Source: Trichostrongylus colubriformis (lineage: Eukaryota > Nematoda > Chromadorea > Rhabditida > Trichostrongylidae). Taken from it: 64,000 bases of DNA. The notes under the pieces were generated by a model. The model ran no database searches, was not told the origin of the DNA, and saw only the letters and a program-made list of their open reading frames with translations. The position numbers and the translations under genes are program-made. Below, one piece after another: positions 1 through 64,000 of the stretch; the stretch's first letter is position 1; each line of letters starts with the position of its first letter. The stretch spans positions 44,376,591-44,440,590 of the forward strand of contig OZ022258.1 in assembly GCA_963978905.1 (NCBI GenBank), read 5' to 3'.

Positions 1-72
1 GGTGAGACTTAAAGCTGCTCTCTCAAGAAATATGTGAGAAACCACGGAAGACTGTACAAAGTGCGAAATATA

Positions 73-969
73 TTAGGTGTTCCAAAAGTCTTGTAGTATT
101 TTTTTCGATCATCACTTTTTATTTTTTTTCCGTCCAACAAATAACAATTAGGCAACAACGTATTGGCCATTGTTATCGGCAACCCTCTGCCACTTTATAG
201 GGAAATCGTTGATTCCCTTCCCCCAGAACTCTAGGTTCTGAGAGTCGAAGAAGTCAGCGATCGCCTTCGCAAGCAAGTCATAATCAACGAATTTTTTCTT
301 GGTCAGGAAGGATTCGAGAGGATGGGTAAGGTGATAGCCAGAAGGAGCAATGTCTGGAGAGTATGGCGGGTGGGGCAGCACATCTCAGCCGAGCTTTTGT
401 AGCTTGGCCTGGGCACTTTTCGTGAAATCGGAGGAAATTGGAGCGGGCGTCGTCATGTGGGAGGGTGACCGCGGACCTTTTTCGGCGCTTTTCTCGAACA
501 GCGACGGCGAGCTGCTGGAGCTGGTGGGTGCATACGGCAGCGGTGACTGTCTTGCCTTGTACCAGCACCTCGCGGAAAAGCATTCCTTCCGCGTCTCAGT
601 ACCAGCACAGTCCCAAGCGTGGTTTGTCTTTCATGTCAATCTCGCCGTTGCTGAAGCTGATGAACCAGCGGCGCACGGTCTCGTAGCTCACACATCCCTT
701 GCCCAATGCAGCGCTGATGGAGTGGCAAGCTTCCGTCGTTTTGGTGCCGCAAGACCGCTCATAATAGATGACACCGCGAGTTGGGTGGGTATCGACAACG
801 GGTATTGTAGCTCTCTCCACGGGATCTGGTGGGTCAATATGAATTTTCCTAGAAAGCTTAGGGAACGTTCTACCATATTCCTGAACCGCCTGGACCTGCC
901 TCGAAGTGAACAAGAGTTACTGATCTTTTTTTTTGGAAAAAATACTACAAGACTTTTGGCACAACCTAA
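73..969 (-). mobile_element. mariner element, internally deleted (family 1)
   Basis: The element is flanked by TA dinucleotides and has terminal inverted repeats beginning TTAGGTGTTCCAAAAGTCTT on the left and the matching inverted sequence ending at 969. Its transposase reads on the minus strand. The N-terminal part (about 913-596) has the mariner helix-turn-helix pattern with SYETVRRWF and FSNGEIDMKDKPR. The C-terminal part (about 381-148) has the PPYSPDIAPSGYHL signature that surrounds the last catalytic aspartate in this family. The middle of the catalytic domain is missing and the frame is broken, so it cannot encode an active enzyme. At 897 bp it is shorter than the 1254 bp sister copy at 49067-50320. 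Confidence 0.85.
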
Positions 970-971
970 TA

Positions 972-1929
972 TTTTCATTAATAAAACAATCCAGTCCAGA
1001 GAATGAACAGATGTGACACTAGAGAGCTCCAGGCGATAATAAAAACCAATTTTTGTAAAAAGTTTCGAAGTATGTAGCGAGGGCCTCGGCATTCCACAGT
1101 CAGAACTTCTCAACCCAATATTACACTCCCTATAGGATTCCTCGACCAATGCCTTACCCTGGGCGAAAATGTTTTATTCCACATGAACTTCAAACAAAGG
1201 ACTCTTTCGAAGGAATCCTCCATGGAGATTCCTTGATTCCGATTCCTCTTAACATCGCTCCATAGACATGGTACGTGAACTGAAACACTGAAAGCAAGAA
1301 ATGACCTCTGTTTCAAGGTAGAAATCGAAAGATTGGAAGAAGAGCAACTCGTTCGAGTTCTCGCCACATTTCGCGTAACAGCACTTGAAGAGCCGTGCCT
1401 GCCAAAACGCAGTTGCATTCTCGCGCCCTGAAGTGATTTGCTTTTCACTCTGCGCTCTGACCACAAGATTGCCGCCACTTTGACCTTCAGCTCTCTAGCG
1501 TCCGAATACTCGGACGCCTCACTATGTCTTCCGCCACTTTGGGAAGCTCTATCTTAAAATTGTTCTATATGAACGTGGAACTTTGCATGTCGCCCTTATT
1601 TTTGAGGTATTCAGCTGTTTTCCTGCAGTGCCCACAAAATCTCTTCTGATTCGTTTTCCATAGCCGATCCCAAACATGAAAGAGTACTATCGTAATAGCT
1701 GGGGGGGGGGTACCTTATAAAAATTGCATATCTAAGCATCTTAGAGTGGTCCTTCAAGATCCTGTAGATTCACCTGTATAATTCTGCTCGCAAGGCCTCA
1801 ATGGAGGGAAGGAGGGCTTCCTTTTCTCTTCAAGGCTCAGAAAAAATGTCCAAGAAGGGATCCCACACAATGCTACAGCACTAATGAAAGATTTATTTTT
1901 TCAAAACTGCAGCATCCATGAGAAACTGC
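972..1929. other. no recognisable gene
   Basis: Short overlapping frames occur on the minus strand between 1110 and 1478, but none resembles a known domain or has convincing splice signals. A run of ten G is present at 1701-1710. I see nothing else that can be supported here. Confidence 0.5.
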
Positions 1930-3956
1930 CTTACGGATGGATTTCAGATAAGATCTCACCCTGCAAAAAACAATCTCCTTTTCCATCTGTACCGTGTATA
2001 TAGCGACATAGCCGTCTTTTTCGCAGCCCTCATTCAAGTGACTGTATGTCGAATGCATGCATGCTTCCTCCTAACAGCCGCATTGCTAGGTGTTGAAATA
2101 TTCCTAAATCTATTGCATCGAGAAGATTCTCGCCTGTGAATACAAATTTATATAAATTCCTCAATTGTTAATCTTATCCTGAAATTCGTTCTAATCTTCC
2201 ATAAGATTGACTTGAAGTAAATGTTCCTAAGCCAATCGACAATATAACATTATGACTCCTTATCGATAGTGCGAGGTCTGTGACCGCTGTGCTTGTGACA
2301 GAATGTAACAGAGACCTTTTCCGCTCACATGAATCAGTGCTGGTATTCTAAAGTGTAATACAGCCATTCCGAAAACGTCTGCAGTAAAACTGTGGCATTC
2401 CTCAAAACGCACTGTCAAGAAGGCAGTTCAGTACAGAACGCCCCTCTTCGACATACCCCATTGTGTGATTGCGTATTTAGGGAGAGGAGCGGCTCGGCTC
2501 ATTCGAGATACGAATTTTCTGGCTTTCTGCTGCCATGACGAATGTCTTTGCCCATTGTATTGGGTCATTCCATAAGTAGTGTCGTTTTTTTTCAAGCAAA
2601 AATTTTTGCCATAAAATCACAAGTTTTGCAGCACATCATATACCATTCGGAAGAAAATTTTCTGCTTAACAGAAAGACATGATTAGTTTTCGAGTATGTG
2701 AGAATGGCGCCGACATTTAGGCTGGCGAAGAGGTAGGTCCAGCAGACAGAAATTGTCCAAACCGGCAATCAATTATAACACTATATTTTACTTGAGGAAA
2801 ACTAACCAATCATGTTTCCCGTACTTAGTCCCGACCTCTCCTGCAAGTTCCACCAGTCGGTTGCTTGATAAGCCACGTCGCTCTTTTTCCACATTTAGGT
2901 TTTCCGCCACAACTTGGTGATTTGAGACAATTTCTTCGAACCAACGCAAGAAAATTTTCTCAACCAATCACTTGAAAGAGTGGTGAAATGTTAAGAACAG
3001 GTGGTGGGTAGGAACGGGGAAATACCACTGATCGGATTCCTTAACTATCTCATGGAAAAAAATAAATTGTGAAAAATGTCAGCTGGACCCCTATCACATG
3101 GTATTAAAACTCAATCTGAATCGCAGCCAAAGCTAACTAGAAAGATGTTTTCGATAGAGCAGAAAAAGTTCCGAAGTGGTTCATAAAACAACTCTAAGCA
3201 AGGAGTTTGAAAGAAAAAATTACATTTTAAGTAAGTGTGGGTGCTTTCGAAAAAAAATTTTAGAAAAAGAACGACAAGACTTCTTGGTCAACTAAATATT
3301 GAAACTTGTAGAAGAGGTCAGGACTAAGTACGCGACACATGATTGGTTGATTTTCCTAAAGTGAATTATAGTGTTTCAATTGATTGCCGGTTTGGCCAAT
3401 TTTTATCGGCTGGACCTACCTCTTCGCCAGCCTGAATGTCGGCCCCATTCCAACAAGCTCAGAACCTAAACATGACATTTTGTAGTGCAGGAAAACCTCT
3501 TTCAAATGATATATGACATGATGCAGAAACTTGTGTTTTCATAGGAAAAATTTATGCTTGAAAAAATACGACATTACTTATGGAATGACCCAATACATAG
3601 AATATTTTCCTTTTCTTTCCTTTTTCGCCACGCTTATATGGCAGCCACCTAGTAATATCAAATTAGTGGATCTTTCCGTGAGTTCCCTAGGCCCGCTCTT
3701 AGACCTAGCAATCTTGCGTTTTTGAGTAGGACAAAGAAATAGAAGACAAAGAAATAGAATGGGCTGTTCTCTGAAAAAGGTCCTCACAATTTTGCTGCCG
3801 TTGATTCGAACCCATGGAATCCAAGGGGCTTAGACATGCTAAAGAATCCAGTTCTGGCACCGATACAATGAAAATCTCGTTCGAAGGCCAGTGCATGGGG
3901 AATGTTCGGACCCCTCCATTCCCGCTTCAGGAATGATTTTCGTGCTCCGATCTGCG
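1930..3956 (+). repeat. palindrome 1, left arm
   Basis: This stretch, apart from the transposon at 2560-3593, reappears as reverse complement at about 6176-7165. Matching landmarks include the segment around the GCATGCATGC-like motif near 2054 (right arm near 7020) and the segment around GTTCCATCGATTCGAA near 6315 (left arm near 3800-3820). The net arm is about 1.0 kb and moderately diverged, with many point differences and small indels. No coding potential is shared in the same frame by both arms, so it is most likely non-coding repeat. Confidence 0.75.
2560..3593. mobile_element. MITE-like element with long terminal inverted repeats (TTGGGTCATTCC family)
   Basis: The terminal inverted repeats start TTGGGTCATTCCATAAGT and extend inward for about 300 bp on each side. 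TA dinucleotides flank both ends. The outer sequence resembles mariner/Tc1-superfamily ends, but no transposase reading frame is visible in the 1034 bp. The other arm of palindrome 1 lacks it: the equivalent empty site is around 6515-6520, where the flanks join as a single TA. The insertion is therefore younger than the palindrome. Confidence 0.8.
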
Positions 3957-6175
3957 TTTGATATCAGATGCTTTTCAGGAAAACCGCTGGTCGGCAATGA
4001 TCTGAATGGAAAGATCTCAGTCGTGGAACCTGAGAAGCTATCACGCGTAAAGAATTGTAAGAGAGAACAGCACAACGTGTAGATGCTGGGTAAGGAAGAA
4101 GCAGGAACGCTCCCTTTGAAAAGTAATCTTTACAGTTGTTTATAAATCTGTTTCAATAATTCAAGTAAGCTCGAGGTCCAAGATGGAGCACAAAGTGAAC
4201 AGATCAAAGTGAAGAATGAAATGACAAGGAAGGTTGGAAAAGGACCAGAGAGTATTTCTAAGGTAGTGATTACAAACACATGGGGGAGTGAAACTCGATT
4301 TCCTCCACGGAAGTTGCACTGACAAGTCACAATTTACTCATCATCGTCAGCCAAATGAATCTATGCCTAGATAGATGAAGTGTCCTATCTGTATGCAGGA
4401 AATGAGGTAAAGCACCAAGTTTTTCACTGTTCCATTCTAATAACCAAGTGAGCGAAAATGGAAACCACAGACTCATGAAGGGCTGGTTGAGCACACGCAA
4501 CTTGAGCATGCATGTGATACTTATGAGCACTGCGTTATCACCCTTTTTCACTGACAAAATTTGGTAGAGGTTAGTAGCTTAGTCGATGTCAGGATGCGTA
4601 ATTTTTCTCTCTTAACACCCAGGGACGGTCCCGCTCGAGCAGCAGAAATCTTGTTCCGCGCCAGTGCGTGGATACGGAGCCCATCTTATCCACCCCTTCC
4701 TTTCAAAGATCTCCTGTTCGTAAGCTCTTTTTCCAGGAAGTGCTAAAGGATCTATCAAGTGTATAAAGGGAGTGCCAAAAAGAGTAAATTTGCTCACGGC
4801 TCACATCCGCCAAGTGTACAAGACAGAGAGTAATGAAAGAGAAAAAAGTAGAAGATCAATATTCCTGAAATGTTTCTCCAGAAGCAACAGCAAGCCAAAG
4901 AGGCTCACTGCTTCCGTCACAAAAATATGGAGCCTTGAGTCGGTACAGCCGGGCTATAGAGCACGTACCGCATCAGAGACCGCCTCAAACAGCAGAGCCA
5001 GTTTCCGTGGTGGATCTCTCGTGGAAACCTTCCCAAGAACTGACCCTTTGGTTCGTGAAGGTCAAAGAGCTCTAGCTGCTTGGACGACGCTGCTATGATC
5101 CGAAGTGTAATTTTTCATGCCTCGAAACCGCCTCCAGAGGGGGTTCCGGTGGTTATGACATTATGTGGCTCTTGGAAACGTAGGGTATTAAGAGCCCATA
5201 GAAAACGGAATATTTAAGAACACCGTCGAATACAAATTTTTTAAGGATCCCACCGTGAATGGGCCTTCGCAAGGATGTGAACGAAGGTGACGAAATCTCG
5301 GATTTGCTGCATCACGTTCACTCGGAAGAAGCTCCCGATCCTACTCGTGCAGAAGGCTCATGCAGAAATTAGTGATAGTGTGAGGTGTGTTCCTGGATTC
5401 GGGTCCGAATCTGCTGAAGTTTGACTAAAATAGGGTTGAAGGTGGAGCAGGAGAAATTGCACTTTTTTTGGCACCCCCGGAGAGGCATAAAAAATGTGGG
5501 ATCTGGTAATGGAAAGTCCTACTATGGGTGACGATTTCTGAATGAAGCTCCGCCTCCAGATGCAACTTACCCTTTACCACGAAAGAATCTGGAATTTTGA
5601 TTAAAGACACCGGAAGGGGGTAATTTTGGCTTACGGTAGAACAGACGTATTGTGGACGAGTTCAAGTGGCCGCCATTGCACAAACTCACCAATTTGACGC
5701 CTTGGCATGGCCAAAGGGAGATGTTTCTGTTATAAATTGGTTTTTTCCTTTTACTTTTTACTTTGTTCTTTCTTACATTGTTTCTAATGCACTTACATGA
5801 ATGCTAATGTAGTTGGGAATGGCCACTCCACTGCGCTGGGAGGCAGGCGCTACAACCAACGTCGGCCCGCAGCCCGTCTCCTACAGCGGACAACTCGGAA
5901 AGTCAGTGTGTTGAATGCGAATGGGATGCGAATACACACTGCAGCGTCGCGCTTTTGAGTCCGGGTTTTTTCGCTGACTATCGCTTCTAACCTTGAGTTT
6001 TCGTTACAAAATGCTCATTTCTTTGCATCTTCCTCTTGTTTCGGAACCCTTCCGGTTCCTTTAAAGGTACAGTCTCTTAGACAGTTCCGCCCACGAGGGT
6101 TTGTCCCGTCCATTTTGCAAACGCGTTCAGGAAGTTTTACAATATTGCCACAACCAGTCTAGAGGAATTTTTGGG
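3957..6175. other. spacer of palindrome 1, no recognisable gene
   Basis: This 2.2 kb separates the two arms of palindrome 1. Short frames occur (for example 4772-5098 plus) but none has a domain I recognise. Its right part holds a dispersed repeat at about 5720-6075. The remainder is unique within the window. Confidence 0.5.
5720..6075 (+). repeat. dispersed repeat family R1, copy 1
   Basis: The core around 5875-5965 (CAACTCGGAAAGTCAGTGTG, then GCGCTTTTGAGTCCG, then an ending near CCTTCCGGTTCCTTTAAAGG) is found again at 61540-61815 on the plus strand and, inverted, at 51590-52005 and 58555-58975. The copies are diverged. No terminal inverted repeat or poly(A) tail is evident, so the class is unknown. 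Confidence 0.6.
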
Positions 6176-7165
6176 TCAACGCAGATCGGAGCACGATGAT
6201 CATTCCAGGAACAGGGAATGTAGGGTATCTAACAATCCCCACACCCTGGCTCTCGAGCGAGGTTTTCATTGTTTCGGTGCCAAAACTAGATTTCTTTCAT
6301 GTCTAGGCCCCTTGGGTTCCATCGATTCGAATCAGCGGCAGCAAAATTTTGAGAACCTTTTTCCAGGAAACAGTCTCACCCGTTCCCTGCCCTACTGAAA
6401 AACGCAAGATTGCAAGGTCTAACAGCGACATTAGGGAGCTTATCGGAAGATCTACTTATTTAATATCACTAAATGTATGCCATACTAGCGTGGCGAAAAA
6501 AAAGGAAAGGACATGTTCTATAATGACTAAGACGCCCGTCCAGCAGGAAGAATAAAATTTCGTGTTCCAGTATAGCCGAGCTACTCCCTTTCCAGATACG
6601 CAATCACACAAAGGAGTAAATCGAAGAAGCACGTTCTCTGGTGTACTACTTTCGTGACCGTGCGTTTTCGAGGAATGCTACAGTCTTACTGCAGACGTTC
6701 CAAGGATGTCTCAGCTCCACTCCAGGAACCGACACTGATTCAGGTAAGCGAAGATGATCGACGTATTTCTGTTACATTCTGTAACACGAACAGCGATTAC
6801 GCAGAAGACCCCGCACTACATAGCATCGATAAGAAGTCATAACGTTATATTACCGATTAGGTTAGAGAAGGAATTACTCCGAAACAATTTGCAAAAGATA
6901 AGAATGGAATGCAGATCAAGATTAACATTTAATAATTAATTTGTATTTATATATGGCAATCTTTTGAATGCATTAATCCAGGAATACTTCAAAACGTAAC
7001 AATGCGACTCCAGGGAGGAAGCATGCATTCGGCTAACAGTCACTTGAAAGGAGGGTGAATGAGGGCTGCGAAGAAAACTTCATACATGGCTATATACACG
7101 TTACAGATGTACCGGTAGATTGTTTTCTGCATAAAGAGAACTTATCCGAAATTCACCCTCTTTTT
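6176..7165 (-). repeat. palindrome 1, right arm
   Basis: This is the reverse complement of 1930-3956 without the 1034 bp insertion. Its outer end abuts directly on the left arm of the giant palindrome at about 7166. It preserves the uninterrupted target site of the MITE around 6515-6520. Small frames inside it differ between the arms and are not supported as genes. Confidence 0.75.
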
Positions 7166-7195
7166 GTAGCTGTCTCATGGAAGTCAACCTAAGTC

Positions 7196-9260
7196 GTGGT
7201 GACTCTAGTGCAAAAATCATGGCTGAGGAAATATGGTCGGCGAGGGATATCAATAGACAACACATTTAATTTCACGCGACATTCTCTTCGTTTGGAAACC
7301 GTGACCGTAGCGGATGAATGGGCTCGTTTGGCAAGAGTGATTGTAGCGGATGAGTGGTATAAAAGAAGGCTTCTTGCTGCTTATCTACAATCCCACAGGT
7401 GTTGTTACTTCCCCGACAGTGCTACATTTATGGAGGTAATTGTGATATTTAGGATGACGGAGGATGAAGCATTCAAATTGTTCTGAGAGATAAAGGTGAT
7501 GGTGCCTGACTCTGATGTAGAACTATTCATGGCAGATGACACGCACGGCTTTGATGACAGGTTTCAGAGTTCTCCCGCACAGTGTTAGCAATTTAATAAA
7601 ACGAATTTAATTGAGCGACCAGCGCTCTGTGACTCTGAAAAAGTAAATGCAGAAGAAGCGCGGTGGAATGATAATGGTAAGGTGCCCTGGATTGGTCGCT
7701 TTGCAGATCACAATGAGTTTACCACGGGATACTCATCGCTTTGAACACACCTGCAAAAGTCTAGGCAGCACCATTTTTGTTCATATATAGAGTACAAGTG
7801 GTACCTTTGAATGTGCGCTTATTATACTCGCCGCGAGCAGATTCCATATCCGAAGATATTATCAAGGAATTACCGTATCCCATAATATTATTAAGGAGTC
7901 ACCGTATCGAACAGCTGGAGAGATTCGCGAGCGAGATCCTTTGCATGGATACTTTTCACTTGGGAAGGGCTTCCACATGCATCTTAATCACGAGCTGCCC
8001 TACACTAAACCGGACATGCACCACTCAGGCCTGTGGAGATAATTATCTCAATCACTGCAAGAGGAAGATCGCACAACCAGGGATTGTCAAAAATTGCTTG
8101 CGCCATCAAAGTGCTACCTTGAAAGGTGTACCTCCTGCACATGCAAAGAAGACTGATGGGAAGATGACATTGCCTTTCACAGCAACATCATTAACATGAA
8201 AGGTCATGAAATGGTCTCGAAGAAGGCAAGAAGATGTGAAAGTAGTAGGAGTGGCCTATGGTAAGTGACAGAAGGTGGAGGGGTTCACAAGGTACAACAA
8301 CTAGCTTGTACTTGTGATTCCATGGTGAGACGAGTAATATTCTATTGTAAATAGTAAACCCCAAGGGAAGTGAATTTGTTTTTGTTGAGAAACAACCGCA
8401 CCAAAGAAGGCTGTGGAGCTTGCGGGTACGGATTTCGCTGCAATTGCGAGAAAAATCTGGGGACGACCATTTTCTACCTTCATGTTCACGCTAGTCTGAT
8501 CTACACTACCACCGCTTAGTTTTGCTACTTAATGAGATGTATGATTGAAAGAAATTCTTCAAAATTTTTTCAGGGTGAACTCTCTGCGGGCACAAGCTAC
8601 CAAACTGATGTAGAGGGGAGCGTCGATTTAACAGAGACAGCAGCACCTCCAGCAAGATATTTTTTCCAAAAATGTCAATATAGCACCGATATTCTTGATG
8701 CAAACAAAACTATAGTTCATAATTTTGCAACTGTGGGTACATTTGAACATGTGGGATCGGAAGAGTTTTTAATAAGCGATTTTTTTCAGGAATATTCGGT
8801 GATCCGAGGTAATGCTCTGAAACATTCGAAGACAGCAGACGAGGAAATAAAAAGTGCCTTGAAGAAGTTTGCCAGTCGTTAAGAAAATGAGTTGTGAGAC
8901 TAAGAATGTTGTGAGTTCGAAATGCGGAAAATATGAAAGGCAGACATAGTGCGACGAACATATCTGCCACTCGAAAAACTCTCCAGTGAAGAAAAAACTT
9001 CTGGACTTGGAGGCTTCTGAAAGGCGGGCATATGAAGATTGCACGAGAGGTGAGGGCTCTGGATGCTCTCTCGACGATAGTGTGCCTCAAGTCCAGCTCG
9101 AGTACGTGGATACCCATCTTTTCAACACCGGAACTTACGCACTGAGGGTTATGGTGAAAGTTTGCTCGGTGCTGAAGTTAGCTCCTTGTGTTTTTGACCA
9201 GTCGATGTTCGATGCTACTTCTGAGTGCGTTTATCTACTTCTGAGTGCGTTTATCATTAT
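7196..9260 (+). pseudogene. MULE transposase relic (left giant arm)
   Basis: The frame opening at 7196 carries SIDNTFNFTRHSLRLETV followed by a VADEW segment. This is the pattern around the first catalytic aspartate of Mutator-like (MULE) transposases. Reading on past one stop gives LFMADDTHGFDDRF, which resembles the second acidic motif. Later segments (about 7950-8050 and 8570-8880) line up with relics in the other arms. The reading frame is broken by stops and frameshifts throughout. It runs convergently with peptide gene A. The family assignment comes from motif memory, not from a search. Confidence 0.55.
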
Positions 9261-10065
9261 GACAAAATTCGCCAAATGCTTTTCTCAAAAGAGACTGATC
9301 TGACCAATGATGTCGGTGTTATTGCCATAATTTGTTTTTATTTGTTTTGGTTGCCAGCCGTTCCACTACTCCGGTTCACTGGAACAAAAAAAGTTACAGG
9401 ACTTCATTATAGGTAGCGATCATCTTTAGTTTCCCTTTTTTGCAAGGTTCCTTTACAATCATTATATGAAAAGCAAGTCGACGACCAAATAACCAGCTCA
9501 ATCGGTCGGGGGTTCATAGGGTCGCTCTGAGGTCACAAATATACCTATTCACGGCGCTTATAACATAAAGTCGCTGTGAAGAATTTGTGGCTCGACCCCT
9601 TATGATATCAACTTTTTGTCGTCTAAATTTCGAGAGCGCTAATGAAATACGTTAATTGTGGTGTGGGCCTGGAGAGTTCAAAGGCGCTTTTACTAATAGG
9701 GCGTTCAGAGACTTCGTAGCCAATTTTTAAAGAATGGGCGCAAAATTGTTTCTCCACAACTGCGTTGTACACATATGAGGCGCATATAGGTATTTACAAA
9801 TCTTCATAATTGCTCGGTGACATCACACTGACGGTTGAAATTGTCCTGTTTCTGTTTGAGCTGTGAAATCTTTCGCTGTTGTATCTTCGTATGCCCTCAT
9901 GAAAACAACAATCATCATATTTTCTTTGAATTTTTCCCTGCGTGCATGACCACTACCGGAGCGCCTCATCATTTGTTACGTTTATGTGAAGCCTTGAAAT
10001 TTCTTTTATTGTGGGAGATACACAGCCTGGAAAATAGTCTATTTGTCACGAAGGCTATCGGCTTT

Positions 10066-10345
10066 CTACTCCGCTTCAACTTCGCCTTTTGCAGTCTTCT
10101 TTTTACTGATTTTAGCTTTTACCTGCAAAAAAGTTATCAAAGCAATCGCTCCATCTTGTAATGAATACTCCACTTCTGTGTCACTTCAGAGACTTAGGAG
10201 GAATGACTGAGAAATTTAAACGAACCTTCGAGACTCCTTTTTGGACTCCTGCAACTGCTTTTTTACCCATCTTGTTGACCTTTTCAAGGACACCTGCTTC
10301 GGCGACTATCACCAAGAGGAGTAGGAAAAGCAATGTAATTCTCAT
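10066..10345 (-). CDS. secreted lysine-rich amphipathic peptide, copy A
   Basis: Two coding exons, 10345-10226 and 10122-10066, are joined over a 103 bp intron ending in TTTTTTGCAG. The product is 58 residues: a signal peptide MRITLLFLLLLVIVAEA, then a mature peptide starting GVLEKVNKMGKKAVAGV with a KAKISKKK stretch and an acidic tail ending EVEAE. Hydrophobic residues recur every three to four positions, so the core should form a cationic amphipathic helix (about 12 Lys, no Arg, no Cys). An upstream non-coding exon ends at 10565 with a GTAAG donor; its 218 bp intron ends one base before the ATG. A poly(A) signal lies at 10005-10010. A cecropin-like antimicrobial role is plausible but not shown. 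I do not recognise a named family. Confidence 0.75.
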
Positions 10346-10569
10346 TCTGAAATATGAAAGGTACCTTAATAGGGTTGATATGGCAACATAAAGTTGCAAC
10401 TGCGAAAAAGAATGCAAGGACTGCAGGAATGGCGAAGCAAAAATTTAAGATTGTCAAAAAGCTTGCTGGATGCTAATCGCAGTTGCTTATAGCTTTCTTG
10501 TGAGAGGAAAAAGGGCTTAGAAGTGAAAGCAATGTGTGATGAATACAGTCTGCATTGCTCTTACCCCTT

Positions 10570-11290
10570 ATGAAGCCCCTAGTGCTCAGTGTTTGTTTAA
10601 GCAGGACGGCTGAAGAAACATAGGAAATTGCCCCCAGTATAGCGAAGCACACGCCACAGAACAAATGTTCATGTAGAAAATGATTTTTCGTTTACCAGCG
10701 CGATAGGAACACACATTCTAATCAATAGTGAGTCTTATGTTTTCAGTAATTGTTTCGATTTTTGGTATTCCTAGTAATCTCAATCATGTTTCAATGGACG
10801 AATGGTAACCAAAAGTAAAGGAGGTAAGGGAGCACAGGAGCAAAGGTACCTTGACAGTGGTCATATGTCAATGAGAGACTGCAACTACGAAGGGGAGTGC
10901 TGAGGACGTGACAACATTAGGTAACGAATGAAGTTCTCGCAGTTCTTGATACCACCGTATTCGCCATACTTTGAGAATCGCTACTAGTAATCTTTTCTCG
11001 TCTTCATTTTCATTCAGTGGATATACAGCGAAGGTATTAGTTTATCAGGCCCCGAATAACTTTTCTAAAGGGTCGGAAGCAAATGTAGAGCAACAACAAA
11101 TTGCCATGATTTTCAGAAATAAAAAGACACAACAACGAGTAGAAAGGGTGTTTTCTATGGCGTTGTCAAACATAAACATTTTTTTTCTACATGAGAAACT
11201 TTTCCGTGGAGTGTGCTTCCTCATATTGGGGGCAATTTCCTATGTTTCTTCGGCCGTCCTGCTTAAACAAACACTGAGCACTAAGGGATT
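10570..11290. promoter_or_regulatory. shared spacer between divergent genes A and B
   Basis: Genes A and B are transcribed away from each other, so their promoters must lie in this spacer together with their first non-coding exons. About 400-450 bp in the middle is unique rather than palindromic and recurs in pairs C/D (about 21450-22000) and E/F (31880-32830, interrupted by a MITE). I could not assign individual promoter elements. Confidence 0.45.
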
Positions 11291-11517
11291 TAAAAGGGGT
11301 AAGAACAATGCAGACTGTATTCATCGTACATTGCTTTCACTTCTAAGCCCTTTTTCCTCTCACAAGAAAGCTATAAGCAACTGCGATTAGCATCCAGCAA
11401 GCTTTTTGACAATTTTAAATTTTTGCTTCGCCATTCCTGCAGTCCTTGCATCCTTTTTCGCAGTTGCAACTTTATGTTGACATATCAACCCTATTAAGGT
11501 ACCTTTCACATTTCAGA

Positions 11518-11798
11518 ATGAGAATTACATTGCTTTTCCTACTCCTCTTGGTGATAGTCGCCGAAGCAGGTGTCCTTGAAAAGGTCAACAAGATGGGTAA
11601 AAAAGCAGTTGCAGGAGTCCAAAAAGGAGTCTCGAAGGTTCGCTAAGTTTTTTAAAGTCACTCCTCCGAAGACTCTGAGGTGACAGAGTAGTGGAGTATT
11701 TGATATAAGATGGAGCGATTGCTTTGATAACTTTTTTGCAGGTAAAAGCTAAAATCAGTAAAAAGAAGACTGCAAAAGGCGAAGTTGAAGCGGAGTAG
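11518..11798 (+). CDS. secreted lysine-rich amphipathic peptide, copy B
   Basis: Coding exons 11518-11637 and 11742-11798 flank a 104 bp intron. The 58-residue product has the signal peptide MRITLLFLLLLVIVAEA and the same basic helix as copy A, including MGKKAVAGVQKGVSK and the second-exon segment VKAKISKKKTAKG. TTTCAG lies immediately before AATGAG. A GTAAG donor at 11299 defines a 218 bp intron in the 5' untranslated region; the same position could also accept a spliced leader. AATAAA is at 11854-11859. The protein equals that of copy C in the other palindrome arm. It forms a head-to-head pair with copy A. The antimicrobial-type function is inferred from charge and amphipathicity only. Confidence 0.78.
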
Positions 11799-12660
11799 AA
11801 AGCCGATAGCCTTCATAACATGTAGACTATTTTCCAAGCTGTGCATCTTCCACAATAAAACTATTTCAAGGCTTAATTCCTATTGTGATAAATGATGAGA
11901 CCACGCGGTAGGGGTCGTGCTCGAGGGGGAAATTCTAAGAAAATATGATAGTCGAATTTCATGAAAGCTTACAGAGATTCAACATCGAAGAATTTCGGAA
12001 ATCAAAGAGAAACGGACAGTGTTATGACACTGAGCAATCGCGAATATTTGTGGGTAATTATAGTGCGCATCATATACTTACAACTTGATTTTGCAAATAC
12101 AATTATGCGCCTATCCTATACACAAATTTGCTACGGAATTACTGAACGCTCTGACGCTTTAGACTGTCCATACCCAGATCAGAGTTATCGTTTCTGTTTG
12201 GTTTGTTCTAGAATTTTAGACGATCAAGGTTCAGTATTCTGAGGGCATTAGGCCACCAATTCTTCACGTCGACTCTATGTTATAGAGGTGAATTAGTGTG
12301 ATTGTGACATTCAGAGCAATTTTGTGAAATGGCACCCAGTTCAAGTGTTGATCATTGATCTACTTTTCACATGATGATTGCAAAGGATCGTTGCCAATGA
12401 GCGAGAACTGTTAATGATTGCTACATATAGTAAGGTCGTTTGGCTTTTTAGTTCTAATGAACAATGTAGTGGGACGGCTGTCTGCAAAACAAAAAAATTC
12501 TCTATATCACCGACATCATTGACCAATCGGTTTTTTTTTTTGAGCAGAGCAGATCCGACCAATTCGGAAAAAAGGTGGTGGCACATTTGATGATAGGCAC
12601 ATATTTCAAACTTTTTGAAGGCGTACCTAAAATCATCAACCGCACATATTTTCCATCGCA

Positions 12661-13949
12661 ACTGTGGATGAAGTGCAGTATTTTTCTTTATGTGTTGCAG
12701 TTTGTGATGTACCAGTTTTAGCTACGCGATATACTTTGTGCAGCGTATTACTTTACTGATTTAACAGCTATGCGAGTGGACCCATATACTACAGCGACCC
12801 ATTAGTTACATAGTTTGAGGGCTGCTATCGCAGTGGATGGTAGGGGCATCATCAAAAAGCTGTACACTTAGGCCTCTATAAAGGGTTTTTCTTAGGATCA
12901 ATCTTTACACTCAGCATATATTTTTGCATAAGTGGAGGTGGGAAGAGGTTTTGTTCTTTTTGGACTAAATAGCGTTCACAGTAGAATGCACCACTCATTT
13001 CGCTAACAGCACCAAAAGTAAGAGGAAAAAGACGAGTCTTACCATGCCTGCCTTGTGGGTCGCCGTCGCTGACAACAGGCAGGGGCGCTCGTCTGAGGTG
13101 AATGTCTTTAGTCCATAAAGTAGACGGTAAGATAATAACAAGACTACTGTAGGTCATTTCGCACCTTACCACGCACCTTCTAGCCCTGCTTGTAAGATGA
13201 CCCTATGTGATTGCTTCAACCGTCTGTGAGCCATCAAGATGCAAAAAGTAATGCAGTTTGTAACATTTCGTTGATACTCCGAAGCTCCCAAGTTTGCTAT
13301 CAGTGACCCATGATCGCGTCTCGCATGTAAGTCCGAAATTATTCTCTTTGTCCGCAATTAGCACACTAGGGGCAAATAGACATCTCACTCGCCTCTAGAG
13401 GAACCAATTCATAGGGCATGCTGAGATGGGCCGGGAGACGGTGCGGTGTAACAGGATTAGGACTTTCGCGAGTGGCCAGTAGATATGAATAGTTGAGCAG
13501 GAGTTAAAATTGCGAGATGGTGGACGATCAGTTCCGGCAGAAAGGTGGAAGCTGGAGTCAAGGTGTGGAATGCTGAGAGGCCAACTAAAGGGGTTAGTGA
13601 TTATAGGGAATCGAAAGTTAGATATGAAACGTGAGTCGATGATGTGAAAAATGGGTTTTGTGATGTTATTGAGACCACATACAACAGGAGTTGCCACATG
13701 GCCGTGGGACTTTTGTACAGAATTCTCGTTAGCACCTCTATCTCGCAACTACTTCGCCCCTTTCGTGCACCTACGTCGCTCCTAGGCATACTGGGCCTCC
13801 TCACTTAATTGACTGCTCTGTCTGTTGAGTTTTTCGCGATAGTGGCTGGTATACGAAAAAAATAAAGCAAGTTCGATATAATAGAAAACATGAAATAACC
13901 ACAAGTGTTGCAAATAATGATAGTATGGCTCCTATGTTTTCCCTTGTTG
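12661..13949. other. unique part of palindrome centre, no recognisable gene
   Basis: This begins where homology between the giant palindrome arms stops. Several short minus-strand frames (12876-13804) occur, but none has a recognisable domain. It is unique in the window. Confidence 0.5.
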
Positions 13950-14455
13950 AAACCTCGGCATAGACGCTTCTCTTTTGTATGCCAACACGAGGCTAGGTAT
14001 GGAACCTTGGTTGGCCTAACGTTTCGACCGTCTCGTCTTCTTCAGAGGCCTGAAGATGGCTCGAAGCTCTTGATTTGCAAAGTATCCAAACAAGTGCCTT
14101 CCTCCCCTCTAGCGTTTCCGGCGTCGTTTCGAAATCGCTCTCGAACAGCTCAGTAATGGAGCAACAGATTCACCCAAGATTCCACTAGCGGAGCAGTAGC
14201 TCACGCCTCAATCACATGTGTCAGCAAGAGCGAATAAGTCTTACTTGACTCGATGATTGATTCGTCCTCCGCTGGTGGAATCTTGGCTGAGTCTGTTGCT
14301 TAATTACCGGGTTGTGCGAGAGCGATCTCGAAACAACGTCGGAAACGCTAGAGCAGAGGAGGTGCTTGTTTGGATACTTTGCAAGTCAAGAGCTTCAAAG
14401 CATCTTCAGGCCTCTGAAAAAGACGAGAAGGTCGAAACATACAAAGGAAAATCAA
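13950..14455. repeat. inverted pair of Penelope-like element terminal repeats
   Basis: The left half (about 13950-14236) is in minus sense and contains GCCTAACGTTTCGACC. The right half (about 14240-14455) is its inverted, slightly diverged copy. The same landmark, with CCTCGGCAT upstream, recurs at 27337-27430 beside the Penelope endonuclease relic. That association supports these as Penelope-type terminal repeats in tail-to-tail arrangement, arms about 220 bp. Confidence 0.6.
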
Positions 14456-14554
14456 TAATAATATGCGATTGATTAACTTGCCTATATGCGTGCAATGATG
14501 TCCTTTACAGCGAATTACTGATGCACCCGATATTTCACTCCCAACATTATAAAT

Positions 14555-14618
14555 GTGCCATTATACATTTATAATGGCACAGTTTGTACCATTATAAATG
14601 TAATGGTACAAACTGTGC
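14555..14618. repeat. overlapping perfect hairpins
   Basis: 14577-14618 is a perfect inverted repeat (GCACAGTTTGTACCATTA, a six-base loop, then its complement). 14555-14580 is another (GTGCCATTATA, loop CATT, complement). A third can form between TTTATAATGG and CCATTATAAA. They share bases, so they are mutually exclusive folds. Confidence 0.8.
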
Positions 14619-14699
14619 ATTTATAGTAGCGAATTTAATTCTGGGATACTTTTGCATATTTACTCGATTAACAACCTCTTCACACATTCGTGGTATCAC

Positions 14700-15495
14700 A
14701 ACTGATGTGGTAGGCCACATTCACTTAATTGCTGACCAGTTTTGCTTGCTCGCTGACCAATTTAATTTGCAGAGTGAACTGCATTCGGGTGGAGCACATA
14801 ATAATGCAGTCGTCGATGTTACCCATGTATATGTAGAGGTGGCTTGCGGTCTATCACCGGTTTCTCAGCTTTGGCCATGAAAGCTATGGCTAGCACTGGG
14901 GTTAGACGTTGGCCCATAGCAAAACCTATAAGTTGTTTGTAGTACTCGCCTGACCACCTGAAGATCGAACACTTGAGGCATTCATTCAGCATCGACATTA
15001 TCTGTGAAATAGTAAACCGATACAAGTTGAAAGTGTGCTCATGCTCGCACAGTAGATTGTATGTAGCCTCCAGCGCGGCTAATACATTGGCGCATAAAGA
15101 CGTGACATCAAACGACTCCATGACGATGTCATCTTGGAGACTGGTACTGGACCACTTTTCGAGCAACATTTTAGTGTTGGTCAGGTGAGCGGGTTTGTAC
15201 TTGAGGAGCCGTGTTAGAATCAGGTTGAGAAACCGTGATATTCTGTCAGTGGGCCCACGCACATTGCTGATGATAGGCCTAACCTTGGACACGCTGGGGT
15301 CATTTGAGCTTAGTTCTGCCGCGGTAAGCTTATGTGTTTTGATTAGTACGTATAAAGTAGAACAAAACGGCAGATCACATTTGAGGCGACTGATGGTGGT
15401 GTAAGATAGACCTGCGACCTTTGCAACACTGCTCCAACATCTATTCAGCCTGCGACATTGCTTTGTGTATTCCTTTTCGGTCGTTTTGCAATATA
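14700..15495 (-). pseudogene. Penelope-like element reverse transcriptase, C-terminal part
   Basis: A minus-strand frame (15550-14819) carries the Penelope reverse transcriptase signatures LYVLIKTHK, VRPIISNVRGPTDRISRFLN, ESFDVTSLCANV and GFAMGQRLTPVLAIAFM. After a frameshift the sequence continues with NIDDCIIMCST, where the family has YIDD; the tyrosine is replaced by Asn. The upstream part continues beyond a mariner insertion at 15496-16745. It is non-functional: frameshifts, stops and the motif change are all visible. Confidence 0.85.
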
Positions 15496-16745
15496 TTTGC
15501 TTGAGTCGATATGAATCGGACAAACGGTAGCATTGATTTCTAAACATCATAACTCAGCAACGTGTCAACGTGAATGGACGCATAAGGTACCTTTAGAATG
15601 AGTACAAAAAGCTCTTTGAAATACTGTCAAACAAACACTCAGAATTTGTTTGATTCCGTCAACATGTTGCACGATTTCAAACCCTCCAGACACCACATCC
15701 GCAACGTAATATTCTTTCTATCGCTATCTGGCGAAGAACCCGCGGATATCGAAAGACGCCTAAAGGAAGTTCACAAGGAGCAGGACCCGTCAGAAGTACA
15801 GTGTACTTGTGGCATTCGAAGTTTGCGTCGGGCCACTATTCCATCGAAGAAAAAGACCATGAGAGACGCCCGAGGGAGCTGGATTTGGACTCGCTGCGGA
15901 ACCAGGTGGAAGCCGATCCGTATCAAACCACTCGTGAGATGGCGACCGTCTTGGAGTGAGTCAGTCCACTGTATTTCCTGGCTTGAAACTCGGTCGATGG
16001 GTACCATGCTCTAACGCAACGGGACATGGATCGGCGGTGCGAGGTCGCACTTTCGTTGCTCACCTTCAAGCGACACCACCGTTGGCTCGTCGAAATAATC
16101 ACTGGCGATGAGAAGCGGATCCTGTACTCTGACTTTCATCTCCGTGCACATTGGGTCGACAAAGATGCTGACGCGAACGACGTTCCCAATCCCAGTGCAC
16201 ACCCGAAAAGGTGATGCTCTGCATTTGGTGGAACGTACACGGCGTAGAGTGCTGGGAGCTGTCCGATGAAGGTGCAGCAGTATCCGCCGACGTCTACATT
16301 CGCCAATTACGAGAACTGAACGCAAATGTCCAAAATTCGTAACGGCGGCGCTCACATGTCTACTTCCAGCACGACAACGCGAGACCGCACATTGCAAGAT
16401 CGATCAAGGCCGAGCTGCTGTCATACAGTTGGACCGTGCTTCCACATCCACCGTACTCCCCAGAACTGACATCTTCGGATTTCCACCTCTTCTCCCACCT
16501 CTGACGCCAACGGACGGCCAAGACTTCATATCGCGTCGTCGTCAAGAAGGCACTCAAGAACTTTTCCGACGCCCAATCCCCAGCCTTCTGGAGCAAGGGC
16601 ATCCACGATCTGCCTAACCGGTCCGGTGGCGGAAGGACATCGATGAAGATGGAGCCTATTTCAAGTGAACCCCAGTTGTCGTTAAAAAGTTATACGATAA
16701 AGACAAAATTTGTCAATTTGTCCGATTCATATTGTCTCAACCTAA
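15496..16745 (+). mobile_element. mariner element (family 2), inserted in the Penelope relic
   Basis: The right end reads TCATATTGTCTCAACCTAA. The left end is its diverged inverse, with GAGTCGATATGAATCGGACA. TA flanks both ends and the element is 1250 bp. Plus-strand transposase relics include EIITGDEKRILYSDF, FQHDNARPHIARSIKAEL and LPHPPYSPELTSSDFHLF, which are catalytic-domain landmarks of mariner transposases. The frame is broken several times. It splits the Penelope reverse transcriptase; joining the flanks restores continuous Penelope-like reading (HLQDETLYCKTTEKEY). Confidence 0.87.
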
Positions 16746-17035
16746 TAGTGTCTCGTCTTGGAGGTGGCTCTGTCAAGTGCTTGACGGAGGATCACGAACT
16801 CACCTCCTTTGTCACTAATTGACAGTCGTATGTCTCCAGCTCTAATGCGGTCCCGTACTTCTTTCAAACCCGCCTTTTGAGGGTGTTAAAGTAAAAAGTG
16901 GTGCTTTTTTGTGCGTGTTGCTGCATTATATTGTAGACTGACGTAGCGAAGAGGCGAAATTTTGTGTCTACAACTGGGTGCGGCTCTTCTGGTCTATAAT
17001 ACGCAGTGGGGAAGGGTGGAGCAGGGATACATCTA
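16746..17035 (-). pseudogene. Penelope-like element, N-terminal part
   Basis: On the minus strand the segment reads KAGLKEVRDRIRAGDIRLS followed by SDKGGEFVIL, typical of the region before the reverse transcriptase core in Penelope-like elements. It is the upstream continuation of 14700-15495, displaced by the mariner at 15496-16745. The upstream edge abuts the 3' end of an RTE element. Confidence 0.75.
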
Positions 17036-19560
17036 TTGCCTAGACAGTGACATTTATTGCCTAGACAAAGACAAAAATCAGCCAGAGTGTCTATCCATGC
17101 CAAGATTAAAAGAGGGTCAAACATGGAATCCCAGCATTCTTCTCTCCATCTTCCTTTGGGTCGCAGCTATCTTTCTGATGTCGGATGGTCGCAGCGACCA
17201 CGTCTCCGCCCCGTGGAGCATTGTTGGTGTTACACATATGTCGAAGGTTTGTTTCTTTAGTTGGAGGGAAACTACCCGGTTGCAGAAAATGTACTGAAAC
17301 ATTTTGAAAACATTCCATCTGGACTGTATTCGGTAGGCGATTTCAGCCGATTGGTTCAGAGCGAAGGAAAGGTGGCAGCCGAGGTAAAGGGCGTGATCGG
17401 CAAAGCGGAACGATTTTCCATCAGTACAGATTTGGTGGCTGGGTGTTTGACAATTCGAAAGAAGTGTTGTCTTTTCCGGATTAAGCCAGAGTCCGACTCT
17501 GGTGGATACGTCTGCTAGGATCTGCAGCATCTTTTTCTATATGGAACGTGATGAAGCAAACAGAACAACGTCATCTGCATACTCAAGACTGGAGAGCAAC
17601 CTGCCGTCGATCCTTAATCCGCAAGTTCCCCAATTTACAAAACCGAGAATCATCTGTAAGGTGGCGTTGAAGGGTTTGGGGCTTAGTGTATCTCCATGCT
17701 TGATGTATTTTCGAATGGTGACCGAAACTGGGCAAAAATTGACAAGAACAGACGTGGAAGAGTGTTCGTATAGTCTCCGTAGCATTTCTATAAGCTCTAA
17801 ATGTACACCTCTCATTGAAAGAGCTGTCCATACTGCTGACCACTCCAAAAGCTATCAAATGCTTCCTTGTAATCGATAAGAGCTACATAGACAGAAAAAT
17901 TATATTCAGCACTCTTTTCTAAAATTGAATTGAGGACATGGATATTGTTCAGGGTGGAGTGGTTTCTGCGAAATCCAACCTGGCTTGGACTCTCCGTCTC
18001 TTAAGCTACTTCTTTATGCGATTTAAAATGACTCTGGTGATTGCCTTTAAAACTGCTGATATCAGAGATATGGGTCGGAAATTTTTACTTTTTTAGGGTC
18101 GCCCTTCTTGAATAACAGCTTCACATGTGCGGTTGTCAACGCTTCAGGGATGGGGTCGCTTTTTTTGATGCTGTATAGTAGAGTGGTAAGTGAAGGAGTA
18201 ATTGCAGGATTTGCGAGGGCTAATTGTTCCGCTGTGATTCGGTCTGGTTCCGGTGATCTCCCACGACGGAGTTGAGAAAGGGCATGTTCCGATTCATCCT
18301 TACAAAAGGGAGGGCATATTTCGAGAGAAGGCAAAATTGTTAAAGGAAAATTCGTAGATGACTTGTATAATTCGCTGTAGTACACTGCCACTGCATCTTC
18401 CGTTGCACGTTGTGAGTTTTCTCCTTTTTCGCTCTCCTTTATCATTAGGCGATTAATTCTAAGATTTCCTGTTCTCTGTGCAGCAGTTAAGCATCTCCCT
18501 TTCTTAATCGCGCTTTGCACAATTGTGGTCTTTCGTTCAAGAATATCCTCGAGTAAGGCGATTCTTGTGGCTTTGCACACAATAGAATATGCGACTTGCT
18601 GGAAAAGTGCTGTTTCTCAGAGCTATCCTCCTGGAAAGCAAAAGTTGGGTCCTAGGTGGAACTCTTGGAGGATGCTTGCGAGCTGACCGGCAACCATCCG
18701 CTGTTGTCTCCACAGACGATCGAATACTGTCGTAAGCTTCCTGCGCGCTTTCTGCGTGAAGGTGAGCTAGAAAAGAGCGGTCCTCATATAATCCGCGGTC
18801 GAGCTGAAGACAGGATGGGAAAGGGCGACGTGTTTGAGCTGCACTACGTCGAACGTTTTAGCCAACAATCATTTGCATGCGATCCATACGATGATCAGAG
18901 TCAAACTGGAAGTTATTAACGATTCCGCAGTCCAAAACGGTTGTACATGGAGATGAGCAAATAAAGTCTATCTGATGGTGCACCATTCCGTTAGGTCTTC
19001 GCCGAATCCAGAGGAAGCCTTTTCCCCTGCGAAAACAAATGTTCCACGCAGGTAATTCTAATCTGATCAACATTTCTGTGAGAAAGCGGCCACGCTCGTT
19101 CGATGCAACAGGAATATGCTTTCCGATGATATTTTGTTTTCCTAATTCGCGTCCAACCTTAGCGTTCATGTCTCCGAGAGGATAGATGTGCCCTCTTTTG
19201 GGTCTTTCCTGCACCTGTGCTCCACCTACTCTAGAAAGTCTTCGTACTCATCAAGGCTACAATTGTAAGATGCCGGAGCATAGCAGAGCACAATAAATAC
19301 TTTGAGCAGCGCATGGTATAGTGTTGCCAGCCTGTCACTTATCAGCATAGAACGCATTTCCCGCCTAGTGACTGATGCACGATAAACGCCACACCATGAT
19401 TAGCATTGTCGGTACCAGAATGGAACAGAACCGTCTGATTGTAAAGTGTAGCTTCTTTCCCCTATTATTATTGTTTCTGTTATTCCAAGTATATCGCACC
19501 ATATCTTGTCTAAAGCATTCTCCAATTCGACCTTTTCGTTGTCCGTCATAACGTAAAATC
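17036..19560 (-). pseudogene. RTE-type LINE, degenerate
   Basis: Read on the minus strand, the endonuclease comes first (about 19585-18858, with GDMNAKVGRELGKQNIIG, HHQIDFICSS and DSDHRM). The reverse transcriptase follows: RRGRSPEPDRITAEQLA and LLFKKGDPKK, then LIDYKEAFDS near 17860, then LEYADDVVLFAS near 17580, which carries the YADD catalytic motif. The C-terminal segment ends near 17117. A short duplicated unit, TTGCCTAGACA, at 17037-17070 may be the element tail. Stops and frameshifts break it. The endonuclease-reverse transcriptase order and motifs fit the RTE clade. Confidence 0.8.
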
Positions 19561-19566
19561 CCACAT

Positions 19567-19920
19567 TTCGCAAGTCACCAGGCAAAAAGTGATGCAGTTA
19601 GTCATCGAAACTTTCCCTCACCCCCCACCCCTTATTCCCCACACCTATCCTCAACAGATTACCACATTTTTCGGATTTTTGATGCAAACCTGCGTCAGAA
19701 GGAGTTCGCCCATACGATGTAGGTTGAGGATGCCATTGTTGACTTTATAATTTCTCGCAATCCGAATTTCATCATGATGGCATATTTTCTTAACCAGGTC
19801 ATTGGCAATGTTGTGTAGATTCGATAGTTTTTAATTCGACAAATATAGTTGTGTCTGAGCGAAGTTATGGCGTTTTGAAAAATGTGGCCCGTTTTGGCCA
19901 TTCATCCTGCATACACCTAA
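19567..19920 (+). mobile_element. mariner 3' end fragment (family 3)
   Basis: This is homologous to the right part of the element at 44261-44943, including the transposase C-terminus and the right terminal repeat ending CACCTAA. Stops are present. No left terminal repeat is visible; the fragment abuts the 5' edge of the RTE relic. Confidence 0.8.
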
Positions 19921-20899
19921 AATATGGAAGGATACCAACGGATGACCGACGGGAGCATGATTGTCCTCATGGATTTGTGTTTCCATTCATCGGTATATCT
20001 GTCTGTCTGCAGTAGTGAGCGAAAATATGTGTGGTTGCCGTTTTCAAATATACGTCCACTTTACCCTGATTACATGCTTCAAAAACTTTGAGTTATGTGC
20101 CTATCATCGAATGTTCACACCGCCTTTTTTCCGAATTGGCCGGATCTGCTCTGCTTGAAAGAATCCTATTGACCAGTTATGTCGTTGATATAACCAAATT
20201 TTTTGCTTTAGCCGACGGCCGTTCTACTATACTGTTCAATAGAACTATAAAGCCAAAGGACTTTACCATATGAAGCAATCATTACCATTCTCGCTCATTG
20301 GCAACGATCCTTTGCAATCATCATGTGAAGAGTAGATCAATGATCAACAGTTGAACTGGGTGCCATTTCACAAAATTGCTCTGAATGTCACAATCACACT
20401 AATTTACCTCCCTTATAACATAGAGTCGACGTGAAGAATTGGTGGCCTAATGCCCTCAGAATACTGACCCTTGATCGTCTAAAATTCGAGAACAAACCAA
20501 ACAGAAACGATAACTCTGATCTGGGCATGGACAGTGTGAAGCGTCAGAGCGTTCAGTAATTTCATAGCAAATTTGTGTATAGGATAGGCGCATAATTGTA
20601 TTTGCAAAATCAAGTTGTAAGTATATGATGCGCACTATAATTACCCACAAATATTCGCGATTGCTCAGTGTCATAACACTGTCCGTTTCTCTTTGATTTC
20701 CGAAATTCTTCGATGTTGAATCTCTGTAAGCTTTCATGAAATTCGACTATCATATTTTCTTAGAATTTCCCCCTCGAGCACGACCCCTACCGCGTGGTCT
20801 CATCATTTATCACAATAGGAATTAAGCCTTGAAATAGTTTTATTGTGGAAGATGCACAGCTTGGAAAATAGTCTACATGTTATGAAGGCTATCGGCTTT

Positions 20900-21180
20900 C
20901 TACTCCGCTTCAACTTCGCCTTTTGCAGTCTTCTTTTTACTAATTTTAGCTTTTACCTGCAAAAAAGTTATCAAAGCAATCGCTCCATCTTATATCAAAT
21001 ACTCCACTACTCTGTCACCTCAGAGTCTTCGGAGGAGTGACTTTAAAAAACTTAGCGAACCTTCGAGACTCCTTTTTGGACTCCTGCAACTGCTTTTTTA
21101 CCCATCTTGTTGACCTTTTCAAGGACACCTGCTTCGGCGACTATCACCAAGAGGAGTAGGAAAAGCAATGTAATTCTCAT
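20900..21180 (-). CDS. secreted lysine-rich amphipathic peptide, copy C
   Basis: Coding exons 21180-21061 and 20956-20900 flank a 104 bp intron. The product is 58 residues and the same as copy B: signal peptide MRITLLFLLLLVIVAEA, then a basic helix with MGKKAVAGVQKGVSK and VKAKISKKKTAKG and an acidic end. One silent change (ATT for ATC in the KAKIS codon region) distinguishes exon 2 from copy B. The upstream non-coding exon ends at 21400 with GTAAG; its intron is 218 bp. The poly(A) signal is at 20839-20844. It pairs head-to-head with copy D. Function is inferred from composition only. Confidence 0.78.
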
Positions 21181-22351
21181 TCTGAAATGTGAAAGGTACC
21201 TTAATAGGGTTGATATGTCAACATAAAGTTGCAACTGCGAAAAAGGATGCAAGGACTGCAGGAATGGCGAAGCAAAAATTTAAAATTGTCAAAAAGCTTG
21301 CTGGATGCTAATCGCAGTTGCTTATAGCTTTCTTGTGAGAGGAAAAAGGGCTTAGAAGTGAAAGCAATGTACGATGAATACAGTCTGCATTGTTCTTACC
21401 CCTTTTAAAGCCCTTAGTGCTCAGTGTTTGTTTAAGCAGGACGGCTGAAGAAACATAGGAAATTGCCCCCAATATGAGGAAGCACACTCCACGGAAAAGT
21501 TTCTCATGTAGAAAAAAATGTTTATGTTTGACAACGCCATAGAAAACACCCTTTCTACTCGTTGTTGTGTCTTTTTATTTCTGAAAATCATGGCAATTTG
21601 TTGTTGCTCTACATTTGCTTCCGACCCTTTAGAAAAGTTATTCGGGGCCTGATAAACTAATACCTTCGTTGTATATCCACTGAATGAAAATGAAGACGAG
21701 AAAAGATTACTAGTAGCGATTCTCAAAGTATGGCGAATACGGTGGTATCAAGAACTGCGAGAACTTCATTCGTTACCTAATGTTGTCACGTCCTCAGCAC
21801 TCCCCTTCGTAGTTGCAGTCTCTCATTGACATATGACCACTGTCAAGGTACCTTTGCTCCTGTGCTCCCTTACCTCCTTTACTTTTGGTTACCATTCGTC
21901 CATTGAAACATGATTGAGATTACTAGGAATACCAAAAATCGAAGCAATCACTGAAAACATAAGACTCACTATTGATTAGAATGTGTGTTCCTATCGCGCT
22001 GGTAAACGAAAAATCATTTTCTACATGAACATTTGTTCTGTGGCGTGTGCTTCCTCATATTGGGGGCAATTTCCTATGTTTCTTCAGCCGTCCTGCTTAA
22101 ACAAACACTGAGCACTAAGGGCTTTAAAAGGGGTAAGAACAATGCAGACTGTATTCATCATACATTGCTTTCACTTCTAAGCCCTTTTTCCTCTCACAAG
22201 AAAGCTATAAGCAACTGCGATTAGCATCCAGCAAGCTTTTTGACAATCTTAAATTTTTGCTTCGCCATTCCTGCAGTCCTTGCATCCTTTTTCGCAGTTG
22301 CAACTTTATGTTGACATATCAACCCTATTAAGGTACCTTTCACATTTCAGA

Positions 22352-22631
22352 ATGAGAATTACATTGCTTTTCCTACTCCTCTTGGTGATAGTCGCCGAAG
22401 CAGGTGTCCTTGAAAAGGTCAACAAGATGGGTCAAAAAGCAGTTGCAGGAGTCCAAAAAGGAGTCTCGAAGGTTCGTTTAAATTTCTCAGTCATTCCTCC
22501 TAAGTTTCTGAAGTGACACAGAAGTGGAGTATTCATTACAAGATGGAGCGATTGCTTTGATAACTTTTTTGCAGGTAAAAGCTAAAATCAGTAAAAAGAA
22601 GACTGCAAAAGGCGAAGTTGAAGCGGAGTAG
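22352..22631 (+). CDS. secreted lysine-rich amphipathic peptide, copy D
   Basis: Coding exons 22352-22471 and 22575-22631 flank a 103 bp intron. The product differs from copies A, B and C by one residue: MGQKAVAG instead of MGKKAVAG, which lowers the mature net charge by one. The 5' untranslated intron is 22133-22350 (GTAAG donor, TTTCAG acceptor). AATAAA is at 22687-22692. Exact positional equivalence makes it the counterpart of copy A in the other arm, yet its 5' flank resembles copy B more in places, a hint of gene conversion. Downstream lies the convergent MULE relic. Confidence 0.77.
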
Positions 22632-24808
22632 AAAGCCGATAGCCTTCGTGACAAATAGACTATTTTCCAGGCTGTGTATCTCCCACAATAAAAGAAATTT
22701 CAAGGCTTCACATAAACGTAACAAATGATGAGGCGCTCCGGTAGTGGTCATGCACGCAGGGAAAAATTCAAAGAAAATATGATGATTGTTGTTTTCATGA
22801 GGGCATACGAAGATACAACAGCGAAAGATTTCACAGCTCAAACAGAAACAGGACAATTTCAACCGTCAGTGTGATGTCACCGAGCAATTATGAAGATTTG
22901 TAAATACCTATATGCGCCTCATATGTGTACAACGCAGTTGTGGAGAAACAATTTTGCGCCCATTCTTTAAAAATTGGCTACGAAGTCTCTGAACGCCCTA
23001 TTAGTAAAAGCGCCTTTGAACTCTCCAGGCCCACACCACAATTAACGTATTTCATTAGCGCTCTCGAAATTTAGACGACAAAAAGTTGATATCATAAGGG
23101 GTCGAGCCACAAATTCTTCACAGCGACTTTATGTTATAAGCGCCGTGAATAGGTATATTTGTGACCTCAGAGCGACCCTATGAACCCCCGACCGATTGAG
23201 CTGGTTATTTGGTCGTCGACTTGCTTTTCATATAATGATTGTAAAGGAACCTTGCAAAAAAGGGAAACTAAAGATGATCGCTACCTATAATGAAGTCCTG
23301 TAACTTTTTTTGTTCCAGTGAACCGGAGTAGTGGAACGGCTGGCAACCAAAACAAATAAAAACAAATTATGGCAATAACACCGACATCATTGGTCAGATC
23401 AGTCTCTTTTGAGAAAAGCATTTGGCGAATTTTGTCATAATGATAAACGCACTCAGAAGTAGATAAACGCACTCAGAAGTAGCATCGAACATCGACTGGT
23501 CAAAAACACAAGGAGCTAACTTCAGCACCGAGCAAACTTTCACCATAACCCTCAGTGCGTAAGTTCCGGTGTTGAAAAGATGGGTATCCACGTACTCGAG
23601 CTGGACTTGAGGCACACTATCGTCGAGAGAGCATCCAGAGCCCTCACCTCTCGTGCAATCTTCATATGCCCGCCTTTCAGAAGCCTCCAAGTCCAGAAGT
23701 TTTTTCTTCACTGGAGAGTTTTTCGAGTGGCAGATATGTTCGTCGCACTATGTCTGCCTTTCATATTTTCCGCATTTCGAACTCACAACATTCTTAGTCT
23801 CACAACTCATTTTCTTAACGACTGGCAAACTTCTTCAAGGCACTTTTTATTTCCTCGTCTGCTGTCTTCGAATGTTTCAGAGCATTACCTCGGATCACCG
23901 AATATTCCTGAAAAAAATCGCTTATTAAAAACTCTTCCGATCCCACATGTTCAAATGTACCCACAGTTGCAAAATTATGAACTATAGTTTTGTTTGCATC
24001 AAGAATATCGGTGCTATATTGACATTTTTGGAAAAAATATCTTGCTGGAGGTGCTGCTGTCTCTGTTAAATCGACGCTCCCCTCTACATCAGTTTGGTAG
24101 CTTGTGCCCGCAGAGAGTTCACCCTGAAAAAATTTTGAAGAATTTCTTTCAATCATACATCTCATTAAGTAGCAAAACTAAGCGGTGGTAGTGTAGATCA
24201 GACTAGCGTGAACATGAAGGTAGAAAATGGTCGTCCCCAGATTTTTCTCGCAATTGCAGCGAAATCCGTACCCGCAAGCTCCACAGCCTTCTTTGGTGCG
24301 GTTGTTTCTCAACAAAAACAAATTCACTTCCCTTGGGGTTTACTATTTACAATAGAATATTACTCGTCTCACCATGGAATCACAAGTACAAGCTAGTTGT
24401 TGTACCTTGTGAACCCCTCCACCTTCTGTCACTTACCATAGGCCACTCCTACTACTTTCACATCTTCTTGCCTTCTTCGAGACCATTTCATGACCTTTCA
24501 TGTTAATGATGTTGCTGTGAAAGGCAATGTCATCTTCCCATCAGTCTTCTTTGCATCTGCAGGAGGTACACCTTTCAAGGTAGCACTTTGATGGCGCAAG
24601 CAATTTTTGACAATCCCTGGTTGTGCGATCTTCCTCTTGCAGTGATTGAGATAATTATCTCCACAGGCCTGAGTGGTGCATGTCCGGTTTAGTGTAGGGC
24701 AGCTCGTGATTAAGATGCATGTGGAAGCCCTTCCCAAGTGAAAAGTATCCATGCAAAGGATCTCGCTCGCGAATCTCTCCAGCTGTTCGATACGGTGACT
24801 CCTTAATA

Positions 24809-25325
24809 TTAGGTTGGACGGGAAGTTCTGGGACACTTTTTGTTTTTTCCTGTAGAAACCTGTAAAGAATTGTGGGACAGTCCATGGTAAGGGTATATAG
24901 ATGGAGTGTGAAGGACTCTTCACTAGTCTGGTTATCACCACTATGGCTTCGACAAGCGGCGAATCTGAGCCTATTTCGCGAGAAGGTCTTCGACTGCTGA
25001 TTCTTCATGAGTACCGCCTTGGTAGTTCTGCGCGCCTGGCGGCCGACAGAATCAACCACTCGATGGGTGCGAACACCACTTCGAAGTCTACGGTGATTCG
25101 GTGGTATCAGCGTTTCGGTGAAGGACAGACAACGCTAGAAGATGAACCACGCTCAGGACGTCCTCCGGTCTTCGATGTCGACGCCCTGACAGCTGCCGTT
25201 GAAGAAGATCCCCGTCAGAAGATCCCCGATGGTGCATACTTTGGTGACTGAAGTTACATGTGAATAAAATTAAAATAAATTGAATTTTTCTCACAAGGTG
25301 TCCCAGAACTTCCCGTCCAACCTAA
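24809..25325 (+). mobile_element. mariner element, deleted to 517 bp (family 4)
   Basis: The terminal inverted repeats begin TTAGGTTGGACGGGAAGTTC, with TA on both sides. The left arm of the giant palindrome carries the precise empty site (CCTTAATAATATTATGGG in reverse sense, near 7883-7900). One arm therefore gained the element after the arms became similar. Only the N-terminal part of the transposase is kept. Confidence 0.92.
24943..25251 (+). CDS. truncated mariner transposase, DNA-binding domain only
   Basis: This intact 102-codon frame (an upstream in-frame ATG at 24901 would add 14 residues) starts MASTSGESEPISREGLRLLI. It contains the bipartite helix-turn-helix region of mariner transposases, with STVIRWYQRFGEGQTTLED and SGRPPVFDVDALTAAVEED. 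It stops after PRQKIPDGAYFGD with no catalytic triad. A full enzyme is about 340 residues. TATATAG lies at about 24893. Such a product could bind the terminal repeats of its family; that is inference. It may equally be a fortuitously open remnant. Confidence 0.6.
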   Translation: MASTSGESEPISREGLRLLILHEYRLGSSARLAADRINHSMGANTTSKSTVIRWYQRFGEGQTTLEDEPRSGRPPVFDVDALTAAVEEDPRQKIPDGAYFGD

Positions 25326-26045
25326 TAATATTATGGGATACGGTAATTCCTTGATAATATCTTCGGATATGGAATCTGCTCGCGGCGAGTATAATAAGCG
25401 CACATTCAAAGGTACCACTTGTACTCTATATATGAACAAAAATGGTGCTGCCTAGACTTTTGCAGGTGTGTTCAAAGCGATGAGTATCCCGTGGTAAACT
25501 CATTGTGATCTGCAAAGCGACCAATCCAGGGCACCTTACCATTATCATTCCACCGCGCTTCTTCTGCATTTACTTTTTCAGAGTCACAGAGCGCTGGTCG
25601 CTCAATTAAATTCGTTTTATTAAATTGCTAACACTGTGCGGGAGAACTCTGAAACCTGTCATCAAAGCTGTGCGTGTCATCTGCCATGAATAGTTCTACA
25701 TCAGAGTCAGGCACCATCACCTTTATCTCTCAGAACAATTTGAATGCTTCATCCTCCGTCATCCTAAATATCACAATTACCTCCATAAATGTAGCACTGT
25801 CGGGGAAGTAACAACACCTGTGGGATTGTAGATAAGCAGCAAGAAGCCTTCTTTTATACCACTCATCCGCTACAATCACTCTTGCCAAACGAGCCCATTC
25901 ATCCGCTACAGTCACGGTTTCCAAACGAAGAGAATGTCGCGTGAAATTAAATGTGTTGTCTATTGATATCCCTTGCCGACCATATTTCCTCAGCCATGAT
26001 TTCTGCACTGGAGTCACCTACTTATCTTGACTATCATTAGATAGC

Positions 26046-26319
26046 TACTTTCTTTTGCGTCATTTCGTGAGGTGTAAAGAAAGGACGGCTCTGGTCCCAC
26101 AATGTCATCGACTTTCTGGTTCCCGTCTGCTATTGCTTCCTAGTCTGTTCCGACTAGCCCCATATGAGGCCCATGCATGACTGATGGATTTTTCTTCGAA
26201 AGCCACTTCTTTTGTATTTCGTGCCTCGTTAACATGGTTTTTTGTTGGTCAAAAGCTTGAACTTAGGGCTTTTTAGCTCCAGGTTCGATGATTTCCCCAT
26301 TCCTACCGGTTGCCATATT
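26046..26319. other. outer flank of giant palindrome, no gene
   Basis: Part of this (to about 26130) matches 36600-36660. No reading frame with a recognisable domain is present. Confidence 0.4.
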
Positions 26320-26324
26320 TTAAA

Positions 26325-26877
26325 CCCACAACGGACGGCGTGCGCCACATGGTGGCCCTCGACATCTGGAATTATTTTTCTTCCAATTTTCCAATATTTG
26401 CGAGTAACCTATTATACCCGCATACACTACTAATATTGAAGAATAACATATGTTTCCAGGATCAGTGCAGTGCAAATTTACTAAAGATACAACAAACATT
26501 ATGCGAGTGACTTCGAATGCAGTCTTTCTAGATTTACAAACAAGCGACTAAAACTGTTTTAGTTACAATCAATAATTCATTAGAATCCATTGGCTTCAAT
26601 TACGTTTCCGCGTTACGTTTTTCCCTTAAAAAAATATTTTATTGCTCATCTTACAACTCAAAATGCATGACCTTTCTGCAATAGTAGGCAGGAGATGTAC
26701 CGCGTATACAAGCATGAGGCAATTCTACTTCACAGTGATGACCTTTTTATCAGTGGTATCATGCACAAAAGAGGTCACAAAAATGGCTCAATTGATACAA
26801 ATCGATAAAAGGTTGGATAAAGTAGCGCGCTCATTCCACAGGTCATCCCGCTCAAAAACGCCGCCGTCAGTTGTGGG
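26325..26877. mobile_element. small inverted-repeat element with TTAAA target duplication
   Basis: Ends are CCCACAACGGACGGCG on the left and, inverted, CCCACAACTGACGGCG on the right. TTAAA directly flanks both ends (26320-26324 and 26878-26882). The homologous sequence near 36765 shows the region uninterrupted. The CCC terminus and TTAA-like target recall piggyBac, but the extra base leaves the class open. The frame at 26642-26881 runs through the right end and is not supported. Confidence 0.6.
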
Positions 26878-26882
26878 TTAAA

Positions 26883-27260
26883 CTTTTGAATTATTTTTTC
26901 TTTACTAGACATGCGAGTACGACAACGAGTTAGCTCGGCTCCCTACGATCAGTCACGATTTACCCATGAAGTGCAATCGCTGTCCGTCGTTAGTCAGTCG
27001 AACTGACGAACCGCTGTGGTGCGTGTTTGGCAGGTCTCCTTTTTTTGTTTTTTCAGCTCTTTTTTTCAGGCAGAATGCATTCGGCATTTAACTGATCAGT
27101 GCATATGCGTATAAGTATATAGAGACCGTGAATGTGCGTTTGAGTTACTGTCCTATCTCCATTATGTTCAGCCACGTTCCCAATGAATAACAAACTGCTT
27201 TTTATTCAATTTCAAATTTACTTTTAGATTCGGAATTTCTAGATATTTTTCAGAGGTATG
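26883..27260. repeat. extension of the peptide-MULE unit, shared with 36790-37545
   Basis: This segment aligns with 36790-37545 (minus the Tc1-like element there) and its last part with 42046-42110. It shows the uninterrupted sites of both the Tc1-like element (AAGTATATAGAGACC near 27113-27127) and the CR1 LINE (near 27240). No coding content is recognised. Confidence 0.65.
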
Positions 27261-27336
27261 CAAGACGTATCGAGTCTAGTAATGTGCGTTTTCCTGCAAA
27301 CTCTCCAATCAGAAGTTCCAACTTCTCTCTTCGTAG

Positions 27337-28360
27337 AACCTCGGCATCGTTATTAGTTTGATATTCTTCTGTTGTGCCAACGAGGTTTTAAGGTGGAACA
27401 TTTATTTACGGCCTAACGTTTCGACCAGATCGTATTCTATCCACTACACTACCAAACGCCTTATCCCTCTAGCGGTTCTGACGAAACTCAAGGAAACCGC
27501 CGGAGGAACCCTGTACGAAAAAACATAACTCACCCAGTCCACCACCGCGGGAGCGGAACGCCGCCACTCCGTGTCAGCTGTCGTCAGTTAATGAGGGATG
27601 CCGTGCTGTCCCTATACATATATAGTATAATGGGGACATGCATGTCTCCCTCATCATATCAGTAGCTCGCAATGTGGCGCAAATGGCAAGAGATCATTCG
27701 TAATGGATAAGCACTCATTTCGGTTGTTCATACTTGGATTTCTTGCAGAAATCCAAAACGCTTCAAGCACTTTCCTGGCGGAAATCGCAGTCTCGTATGC
27801 TAGAATACTGCACTTCACATCAAAGTCGTTTCCGCCATGCTCCTCGGTCTGTGCTTCCCCAGAGGTGTTCTTGTGTTACCTAGTCTTTTACAGCAAGATG
27901 TTCTTTGATACGTACTGCTAGTCTTCTTCCAGTTTCCCCAATGTACGTTGCGTTACATGTCTGACATTCAATTTGATAGATTACACCAATTTTGGCGCAA
28001 TCCCCAGTTGTACCATACGGGCATGTAACACAATTCTCTGACACGCAACGCTTATCGTAGAGCCTATTTCGCACGAGTTGGCTTTTGATGTTGCCATTAG
28101 GGACACTCACTAAGACAACATCATCATCCAGCTGAGCTTGAACAAGGCATCTCTGAATTGCAGCAGTTACTCTGTCAGAGATGAAAGGTATACATAAGGG
28201 AACCTTATTAAGACGCGGTATCTTACGGTGCCCAGTGCTTATTCTTCTACGACGTTCTGGTACAACATAGCCCGTTTGATGCAGCTATGTCAGAAGCTAG
28301 ACGTATAGACTCTCGCCGCTCTGTCGGACCTGTGCACACATTTGCAGCCGTCTTGAACAT
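27337..28360 (-). pseudogene. Penelope-like element, endonuclease part and terminal repeat
   Basis: On the minus strand, from 28360 leftwards, the translation gives RLNKVPLCIPFISDRVTAAI, then ENCVTCPYGTTGDCA, then GVIYQIECQTCNATYIGETG and RIKEHLA. This is the zinc-binding segment and GIY-YIG nuclease of Penelope-like elements. Frameshifts follow; the remaining C-terminal sequence continues to about 27700. The terminal-repeat landmark GCCTAACGTTTCGACC is at about 27411. The upstream reverse transcriptase is lost in the N gap. Confidence 0.8.
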
Positions 28361-28560
28361 NNNNNNNNNNNNNNNNNNNNNNNNNNNNNNNNNNNNNNNN
28401 NNNNNNNNNNNNNNNNNNNNNNNNNNNNNNNNNNNNNNNNNNNNNNNNNNNNNNNNNNNNNNNNNNNNNNNNNNNNNNNNNNNNNNNNNNNNNNNNNNNN
28501 NNNNNNNNNNNNNNNNNNNNNNNNNNNNNNNNNNNNNNNNNNNNNNNNNNNNNNNNNNNN
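28361..28560. other. assembly gap (200 N)
   Basis: A run of exactly 200 undetermined bases, a conventional gap size. The sequences on the two sides belong to unrelated elements (Penelope on the left, Gypsy integrase on the right), so adjacency across it is not proven. Confidence 0.95.
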
Positions 28561-29024
28561 AATGTCTTCAACAACAACATGCAGTACGATCAGAAAGTTA
28601 CGTCGTCTTTTCGCTCACTTCGGCAACCCGCGGACTATTAGTGACAGATAACGGACCTCAGTTCACATCCAAAGAAGACTCGAAGATTTCTGCAACACGA
28701 ATAGCATCAGACACATGCAATCTCCACCATTTCACCCTCAATTTACCGGGCAAGCAGAACGCTTTGTCTATACTTTCAAGAAGAACTTCGAGAAGATAAG
28801 AGAAAACTTATAACCAGCTGAAGTACTACAAATATTTCTGCTGATGTACCGCCGAACTCCATGCTCGTGCACACCATGAAGGAAAGAGTTCAATGTTGGC
28901 GACTCAGTATGGACTATAGACTACCGTTCAAGAAAACCACGACAGACAACAGGTCAAATATTGGAGAGATACGGAAACAGGCTTTACGATGTGTCAATCG
29001 ACGGACAAATTTAAAAACGTCACG
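28561..29024 (+). pseudogene. Gypsy integrase, C-terminal part, plus strand
   Basis: Plus-strand reading continues an integrase core: LRRLFAHFGNPRT, then VTDNGPQFTSKE with the second catalytic Asp, then HPQFTGQAERFVYTFKK with the Glu. The order fits Ty3/Gypsy integrase. It lies in opposite orientation to the N-terminal part at 29025-30038 and repeats about 77 bp of it in inverted form. Confidence 0.8.
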
Positions 29025-30038
29025 CAGTCCGCGGGTTGCCGAAGTGAGCGAAAAGACGACGTAACTTTCTGATCGTACTGCATGTTGTTGTTGAAGACAT
29101 TTCGACGATTTCTGGCCATTTCGTGTAAGCGTCGACGACCACGAGATACATTTCCCCATCTACTGGTCCAGCAAAATCGGCGTGTATGCGATTCCATGGC
29201 TTATCCTCCATTGACCACGAGCAAGGCGTCGTTTTCACTGGGTTCTTTGCCTTTTTCTGGCAGCGACGACAAGTTTTGACAAATCTCTCAATGTCTTGGT
29301 TGATGTTCATCCAGTAAACGTAGTTTATGGCGAGCATCCACATACGAGTCGTCCCTGGGCGTTCGTCGTAAGTACGGTATTTCGTAAAACATCCGGGATC
29401 GAAATGCGATCTCCGATAGGTAGGCATCCGTTCTGTATAGAAAGTGATTCCCTGAGAAAGTTGGATCTTCTTGCAGTCTCAGATTTCTTTGGCCACTCTC
29501 CACTCCTCACGAAATTCAGAACATTTTACAGAACTGGATCTCTGAATGTTTCTTCCGCTATTCGTTTTATATCGACTGGCACTTTCGATAGTGCATTGAT
29601 GAATGTGGCGCACGAATTTTCTTCGATTGTGGCAATGACTACATCTTCTTCGATTTTCGGCTGATCCACGATGAGGCGGGTTAGGGCGTATGTTTGTCCG
29701 AAGCTGGAAGTATTTTGGTATTCATAGTGAAGTCGTAGTTTTCCACAATGAGAGCCCAGCGTTGAAGTTTATTAGCCGTATAATGGGTACTCCTTTCTTG
29801 CTTTCGAAAATCGTTAGAAGTGGTTTGTGATCAGTGAGCACTTTGAAATGGCGGCTGAAGATATAACGGTGAAATTTTCTTAGAGCGAACGTAATGGCGA
29901 AAGCTTCCTTCTCTACTTGACCGTGGTTCTTTTCGGCAGCTGTTAGGGAACGGCAGGCGTGATGAACTGCTTTCTCCATTCCATCCGAGAAGTGGTGGCT
30001 AATAACTGCTCCTATCCCATACTTCGATGCGTCGGCCC
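29025..30038 (-). pseudogene. Gypsy RNase H and integrase N-terminal part, minus strand
   Basis: RNase H appears first (30038-29722: DASKYGIGAVISH, CRSLTAAEKNHGQVEKEAFA, LTDHKPLLTIF). The integrase zinc-binding region and the start of the catalytic core follow (29427-29025: CRRCQKKA, IHADFAGPVDGEMYLVVVDA with the first Asp). Protease and reverse transcriptase are missing; the edge at about 30038 abuts the peptide-MULE unit. Frameshifts are present. Confidence 0.85.
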
Positions 30039-30039
30039 C

Positions 30040-31936
30040 TTTTTAATAAATCACGATTATGTTACTTTCAGGAATATTCGGTGATGCAAAGTAATGCACT
30101 GAAACTTTCGAAGATAGCAGGCGGGGAAATAAAAAGTACCTTGAAGGATGTGCCAATCGTTAGGAACAATGAGTTGGGAGACTAAAAATGCTGTAAATTC
30201 AAAACGCAATCAAGAAAATAGGAAAGGCAGACATAGTGCGACGAACAGACCTGCCACTCAAAAACCTTTCCAGTGAAGAGAAGAATTTGGGAATTTGAAG
30301 CTTACGAAAGATGGGCTCATGAAGATCGCACGAGTGGTGAGGGCTCTGAATGCCCTTACAACGACAGTGTGCCTCAAGTCCGGCACGAGTACGTGAACAT
30401 GCTACCTTACGAACAACGGAACTTACGCACTGTGGGTTACGGTGAATATAGGCTCGGTGCTGAACTTAGCTCACTGTATTTTTGACCAGTTGATGTTTGA
30501 TTTTACTTCTTGGTGCGTATGACAAGATTTGACAGCTGCTCTTCTTACGAGAGGCTGATCTGACTAATGATTTCGGTTATATGGCCAAAATTTGTTTTTC
30601 TTTGTTTTGGTTTCTAGCCGTTTCACTACTCTAATTCATTAGAAGTAAAAAAGGTCATATTACTTTATTATATGTAGCATTTTTGTCGTCAAAATTTTGA
30701 GAGCACATCATCAGTTTCCTCTTTTTGCATGGGTCCTTTACAAACATCAATTAAAAGCAAGTAGGAGATCAAAGAATCAGTTCATTCGGCTGAGGGTTCA
30801 CAAGGTCACTCTGAGGTCACAAATACAAATATTCACGGCGCTTATAACATAGATTCGGCGCAAAATTTCGGCTTGATTCCCTCAGAGGAATGCGCATATT
30901 TTTATTTGTAAAATTGAGCTGTAAGTATATGAGACGCTTTATGGTTGTTTACAAAATCTTCACGAATGCTCAGTGACATAACACTGTGGCGGCTGAAATT
31001 GTCCGTTTCTGTTCGATATGTGAAATACTTCGCTGTTGCATTTTCGTATGCCCGCATGAAATCAACGATAATCATACTGTCTTTAAATTTTTCCCAGCGA
31101 GCATGTCCACAACCGCGGGGTCTCATCATCTGTCACGTTTTATGTAAAGCCGTGAAATAGCTTTTATTGTGGGAAATACCCAGACTGGACAATAGTCTAC
31201 GTTTCACGAAGGCTATCTACTTTCTATTCCTCTTCATCCACACTTGAGCCTTTTGCGGACTTCTTTTTACTGATTTTAGCTTTTACCTGCAAAAAAAAAG
31301 TTATCAAAGAAATCCCTTCATTTTGTATTAAATACTCCACTGTTTTGTTGCTTCAGAGAACTCGGAGGAATGACTGAGAATATTAAACAAACCTTTGAGG
31401 CTGTATTTTTGACTCCTGCAACTGCTTTTTTACCCATCTTGTTTACCTTTTCAAGGACGCCTGCTTCGGCGATTACAAACAAGAGGAGTAGGAAGAGTAA
31501 AGTAAGTCTCATTCTGAAATGTGAGAGGTATCTTATCAGTGTTGATTTGTCAACATAAGGCTCACTGCGAAAGGGCATGCAAAGATTACAGGATTGGCGA
31601 AGGGAAAATATATGGTCGTTGAAAAACCTTGCTGCATCCTAAGCGCAGATGCTTATAGCCTTCTTGCGAGAGGAAAAAGGTTTTTAAATATGAGCAGTGT
31701 GCGATGAATACAGTCTGCACCGCTCTCACCCTTTTTAAAGCCATAAGTGCTCCGTGTCTGTTTGAACAGGACGGCTGAAGAAACATAGGAAATTTCCCCT
31801 AATACAGCGAAGCACACTCCATAGAACAATTTCTCATGTGGAAAATGATTTTTTCCTTCAGCGCGATAGAAACACACATTCTATTCGTTAGTGAGTCTTT
31901 GGTTTTTGAAAATCATGGCAATTTCCTGTTGTTCTA
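30040..31936 (+). repeat. E/F palindrome, left arm
   Basis: This matches 32480-36640 in reverse complement and is a diverged relative of the giant palindrome arms. It starts with a MULE-relic segment (30040-30490, counterpart of 8780-9240), passes peptide gene E on the minus strand, and ends in the divergent spacer. No other gene is seen. Confidence 0.8.
31224..31512 (-). CDS. secreted lysine-rich amphipathic peptide, copy E
   Basis: Coding exons 31512-31393 and 31286-31224 flank a 106 bp intron ending in TTTTTTTGCAG. The 60-residue product begins MRLTLLFLLLLFVIAEAGV. It keeps LEKVNKMGKKAVAGV but has KNTASK where copies A-D have QKGVSK, and the second exon ends KSAKGSSVDEEE, two residues longer and more acidic. 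The upstream non-coding exon ends at 31730 with a GTGAG donor (216 bp intron). The poly(A) signal is at 31163-31168. Coding sequence is better conserved with A-D than the flanks are, which favours a functional protein. Confidence 0.75.
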
Positions 31937-32479
31937 TTAGGTTGTTCGGAAAGAAATGCGCGTTGAATTTGTCCTTTTTTCTCTCCTACTATAAAAGATT
32001 CTTCAAAACAGTTCAATCTATTAGAAAGAGATTTTTATTGTGCATCTTTTCATATATCTTTGTCTATGTCTACTTGGTTTTTTTCAAAGAAAAAAAGTTT
32101 CAACGACTTGAGGCCGATTTCCATGTTCTTCGTCATCCAAGCTTTCATTACCGTTTTTTAAACGCTGGAACTTTGCCCGACACTTTATACAGCCAAATCT
32201 TTCTGCAAACATTATACGCATGGCGACAAATATTTACCGCTTATTGCATTGAATCTTGCATTTTTTTTGAAATTTTTTTTTCAAAATTTTGAAAAAAAAG
32301 TGAAACTCTTTTTTGAATTTTTTTCTTCAAAAAAAAAACAAGTAGATATAGACAAAAGTATTTCAAAAGATGCGCAATAAAATTCTCTTTCTAACAGACA
32401 AAACTGTTTTACAAAATCTTCTGTAGCAGAAGAGAAATAGATGGACAAAAAAACGCGCATTTCTTTCCGAACAACCTAA
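31937..32479. mobile_element. mariner-derived MITE in the E/F promoter spacer
   Basis: Terminal inverted repeats begin TTAGGTTGTTCGGAAAGAAA and extend about 170 bp inward; TA flanks both ends. The centre is A/T homopolymer-rich (32260-32340) and nearly palindromic. Pairs A/B and C/D show the empty site (GCTCTACATTTGC near 21608-21620). No transposase is encoded. Confidence 0.88.
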
Positions 32480-33203
32480 TACATTGCTTTCGACCCTTTG
32501 GAAAAATTATTTGGGGCCTGACAACTGACACCGTATTGCCACTGAATGAGAATGAAGACGCGAAAAGGTCACTAATAGCGATTCACAAAGTATGGTGGGT
32601 ACGGTGGTATCAAAAACTGCAAGAACTTCGTTAACGACCTTATGTTTTCACGTCGTCAGCACGCTCCTTGGTAGTTGCGCCTTCCATTCACATATGAACA
32701 CTGTCAAAGTACTTTTATTCCTGTGTTCCTTGACCTCCTTTATTTTCGCTTACTATTTGTCCTTTGAGACATGATGGAGATTGGAAGAAATACCAAAATT
32801 TGAAGAAACCACCATAATCATACGACAATTATTGGAATGTGTGTTTCTATCGCGCTGAAGGAAAAAATCATTTTCCACATGAGAAATTGTTCTATGGAGT
32901 GTGCTTCGCTGTATTAGGGGAAATTTCCTATGTTTCTTCAGCCGTCCTGTTCAAACAGACACGGAGCACTTATGGCTTTAAAAAGGGTGAGAGCGGTGCA
33001 GACTGTATTCATCACACACTGCTCTTATTTAAAAACCTTTTTCCTCTCGCAAGAAGGCTATAAGCATCTGCGCTTAGAATGCAGCAAGGTTTTTCAACGA
33101 CCATATATTTTTCCTTCGCCAATCCTGTAATCTTTGCATGCCCTTTCGCAGTGAGCCTTATGTTGACAAATCAACACTGATAAGATACCTCTCACATTTC
33201 AGA

Positions 33204-33490
33204 ATGAGAATTACTTTACTCTTCCTACTCCTCTTGGTTGTAATCGCCGAAGCAGGCGTCCTTGAAAAGGTAAACAAGATGGGTAAAAAAGCAGTTGCAG
33301 GAGTCAAAAATACAGCCTCGAAGGTTTGTTTAATATTCTCAGTCATTCCTCCGAGTTCTCTGAAGCAACAAAACAGTGGAGTATTTAATACAAAATAAAG
33401 GGATTTCTTTGATAACTTTTTTTGCAGGTAAAAGCTAAAATCAGTAAAAAGAAGTCCGCAAAAGGCTCAAGTGTGGATGAAGAGGAATAG
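33204..33490 (+). CDS. secreted lysine-rich amphipathic peptide, copy F
   Basis: Coding exons 33204-33323 and 33428-33490 flank a 104 bp intron. The 60-residue product has signal peptide MRITLLFLLLLVVIAEA and otherwise equals copy E, with AVAGVKNTASK and the tail KSAKGSSVDEEE. The upstream intron is 32987-33202 (GTGAG donor, TTTCAG acceptor one base before the ATG). AATAAA is at 33546-33551. Copy F differs from E in the signal peptide only (I for L at residue 3, V for F at residue 12). It lies head-to-head with E across a spacer that a MITE has lengthened. Confidence 0.75.
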
Positions 33491-34299
33491 AAAGTAGATA
33501 GCCTTCGTGAAACGTAGACTATTGCCCATTCTGGGTATTTCCCACAATAAAAGCTATTTCACGGCTTTATATAAAACGTGACAGATGATGAGACCCCGCG
33601 GTAGTGGACATGCTCGTTGGGAAAAATCCAGAGAATGTAGTATGATCGTCGATTTCATGAGGGCATACGAAGCTACAACAGCGAAGCATTTCACAAATCT
33701 GAAAGAAACGGACAATTTTAGCCATCTCAGTGTTGTGTCACTGAGCATTCGTGAAGATTTTGTAAACAACTGTAGTGCTTACTGATTACTGAACGCCCTG
33801 TCAGTGAAAGCGCCTTCATGCTGTCCAGGCCCAGATCGTATTTGGCGTTTTTGATTGATGTGCTCTCGGAATTTAGACGACAAAAGACTTATATTATAAG
33901 GGCATAATGCCACGAATTCTTCACGACGACTGTATCTATAAGCGTCATGAATAGGTGTATTTGTGAGCTCAGCGCGACTGTGAACCCTCAGCCGACTGAA
34001 TTGGTTATTTGGTCGTCGACTTGCTTTTCATATGATGATTGGGAAGGATCCTTGCAAAAAAGGGAAACTGATTATGATTGCTACAAGTAATGACGTCGTA
34101 TGGTTTTTTTGTTCTAGTGAACTAGAGTGGTGGAACGACTTGCAAACAAAACCAATAAAATGAAATTTATCTATATCATAGACATCATTGGTCAGACTGA
34201 TAAACGGACCGTAAGTAACATCAAAGTAACATCGATGGTCAAAAACATCAAAGTAACATCGATGGTCAAAAACACAGTGAGCTAACTACACCACCAAGA

Positions 34300-36640
34300 A
34301 AACATTTGCCGTAAACTTCACTGCGTAAGTTTCGGTGTTCGTAACGTAGCGTACTCACGTATTTGCGCCGGACTTGAGGCCGCACCAACCCAACACAGCC
34401 ACATGTATTAAAAGTACAATCTACTGTTCCGCTGCGCTCGTTGAATGCTACATCTCGGGTTTCATTAACCAGTCGCGTATTTGCCAGCGATTTTTCTTGT
34501 TCTCAAAGGTATGAGCCGCCACAAGCTGATGGGAAAAAGGGAACGGCCAACAATTCGTCTACACTCGAACAACTATTTTGGATTAAGAAGTTGCTTATAT
34601 GAAGGTTTAGACAGAGCTTCAGAAATTATTTCTTAAGTTTGCACAATTTGTATGCTTCTACAGTACGTGAAGCACTCGTATCTGCAGTCACTAGTTTTGT
34701 ATTCGTCTTTTTTACACTTAGGTTTAACACTAAGCTAAATCAATTTATACAACATCGTATATATTTCTCAGGAGATGTTAATGCAAAATAGTGAAATTCC
34801 TTTATTGCACTAGGCACAGGTATTCGATATAGGGTGATGTAATTCGCTAGCGCTACCATTCTTTTTCACTGTTCTTTTCCTTCACCACTAACCGTTAACT
34901 GGTCCGTCACAGCCTTTTCTGGAAACCATATTCATTGAGTTATCCATACGTTATTCATATGAATAGGCGCCACTTTTTCATTGCACCGAAATGGAAGTTG
35001 AAACAAACTGATATGAGAGGGCGGTGCAATATGTTAGGGTAAGAAAAACCATACAGAACAATTATGCAACTTGATAATCAGGAAAAAATGTAAGTGAAAT
35101 CATCGCACACTAATTGAGACTCTGCACTCTACTGTGTTTGATGGGTACCCATCTTCTGAATTTTTTCACACCAACCATGGCAATCTAAGACCTTGTTGTC
35201 GTGCTATAATTATACGTTGTTTGTTTGCTTGTCACGACATTCAAAAAGTGAGCACCTATGGCAGATCGTTCACTAAGAAACATCGAAAAACACCGTCGTC
35301 GAGAAGGCATTCAGAGCCTTCGCCAAATCCCCGAGTCTTCTATTCACTGGAGGGGTTTTTGAGTGGCAGGTCTGTTCGTCGCAAGATGTCTCATTCTCAT
35401 TGCATTTCGAACTCAGAGCAATTTTAGTCACAAAACTCATTGTTCTTAACGACTAGATAGCTTTAACAATGTACTTTTTATTTCCTTGTCTGCTATCTTC
35501 GAAAGTTTCAGAGCATTACCTCAGATCACAGGATATTCCTGAAAAAAAACATGATTGTGATTTATTAAGAAGCTTTTCGATCCAACGTGTTCAAATGTAC
35601 CTACAATTGCAATTTCATGAACTATATTCTGCTTGCATCAAGAATATCGGTGCTACTTTGACAGGTTTCAGAAAAATCGTTGTGAAGGTGCTGCCGTCTC
35701 CGTTGACTCGACACTCCCCTCTACATCAATTTGATAACTTGCGCCCACGGCGAGTTCACCCTGGAGAAATTTTGAAGAATTTGTTACAATCATACATCTC
35801 ATCGAGTAGTGAGACTAACCGCTGGTTGTGTACGGCGTATTCTGGGTTTAGTGTCAGGCGGTGGTTCGGATGCTTGTGTAAGCGACCCCAAGTGTAGAAA
35901 TATCCATGCAAGGGTTCTTGCTCGCAAATGCTCCCCACTGTTGGGTGCGGTGACTCCTCAATAATGCTGTTGGATGGAATGACTCCTTTATGATATGTCT
36001 GGATATGGAAATCAGATGAAAAAGTGAATATTTCAAAAGACAACGTATACTCCATACATGAACAAAAAAGGTGGTCCAAGCTGTTGCAGGTGAATTGAAT
36101 CGATGAATATTCCATAGTAAACTCATTGTCATCTGCCAAACGGTCAGTCTAGCGCACCTTCCCATTATCATTCCACTGCTCTTCTTCTGCTTTTACTCGT
36201 TCACCGTCAAAGAGCACTGATCCTCAATTCTATTGTTTTTATTAAATCTTTAACGCTGTGCGGGAAAGCATGCTGAAACCTGTTATTAAAAGCTGTTCGT
36301 GTCATCCGTCATGAACAGTTTTACATTAAAGTCAGGTAACATCTCGTTAATCTCCTAAAACAATTTGAATATCTCATCCTCCGTCATCCTTAAACAGCGG
36401 AGTCACCTTCATGAACGTGACACACTCGGAGAAGCAACAACACCTGCGGGACAATAGATAAGCGACGGGAAGTCCTATATCCCAGTCATCCACTGCAATC
36501 ACAGTTGCTAAACGGATAGAAGATCGCGTTACCGACCATATTTCCTCAGCCATGTTTTCTTCACTGGAGTCACCACAACTTAGGTTGACTTTCATGAGAT
36601 AGCTATAGTCTTCGGGTCTTTTCGTAAAATGTAAAGAAAC
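34300..36640 (-). pseudogene. MULE transposase relic (E/F unit)
   Basis: Starting near 36640 on the minus strand, the relic gives AEEIWSVTRSSIRLATVIAV and then GLPVAYLLSRR, which is closer to MULE consensus than the giant-arm copies. Later segments include GRLHKHPNHRLTLNPEYAV and ELAVGASYQIDVEGSVESTE near 35900-35700. It is heavily broken and carries the 0.9 kb insertion at 34380-35293. It is convergent with gene F. Confidence 0.55.
34380..35293. mobile_element. unclassified insertion in the MULE relic
   Basis: Flanks at GGACTTGAGGC (34369-34379) and TCGTCGAGAAGGCATTCAG (from 35294) are contiguous in the giant palindrome arms (near 23610-23640) and in the E side (near 30370). The intervening 0.9 kb is unique in the window. 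I find no terminal repeats, target duplication or coding domain, so mobile origin is inferred only from the empty site. Confidence 0.45.
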
Positions 36641-36998
36641 TACGGCTCTGGTCCCATAATGTCGACTCACAATCAGTGCTTTCCGTAAACCAACTACACG
36701 TGGTTAGCGTTTTTTGTTACAGCTCCAGTGTTTTCCCCTTCCTACCGATTGCCATGTTTGTACACGTTTTAAATAACTTTGTTTCCTAGGCGTGCCTATG
36801 TCGGCAACGAATTATCTCGGCTTTCTACGATCAGTCGCGAATTACCCGTAAAGTGCATTGCTGTCGGTCGTTAGTCAATCAAACTGACGAACCGCTAGGA
36901 TGCGTATTTGACAAGGCTCTTTTTTGGTTTTTTGCCCTTTTTCCGAGCAGAATGCGTCCGGCTTTCAACTGAATAGTGCTTATGCATATAAGTACATA

Positions 36999-37412
36999 CA
37001 GCAGCGCTCAAAAGTATTCCTTTAAACACTTTTTTGCCATAACTTTTTTTCTAATTGATCATGTGTCGCTTGACCCTTTCCACGGTTTTTTACAAAAGTT
37101 TACTACAAAACCAGCCAAAAAAAGAAAAAGGCTTGGCCATGAAAACGGTTTTCTTTACAAAAACAAAACGATCAAGCCTCAGAGAACATCAATATTTTGA
37201 AGAAAAACCACGAATTTTGATGACAGCGGCACAGTGGAACGTCATAGGGATGGCACTCCAAAAACAACACAAAAATTGCTTTTAACCACGTAGGTTACAC
37301 CTTGAGCGCCAAAATATTATATTTAGTATGCAGTGTCTCCAAGTAAAACATACTAAAATTGTGAAAAACCCAAGTGTAAAACCATTTGGCCGAAGACTCT
37401 TGAGCGCTACTG
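36999..37412. mobile_element. Tc1-like non-autonomous element, copy 1
   Basis: Ends are CAGCAGCGCTCAAAAGT and, inverted, CAGTAGCGCTCAAGAGT, flanked by TA. The homologous site at about 27117 is empty. A related, inverted copy lies at 60410-60917. No transposase frame is visible in the 414 bp. Confidence 0.85.
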
Positions 37413-37924
37413 TATATAGAGAGCGTGAAAGGGCACTTGAGTTATTGTTCTTTCCCCATTTCGATAGGCACGTTCCATCCAATGAATGTCAAGTTCTTTT
37501 TATTTAATTTAAGTTTACTTTTGGATTTGAAATCTCTAACCGATCGAATGCCCCAAATTGGAAAATAGATGGAATTCAGAAAGGCATATATTGACAATAG
37601 TGGTCGCCGGCGGGAGCGGTCGTCTCTGCACGTCTCCGTTGCTAATCAAATTTTCTGACTGAGTCTACTCCAAATATCGACTTGGTATTCATATATTATA
37701 TATTGATACCACAAAAGAAGACCAGTTGGAAGCTAGGAAGCGTGAGTGGGTTCGACTCTTAAGGTTTCGGTTTTCCCAGCGTTCCTTTTTTCAGTGCGTT
37801 CATATCGTCTTGTTTATTGATTTCGCCCTTCTTATAGATTTGAGACCAAAACAGCGTCATGTCACAAAGCAGATCACGTGCTCGTTGAAGCGGTAATACC
37901 AAAGAGGCAATTAGTACTTCTGGT

Positions 37925-38527
37925 GTGGATGATGGTCCTACAGATTCACAAATTGCCGGCATGACCATGACTGATATTGTTAGTGCCATGATGGAGCGTA
38001 ACAAACAAATTAAAGACCCTGTCATGGCCAAATACATAAACGCTCTGGTTTCAAAACTACCCCAAGCGATCAGCGATGCTGTCGAGGCGGATAAGCGTGG
38101 GCGCAGCTTGGTCATCTCTGGGATCCCAGAGCCAGATCCACAGGTGCCTCCTTCCAGCAAACAACAGGATGTGGAGGCAAGGATTACGGAAGTGCTAGAT
38201 ATCCTAGGCGTAGAGTGCAGACCAGTAGAGGTCTACTGCATGGGTAGACCTGGTGGTACGCACCCGCGTCTAGTGAAACTAGTGCTACCTTCCAAAAGTC
38301 ATTGGATCACTGCACTACCAAACAGCCGCCGCCTACGTACCTCCCGTTTTCCTGACGTATTCGTGCGCAAAAGTTTAACCCCTGCAGAGCGCACTCGGGA
38401 GTTCCAACTTCGGCAAGAGTGTAGAGCGCGCCACAAGCAACTTAATAGCCGTGTCTGGGTGGTTTACCGGGGCGAGTTAAGACGCTCTGACGAGATTGCT
38501 AAATCAAAGGTGTCGGAAAACTCTTAG
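37925..38527 (+). CDS. LINE ORF1-like protein
   Basis: An intact 200-codon frame precedes the endonuclease. It has a N-terminal segment without a clear domain, then RSLVISGIPEPDPQVPPSS, a segment with ITEVLDILGVECRPVEVYCM, and basic C-terminal helices (ECRARHKQLNSRVWVVYRGE). This arrangement resembles the non-catalytic first protein of nematode CR1 LINEs, which usually binds RNA. No zinc knuckles are visible. The true start may be upstream of the first ATG used here. Intactness in an otherwise broken element may be chance. Confidence 0.6.
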   Translation: MDDGPTDSQIAGMTMTDIVSAMMERNKQIKDPVMAKYINALVSKLPQAISDAVEADKRGRSLVISGIPEPDPQVPPSSKQQDVEARITEVLDILGVECRPVEVYCMGRPGGTHPRLVKLVLPSKSHWITALPNSRRLRTSRFPDVFVRKSLTPAERTREFQLRQECRARHKQLNSRVWVVYRGELRRSDEIAKSKVSENS

Positions 38528-38559
38528 CTTGTCACGGAACACCCTCAGGAATCAGTTGT

Positions 38560-41356
38560 TCTCTTTTTAACTCCAGGAGTTTGAATAACAAACTTCATCA
38601 CTTGCACCTTTTTCTTGACACTTATAACCCCGACTTAGTTTTCATCACTGAAACATGGCTATCATCCAAAATATCGGACAGTGAACTGTCTGGCATTCGC
38701 ACCTATAACGTTTTTCGTCTTGATCGCAAGTACAAAAAAGGTGGTGGGGTTTGTTGTTTAGCTAGGAATGTGTTAAGTTTACGTACTGTTGCTGCCCCTT
38801 GCCAGAAGTCGGAACTCCTCTGTCTCAAAGGGTGTGACACTTCCACTTCCGCTCCCTTTAGAATTATCTTAGCATATCGATCACCTAACTCAAATTGTGA
38901 GGACGACGAAAGCCTCATTGATTCATTAGTAGATCTTTGCATTACAAGTGAACATCTAATTCTACTTGACGATTTCAACCTCGCCATAGACTGGATAGCT
39001 CAGAATGCTAAAAATTCTACCTCATCCAAATTCCTTGAATTTTTTGAGAGTTGTGTTCTAAGGCAGTACGTCACGCTTCCTACACGTGGAGATTCCGTTT
39101 AGGATTTGGTGCTAGCAAATAGTCCAATTATAGAAGAGCTGCATAATTGCTCTCCTCTAGCTGGATCTGATCATAGTGTAGTTTCCTTCAGAATTCTGAT
39201 ATCGATACCACAACCAAAGCAGTTTCCTCTACCAAATTTTATGAAAGCCGACTACGGTTCCCTCCGTGAATATTTTTCCTCAGTTGATTGGTGGAATGTT
39301 TTTGAAGGATATCTAAATGTTGATGACATGTACAAGAGATTTTGCCGAGTTCTATATGCTGACTTTGCTAAATATGTACCATTTGAAACTATGGGCGTAC
39401 CGAAACTGCGATATCCAGAGCATATCAAAAACCTGATGGCTCAGAAAGCTCGACTTTTCACTTAACTTCAGAACTCCCCGCTATCACTTTTTCATTATAA
39501 GCGAGTTTGCAGTGAATTAGACTTTCACTTGAAAAGATTTTTAGCTCATAATGAAAGACGAGTTATCACAAAATCACGCAAACAAATGTTTTATTCTCTC
39601 GTATGAAACAAACTGAAGCCGCATTTGAACGTCCCAGTGCTTTATAATGACGCTGGTGACCCTCTATACAGAGAGGATCAGAAAGCTGAGGCACTTGCTA
39701 GTTATTTTGCATCAGTCTATAACACACCAGTCTATGTTCCAGGAAACCTCAATAAGTCCAGAGGATTACCATTGCGAGATAACAATAGCACCTGAAGAGG
39801 TATATGGAGTTCTGAAGTCACTGAAAAGTTCCTGTTCGTCACCATTCGATGGTATTCCCCAAGATGTCCTTGAAAAATGCGTGCGTTCTTTATTTAAACC
39901 TATTTCCATGATCTTAAACGCCTCTTTATTATTTTGCGAGGTCCCATCAGTCTGGAAAGAGTCTCTCGTCACAGCGATTCCCAAAGTGTCGAAACCGTGT
40001 CAGGCATCTTCTTTTCGTCCCATAAGCATCACTTCACCAATAGTCAAAGTTCTGGAAAAGTTGTTGGGCGATAAACTCGTACAACAGTTTGCCAGAGGTA
40101 AAGTCATTCCCGCAGAACAGCATGGATTTGTGATGGGTGCCTCAACGTGTACCTTGATGGCGGATTGTGTATTTGACTGGAACTAGGCTTTAAACAAAGG
40201 TGAAGGCATCGATGTCATTTACTTCGATCTATCGAAAGCTTTCGATAAAGTGAGTCATGGCAAGCTTTTATGCAAGCTACGCCAACTGGGTGTTAATGGG
40301 ACCCTAGTAGAGTGGATTCGCTCCTACTTGAGGAATAGGCACATGTGGGTAAGAGTCGGCAACGCGTTTTCAAAGCGTTACCCGTGTACCAGTGGTGTTC
40401 CCCAGGGTGGTGTGCTTTTACCTCTCTTGCTCTTAGCGTACACCTATGGCTTACCGAGCTGTTTGAAAACACACCCTGCTGTTAAAGTGCAGATGTACGC
40501 TGATGACATAAAGTTTTATGGTGGATACACTGAAGGTACTCATGAGTGTGTCCACGAAGCTCTAACTCGCTCCATTAGTAATATGATGACGTGGGCTTCA
40601 ACCTGGGGGATACCTGTCAATCTCAGCAAAACATCGGTTCTTCACATGGGAAAAGCCAAGACAGATCCATACACGTTTAATGACGTGGTGATACGCACTT
40701 CGCAAAGTGTTCGAGATCTTGGGTTTTATATGGACAGGGAGCTGGACTTCGACCGGCGCATTAGTCTTACTGTTCAGAATGCATTTAATGTTCTATTCAC
40801 CATTTTTAGAAACATTCAATGCAACGATCCCTCCACATTTGTGAAACTTTACAAGACTTACGCATTACCAATTTTAGAACATGGATCACAAATTCGGAGC
40901 CCTTATAAAAAGAAACTACAGGCTAAAGTCGAAAAAGTTCAGCAAACTTTTACTAAAATTCTGATGTATAGATGTTACCCGAATCCAGGGTACCCTGTTC
41001 ATATGCCCAATTATCGAGATCGTCTGAAGTGCCTAGGACTGAAATCACTACTCCACCGGAGGGTTTTTAATGATGTCGTCTTTTGTTTTGAGCTACTGAG
41101 GGGAGAATTAAATCTCAAGCCCAGTAAATATTGGAGGTTTCGACCTTGCAGAGGGCGCACACGGAAAGTTTCTCCGCAGTGTCCTACACTGGCGACAAAA
41201 CAGCAGTCCAAGGATATAAATTCCCTGCTCTTTCGCGGGGCTAGATGGCTGCAGTTGTTGCCGGCAGAGATAGTGGATGCCCAAAATGCTAGCATTTTCA
41301 AGAACAGATTGAAAAAAGTGGATTTACTAGCTGTTCTCGGCATTCAGGATTTTTGA
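38560..41356 (+). pseudogene. LINE ORF2: endonuclease and reverse transcriptase
   Basis: The endonuclease spans 38560-39470, with FITETWLSSK near the start and LAGSDHSVVSF near the end. The reverse transcriptase spans about 39740-41356, with SSPFDGIPQDVL, SFRPISITSPIVKVLE, VIYFDLSKAFDKVSHGKLL, GVPQGG, MYADDIKFYG (YADD motif), a thumb segment KLYKTYALPILEHGS and a C-terminal LLFRGARWLQLLP. In-frame stops at about 39103, 39463 and 40185 and a frameshift near 39745 inactivate it. The motif GVPQGGVLLPLL is also altered from the usual GVPQGSVLGPLL. Motif order fits the CR1 clade. Confidence 0.88.
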
Positions 41357-42046
41357 AGTTATTCTGAGATTACAAATCTTCCTTTTCCAGTAGTGCGAGT
41401 TTGTGGGCTTTTTACAGCTACTAGTTCCCGTTGGATTGATGGAGGCGACGTCACGATGTGCTGCGATATTTTCTTTTCTTAGTAGTTCCTCACATTTCAT
41501 TTTTTTTCGTATTTGTTTACTAACTTTTGATTTTGCTGTTTGCGCTTGGAGTGCTGGTCTAAGGTTACCGACAAGGTAGGGATACAAACAGAGGGTATAT
41601 CTTAGATTATTCTTTGCTAGTCTCACTGGATTTGTACGACCACTTGATCATGACAAAGAGCAATTTTATTTGGCGGGTCTGGAGCTGAATTGTCAGGGGT
41701 AGGGAATACCTGGCATCCGAAAATTCAGCTTCAGGTTTCTTACCACCCTGTTTTGTCTAAAAGTGACGTTATCCCTAGCGTCATCCGCCTGAATTGTTTA
41801 TAGAAGCGCACAGTGAACTTTGGGACGCTCTCAACGTTCTCAGCTACTCAGTAACTGCTGAAGTGGTCACTATGTCCTTCTTTCTATCTCAAAACTAGCG
41901 GGCTTCTCTCTACCTTCGCTGGTTTCACTATAGACCGCAATGCACTCATGTTTTTGTGTTATGTTTGCGTTCACTTTGTAAGCAATTGTTATAGCGCACC
42001 CACGCGTGCAATAAATAAATAAATATATGATACATATATGATATTC

Positions 42047-42610
42047 CTCAGAGGTATGCACGACGCATTGATTCGAGTAATGTGCATATTCCTGCAAACA
42101 TCTCCAATTAGAGCCAATTCATAAGAACATGATAGAATTTGCCTCTTTAGCGACGTTTTCATATGCACTTGATTTGAATATTTTGTGTATTATTTTCGTA
42201 CAGAATATTATGCGTGCATAAATTACTTGCGTTTCACCTCGTCGTGATACAGTTTTGTTGCCTAATCCTTCTTGAATAAACGTTACATTTCTTCCAATAG
42301 AAAGAGATGAGTTACATGAAACTCGTTGTAGTACAACCGTTTGGAAAATTTATTTTCTGGTTATTTTAGGTATATAATATTAGGTGGAAATCCCTGTCTC
42401 GCTTTGCGCTTTTCCAAATTGAACCAAAGTTTTAAAACACGTGAACTTAGATGAACTTGTGTACATATTGTGCTGATAAAGAAACAAAAATTTGATTTTT
42501 CTGAATAAAGACTTTCCTCAGAGTTCAATAAGTGATTGAATAGCTAGTAGAAAAAGTACAACAAAAAGGATTTTTTGACACACTTCACTTTACGAGTTAC
42601 AGTTTAGTAT
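42047..42610. other. flank of LINE, no recognisable gene
   Basis: The first 60 bp match 27245-27310 (GAGGTATGCA followed by TCCTGCAAAC). The rest is AT-rich and shows no supported gene. Confidence 0.5.
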
Positions 42611-43969
42611 TGGGTCAGGGAATAAGTTCCCGCCGTTTTTTAGCCCCGTTTTTCACATTGTTCCCCTCATCTTTCGACAAAGCCTATATGTGTTTTAAAT
42701 AGAGCTATTTCTGCACTACAGAAACCTACTATCTGTTTTTCGATTCCTTCGACTACATAATATTCATGAGATTTGCAAGTGAAGTAAGCTGAAGGCAAAA
42801 AATTTGGCACTTGCGCACCTCATTTTTCTGTCTGTCATAGAGATCATGTATGTGTAGATGTTTTCGATAGAGCTTTTTCAGGTCTACGGAATGGTACTAC
42901 TTTTTATTCGAATCACTCAACTTTTTACTGATTTTAGAACTCACAAATGCTGTACTAGCAAAAGTGTGCATTTTCAATATCTTCTCTTCCTCGCCTACCA
43001 TCGAGATTGGAGAGGATGTGCAAATGTGCATTCGATAGAGCTCTTTCTGCTATACAAGACTATACCACTCTTTTTTTGTATCCTCTCATATTTTAGCATG
43101 TAGGGATAAGTTTCCGCCTTTTTTCAATTCAAAATTGCGTAATGAAAATAAATTTTTTTGGCAGGGTGTTTTGTATCACTCGATAGAGCTCTTTTCGCTC
43201 TAGAAGACAGTGTTCACGATCTTGGTTCGCATTGGTTTTGCCATTTTTAGATCATTTCAATGTTGACGAAATTGAGCACTCTCATCACATGGTGTCGAAA
43301 ATGCTCGATTTCGTCGACTTTTACATGATCTAAAAATGGCAAAACCAATGCGAACAAAAATCGTGAACACTGTCTTCTAGAGCGAAAAGAGCTCTATCGA
43401 GTGATACAAAACACCCTGCCAAAAAAATTTATTTTCATTACGCAATTTTGAATTGAAAAATGGCGGAAACTTATCCCTACATGCTAAAATATGAGAGGAT
43501 ACAAAAAAAGAGTGGTATAGTCTTGTATAGCAGAAAGAGCTTTATTGAATGCACATTTGCACATCCTCTCCAATCTCGATGGTAGGCGAGGAAGAGAAGA
43601 TAACGAAAGTGCACACTTTTGTGAGTACTGCGATTGTGAGTCTTAAAAACAGCAAAAAATTGAGCGATTTGAATAAAAAGTAGTACCATTCTGTAGAGCT
43701 GAAAAAGCTCTATCAAAACATATACACATACATTTTTGATCTTGATGCAGACGAGAAAGATGAGATGCGCAAGTGCCAATTTTTGCCTTCAGCTTACTTC
43801 ACTTCAAACTTCATAAATATTAGGTGGTCAAAGTAATCGAAAAAGAGATAGTAGCATTTGTAGAGCAGGAAAAGCTCTATCGAAAACGTATATAAGCTTT
43901 GTCGAAAGATGAAGGGAATAATGTGAAAAATGGGGTTGTAGAACGGCGGGAACTTACTCCCCAACCCAA
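42611..43969. mobile_element. 1.36 kb foldback element, almost wholly palindromic
   Basis: Ends are TTGGGTCAGGGAATAAGTTC and, inverted, TTGGGTTGGGGAGTAAGTTC, with TA on both sides. The arms of about 630 bp remain alignable to the middle near 43290, leaving a loop of some tens of bases. The segment around 43140-43260 against 43320-43440 is nearly perfect. The element encodes no transposase. Frames at 42858-43103 and 43477-43779 are mirror images of each other and therefore by-products of the palindrome. Confidence 0.88.
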
Positions 43970-43971
43970 TA

Positions 43972-44260
43972 GAACCGCAACGGAGGCAAATTAAATGTGA
44001 GCACTGCAGGGAGGAGGTGAAGTAATGGATGGAACAGTTCGCCGCTGCTTTTAATAGCGCTGAAATGAGAATCACTCGCTCAAATTTGTGGTTGATCAAA
44101 ACGAGTTATAGAAAGCAGCAGAAAACTTCTGTATTTGCAGGAAATATTATATTTTTCTTTTTTTTTATCACAGCAGAATAAGCAAATATACCTGATGTTG
44201 GCAAAAGCGTGACGAATCGAAGGTGGCTCTATGGTAGACAATGCAGCCCGGGCTATGTTA
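43972..44260. other. no recognisable gene
   Basis: A short interval between two TA-flanked elements; I see only low-complexity T runs near 44155-44170. Confidence 0.4.
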
Positions 44261-44943
44261 TTAGGTCTGTGCAGAATAAATGGCCGAAACGTAACTGGCC
44301 ATAACTTCACTCAGACACAACCTTATTCGTCGAAATAAAAACCATTCGAATCTACAGAACTTCGCCAACGATCTGGTAGAGAAAATATGCCATCACGATC
44401 AAATACTGGATTGCGAGAATTAATAAAATCAAAAATGGCATTTTTACCGTGCATAGTTTTTCTCCCGCAAGTTTGCATCGAGAACCCGGAAAAAGTGGTA
44501 ATCCGTCAGGGACCGGTCTGGGGAATAAGCGGGGTGAGGGAGAGGCTCGATGCCTAACTGCATCATTTTTTACTGGGTGCGCAAAACAACGCAAAGCCCC
44601 GCAGTTCACAAGTCACCCGGCAGAAACTGATCGAGACGCTCCCTGACCCCCCTTATTCCCCAGACCTATTCCTGACGGATTACCACTTCTTCCCGGTTCT
44701 CGATGCAAACCTGGGTCAGAAGGAGTTCGCCGAAACGAAGCATGTTGAAAATGCCATCGTGGACTTCATTAATTTTCGCAATCCAGAATTTGATCATGAT
44801 GGCATATTTTCTTTCCCAGATCGTTGGCAAGGTTGTGTAGATTCGAATGGTTTTTATTTCGACAAATAAAGTTGTGTCTGAGCGAAGTTATGGCGTTTTG
44901 AAAAAAGTAGTCCGTTTTGGCCATTTATTCTGCACAGACCTAA
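44261..44943 (+). mobile_element. mariner element rearranged to a foldback (family 3)
   Basis: The terminal inverted repeats begin TTAGGTCTGTGCAGAATAAA; TA flanks both ends. The right two thirds hold the transposase C-terminus on the plus strand (PDPPYSPDLFLTDYHFFPVL, then AIVDFINFRNPEF), ending in TAA near 44868. The left 170 bp is an inverted copy of the right end and includes antisense transposase sequence, so the original left end has been replaced. A relative lies at 19567-19920. Confidence 0.85.
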
Positions 44944-44945
44944 TA

Positions 44946-46059
44946 TAATATCCTAAAGGTAAAGCTGCGAAATTCAGAGAAACCTTTGGTCACAACCTGA
45001 TACTAACATAAGTAGGTGCTTCGTACAACTCGGGCTCACTCTAGAAATTGCCATAATTTTTTTGATGTGCTCTTTGAAGATACAATTGCACTGAACATTA
45101 CTCAAATGCCTTGAGTATAATAAAATGACCACTAATGAGGAGGTCTTAGGGGGAATTCCGCGTGTAGTGGCTTGAATACAATCCCGTGACAAGTGACTAC
45201 ATATGTTGTTAGCTTCTGCTGCGATTTTTGTTCCTCGACTCAAGAAATTTCTTGTTTCTGAACTCCGAAAATTTCAGTGTGCGACTTTTGTTCTCTAAGG
45301 AATAATGGGGGAACAAGAGACTATGGATAGGAAAATGCTCCAGAGTCACTGTTCTCAAAGTGAAATAGTCCCTGAACTTTATTATTGAGAAAGAGTGATA
45401 GAGTATCTGTACAGTGTTTATTCATTTACTTATTTGCATATCTTTATTTCCAAAGATTGCTTTCTTTTTTTTCCACAAAGTTCCCTTGGAAAACTCAAAA
45501 ATATCGAAAGATATCATCGGTGTAATTTTTTACAATTATCCGCCGAAGTGCTACACTCATGACGAACATTTTGATCCTTTCGCGCTCGACACTGTTATCT
45601 GCGGAACAAAAGCCTAGAAATGTCAATAAGATTTGAACCTGAAAAATCGGCACATCACAAAAGGACTGTCAGTGCAAAGTGCCCCATATTTTCACGGTAG
45701 TTGCCTTTTGCCTTTTGAAGCAGTGGGCAGGAGATCTTACTCGCCTAGTGAGGAAACAGGGGGGATAGCCAGCAGTCCCTGTGCTTTTTATGTGCGCGGC
45801 GAAGGGAGCTCTGCATATTTACATTATTAGGGCCCATACCTGTCGTGGTTACTCCCCTCTACCGTCATTTCGTCTCCATAGCAACCCAGTACATGGCAGT
45901 GGTTTCTATGCTTTGTCTGCTACTAGATCGTTCAAAGAGTTTTGCTATTTCGAATGCTCCACCTGTAAAATATAATTTTTCCTTTTCCCTAAGGTGGTGT
46001 ATACCATATTGAAGCCTACTGCTCTTTCTATTCAAACATAACGTTTGTGCTCTAAAATG
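44946..46059. other. no recognisable gene
   Basis: Short frames on both strands (44974-45243 minus, 45414-45975 plus) show no known domain, and no splice structure is convincing. It is unique in the window. Confidence 0.5.
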
Positions 46060-46770
46060 ATTTTCGATTTTTTTTTGAAGTCTAACACAAAATGGACAAA
46101 CGACAGCTCCACTGCAGTTTCGTACTTTCCTCCGGCACACAAACGACCTATTCAACAGCATCGTGACATGTGATGAGAACTCTGTAAGATAACCGACGAC
46201 GATCTGCTTAATTGTTGGACAAGGTAAAGCTCGTAGCGGTTAGCCTAGCCAGCATCGCGGCGACATGGTGATCTATGGCTACCCTAATCCACCGCATCTT
46301 CATGGATTCCGGTGGTGTATTTCGGACGAAAAGGGCTAATAGGCGTTCGCTGAGTAAACTGGAAACTGCAGATCATAAGCCAATGTATGGGTAATAGAAA
46401 GGAACCTATCTTTCTGCGTGATAAAGCATGACCGCATGTAGCACAACCAACTCTGAAAAAGATGAGCGAACAGGGCTACAAAACTCTGCTGATCCACCAC
46501 AATCATTTGCCCTGGTCATTCCCCTGGCTCCTACCGATTACCAATTCTTCAAACATCCGGACAGCTTTCTCCGGCGAAACGCGTCGACACCCCACACGAT
46601 TCTGAAGCGTTCTTCAACAAATTCGTCTTTTCTAGATCTCCACAGCTCCGGTTATTGTCTCGTTTCACAAAATTTCGTATGAGCCGAGATTTACGCATTT
46701 AAAATTAGAGGTTGAAACTGCAGTACTTCCTAACGTTTTGTAGAAGCCCACTGTGGTCCCGGCTCTAGAA
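46060..46770 (+). mobile_element. mariner remnant (family 5)
   Basis: Degenerate plus-strand translation gives LRHTNDLFNSIVTCDENSV, which covers the second catalytic Asp region, then LAPTDYQFFKHPDSFLRRN around the third. Stops and frameshifts are frequent. The sequence after the coding end (46670-46740) recurs at about 55470-55555. A minus-strand frame at 45865-46161 is antisense to this remnant. Confidence 0.65.
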
Positions 46771-47092
46771 TATAAATCGCAGAATTATGAGAAAACAGTT
46801 TAGAATAGTTGGTGACGACTTTGTGGCCGCTCATAGGCGGACACACAGCACTTCTACTCCCATTTGTTGCTGAACACTGTGCGCTCTAGTCTCTCAGGTG
46901 CATGTACGTGAAATTCTTTTAATTCGCAGTGTTGTCGATACCTATATTTTAACTAACGTGAGAATTTTTTGATCAACAATCATTTTTTCCTTTTTTTCGA
47001 TGAGCGCCATGAAGTGCCACTGCGACTGTGGATGATCTGGACACAGTGCTGTTTACAAGAAATTGCTCGAAATTGACCATTTCACACTTAAA
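46771..47092. other. no recognisable gene
   Basis: No supported coding or repeat content in these 320 bases. Confidence 0.4.
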
Positions 47093-48178
47093 AGGGAAGG
47101 TATTTTACTTCCCATGGAACTTTGAAATGAGACCCGGGGGGATCGATAGAGCTTCGAACGCTGATTATAACTGTTAAAACCAAAATTGCCAAATGGCATC
47201 CTGAAGCGATTTACGAGGGCTCAAAGTTTGCCTGTGACATCTCAATGGCAAGGCGCTTCGTCATCAGCATGACTAGCGCGGAGCCAGAAATGGCCTCCGT
47301 GCTCAGTGGTAGTGCCCCGGTTCTGCAGGCGCGAGGTCGTGGGTTTGCTTCCTGCCGGTGCAGGTTCTTTTGCATTTCGTGTTTCATTGTCAGTAGTGCT
47401 TTTCTTTCACTTCTAAACGTTTCCTTGTATGATATTCGCGCGTAGGGGGTCGAATTACCCCTCTGTGCAAATTTCTAGCGGGATCCAGTTTTTGGGCCAA
47501 CTTCGGAAAATTAGGGGGGCCAGGGGTTAAAGTAGGAGTTTTTGAATTTCCTTCCACAAAAAATCCTGTAAGCTGAACAAGATAACCTAAACATACCTAT
47601 CACTCTTTCCCATCACACTAAACGCACGTAACAAGCGCCAAATAAGTGCATTTGCTGGGCAAGGGCCAACGACTACTCCTTTGTTGAATGGGCTGCCAGC
47701 CAATATCCCATTAATTTTTCCGGGATTTGGTCAAATTTTCGAATTGGCTAAAAACTTGTCTCATAAGGTAATTTGATCCACTGAACACGGAAATCACACT
47801 GGTTTTGCGTGAAATGTATGGCTCGCGCGCTGTGGGCTCCCAGACAACCCATGAAATAGTATTACTCTTTTTTTCCAGAAAAACCTTCATAACTTCATTC
47901 AAGTGATTATTCGACAGATTTTGAATACAGATTTGAGATCAGCATTTAAAAGCGCGTACAGTGGTGTGTGTCTCATTGCAAATGGCCATTTCGACAAGTG
48001 GTCTGATGTGCCTCGCCAATGAGGTGTCACAGGCAAAATTTGACCCCTCGTAACTCGCTTCAGGATGCCATTTGGCAAATTTGGTTTTCACAGCTATAAT
48101 CAGCGTATAAAGCTCTATCGATCCCCCCGGATAGCATTTCAAAGTTCCATGGGAAGTAAAATACCTCCCTCGTTAGTG
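47093..48178. mobile_element. inverted-repeat element of about 1.09 kb
   Basis: The left arm (47093-47270) and right arm (47985-48178) are inverted copies starting at AGGTATTTTACTTCCCATGG. The arms include CGGGGGGATCGATAGAGCT. The target duplication is unclear, so the edges are approximate. A tRNA-like segment lies just inside the left arm. The centre (47400-47980) has no recognisable transposase; the minus-strand frame at 47711-47902 is unsupported. Confidence 0.7.
47262..47345 (+). repeat. tRNA-derived SINE-like segment
   Basis: CGTGCTCAGTGGTAGTGCC matches an A-box/D-arm, and GTGGGTTTGCTTCCTGC matches a B-box/T-arm with pairing GTGGG to CCTGC. The intervening TTCTGCAGG could be an Ala-type anticodon loop. 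Acceptor pairing is poor and the D-stem is broken, so this is a tRNA-derived relic and not a gene. Confidence 0.5.
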
Positions 48179-49066
48179 GCGAGGGCTGTCGGACAGTTTG
48201 GAACGTTGATCGCTATTCTGCTGTGAGCAATAGGATTTCGCTTCAAATAGAATTCGGATGCATGAGGCGTTTTGAATAGTCAGCGACACAATGTATTAAA
48301 GATAGTGATAGGGGTAATGTGGTTGATAAGGAATCGCAAAAGATGTCATTCACTTGAAACTAGGGGTCTGGGACGCCTATCTGCGGGGATATCCCCCGCG
48401 AAAAAAGCGCCCCTGAGCTGTGGTGGAGGCATCCTTTTTAGCTCCAACCGCCTTTCTTGGCTTGATCCGCCTCCTACGATCGACTTTGCCGAGGAATGAC
48501 TGAGGTGTGAAGTAATGAGCGTGATAGCAGGATGATACTTATACTTATCGTATCGTATGGAAGCGGTATTGATCGAAATGACGTGGTGCTTGACGGGTAT
48601 GCTTTCGTGGCGAAAACGTCTACCGGTCAGTATCAACGATTGGAATGAATGAAACAATCGAATTACCCCTAACACTGTCTTTAAGCCTTTCAATTTCGGA
48701 GTAAACTGCTTAGCAGTTAATTTCTTGGTAAAACAACGAGGCAACCCTTATTTGGCGAGTTTCCCTTGCTGGTTGAATCGCATTTGGGATGAAAACCCAA
48801 GGTATCAAGGATTAGCTACATTACGTTCGCTAGAAAGGATGCGCTGATGGGATTAGTTTTTCCTTGTCACCCATCCCAGATTTGGAACAGGGACAGAAAG
48901 TGTTCCATCGAAATTGCTTAGGTGACCTGGAAGAAGGCGCAACCTCCAAAACATAGGTTCTATGTGTTTATAGATTCAGTCTAGGCACAGGCCCACCTTT
49001 CGTTCAGATGAGAGACCTGGAAAAGTCAACTGAAACTACGCAAAGAGCCTTTGGCTCACAATAATA
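48179..49066. other. no recognisable gene
   Basis: The minus-strand frame at 48346-48744 (132 codons) overlaps a plus-strand frame and shows no domain I recognise. Nothing else is supported. Confidence 0.45.
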
Positions 49067-50320
49067 TTAGGTTGTCCCAAAAGTCTTGTAGGATTTTCTC
49101 GACCATCACCTTTTATTATTTTTTCTCCCAACAAACAACAATCAGGAAGCAATGTCTTTACCACTGTTATCGACAACACTTTGTCTCCTCATAGGTAAAT
49201 CTTTGACTCCCTCATCCAAGAACTCTGGGTTCCGCGAGTCGAAGAAGTCAGCGATCGCCTTTCCAAGCATGTCATAATCAGCGAATTTTTTCTTTGCCAG
49301 GAAAGATTCAAGAGCATGGGTAAGGTGGTAATCAGAAGGGGCAATGTGCGGAGAGTATGGCGGTTGGGGCAGCGCATCCCAGCCGGGCTCCTGTAGCTTG
49401 GCCTGGGTACACTTCGCGACGTATGGGTGGGCGTTGTCATGAGGGAGGGTGACCACGGACCATCACAGGCGCTTTTCTCAAATAACTGCCACGATCTGCT
49501 GGAGCTGGTGGATGTACACGGAAGCGGGTACGTCTCGCCTTGTGCCAGCACATCTTGGAAAAGCATTCCTTCCTCGTCCAGAAGCAACAAAGTAGAATCT
49601 CTTTCGGATGAAGGTCGGGCATGAGCTGCGTTGGCGGCTCGGCGTCACGTAGCAGCCAAAGGGCGCGGGGTGTGTTGGTATCGTACATGTCCTAGCTTTC
49701 ATTACCCGTAGTCAGATAAACGAGAAAGTCGTTGCGATGCGGGCGAAGCAGCAGCGATTGACAGATGCTCACACGGGCACTTTCGTGAGCATTCGTCAGG
49801 GCATGAGGTCCATCGCGACAGCACTCTCCGATAACCGGGCTCGTGGAGGCGACGATTTGCGGTTATAGGTGCTTGTCCATTTCTCTCCGCCAGCTCGCGC
49901 ATGGTGGCTTCACGATCGGCGCGAACGGAGGAGAGCAGCGTCTCGTCGTCGAATGCGTGTGGGCATACCGTGCGTGGCTTGTCTTCCATGTCAATCTCGC
50001 CGTTACTGAAGCTGATGAACCACCGGCGCATGGTCTCGTAGCTCACACATCCCTTGCCCAATGCAGCTGTGATAGAGTCGCAAGCTTCCGTCGCTTTGCT
50101 GCCCTAAAACCACTCATAGTAGATGACACCGCGTGTTGGGTGGGTATGGACTACGGGCACTGTAGCTCTCTCCACGGAATCTGGTGGGTCAATATATACT
50201 TTACTAGAAAGCTTAGAGAATATTCTACTATATTTCTGAACCGCCTAGACCTGTCTCGAAGTAAACAAGAGTTATAGGTCTTTTTCCGAAAAATCCTACA
50301 AGACTTTTGGGACAACCTAA
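49067..50320 (-). mobile_element. mariner element, full length, broken transposase (family 1)
   Basis: Ends begin TTAGGTTGTCCCAAAAGTCT on both sides, with flanking TA; length is 1254 bp. On the minus strand, an N-terminal region reads GKGCVSYETMRRWFISFSNG and EIDMEDKPR (50061 onwards). A middle region reads PRALWLLRDAEPPTQLMPDL, and a C-terminal region has LPHDNAHPYVAK and PQPPYSPHIAPSDYHL, ending near 49142. Stops and at least two frameshifts separate these. It resembles the mariners described from hookworms, but I cannot confirm identity with a named element. Confidence 0.9.
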
Positions 50321-50322
50321 TA

Positions 50323-51169
50323 GTTATGGCAATTGAGCGACGTCGCCGATATTCAGGAGTAGTACACCTTTAGGCGGCTTCCAATGTGTTCACCTCAGTT
50401 ATTAATGGTACGGATGTATCTTCGAAAGCTAATTTTTCATACCTAAGCTGTCACTTTTGGTGCCTGTATTCGTTGCGATTTATTGAGTAATTTGCTTTTT
50501 TTATCGGGACGACCCACCGCAGACCGCCCACATCCTTCTATCACAATGCATTATTGTATTTGTAGATGGTAGGCGACTTTCTACAAATCTGCTTTCCCAA
50601 TTCTCGTAACTTTGCATTTACAACAGGTGTGTGGCTATAAAATATGACATATTGTACAAAATATTTACGAAGTATACAGGCACTATTTCGATTAAAGGAG
50701 ACCAAATTCTTTGACTGGATCCAGTTTTACGGAATTGTTTTATAATTAACTTTTGTTCAGTTCCACGTAGTATTCCGTAAACCACCAGGTGTGGACACCA
50801 GAGTGCAACAGGAGTCGAGGATTGCTTGAGATGGGATCGCTTTGAAAGACGGGATGGGGGTTCAGTTACATTTGCAGAGGTCAGCAATGGTGCCCAAGCT
50901 ATACGATAAGCGTAACGTGCCGTCAGCTGACCCGGTTATGTAAGAAAATATGATTGAATCTGAGCACAAAAATTGCAGTGACAAAATGCTCTGTGATACT
51001 ATGCAATCGACAATAGTTGATGTTATCTAGGGGTCGTATTTGAATCTGCGTTGAGTGGGGAGGGGGGAGGTTCATACTGAAGCAGTCATTCGCCTCGACA
51101 CTCGGATGTGCCCTGTTGGATACTCATACGAATGAAGGCTCTCTATAGAGTGCTACTGATAGTTTTCTC
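50323..51169. other. no recognisable gene
   Basis: Only short unsupported frames (50618-50887 minus). A poly-G-rich tract is near 51055-51068. Confidence 0.45.
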
Positions 51170-51450
51170 ATCACATCCAGGTCTAGGTGTGCAGGACCAA
51201 TGAAGTCACTGCAAATAGCATGGTCCGGGGATCGAATCCTGGCTGAACTTTTTGAGATTATTCGAATCTTCCATCTTTCTAGGGTCGGTGAATTGTCACT
51301 AAACCGGGAGGAATACATAGACACTGTTCAGTATAATATCGACTGGGGGTGGGGGCTCAAGTCATTGTATTGGGCAGATCTTATTTAAATTTCACAACGG
51401 TTCAGTATGGCAATAGAATGCGTGGCGCATCCCAGAAACGTTTAGATTAA
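51170..51450 (+). repeat. SINE-like repeat S1, copy 1
   Basis: GGGGATCGAATCCTGGCTG at about 51222 resembles a tRNA B-box. The downstream part (GAATGCGTGGCGCATCCCAG, near 51415) recurs at about 62212. The order of landmarks is the same in both copies, so a diverged dispersed repeat is likely. An A-box is not clear. Confidence 0.45.
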
Positions 51451-51589
51451 TGTGGACTACTTTATCCTTTATCATTTTCTGGCTTATTTTGGGCCACTGT
51501 AACCGAAGATTATCGATTGCTAATGCAGGTTAAGGCTTTAGTTTTTTATGATGACGCTGTATATTCTTGTTAATCAATACATATTCATA

Positions 51590-52005
51590 ATTATTGAAAG
51601 AACCGGAAGGAGCTCGAAGAAAACGGAAGATGCAACGATATGATCATATTTTAATTAACATTTAGGGCTAGAAGCGATAATCGGATTCAAAAGCGCAATG
51701 CTGTGGTCTGTATTCGCATCACATTCGCATCACTCCGAACAGCACACGCTGACTTTCCCAGTTGTCTGCTGCAGAGATGTCATTTGTTGTCTCGTAGGGC
51801 GTATTTCATTCATTCGTGATGATGTGAACTAAGTGAGACAACACACAGCAACAAACAAGTAAAACAATTAAATGAAGAATAAGCGAAAGCGTAAGATGTG
51901 ATTACAGTTAAAATCTAATGTATTCACTTTCGATGTCTTGGCGAGATATCGTGTGTGCATTGCGGCAACTGCAAGCCACCGTATCCCATACCGTTAATCG
52001 TGAAC
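51590..52005 (-). repeat. dispersed repeat family R1, copy 2
   Basis: In reverse complement it reads CAACTGGGAAAGTCAGCGTG and GCGCTTTTGAATCCG in the same order as the copy at 5720-6075. The longer part to 52005 is also shared with 58555-58975. Confidence 0.65.
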
Positions 52006-52189
52006 TCCTGGCGAAGTACATCGATCCTCAGTTTTTTGAAAATTATTCGTAGTCAGGTGGGGGACCATCATCAAAGTCTCTGACCTTTCTCAATACGTCC
52101 GCATGCAAACAAATGAGGGCGTCGCCTGATGTTTACCTTTCCATCAGATTTGTTAGCTCTGCAACACTGACTCATATCCGCTGGTGATA

Positions 52190-52360
52190 TCAAACTAGCG
52201 AACTTCACTGCTTTATATGGAATAAGAATGGCATACCACAGCTAGTGGAACCGGGGTCAAACCCAGTGTGGAGGAAAATTTTCGGGAAAATACGACCCTT
52301 TGCGGTAGACGCTTCTGACGATACCCATTCCCAGTTCCTATACCTAGGAAATGTCCTCCT
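52190..52360 (+). repeat. SINE-like repeat S2, copy 1
   Basis: GGGGTCAAACCCAGTGTGG followed by AGGAAAATTTTCGGGAAAAT recurs near 61196-61230 (GGGTCAAACCTGGCGTAG, AGGAAAATTTTCAAAAAAAT). The first part resembles a tRNA B-box. Extent beyond about 80 bp is uncertain. Confidence 0.4.
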
Positions 52361-53099
52361 AAAAAAGATGTCAATTGATTACCATAGCATTGCTACCTAG
52401 AATAAATGTGATTATCGATTGATGACTCCTAATATGGATCGCCTCATAGGTCCAAAAATTACTCAAAGTTCAACGCTAAATGCGACCCTTCCATATTCCA
52501 AATCGAAATAGGATCCTCTCAAGGATTCCTCGACTCATGCTTGACCTTGTATGCAACCTGTAGGATGAGGCTGGAGTTTGCGAGTGATATCAACGAGTTG
52601 TAAAGAATTCAGAATCCGTGGTGTCCAAGGTGAATGAACCATAGAGCTATCAGGAGCCCTGCAAAGCAATAAACCGCTGCATCATGGAATTGCAAAACAT
52701 GACGAAGCTTCAGGACGAAGGGAATAATAGCAGACTTCGTCGTCACAGAGGTTGCTCGATGGAATTCGTCCCCGCTAATGAAATCCTTTAACTTCTCGAG
52801 GTAATTCTGGTCTAATAGAGGGACAGTCCTAATGCACACCCTCTCCTGGCACATTTTTGACTCTCCTCCTATGCTTTCCGAAGAAATGTACCTATAGGTG
52901 ATGTATTCACCTCAAGGCTACTTATCGTTCGGTAAAATTGATTGGATTTACCGCAGGTCGGCTCACAATATTTCGAGCGACAACACATCCAATTCGATTG
53001 CAAATTAGAACAAGAACACGAATTAAAAGTTGAAAAGACTGCTAAGAAACAAAACAGAAAAGTAACCAAGAAATCTAGATAACCTAGAAGGAGGATAAA
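52361..53099. other. no supported gene
   Basis: Two minus-strand frames (53069-52869 and 52854-52609) are of interest only because the first starts with a hydrophobic segment and several cysteines; see rejected items. Nothing else is seen. Confidence 0.4.
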
Positions 53100-53660
53100 T
53101 CTAGAAGTTTGTAAGAAGTCTTCAATCGAGACAGCGATGCAAAGCGGTCTTGAATTGGGCTACGGTTCATGGTAAAACGAATTTTCTGTTAACGCAGAGA
53201 ATTCGTTAGTCTTGTAGTAAAGAACTTGGCCCTCAAATTGGTGTACTCCTTTATACAGAAAGCTTCTTTTCAAGCGGCTTTCTCCACGTCTTGAACTTCC
53301 TAATAGCAAAGAAACTCTGAATCTTGACATCGTGTTTTCCTGTGATCCTTTTTTATAAGGTTATAAAATTGAGCCTCTTCCGCACGTACAAGAGGGATTC
53401 AAAACCTAGCATTTTGTTCCGAAAAACCCCTCTAGGTGAAGAGCTGTATGAATCCAAACGTGCGCATGCGTAACTTCCTTCCAGCGCTGTTCTGCACAAC
53501 TTCAAACTTTTTGACATTGCCTTTGGGATGCGAATAACAAGGTGGTGCTATATGGAAGACCGGAAGAGCGTAAGTTTTGTATGCTTCGAGAAGCATGCAA
53601 GGATCCTCCATGAACAAGCTCCGTAAAAGCAGATGCAATCGCCGCGCTGCCTGTCAGCAG
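53100..53660 (-). pseudogene. CR1-like LINE reverse transcriptase C-terminal relic
   Basis: The minus-strand frame 53638-53432 reads LLEAYKTYALPVFHIAPPCY and then KFEVVQNSAGRKLRMRTFGF. This matches the thumb region pattern seen in the CR1 LINE at 40840-40970 (KLYKTYALPILEHGS, EKVQQTFTKILMYR). It is a distant, truncated relative; no palm motifs are preserved nearby. Confidence 0.5.
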
Positions 53661-54169
53661 TGGTTGAGAAGTAATCGTTAAAAAATAATCTCTAGAGGAA
53701 CCGTAGGACTCCAACTGCATGAGGCTCTCTGACTACAATGTTATCTATGTGATACACGAAGGAGGTGGTGTAAGGCCTTAAGTGGAATAAGGATCAGGTC
53801 TCGCTCGTAATAGACTGCTTTGTCTAAGTATGAAGAGATGGTATTTGCCTTGATCCCTCATTTTAGAATGCGTCACGTATTCGGTCTCTATCCATAATGT
53901 GATGCCCTCCAAATTGCAAACTAGCCGTATGTATTGCCGTCTACATTTTACAGTACAGTTGACATCGGACACGCTTATCTCTTCCAGGAAGGGGAATTTG
54001 CTCGACATTATTTTTATATCGCTTTCCTTCCGACAGAATCGCTATCATCGGTTCATTTGTTTTAGAAGACTTTTTCGATTCCGGCTATCCCACTTTCCGT
54101 ATTGATTTTATGGTTCTTTTCTGAGGTTGTCTCAAATTTTAGATTTTTCTAAATTCTGTAAATCAAAAT
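53661..54169. other. no supported gene
   Basis: A minus-strand frame at 53778-54008 may be further LINE relic but carries no motif that I can name. Confidence 0.35.
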
Positions 54170-54480
54170 GGTTCAACTACAGCTGCACTCCATGCTTTGT
54201 ATATTCTTCTTCTTCGCCTCAACAAATCATCCACTTCTTACCTCCATCGTGACATATGACGGGCGTCGGATTCTGTGGGACAATTGACGACGATTGGTGC
54301 CATGGCTGGACAAAGGTCAAGCTGGTGAACGGGGTTAACAAAAACTCAGCGAAATCCACCATACTCATTTGCCCTGGCTCCCACCGATTACCATATCTTC
54401 AACCATCTGGAAATCCTTCCCCGAAAGAAACACGTCGAGACCCCACACGATGCTGTAGTGATTTTCAGTGAATTTATCGC
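54170..54480 (+). mobile_element. mariner remnant (family 5 relative)
   Basis: Degenerate translation gives PLLTSIVTYDGRRILWDN, which is the second catalytic Asp region, then VPWLDKGQ, then APTDYHIFNHLEILP around the third. It aligns with the remnant at 46060-46770. Stops and frameshifts occur throughout and no ends are recognised. Confidence 0.6.
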
Positions 54481-55419
54481 CTATGGTCCTCCATCGGGAA
54501 GCGGTATAAGCAGCCTGTATGTGTCTTGTTGGCAAAAGCGCGCTGATCCCTATGGTTATTATTATTATTTTATGCTGGTCAATCACAAAGAAAATAACAT
54601 GGACGAACTCGAGACAGTACTGTCGATTGACTTGTTTTCGAATCAATTTTTAGTTTATTAAATTGATAAAAAGCATATGGGTATTCACTGGTATAATCCA
54701 TCTGCCCCGAATTTTAATGTGGAAATCCATGATTGGAAAGGCATGTGAGACCTTGGAAAGCACCAAGAAAGGCTAGCCATATTTCTGAGTTTATTTATTT
54801 ATATGTTCGATATTGTCATATACATAAGAGAGACCCATCACCCAAGAAAAACCTCAAATCCTGATGGCCTCAAGAGGCAGACTAAAACACGAGGTCAAAA
54901 AATGGCAGAAAGGTCTTTAAATTTGTGACTGGGACATGTGGTGTGCGAGAAGGTCGTTTTCCTCGTTGGTAGATGAAAGACTCCCCCGCGAGATCCTGGT
55001 CCCTGGTTCAGAACGCAGAGAGACGACTGTGCTAGGGCTTGCAGAGCAACTTAACCCGTTACGAACGAATTCGTCCGGGACCCCAGGCGAGCGAACCAGG
55101 GGGGACCTTAAGCGAGGGGTTCATCAAACCTCTAGTTCCTCTAACAACTGCAGCATGTAACACAAGTCCACAGTTATGGAATCATGCAATGATCAGATCT
55201 TTATTCATTATGAAGGCAGGAAATAGGCCATTAGCTTTGATGTACTAGCTCTATGTGGAAAATGGACGGAGAGTTCAGGGGTGGGTCCAGCAGTACGGTT
55301 GAATTAGATCCAGCGAATGCATCCTCGTATGAAATTGTATTTTGCTAGAGCAGGCGATCAGTACTATTCGAGTTGGTGAGGTTTTCATGATTACAATTAC
55401 ACATGCAATCACAATTCCG
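54481..55419. other. no recognisable gene
   Basis: Contains a short TTA-repeat tract near 54555-54575. No supported coding sequence. Confidence 0.4.
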
Positions 55420-55560
55420 ATAACATTTGAATGAGACCTTCTTTGGCACTTGCGTTTTATCGGTTCTTATCTCGATCGATAGTATTCTGTACGAGCCGAG
55501 ATATACGTATTCGGAATTAGATATCGAAAACCATAACTTTCCGAACGATCTAATATTCAT
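55420..55560 (+). repeat. mariner right-end fragment
   Basis: The segment around GAGCCGAGATATACGTATTC resembles the post-coding sequence of the remnant at 46670-46740. It ends in a mariner-like terminus CTTTCCGAACGATCTAATA. Confidence 0.4.
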
Positions 55561-56579
55561 ACGCTTAGCTCTGGCGTCGACCGAAAACCCATGGCTACCA
55601 CGTAGGTATTTCTCAATCTTTACATGGATGCTCCTACAATGCGTGCGTACTTTTTTCTGGTAGGTGAATTTGGCTCGAGGACGATTCACATGGCAATCGT
55701 TCCACGTTCCCGTTCGGCTCCTGCAATTATCTGGTCGGGATTCATGTGCGATCGAGCAGGGTCAGGCGATTTTTGTGCACTCTGTCGTGCCCATTTAATC
55801 ACGTGCAAATGGTGCGCATCGATTGGTAGGTGAACCCGTTGCTCTCGCTCCCGTAACGGTGTTTGCTTTACCTAGTCCACGTACTATGTACCATTCTCGC
55901 ATTCCCATCACGGAGGTCACTGATCTAATGTTACTCACGATACGAGGTGGTTTGGTCATCTTTCACTTTCTTCCTTGGACGGTTCCATCATATTTTGATT
56001 TTGCGATGGATTTTTAAAAGATTGATGTATAACCATTTTCCATAAATTGTGTAGCATACTGAAAGAGGACTAGAGCTTATTTGAGCATCTGAACCTTTCA
56101 AATTATGCCAAAAAAGAATAATGAGTTATGGATCGAGTTCACAGCTCTCTCACCATGGTGCTCTTCTTTCTCGCTTTTGTTGTTCAGTATTGTCGGCTCC
56201 CTGAAGTTCGACCGAATACTCACCTCACTATTTACATCCATACGCGTAAATAAAGCAAAAATATTAATCATACATTTGAAAAATATTCTCAATTTCTTAA
56301 CACTATTTCCACTTTACATATCCTGCACATAGTGAGATGGGCTTTGTCTCGTGGCTACTAGCAGTACTTCTATTTATATAGATCGGGGATCTATACTTGG
56401 ACCAGATCCAATTTTCAAGCCTTTATGAAGGCGAAATGCCATCGATGCCTTCAAAATTCTAAATAATTTGATATTTTTCATTGAAGTTTGGTTCTTTTTG
56501 TGGAAATGCAAGAAAGTTCATCAGCAAAGCAGATTTTGATAACAACTTGTTTTAAAATGGTTGGTTGTCCGATCCAGAC
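55561..56579. other. no recognisable gene
   Basis: Several short plus-strand frames without domains. Nothing else is supported. Confidence 0.4.
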
Positions 56580-56880
56580 TTGGAGGGCTTGAAGATATCG
56601 GGGAGTGAATTTGAAGGGGCACTCGGCAGTCTAACGAAGAGAAGGAGCGAAATAAAACGGCAAAAAACCCAGCGTTAGAGATCCGAAACCCCTTCCTCTT
56701 TTGCGCCCCTCTGCGTCACTAGCCGGGGGTAGATTGCAGACGCACTAGAAGCTAAGCCAGCCGGCCACGAATGTTGTCCCGCCCTTGCCGGCAACTCGCC
56801 TGGCTAATGAACTGCAGAAAGACACACCGTGCTGTGGGGTTGCGATAAGACTACAAGCTTGGAACGGAAATCGAGAGCTT
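56580..56880 (+). repeat. dispersed repeat R2, copy 1
   Basis: CCTCTGCGTCACTAGCCGGG at about 56709 and CAGCCGGCCACGAATGTT at about 56757 recur in the same order at 63330-63640. The segment is clearly more GC-rich than its surroundings. The class is unknown. Confidence 0.65.
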
Positions 56881-58554
56881 TCTTCTCTTACTGATGAAAT
56901 ATTTATTTATTCTTCTTTATTGGTGTATTTGTAACAACAATAATTAGTAGGTTAAGGAAACAAAGAAGATGCACTTAGGTCAGGATTATGCTAGTGCAAT
57001 ACCCGCCGTAAGTTTAAAAAAAACGCAAATCCGCGTTGCCTTCCTGAAAATCTTGGAATCACCGTGCATTTACTGCTATTCTCATTTCAACAATGCGCCA
57101 TCTTTTCGTTCTATGTACGTGATAAAATGATTGTTCCCGTTATATTCGGAGCTTGTCTAGTCCATTCACAAATTTGTACCTTTCTATTCATTTCCATTCA
57201 TAAATCTGTACCTTTTTACAATTCATCAAAAGACCTTGCACTAACTCAGTTTTGTGTCATTTTTATGATATCACAGTATCCTCAGTTTAAATCCCTTTTT
57301 CCCTTTACTAAAATACTTCATACTAGCTCCGACTTTTGTGTGCAAGGCTCATAATTGCGCAACAAAGAACTCAAAAAACAAAATAGTAATTGAAATGTTA
57401 ATGAAGAAATCGTCTTCAAAATATTAACGGGGGTGGAACAAAAAGTAACTCTTGGCCGAGCTTTCAGTTGAGTAGACATTTAACCTCTTACAACTCACCA
57501 TTTACTTGTGCGGGCCTTTGCATTTCCGAACAGCCACCAGTGACACTTCTTCTTCGGACCCATGCAAAAAACCATCGGCGGTATTTTTCGAAATTTCCCT
57601 GTGATTCGCTTCCCCCGTTTTATCGCTGGCGATTCTCCACTCCATGTATTCTATGAATCATCATTCCAATTCCTTTTCGATGAAATTCAAAAATATCCTC
57701 GTTTTTGTAATCCATGCTTTGGAGTTCGGGTTTGAGTCCCGTCCGAGACTGAAACTTTTGCCCGTATTCAGCATAATTGTAACAACTTTCGCATCGCGGG
57801 CTGCGACGAAAATCAGCAGTTATCAAAAATCAAAACATCAAAAATCCTTGTTTTCTCATTCCTCCAACATTTCTCGAATCCTACGCGGTATACCGCCGCT
57901 ATTCCGTGCTTCCTTGGCACACAGCGTGCAGTTTACTTATCGATCTAACATTGTATGAAACATAGATGGATTACTGTATACGGTGTACTACCACTGTAAC
58001 GCGTACATGCAGTTTGCATTGATGCTTTATGGGAGAACCTTTCTTTTACTTCTTTAAAGAAATATTATTGCACACTGCGAACAAATGTTGGTCATTCCTG
58101 TTCGATCAAGTGTTTGTCTGTCGACACTTTTCCATTTGTAGTATAATAAACATCAATTGGAAGGGGGGGGGGGGAAGCTGAAAATGCGAATAGAGAGACA
58201 TTTTTATTTCCAAACATGATATAATCTGTGTTTATTTATTTGCAGTGAAAGAATGGTTTTTCGTTGCTAAAATACAGCGTGGAAGAAGATCGAGATTCCC
58301 CAATGCGCAGCTTACGAATTATTGTGCCCCGCTATTGGCCAACAATCTCCTTCGCAATTTTGTCCAGAGGACCCATAGGCTCCGCGCATTCAAGGAACTC
58401 TCAGAGAAAACAAAAGGCCGAAGGCCGATCTGCTGAATAGAATTGTTGTTGTTCGTTACCGACCACCTTGATGGATTGAGATTTTCCAAATAGCCTCAGC
58501 GGTGCATGAATAACACTTTACTGCCAGCTCCTAATCTGTCTGTTACTTCATCTT
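56881..58554. other. no supported gene
   Basis: Contains a B-box-like GGTTTGAGTCCCG at about 57728 without a convincing A-box, and a run of twelve G at 58163-58174. A frame at 58245-58436 follows a good acceptor (TTTATTTATTTGCAG) but has no recognisable domain or partner exon. Confidence 0.4.
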
Positions 58555-58975
58555 CAGAGTCCCTTTGTAGGTACCGGGAGGAGTGGGAAAAAGAGAAAAA
58601 CGGGAACAAATAATCGTCAAAATGAGTATTCGAGATTGCAAGGGGTAATGAGTAGCATCCCTGGTTTGAAAGCGCAACTTTGTGGTCTTTATTAGCATCT
58701 CTCGCGCATTACGGCAGACAATACACATCCCGTTTCCGAGTTGGCGCTATAGAAGGTGTCACTTGTGGTCTCGTGGGGCGTATTTCATTCATTCATGATG
58801 ATGTGAAATAAGTGAAATAACAAACAGCAACAAACAATGATAAAAAGAATAGGTGAAAGAGTAAGAAAAAATTTGTTTATAAAAAAAATCCATTGAATTC
58901 TCACTCGAACGTCTTGGTAAGTCGTCATGTGTGCAATGGCGGCAACCGAAGGAACTGCAATACCGTAAATGCCCT
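58555..58975 (-). repeat. dispersed repeat family R1, copy 3
   Basis: GGGGCGTATTTCATTCATTC (58775-58794) is shared with 51797-51816 within a longer aligned stretch that ends near the GGCGGCAACCGAAGGAAC segment at 58935-58955. Confidence 0.65.
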
Positions 58976-60409
58976 CTCGCTGTCTTTAACGCTACTTGCC
59001 TCTCATAAACAACCATATCTCGTACTTTAAAACTATATTATTGGAAGACGTCATTCTAGATTGTTTAGAAGGTTTTTAGTGAAAGCAGATATTTTGTCAT
59101 CCAAAGTTTTAGTGTTATCATATTGAAAAATAAATTAAATTATATTTGAAGTCATCAATATATCTATAATCATAATCTTTATATCAATAACTATGATAAA
59201 TTACGTAATTACCAGAAACCTACTTTTCACCTTTCATTCAATGAGATTTCTATAGATTCGTAAGCTTAATGTTTTCTTCGCAAACGGTGCAACCATGCAT
59301 TTTCGTGTGCAGGAGCTTTTGCTTGCGGTGAAGTTCTTCGAGTTTTTAGTCTAAAAAATTCTAGTGAAAAATAAGAAATTTATTGTTAAGTGATGTCGAA
59401 TGAGGTCTTTTAGGCAGACAGTATAGTGAGACTGCCAAGTGGCGCTGATACCCAATCAACCGTCCTCTCATCGCTTTCCCCTTCTAAGCGTAGCCTGATA
59501 CAGCAAAACCCTCCAATGCTTGTGGATTTGAGCCAGCCAAAGCCTTCAAATACCGTATACATATATGATATAAAGATTAAATAAACTGAAAAAATAAATG
59601 GACTGGCTAGCAAGCTACTTGCAAGGCGCCAATTGCACTTTCATTTTGAATGAAGGAAAAATTTGAGCACTGCCGATCCATACAATAGACGGCCAGCCGA
59701 TCTTCATCTCTCTGTTATTACCCTAATGAAGCTGGCGCGAGCTTGTCTGACATTCAGAAAGGAATAATGCTCAATTCAGCTGGATGAGGCTGGATAAATG
59801 CGTGGAACATTTCGCCTAAGAATAACTGTATTTGACTATTCAAATACTCAAATATTTCTTCTGAAAGTCGTTTGTCCACTTCCGGCTCTGAAAATTTCCC
59901 ACATAAACCTTCAATAATGGTCAGTCAGAAGGTACCAAATTTATAAGGTGTTTGGCCGGGTCCTGGTGTTCTCGGGGCCTAATTGGAGGTCAGTCTGCCT
60001 CGATTCACACGCACTAGATCTGATACCAAAGGGTGGATGGCCTTGAGTATAGAGCTCACCGATCGCAGTAATCTTCCATCCTTTCCACTGACAATCGTTG
60101 TCCCTCTCCAATCTCCGGCATCTCTTATTCTAAATCTTGTGGAGCTATATTTGATAATCCAACTCTTCTTTTCTCATGGCTTCAGCACAATTTCCTCCCC
60201 AAATTCTTGAATACCACCTCTCTACCAGCCAGTCCAATAACGATTTCTCTACCGAAAATTTTGTTGTGGTAGAACCGATTCCGTATTCATGCTACTTCTC
60301 ATGGTTAACCACTGACATTTTTCACTGATTTTACTCCATTTCTCAACTTCTCGAATTTGAAATTGCTTTCACAATAGGAATTAAAAAATGACCTCAAAGC
60401 CGTTATATA
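58976..60409. other. no recognisable gene
   Basis: AT-rich stretch with unsupported short frames only. Confidence 0.45.
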
Positions 60410-60917
60410 CAGTAGCGCTCAAAAGTCTTCGGCGAAATGGTCTTTCACTTGGGTTTTTTCACATGTAACTTTTTTGCAACTGCACCGATCTAAAAGAAAT
60501 TTTAGTATGTTGTACATGGAGACACTGCATATTTAATATACTATTTTGGCGCTCAACGGTGTAGGTTACGCGGTTATATGAAATTTTTCAATTTTGGTAT
60601 GCCATCGCTATGCCGTCCCGCTGTGCCACTGTCATCAAAAAACGTGGCCTTTCTACAAAATATTAATGTTCTCTGAGGCTTGCTCGTTTTGTTTTTGTAA
60701 AGAAAGCCATTTTTCTTGACCAAGCCTTTTACTTTTTTTCGGGTGGTCTTGTAGTAAATTCTTGCAAAAAATCATGAAATGTGGCAAGTGGCACTCAAGT
60801 AGAAGGAAATGTTGACAATAGGTTCAGGCACCACATATTAAAATTTCGTCATATTTGGTCAAGTAGAAAAAAAGTTATGACAAAAAAGTTTTGGCCGAAT
60901 ACTTTTGAACGCTACTG
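60410..60917. mobile_element. Tc1-like non-autonomous element, copy 2
   Basis: Ends are CAGTAGCGCTCAAAAGTC and, inverted, CAGTAGCGTTCAAAAGTA, flanked by TA. Interior landmarks (CTGAGGCTTGCTCGTTTTG near 60676) match copy 1 at 36999-37412 in inverted order. This copy is about 94 bp longer and also lacks a transposase. Confidence 0.85.
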
Positions 60918-61539
60918 TATATCATTTTTATTGCTATACTGCTAATGTTGAGTGTATTAAAAAGTGACCTACTTCTCAAAAGTGTACTCGGCTTTCCTCA
61001 GACATCATAAAAAAGCTGTATATGTTGGGTTGAGAAATTGGGGTATCCTCGAACTTTATTCGCTTAGCGCACTTCCTTTTTGAGGGCCCTCTGTCTGACA
61101 GTCCTTAAAATTCTTGGATTTGAACGATAGGACATAATGGTATACGACGCGACTAGCATCCACTTCTATTTATTCGTATGAAGTTGGAAGGAGGGTCAAA
61201 CCTGGCGTAGAGGAAAATTTTCAAAAAAATACGACAATCTCCCCCCCCCCCCCCCCCGAAAGGAGGCCTACACTACAGGTTCCGCTGTTCCTGCTTGCAA
61301 GCGAATTAGTAACCTTTGAATTTCTCAATGTCAGGAGTTGAACCGCTTTCGCACCAGTGAAGCCCTAGCCATACTGGTAATCTTTGCTTACTCCGCTTCG
61401 TAGTGTGTCGACTGTTTACCTTCCTTGCCCGCCCTTTTGAAATGCGCAAGGCTCCGTCATAAACGCAGGATCCCTCATCTCATGTCTCAGAACTAGTGAA
61501 TGTCGAATATATTAGACCGCCTTGATACATCGCGATGTT
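60918..61539. repeat. SINE-like repeat S2 copy 2 and tRNA-like segment
   Basis: 61170-61290 is the second S2 copy, with a run of seventeen C at 61241-61257. On the minus strand 61385-61315 gives TGGCTAGGGCTTCACTGGTG (A-box-like) followed by AGCGGTTCAACTCCTGAC (B-box-like), a tRNA-derived relic. No gene is seen. Confidence 0.45.
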
Positions 61540-61815
61540 TGGTGCGGTAGTTGTGTTTCATGTTTCACGTAATCATGAATGATTGAAGTACACCCCAAGA
61601 GACAGCAAAGGACGTCTTCTACAGCGAGCAACTCGGAAGCTGATGTTGATGTTCGAAGGGAGGCGCGGGAGACCCGAATAAGGGCCACAACGTCGCACTT
61701 TTGAATCCTAGTTTCTCAACCGCATCGCTTTTAACCTCGAGTGTTCATTCAAAACTATCATTTTTACTATCATCCTTTTTTCCGCACCCTTCCAGTTCCT
61801 TCAAAAAGGTCTACA
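61540..61815 (+). repeat. dispersed repeat family R1, copy 4
   Basis: CAACTCGGAAGCTGATGTTG, then CGCACTTTTGAATCC, then CACCCTTCCAGTTCCTTCAA follow the order of copy 1 at 5720-6075. Confidence 0.6.
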
Positions 61816-61959
61816 ATTTCTATTCTTTCATTCTATAATTTTCCGCTCTCTTTGGCTTCGAGGTCCTTCTTGAGCAATTTCTTATGGTACATAACTATGG
61901 TGAAGGGCACCAAGTATATCTATCTTTCAAAAAATGGAGATATTTCCAACTATGGGATG

Positions 61960-62260
61960 CTGGTGCAGTAATGACAAATGGCGCACACTCCCACTCTCAT
62001 GGTGCGAGGATCAGATCCTGCATCAATGTCCGCCCACACCAAGCGAGCTTTTCTTCCTACGGGGTAAAGAATTGGTACTAGACTCGTCTAATAGCATAAT
62101 AGACGTAATAGACGTCTAATAGCACTGATAGTACATCGGTTAACCCGCGCAGGTCATTGTACAATATAGGCTAAATCGCAATCGCTTAGTATCACAATTC
62201 TGAATGAAAGAAGAATGTGTGGCGCATCTCAACAGAGGGTTGACTAACGTCAGATTTTTC
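61960..62260 (+). repeat. SINE-like repeat S1, copy 2
   Basis: GAGGATCAGATCCTGCATC (about 62006) corresponds to the B-box-like part of copy 1 and GAATGTGTGGCGCATCTCAA (about 62212) to its distal landmark. Confidence 0.45.
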
Positions 62261-63329
62261 ATCTTTATATTTACAGTTGTGGATATCTGATAGTGCTTCT
62301 CGGTGAACTTTTTCTGAAACCCTTTCCTTTTTGCCTATGGTAAACTATGGGTCTTTCACTTTCCCTTATATTTTTTGCTGTTGGTAAAGGTATGATTGCC
62401 CAAGTTGGTGCACTACTCTATAAACTCTTCCAAAGCAATCAGAAAATATCGTTAAAAACGATCCCAAACCCCAGCTACGTCTGGTCCGTGCAATTCTCCC
62501 ATGTGGTTCTGACACCGTACAGTTCTAGGGAGAAACTTGTAAGCAAAAGAAAAAACCAAGACCACGTCACCTGCTTTTTCTATGACTCATCTAATTAGAC
62601 ATAGAAAAGACTCGAGAGGCGGCTTCGAATTACACTCCATGCTGCGAATTTCAAACTGCATCATTGGCGTTCGACTGTTCTCTGCAAAACATTTTTCTTG
62701 ACATTTTGCTTGCAGCCCTCCTGCGACTACTTGTACTGCATTCCGTTCTAGTCCACATCCAGACACTTCTCATCGTTTTTATCGTTTGATCACCTTTACA
62801 TGAATAGTTACACCATTCTCCATTCCCTCTCTTTTGCCTACGTATAGTCCATTACAATTCCCTACTCACACACCGACCTCCTCGACCCTGCTATGCTCTA
62901 TGCTCTGTTTCGTTTCCAGCTGTTCGGCAATGGATGCAATGGGTATCAGATCATCATGAGACTGAAGATTTGGTCACACATTATGAATGAGCTTGTTGAA
63001 CCTACGTGAAGTGAGTGTAGAAAAATGCAGTGAAACCTGGGTGGAAAACCCAAAAATAAAGACCCATATTTTTTGGATTGAGTTACGTGGCGGACCTAAT
63101 TTCTTCAGCTGCGATTTCTTCGGCAGCGTTTGACTCATGCATCGATCTTTGATGTATGACGGTTATATGCACTTACCGGTGGGTAACCCACCAGTGGGAG
63201 TCCTCTGATCACAACAGGGCCTTGTTAAGGAAGTTTTGTGCGCCTTTTACCGCTGATCGCGCAACGTGTTGTATCCTTGAACCCTATAGCGCATCTTGAG
63301 TGATCATATGTATTATCCTTTCGTGAATA
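62261..63329. other. no recognisable gene
   Basis: A frame at 62347-62598 starts with a hydrophobic stretch but has no domain, splice partner or homologous copy here. Otherwise nothing is supported. Confidence 0.4.
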
Positions 63330-63640
63330 TCAAAGATACCTGGAGAGGTAAGTTTGACAGATTGCGGAATATGAAAGTAGGGATGATCATAAGTGCAGCA
63401 GTAGAGAAAGAACGAAATAAAAGTAGAAAAACACGAGTACCCTACCCTAAAACCCCAAAACCCGCCCCCTTTTCTTTCGCGCCTCTCTGCGTCACTAGCC
63501 GGGCTAGATTGCAGGGCGGCGATGGGCTAAACCAGCCGGCCACGAACGTTATCCCGCTCTCGCCGGCACTCCTCACGCGGATGAACGGCAGCACAACTCG
63601 CAGTGCTGTTGGATCGTGATGAAATCGCAGGCTATCAATG
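63330..63640 (+). repeat. dispersed repeat R2, copy 2
   Basis: CTCTCTGCGTCACTAGCCGG (about 63482) and CAGCCGGCCACGAACGTT (about 63532) match the copy at 56580-56880. The frames inside (63296-63619, 63442-63696) are not supported as genes. Confidence 0.65.
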
Positions 63641-64000
63641 CAAATTGCACCACACATCACATCTTTTGAAGTGAAATGCTTGCTTTCAGAGAACACACAC
63701 TCCCAGCTCTCTCTTGCTTCTTACCTCTCCCGGTGTCTTTGAGTCAAATTGTGGAACCTCCTTCCTCTAAATATACCCTAATATTTTCGTCAGCCATCCT
63801 TCCCGGAGAGAGAGAGGCCACTGGTGCAGCGTCTTTTATAATAGCCCGACTGAGGAATAGCAAATCTCATACTAGCCTAATCACCGATTGTTACACCTGC
63901 AATTTGAATTACTACACATGCAATTACCATGACGATAACGCGATCAGTAGTGAACTATGATTAATAGTGGCTCATTATCTACAGTGATCCTTGCTAGCAA
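63641..64000. other. window end, no supported gene
   Basis: The plus-strand frame 63676-63960 has no recognisable domain. Confidence 0.35.

What the first reader, a model, noticed from the sequence alone, without database searches (positions are those of the whole stretch)
10066..33490. Six-copy family of secreted cationic amphipathic peptides in three head-to-head pairs
Six genes (10066-10345, 11518-11798, 20900-21180, 22352-22631, 31224-31512, 33204-33490) share one structure: non-coding exon, 216-218 bp intron, coding exon of exactly 120 bp, intron of 103-106 bp, short second exon, AATAAA. Peptides have a clean signal sequence and about 12 lysines, no cysteine, and hydrophobic residues at i+3/i+4 spacing. 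Copies E/F differ from A-D in flanks, mid-helix and tail, yet the frame and splice sites are kept. This looks like a small nematode effector or antimicrobial family, cecropin-like in physical type but not recognised as a known family.
Basis: partly seen in the sequence, partly recalled or inferred. Interest (0 to 1): 0.9.

Follow-up and report, generated by a model that had tools for sequence, protein, structure and literature searches.

The report
Paired secreted lysine-rich peptides, nematode gut parasite
A sheep-gut roundworm carries an undescribed family of small secreted, positively charged helical peptides whose genes sit back to back in mirror-image pairs; they look like membrane-active defence peptides, but what they do is untested here.

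Summary
All six genes lie at the stated places: two coding exons (120 + 57/63 bp), a 103-106 bp GT-AG intron, signal peptide, Lys-rich Cys-free helix, AATAAA. The "non-coding exon plus 216-218 bp intron" is only one reading; a spliced-leader acceptor at TTTCAG|A-ATG fits as well.

The six belong to a larger family: nine head-to-head pairs (18 genes; 15 read complete) on contig C5 and unplaced C39, plus signal-peptide relatives on C3. The only protein relatives found are three Trichostrongylus colubriformis "hypothetical proteins", one identical over all 58 residues.

Pairs are inverted repeats. For the window units, the gene tree groups by unit but the sequence just upstream groups by position; that conflict argues for gene conversion between arms. 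Signal peptides are conserved, mature parts vary faster, yet the hydrophobic face is largely kept.

Best reading: a lineage-restricted family of secreted amphipathic cationic peptides, probably membrane-active. It fails the cecropin tests. Antimicrobial action is inferred, not shown; no expression data could be reached.

The parts
10226..10345 (-). Gene A coding exon 1 (signal peptide + first 23 mature residues)
10066..10122 (-). Gene A coding exon 2 (Lys-rich stretch, acidic tail, TAG); intron 10123-10225
11518..11637 (+). Gene B coding exon 1; CAG acceptor at 11514-11516
11742..11798 (+). Gene B coding exon 2; intron 11638-11741; AATAAA at 11854-11859
21061..21180 (-). Gene C coding exon 1
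20900..20956 (-). Gene C coding exon 2; intron 20957-21060
22352..22471 (+). Gene D coding exon 1 (one residue change, K28Q)
22575..22631 (+). Gene D coding exon 2; intron 22472-22574
31393..31512 (-). Gene E coding exon 1
31224..31286 (-). Gene E coding exon 2; intron 31287-31392
33204..33323 (+). Gene F coding exon 1
33428..33490 (+). Gene F coding exon 2; intron 33324-33427
9287..12538 (.). Inverted-repeat unit of pair A/B (arms 9287-10744 and 11116-12538, 79% alike overall, 96% from -300 to +120 of the genes)
7166..12620 (.). Left arm of a large inverted duplication carrying pair A/B (98% to 20077-26048, where about 510 extra bases lie at 24812-25322)
20077..26048 (.). Right arm of the large inverted duplication, carrying pair C/D
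30944..33770 (.). Inverted-repeat unit of pair E/F (arms 30944-31881 and 32835-33770, 96% alike)

Best explanation
A lineage-restricted multigene family of secreted peptides of Trichostrongylus colubriformis or a very close relative. Each gene makes a precursor of a conserved signal peptide cut after AEA, a cationic amphipathic helix of about 28-32 residues, a Lys-rich stretch and a short, usually acidic tail. Genes come as head-to-head pairs in inverted repeats; in the window's units arm-to-arm gene conversion keeps promoter side, leader and first exon alike within the pair while units diverge from one another. The secreted helix most likely lies on anionic membranes, as linear antimicrobial or host-defence peptides do, in the microbe-rich gut of the host. 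SHOWN from sequence: gene anatomy, family, pairing, tree conflict that implies conversion, conserved helix face. INFERRED: secretion, helix on membranes, cleavage of the tail, antimicrobial role.
For: Gene models and peptides. 9 of 9 pairs on C5/C39 are head to head. Mature positions 2, 3, 6, 9, 13, 14, 17 and 21 are hydrophobic (Ala, Met included) in 8 of 8 sequences while residues vary; moment shuffle p 0.0001-0.012 in those eight and 0.00025-0.0075 in four more (related sequences, so not independent, and the 28- or 32-residue span was my choice). Net charge +7 to +13, no Cys in these twelve. Last residue Glu in the 11 proteins aligned (G, I, L not among them). Signal dN below mature dN in 20 of 21 comparisons. 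One helix predicted for the 40-residue exon-1 product. Conversion.
Against: No transcript, proteome or activity data could be reached. Low hydrophobicity and few aromatic residues; nAMP-LP-13, a published peptide of similar character, was only weakly active (256-512 ug/ml, PMC10414684), with a best 18-residue moment (0.566) equal to ours (0.566-0.588), so moment does not predict potency. L has an in-frame stop; G's tail is changed and does not end in Glu. The last eight residues carry net +1 in K and N. R has Thr at helix position 13, and Q and R Ala at position 8 (sequences), so the face is not perfectly kept.
Confidence: 0.5

Rival explanations
1. Host-directed immune modulator of the helminth-defence-molecule type: a secreted cationic amphipathic helix that binds host cell membranes or microbial products and damps macrophages without killing microbes.
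For: Same gross type; four trematode HDM peptides were amphipathic helices without antimicrobial or cytotoxic action (PMC3708846, abstract and passages). Gut parasite; fast-evolving mature part.
Against: No sequence relation tested; HDMs are described there from trematodes. Charge here (+7 to +13) is above that of the HDMs quoted in the same passages (three under +4, one +5).
Confidence: 0.2
2. A lipid-, nucleic-acid- or matrix-binding secreted peptide with a housekeeping role (egg, sperm, gut lumen); the 97-99 degree periodicity recalls 11-residue apolipoprotein, LEA or synuclein helices.
For: Moment peaks at 97-99 degrees in the 12 C5/C39 peptides examined, against 100 for an ideal alpha helix; Lys/Ala/Gly/Val-rich composition.
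Against: A multicopy lineage-restricted family with a variable mature part is more usual for interaction or defence genes. The periodicity argument is recalled and was not tested against those families; a 1-3 degree shift over 28 residues is small.
Confidence: 0.18
3. A neuropeptide-like precursor: G-K-K in the helix would release an amidated N-terminal peptide.
For: GKK at mature positions 10-12 in most copies, including A, B, C, E, F, H, J, K, O, P.
Against: Absent in D (GQK), M (GRK), N (SKK), Q and R (TKK), while the helix continues past the site.
Confidence: 0.05
4. Non-functional duplicated DNA: open frames kept only because the copies are young or homogenised.
For: A-D are nearly identical and arms convert; L is broken; dN/dS of F-H is 0.97 (mature 1.21); 17.6% of neutral runs stay open.
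Against: dN/dS 0.26-0.97 over 21 pairs, signal median 0.19; frame, splice sites and most of the helix face kept down to about 48% protein identity. An intact counterpart of L is annotated in another assembly.
Confidence: 0.05

Closest known systems
GCK32_015669, GCK32_019247, GCK32_022278 (hypothetical proteins, T. colubriformis)
   Same: Same family; the first holds the A-C protein entire.
   Different: Automatic models, the first two with 12 and 26 extra N-terminal residues before the signal peptide, the third partial; no described function.
Nematode cecropins (Ascaris cecropin P1)
   Same: Secreted, linear, Cys-free, cationic amphipathic helix.
   Different: No sequence similarity to P1 (shuffle p 0.62), no Trp; cecropins are reported only from Ascaridoidea (PMC10506718, passages).
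Helminth AMP-like peptides of PMC10414684 (nAMP-LP-13, -249, -617, fAMP-LP-5)
   Same: Linear cationic worm peptides; -617 is from Heligmosomoides polygyrus.
   Different: Local alignments weak: shuffle p 0.47, 0.03, 0.05 and 0.007; with ten of the 21 table peptides tested, none is significant after correction. Supplementary lists could not be read, so whether this family is in them is unknown.
Trematode helminth defence molecules (HDMs)
   Same: Secreted amphipathic helix, mostly cationic.
   Different: Described from trematodes; helix toward the C-terminus (PMC3708846, passages).
Conserved-leader, variable-mature secreted peptide families (frog skin peptides, conotoxins; recalled)
   Same: Signal conserved, mature part variable, multicopy.
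   Different: Here the mature helix is conserved in class and the genes lie in inverted pairs; no homology claimed.

Membership tests
Cecropin | Sequence signature with N-terminal Trp (PROSITE pattern as recalled) | tested here: not met
   No match in A/B/C, D, E/F; no aromatic residue in those
Cecropin | Similarity to Ascaris cecropin P1 | tested here: not met
   Local alignment no better than shuffles, p 0.62 (A/B/C variant only)
Cecropin | Occurs in Ascaridoidea among nematodes | tested here: not met
   Relatives found only in T. colubriformis, Strongyloidea in the NCBI taxonomy; restriction stated in PMC10506718
Cecropin | Amphipathic cationic helix | tested here: met
   By moment and charge only; structure not solved
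CSab peptides, nemapores, diapausins | Conserved cysteine motif | tested here: not met
   No Cys in the mature peptides examined
Glycine-rich secreted peptides | Glycine enrichment | tested here: not met
   5 Gly of 41 mature residues in A, counted by eye on the sequence
Helminth defence molecules | Sequence relation to trematode HDMs | not tested
   No HDM sequence was fetched; only physical type compared
Linear cationic antimicrobial peptides (functional class) | Kills microbes at low concentration | not testable with these tools
   Needs synthesis and MIC assay
Amidated neuropeptide precursor | Conserved Gly-dibasic cleavage site | tested here: not met
   GQK in D, GRK in M, SKK in N, TKK in Q and R
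Any Pfam-A family | Significant match | tested here: not met
   11 members scanned: best E 0.0069 (DUF5550, K only, 16.9 bits against a cut-off of 25) and 0.061 (GLV1-2, one member)

The most novel reading that the evidence does not exclude
An undescribed, lineage-restricted arsenal of membrane-active peptides in a strongylid gut parasite, in which the head-to-head inverted pair is itself the working unit: arm-to-arm gene conversion keeps promoter and leader alike within a pair (and can spread a new variant to both genes), while separate pairs diverge in the mature helix and tail. C3 loci with the same leader and layout but unalignable mature parts would be older branches of the same system.
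Probability: 0.3. Interest if true: 0.7.

Novelty: new variant of a known kind. Interest (0 to 1): 0.5.

Why it matters
Cecropins are reported only from ascaridoid nematodes (PMC10506718), so whether strongylid gut parasites deploy their own linear cationic helices is a testable question. This gives a concrete set of 18 genes, 15 of them complete, in a livestock parasite, with a natural comparison built in: same leader, similar helix face, different mature sequences. The nine inverted pairs also offer a testable case of concerted evolution in a nematode peptide family. Only three relatives are in the protein database searched, one with a start that hides the signal peptide, so such genes may escape secretome and antimicrobial-peptide screens.

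Tried and rejected
Cecropin membership: tested and rejected. Prokaryotic or viral relatives: genome contigs and viral-contig scans confirmed none (151 and 183 pattern stretches). RNA genes: no Rfam family at its gathering score and no tRNA in the window. Peptide fragments in the held papers: five fragments, none found; the three protein tags: none found, four hits to the letters GCK32 alone whose titles are unrelated. Neighbouring genes as clues: of 20 of the 39 long ORFs scanned with Pfam, only transposon domains passed a cut-off. L032 pair as a member: only the first 12 residues of the signal align, so not counted. C3:3127519 and C3:3130771: Lys/Glu-rich, leader-like only, not counted. Papers: PMC10414684 read in passages and one whole section; PMC10506718, PMC11021794, PMC5833154, PMC5019075 and PMC3708846 in passages, PMC11021794 also outline and abstract; the others seen only in search listings (searches listed none).

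Results against my reading: F-H dN/dS 0.97 (mature 1.21); pairs G/H and M/N show no promoter homogenisation, and M and N are not sisters in the gene tree; the tree of the downstream flank (+361 to +700) does not follow position, E grouping with F and J and then A and D, perhaps because conversion reached further there; signal conservation could be selection on the leader rather than conversion; in the tract where A differs from B, C and D, A shares E/F's state at 5 of 12 sites and B/C/D at 6, so direction is not firm. Six of 18 genes (L, M, O, P, Q, R) lack the CAG just before ATG.
Full report
WHAT IS THERE. The window is bases 44376591-44440590 of contig C5 of a 331-Mb, 52-contig genome. All six reported genes are present where stated. 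From ATG each reads a 120-bp exon, a phase-0 GT-AG intron of 103-106 bp and a last coding exon of 57 or 63 bp. A, B and C are one 58-aa protein, D differs at one residue, E and F are 60 aa. The layout is a 17-residue signal ending AEA, a helix-like cationic stretch, a Lys-rich run and an acidic tail. CAG|A-ATG stands directly upstream in all six. The same spot is TATA-like in five of six; SL1 leaders are known on hookworm mRNAs (115 Ancylostoma ceylanicum long reads aligned to 5' UTRs carried SL1; PMC5833154, passages); and the deposited automatic model P0001 starts at an ATG that I place, by reading the sequence of gene A, inside that supposed intron.

ORGANISM. Two profile searches of 5.77 billion proteins returned the same three proteins (of 442 candidates, E up to 1; of 7992, E up to 10, where only candidates sharing most words were scored). 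All are hypothetical proteins of Trichostrongylus colubriformis; P0001 contains the A-C protein entire. The window is that species or a very close one.

FAMILY SIZE. DNA search of the genome gave 13 matches. Protein search gave 29 at E up to 10: 18 first exons on C5/C39, the second exons of A-D, and seven weak C3 matches (E 0.004 to 3.7). Reading the loci gives nine head-to-head pairs: A/B, C/D, E/F in the window; G/H at C5:44.606-44.608 Mb; I/J on unplaced C39; K/L at 46.482-46.483; M/N at 46.590-46.591; O/P at 47.768-47.769; Q/R at 47.778-47.781. 9 of 9 are divergent. Of these 18 genes L has an in-frame TGA, G's second exon reads into a different tail, I is cut by the contig end; 15 read complete. 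Six of 18 lack the CAG before ATG. On C3 a divergent pair plus one more gene (9.2235-9.2279 Mb) share the leader (hhalign E 1.3e-9 over 21 columns, nearly all signal), a phase-0 intron, net charge +6 and acidic residues near the end, but no alignable mature part. They are likely relatives, not counted as members.

PAIRS, DUPLICATION AND CONVERSION. A/B and C/D lie in a 5-6 kb inverted duplication 98% alike. Each pair locus checked is an inverted repeat: A/B and C/D 79-80% overall, E/F 96%; L009-L012, L033, L034 and the C3 locus L036 71-95% (arms may be cut by the ends of the stretches fetched). Within window pairs identity peaks on the genes: A/B 16 differences in 420 (-300 to +120) against 196 in 710 downstream; C/D 3/420 against 200/714; E/F 12/705 (-300 to +400) against 105/465 (Fisher p 3e-27, 6e-41, 2e-32, sites taken as independent). 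The A/B intron differs at 16 of 103 sites while both coding exons are identical. The main test is tree conflict. Sequence -440 to -310 groups B, C, E, I against A, D, F, J, G, H, i.e. by position in the unit for the first eight (support 100/99, 10 rows). Sequence -217 to +120 groups A-D, and apart from them E, F, I, J, i.e. by unit (100/99 and 100/100, 14 rows). Arms therefore seem to have exchanged the promoter-side region and first exon. The downstream flank +361 to +700 does not follow position for E (with F and J, 9 rows), so exchange may reach further in that unit. A later exchange involves D: A and D have 19 differences in 2399, 12 of them within 300 bp (0 of 5000 random placements as clustered), and there D matches B and C. 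G/H and K/L are sisters in the gene tree, M/N are not; G/H and M/N show no promoter homogenisation; O/P and Q/R were not profiled that way. For G/H and K/L a separate inverted duplication is not excluded.

SELECTION AND SHAPE. A-D against E/F: dS 0.27-0.33, dN 0.09-0.11, with intron and upstream differences of 17-24%. Seven representatives, 21 pairs: dN/dS 0.26-0.97; in the signal 0.09-0.67 (20 defined, median 0.19), in the mature part 0.17-1.21 (median 0.52); signal dN is below mature dN in 20 of 21 (not F-J). Several dS values are large and the regions short, so these are rough. On a helical wheel mature positions 2, 3, 6, 9, 13, 14, 17 and 21 are hydrophobic (Ala, Met included) in all eight sequences, 18 and 19 polar or Gly; O, P and Q fit the first set by eye, R has Thr at 13, and Q and R have Ala at 8. 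Moment peaks at 97-99 degrees in the 12 C5/C39 peptides and beats shuffles (p 0.0001-0.012). AlphaFold on the 40-residue exon-1 product gives one helix, pLDDT 85; a single sequence, 17 of its residues the signal, so weak support.

HOW IT LIKELY WORKS (inference). After signal cleavage the peptide would fold on anionic membranes with its Val/Leu/Ile/Ala face inward and Lys outward. The acidic end could damp the charge until removed, as pro-pieces of some antimicrobial peptides do (recalled). Copy number and identical A-C products suggest dosage. Against potency: low mean hydrophobicity and few aromatics; in PMC10414684 Table 7 a similar Lys/Ala peptide was weak, and 12 of 20 tested had no MIC under 100 ug/ml. 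Host immune modulation, as for trematode HDMs, remains open.

VERDICT. Observation right and understated; function open. A new sequence family of a known physical kind, with an unusually regular paired layout and signs of gene conversion between the arms. No paper naming it was found in ten searches of the held library, which covers open-licence papers only; supplements could not be read.

Noticed in passing
L032 (G000:C5:46642001-46652000) 2787(-) and 5671(+): Another palindrome (arms 3869 bp, 99.5% alike) carries a head-to-head pair of a different basic, helix-like peptide gene starting CAG-A-ATG-AGG with a signal-like leader; only the leader resembles the family.
   Followed up: partly
L036 (G000:C3:9223000-9228300): Divergent pair plus a third gene with the same leader and layout but unalignable mature part.
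   Followed up: partly
L010 (G000:C39:1-6000): Unplaced 24-kb contig with a pair close to E/F (94-100% by segment over the gene itself); allele or extra copy. Its J protein differs from E at two mature residues.
   Followed up: partly
window 42862-43718: Palindrome with arms of 427 nt, 93% alike, 3-nt spacer.
   Followed up: no
window 27880-28284, 29020-29478, 40187-41356, 49702-50103: Transposon remains: GIY-YIG, integrase, reverse transcriptase and mariner-type HTH domains.
   Followed up: no
window about 28360-28560: A run of N (read as X) inside a long open frame.
   Followed up: no
P0001 (GCK32_015669): Deposited model has 12 extra N-terminal residues that hide the signal peptide.
   Followed up: partly
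L011 3234(+): Copy L has an in-frame TGA and lacks the CAG before ATG; an intact counterpart (P0003) is annotated in another assembly.
   Followed up: partly
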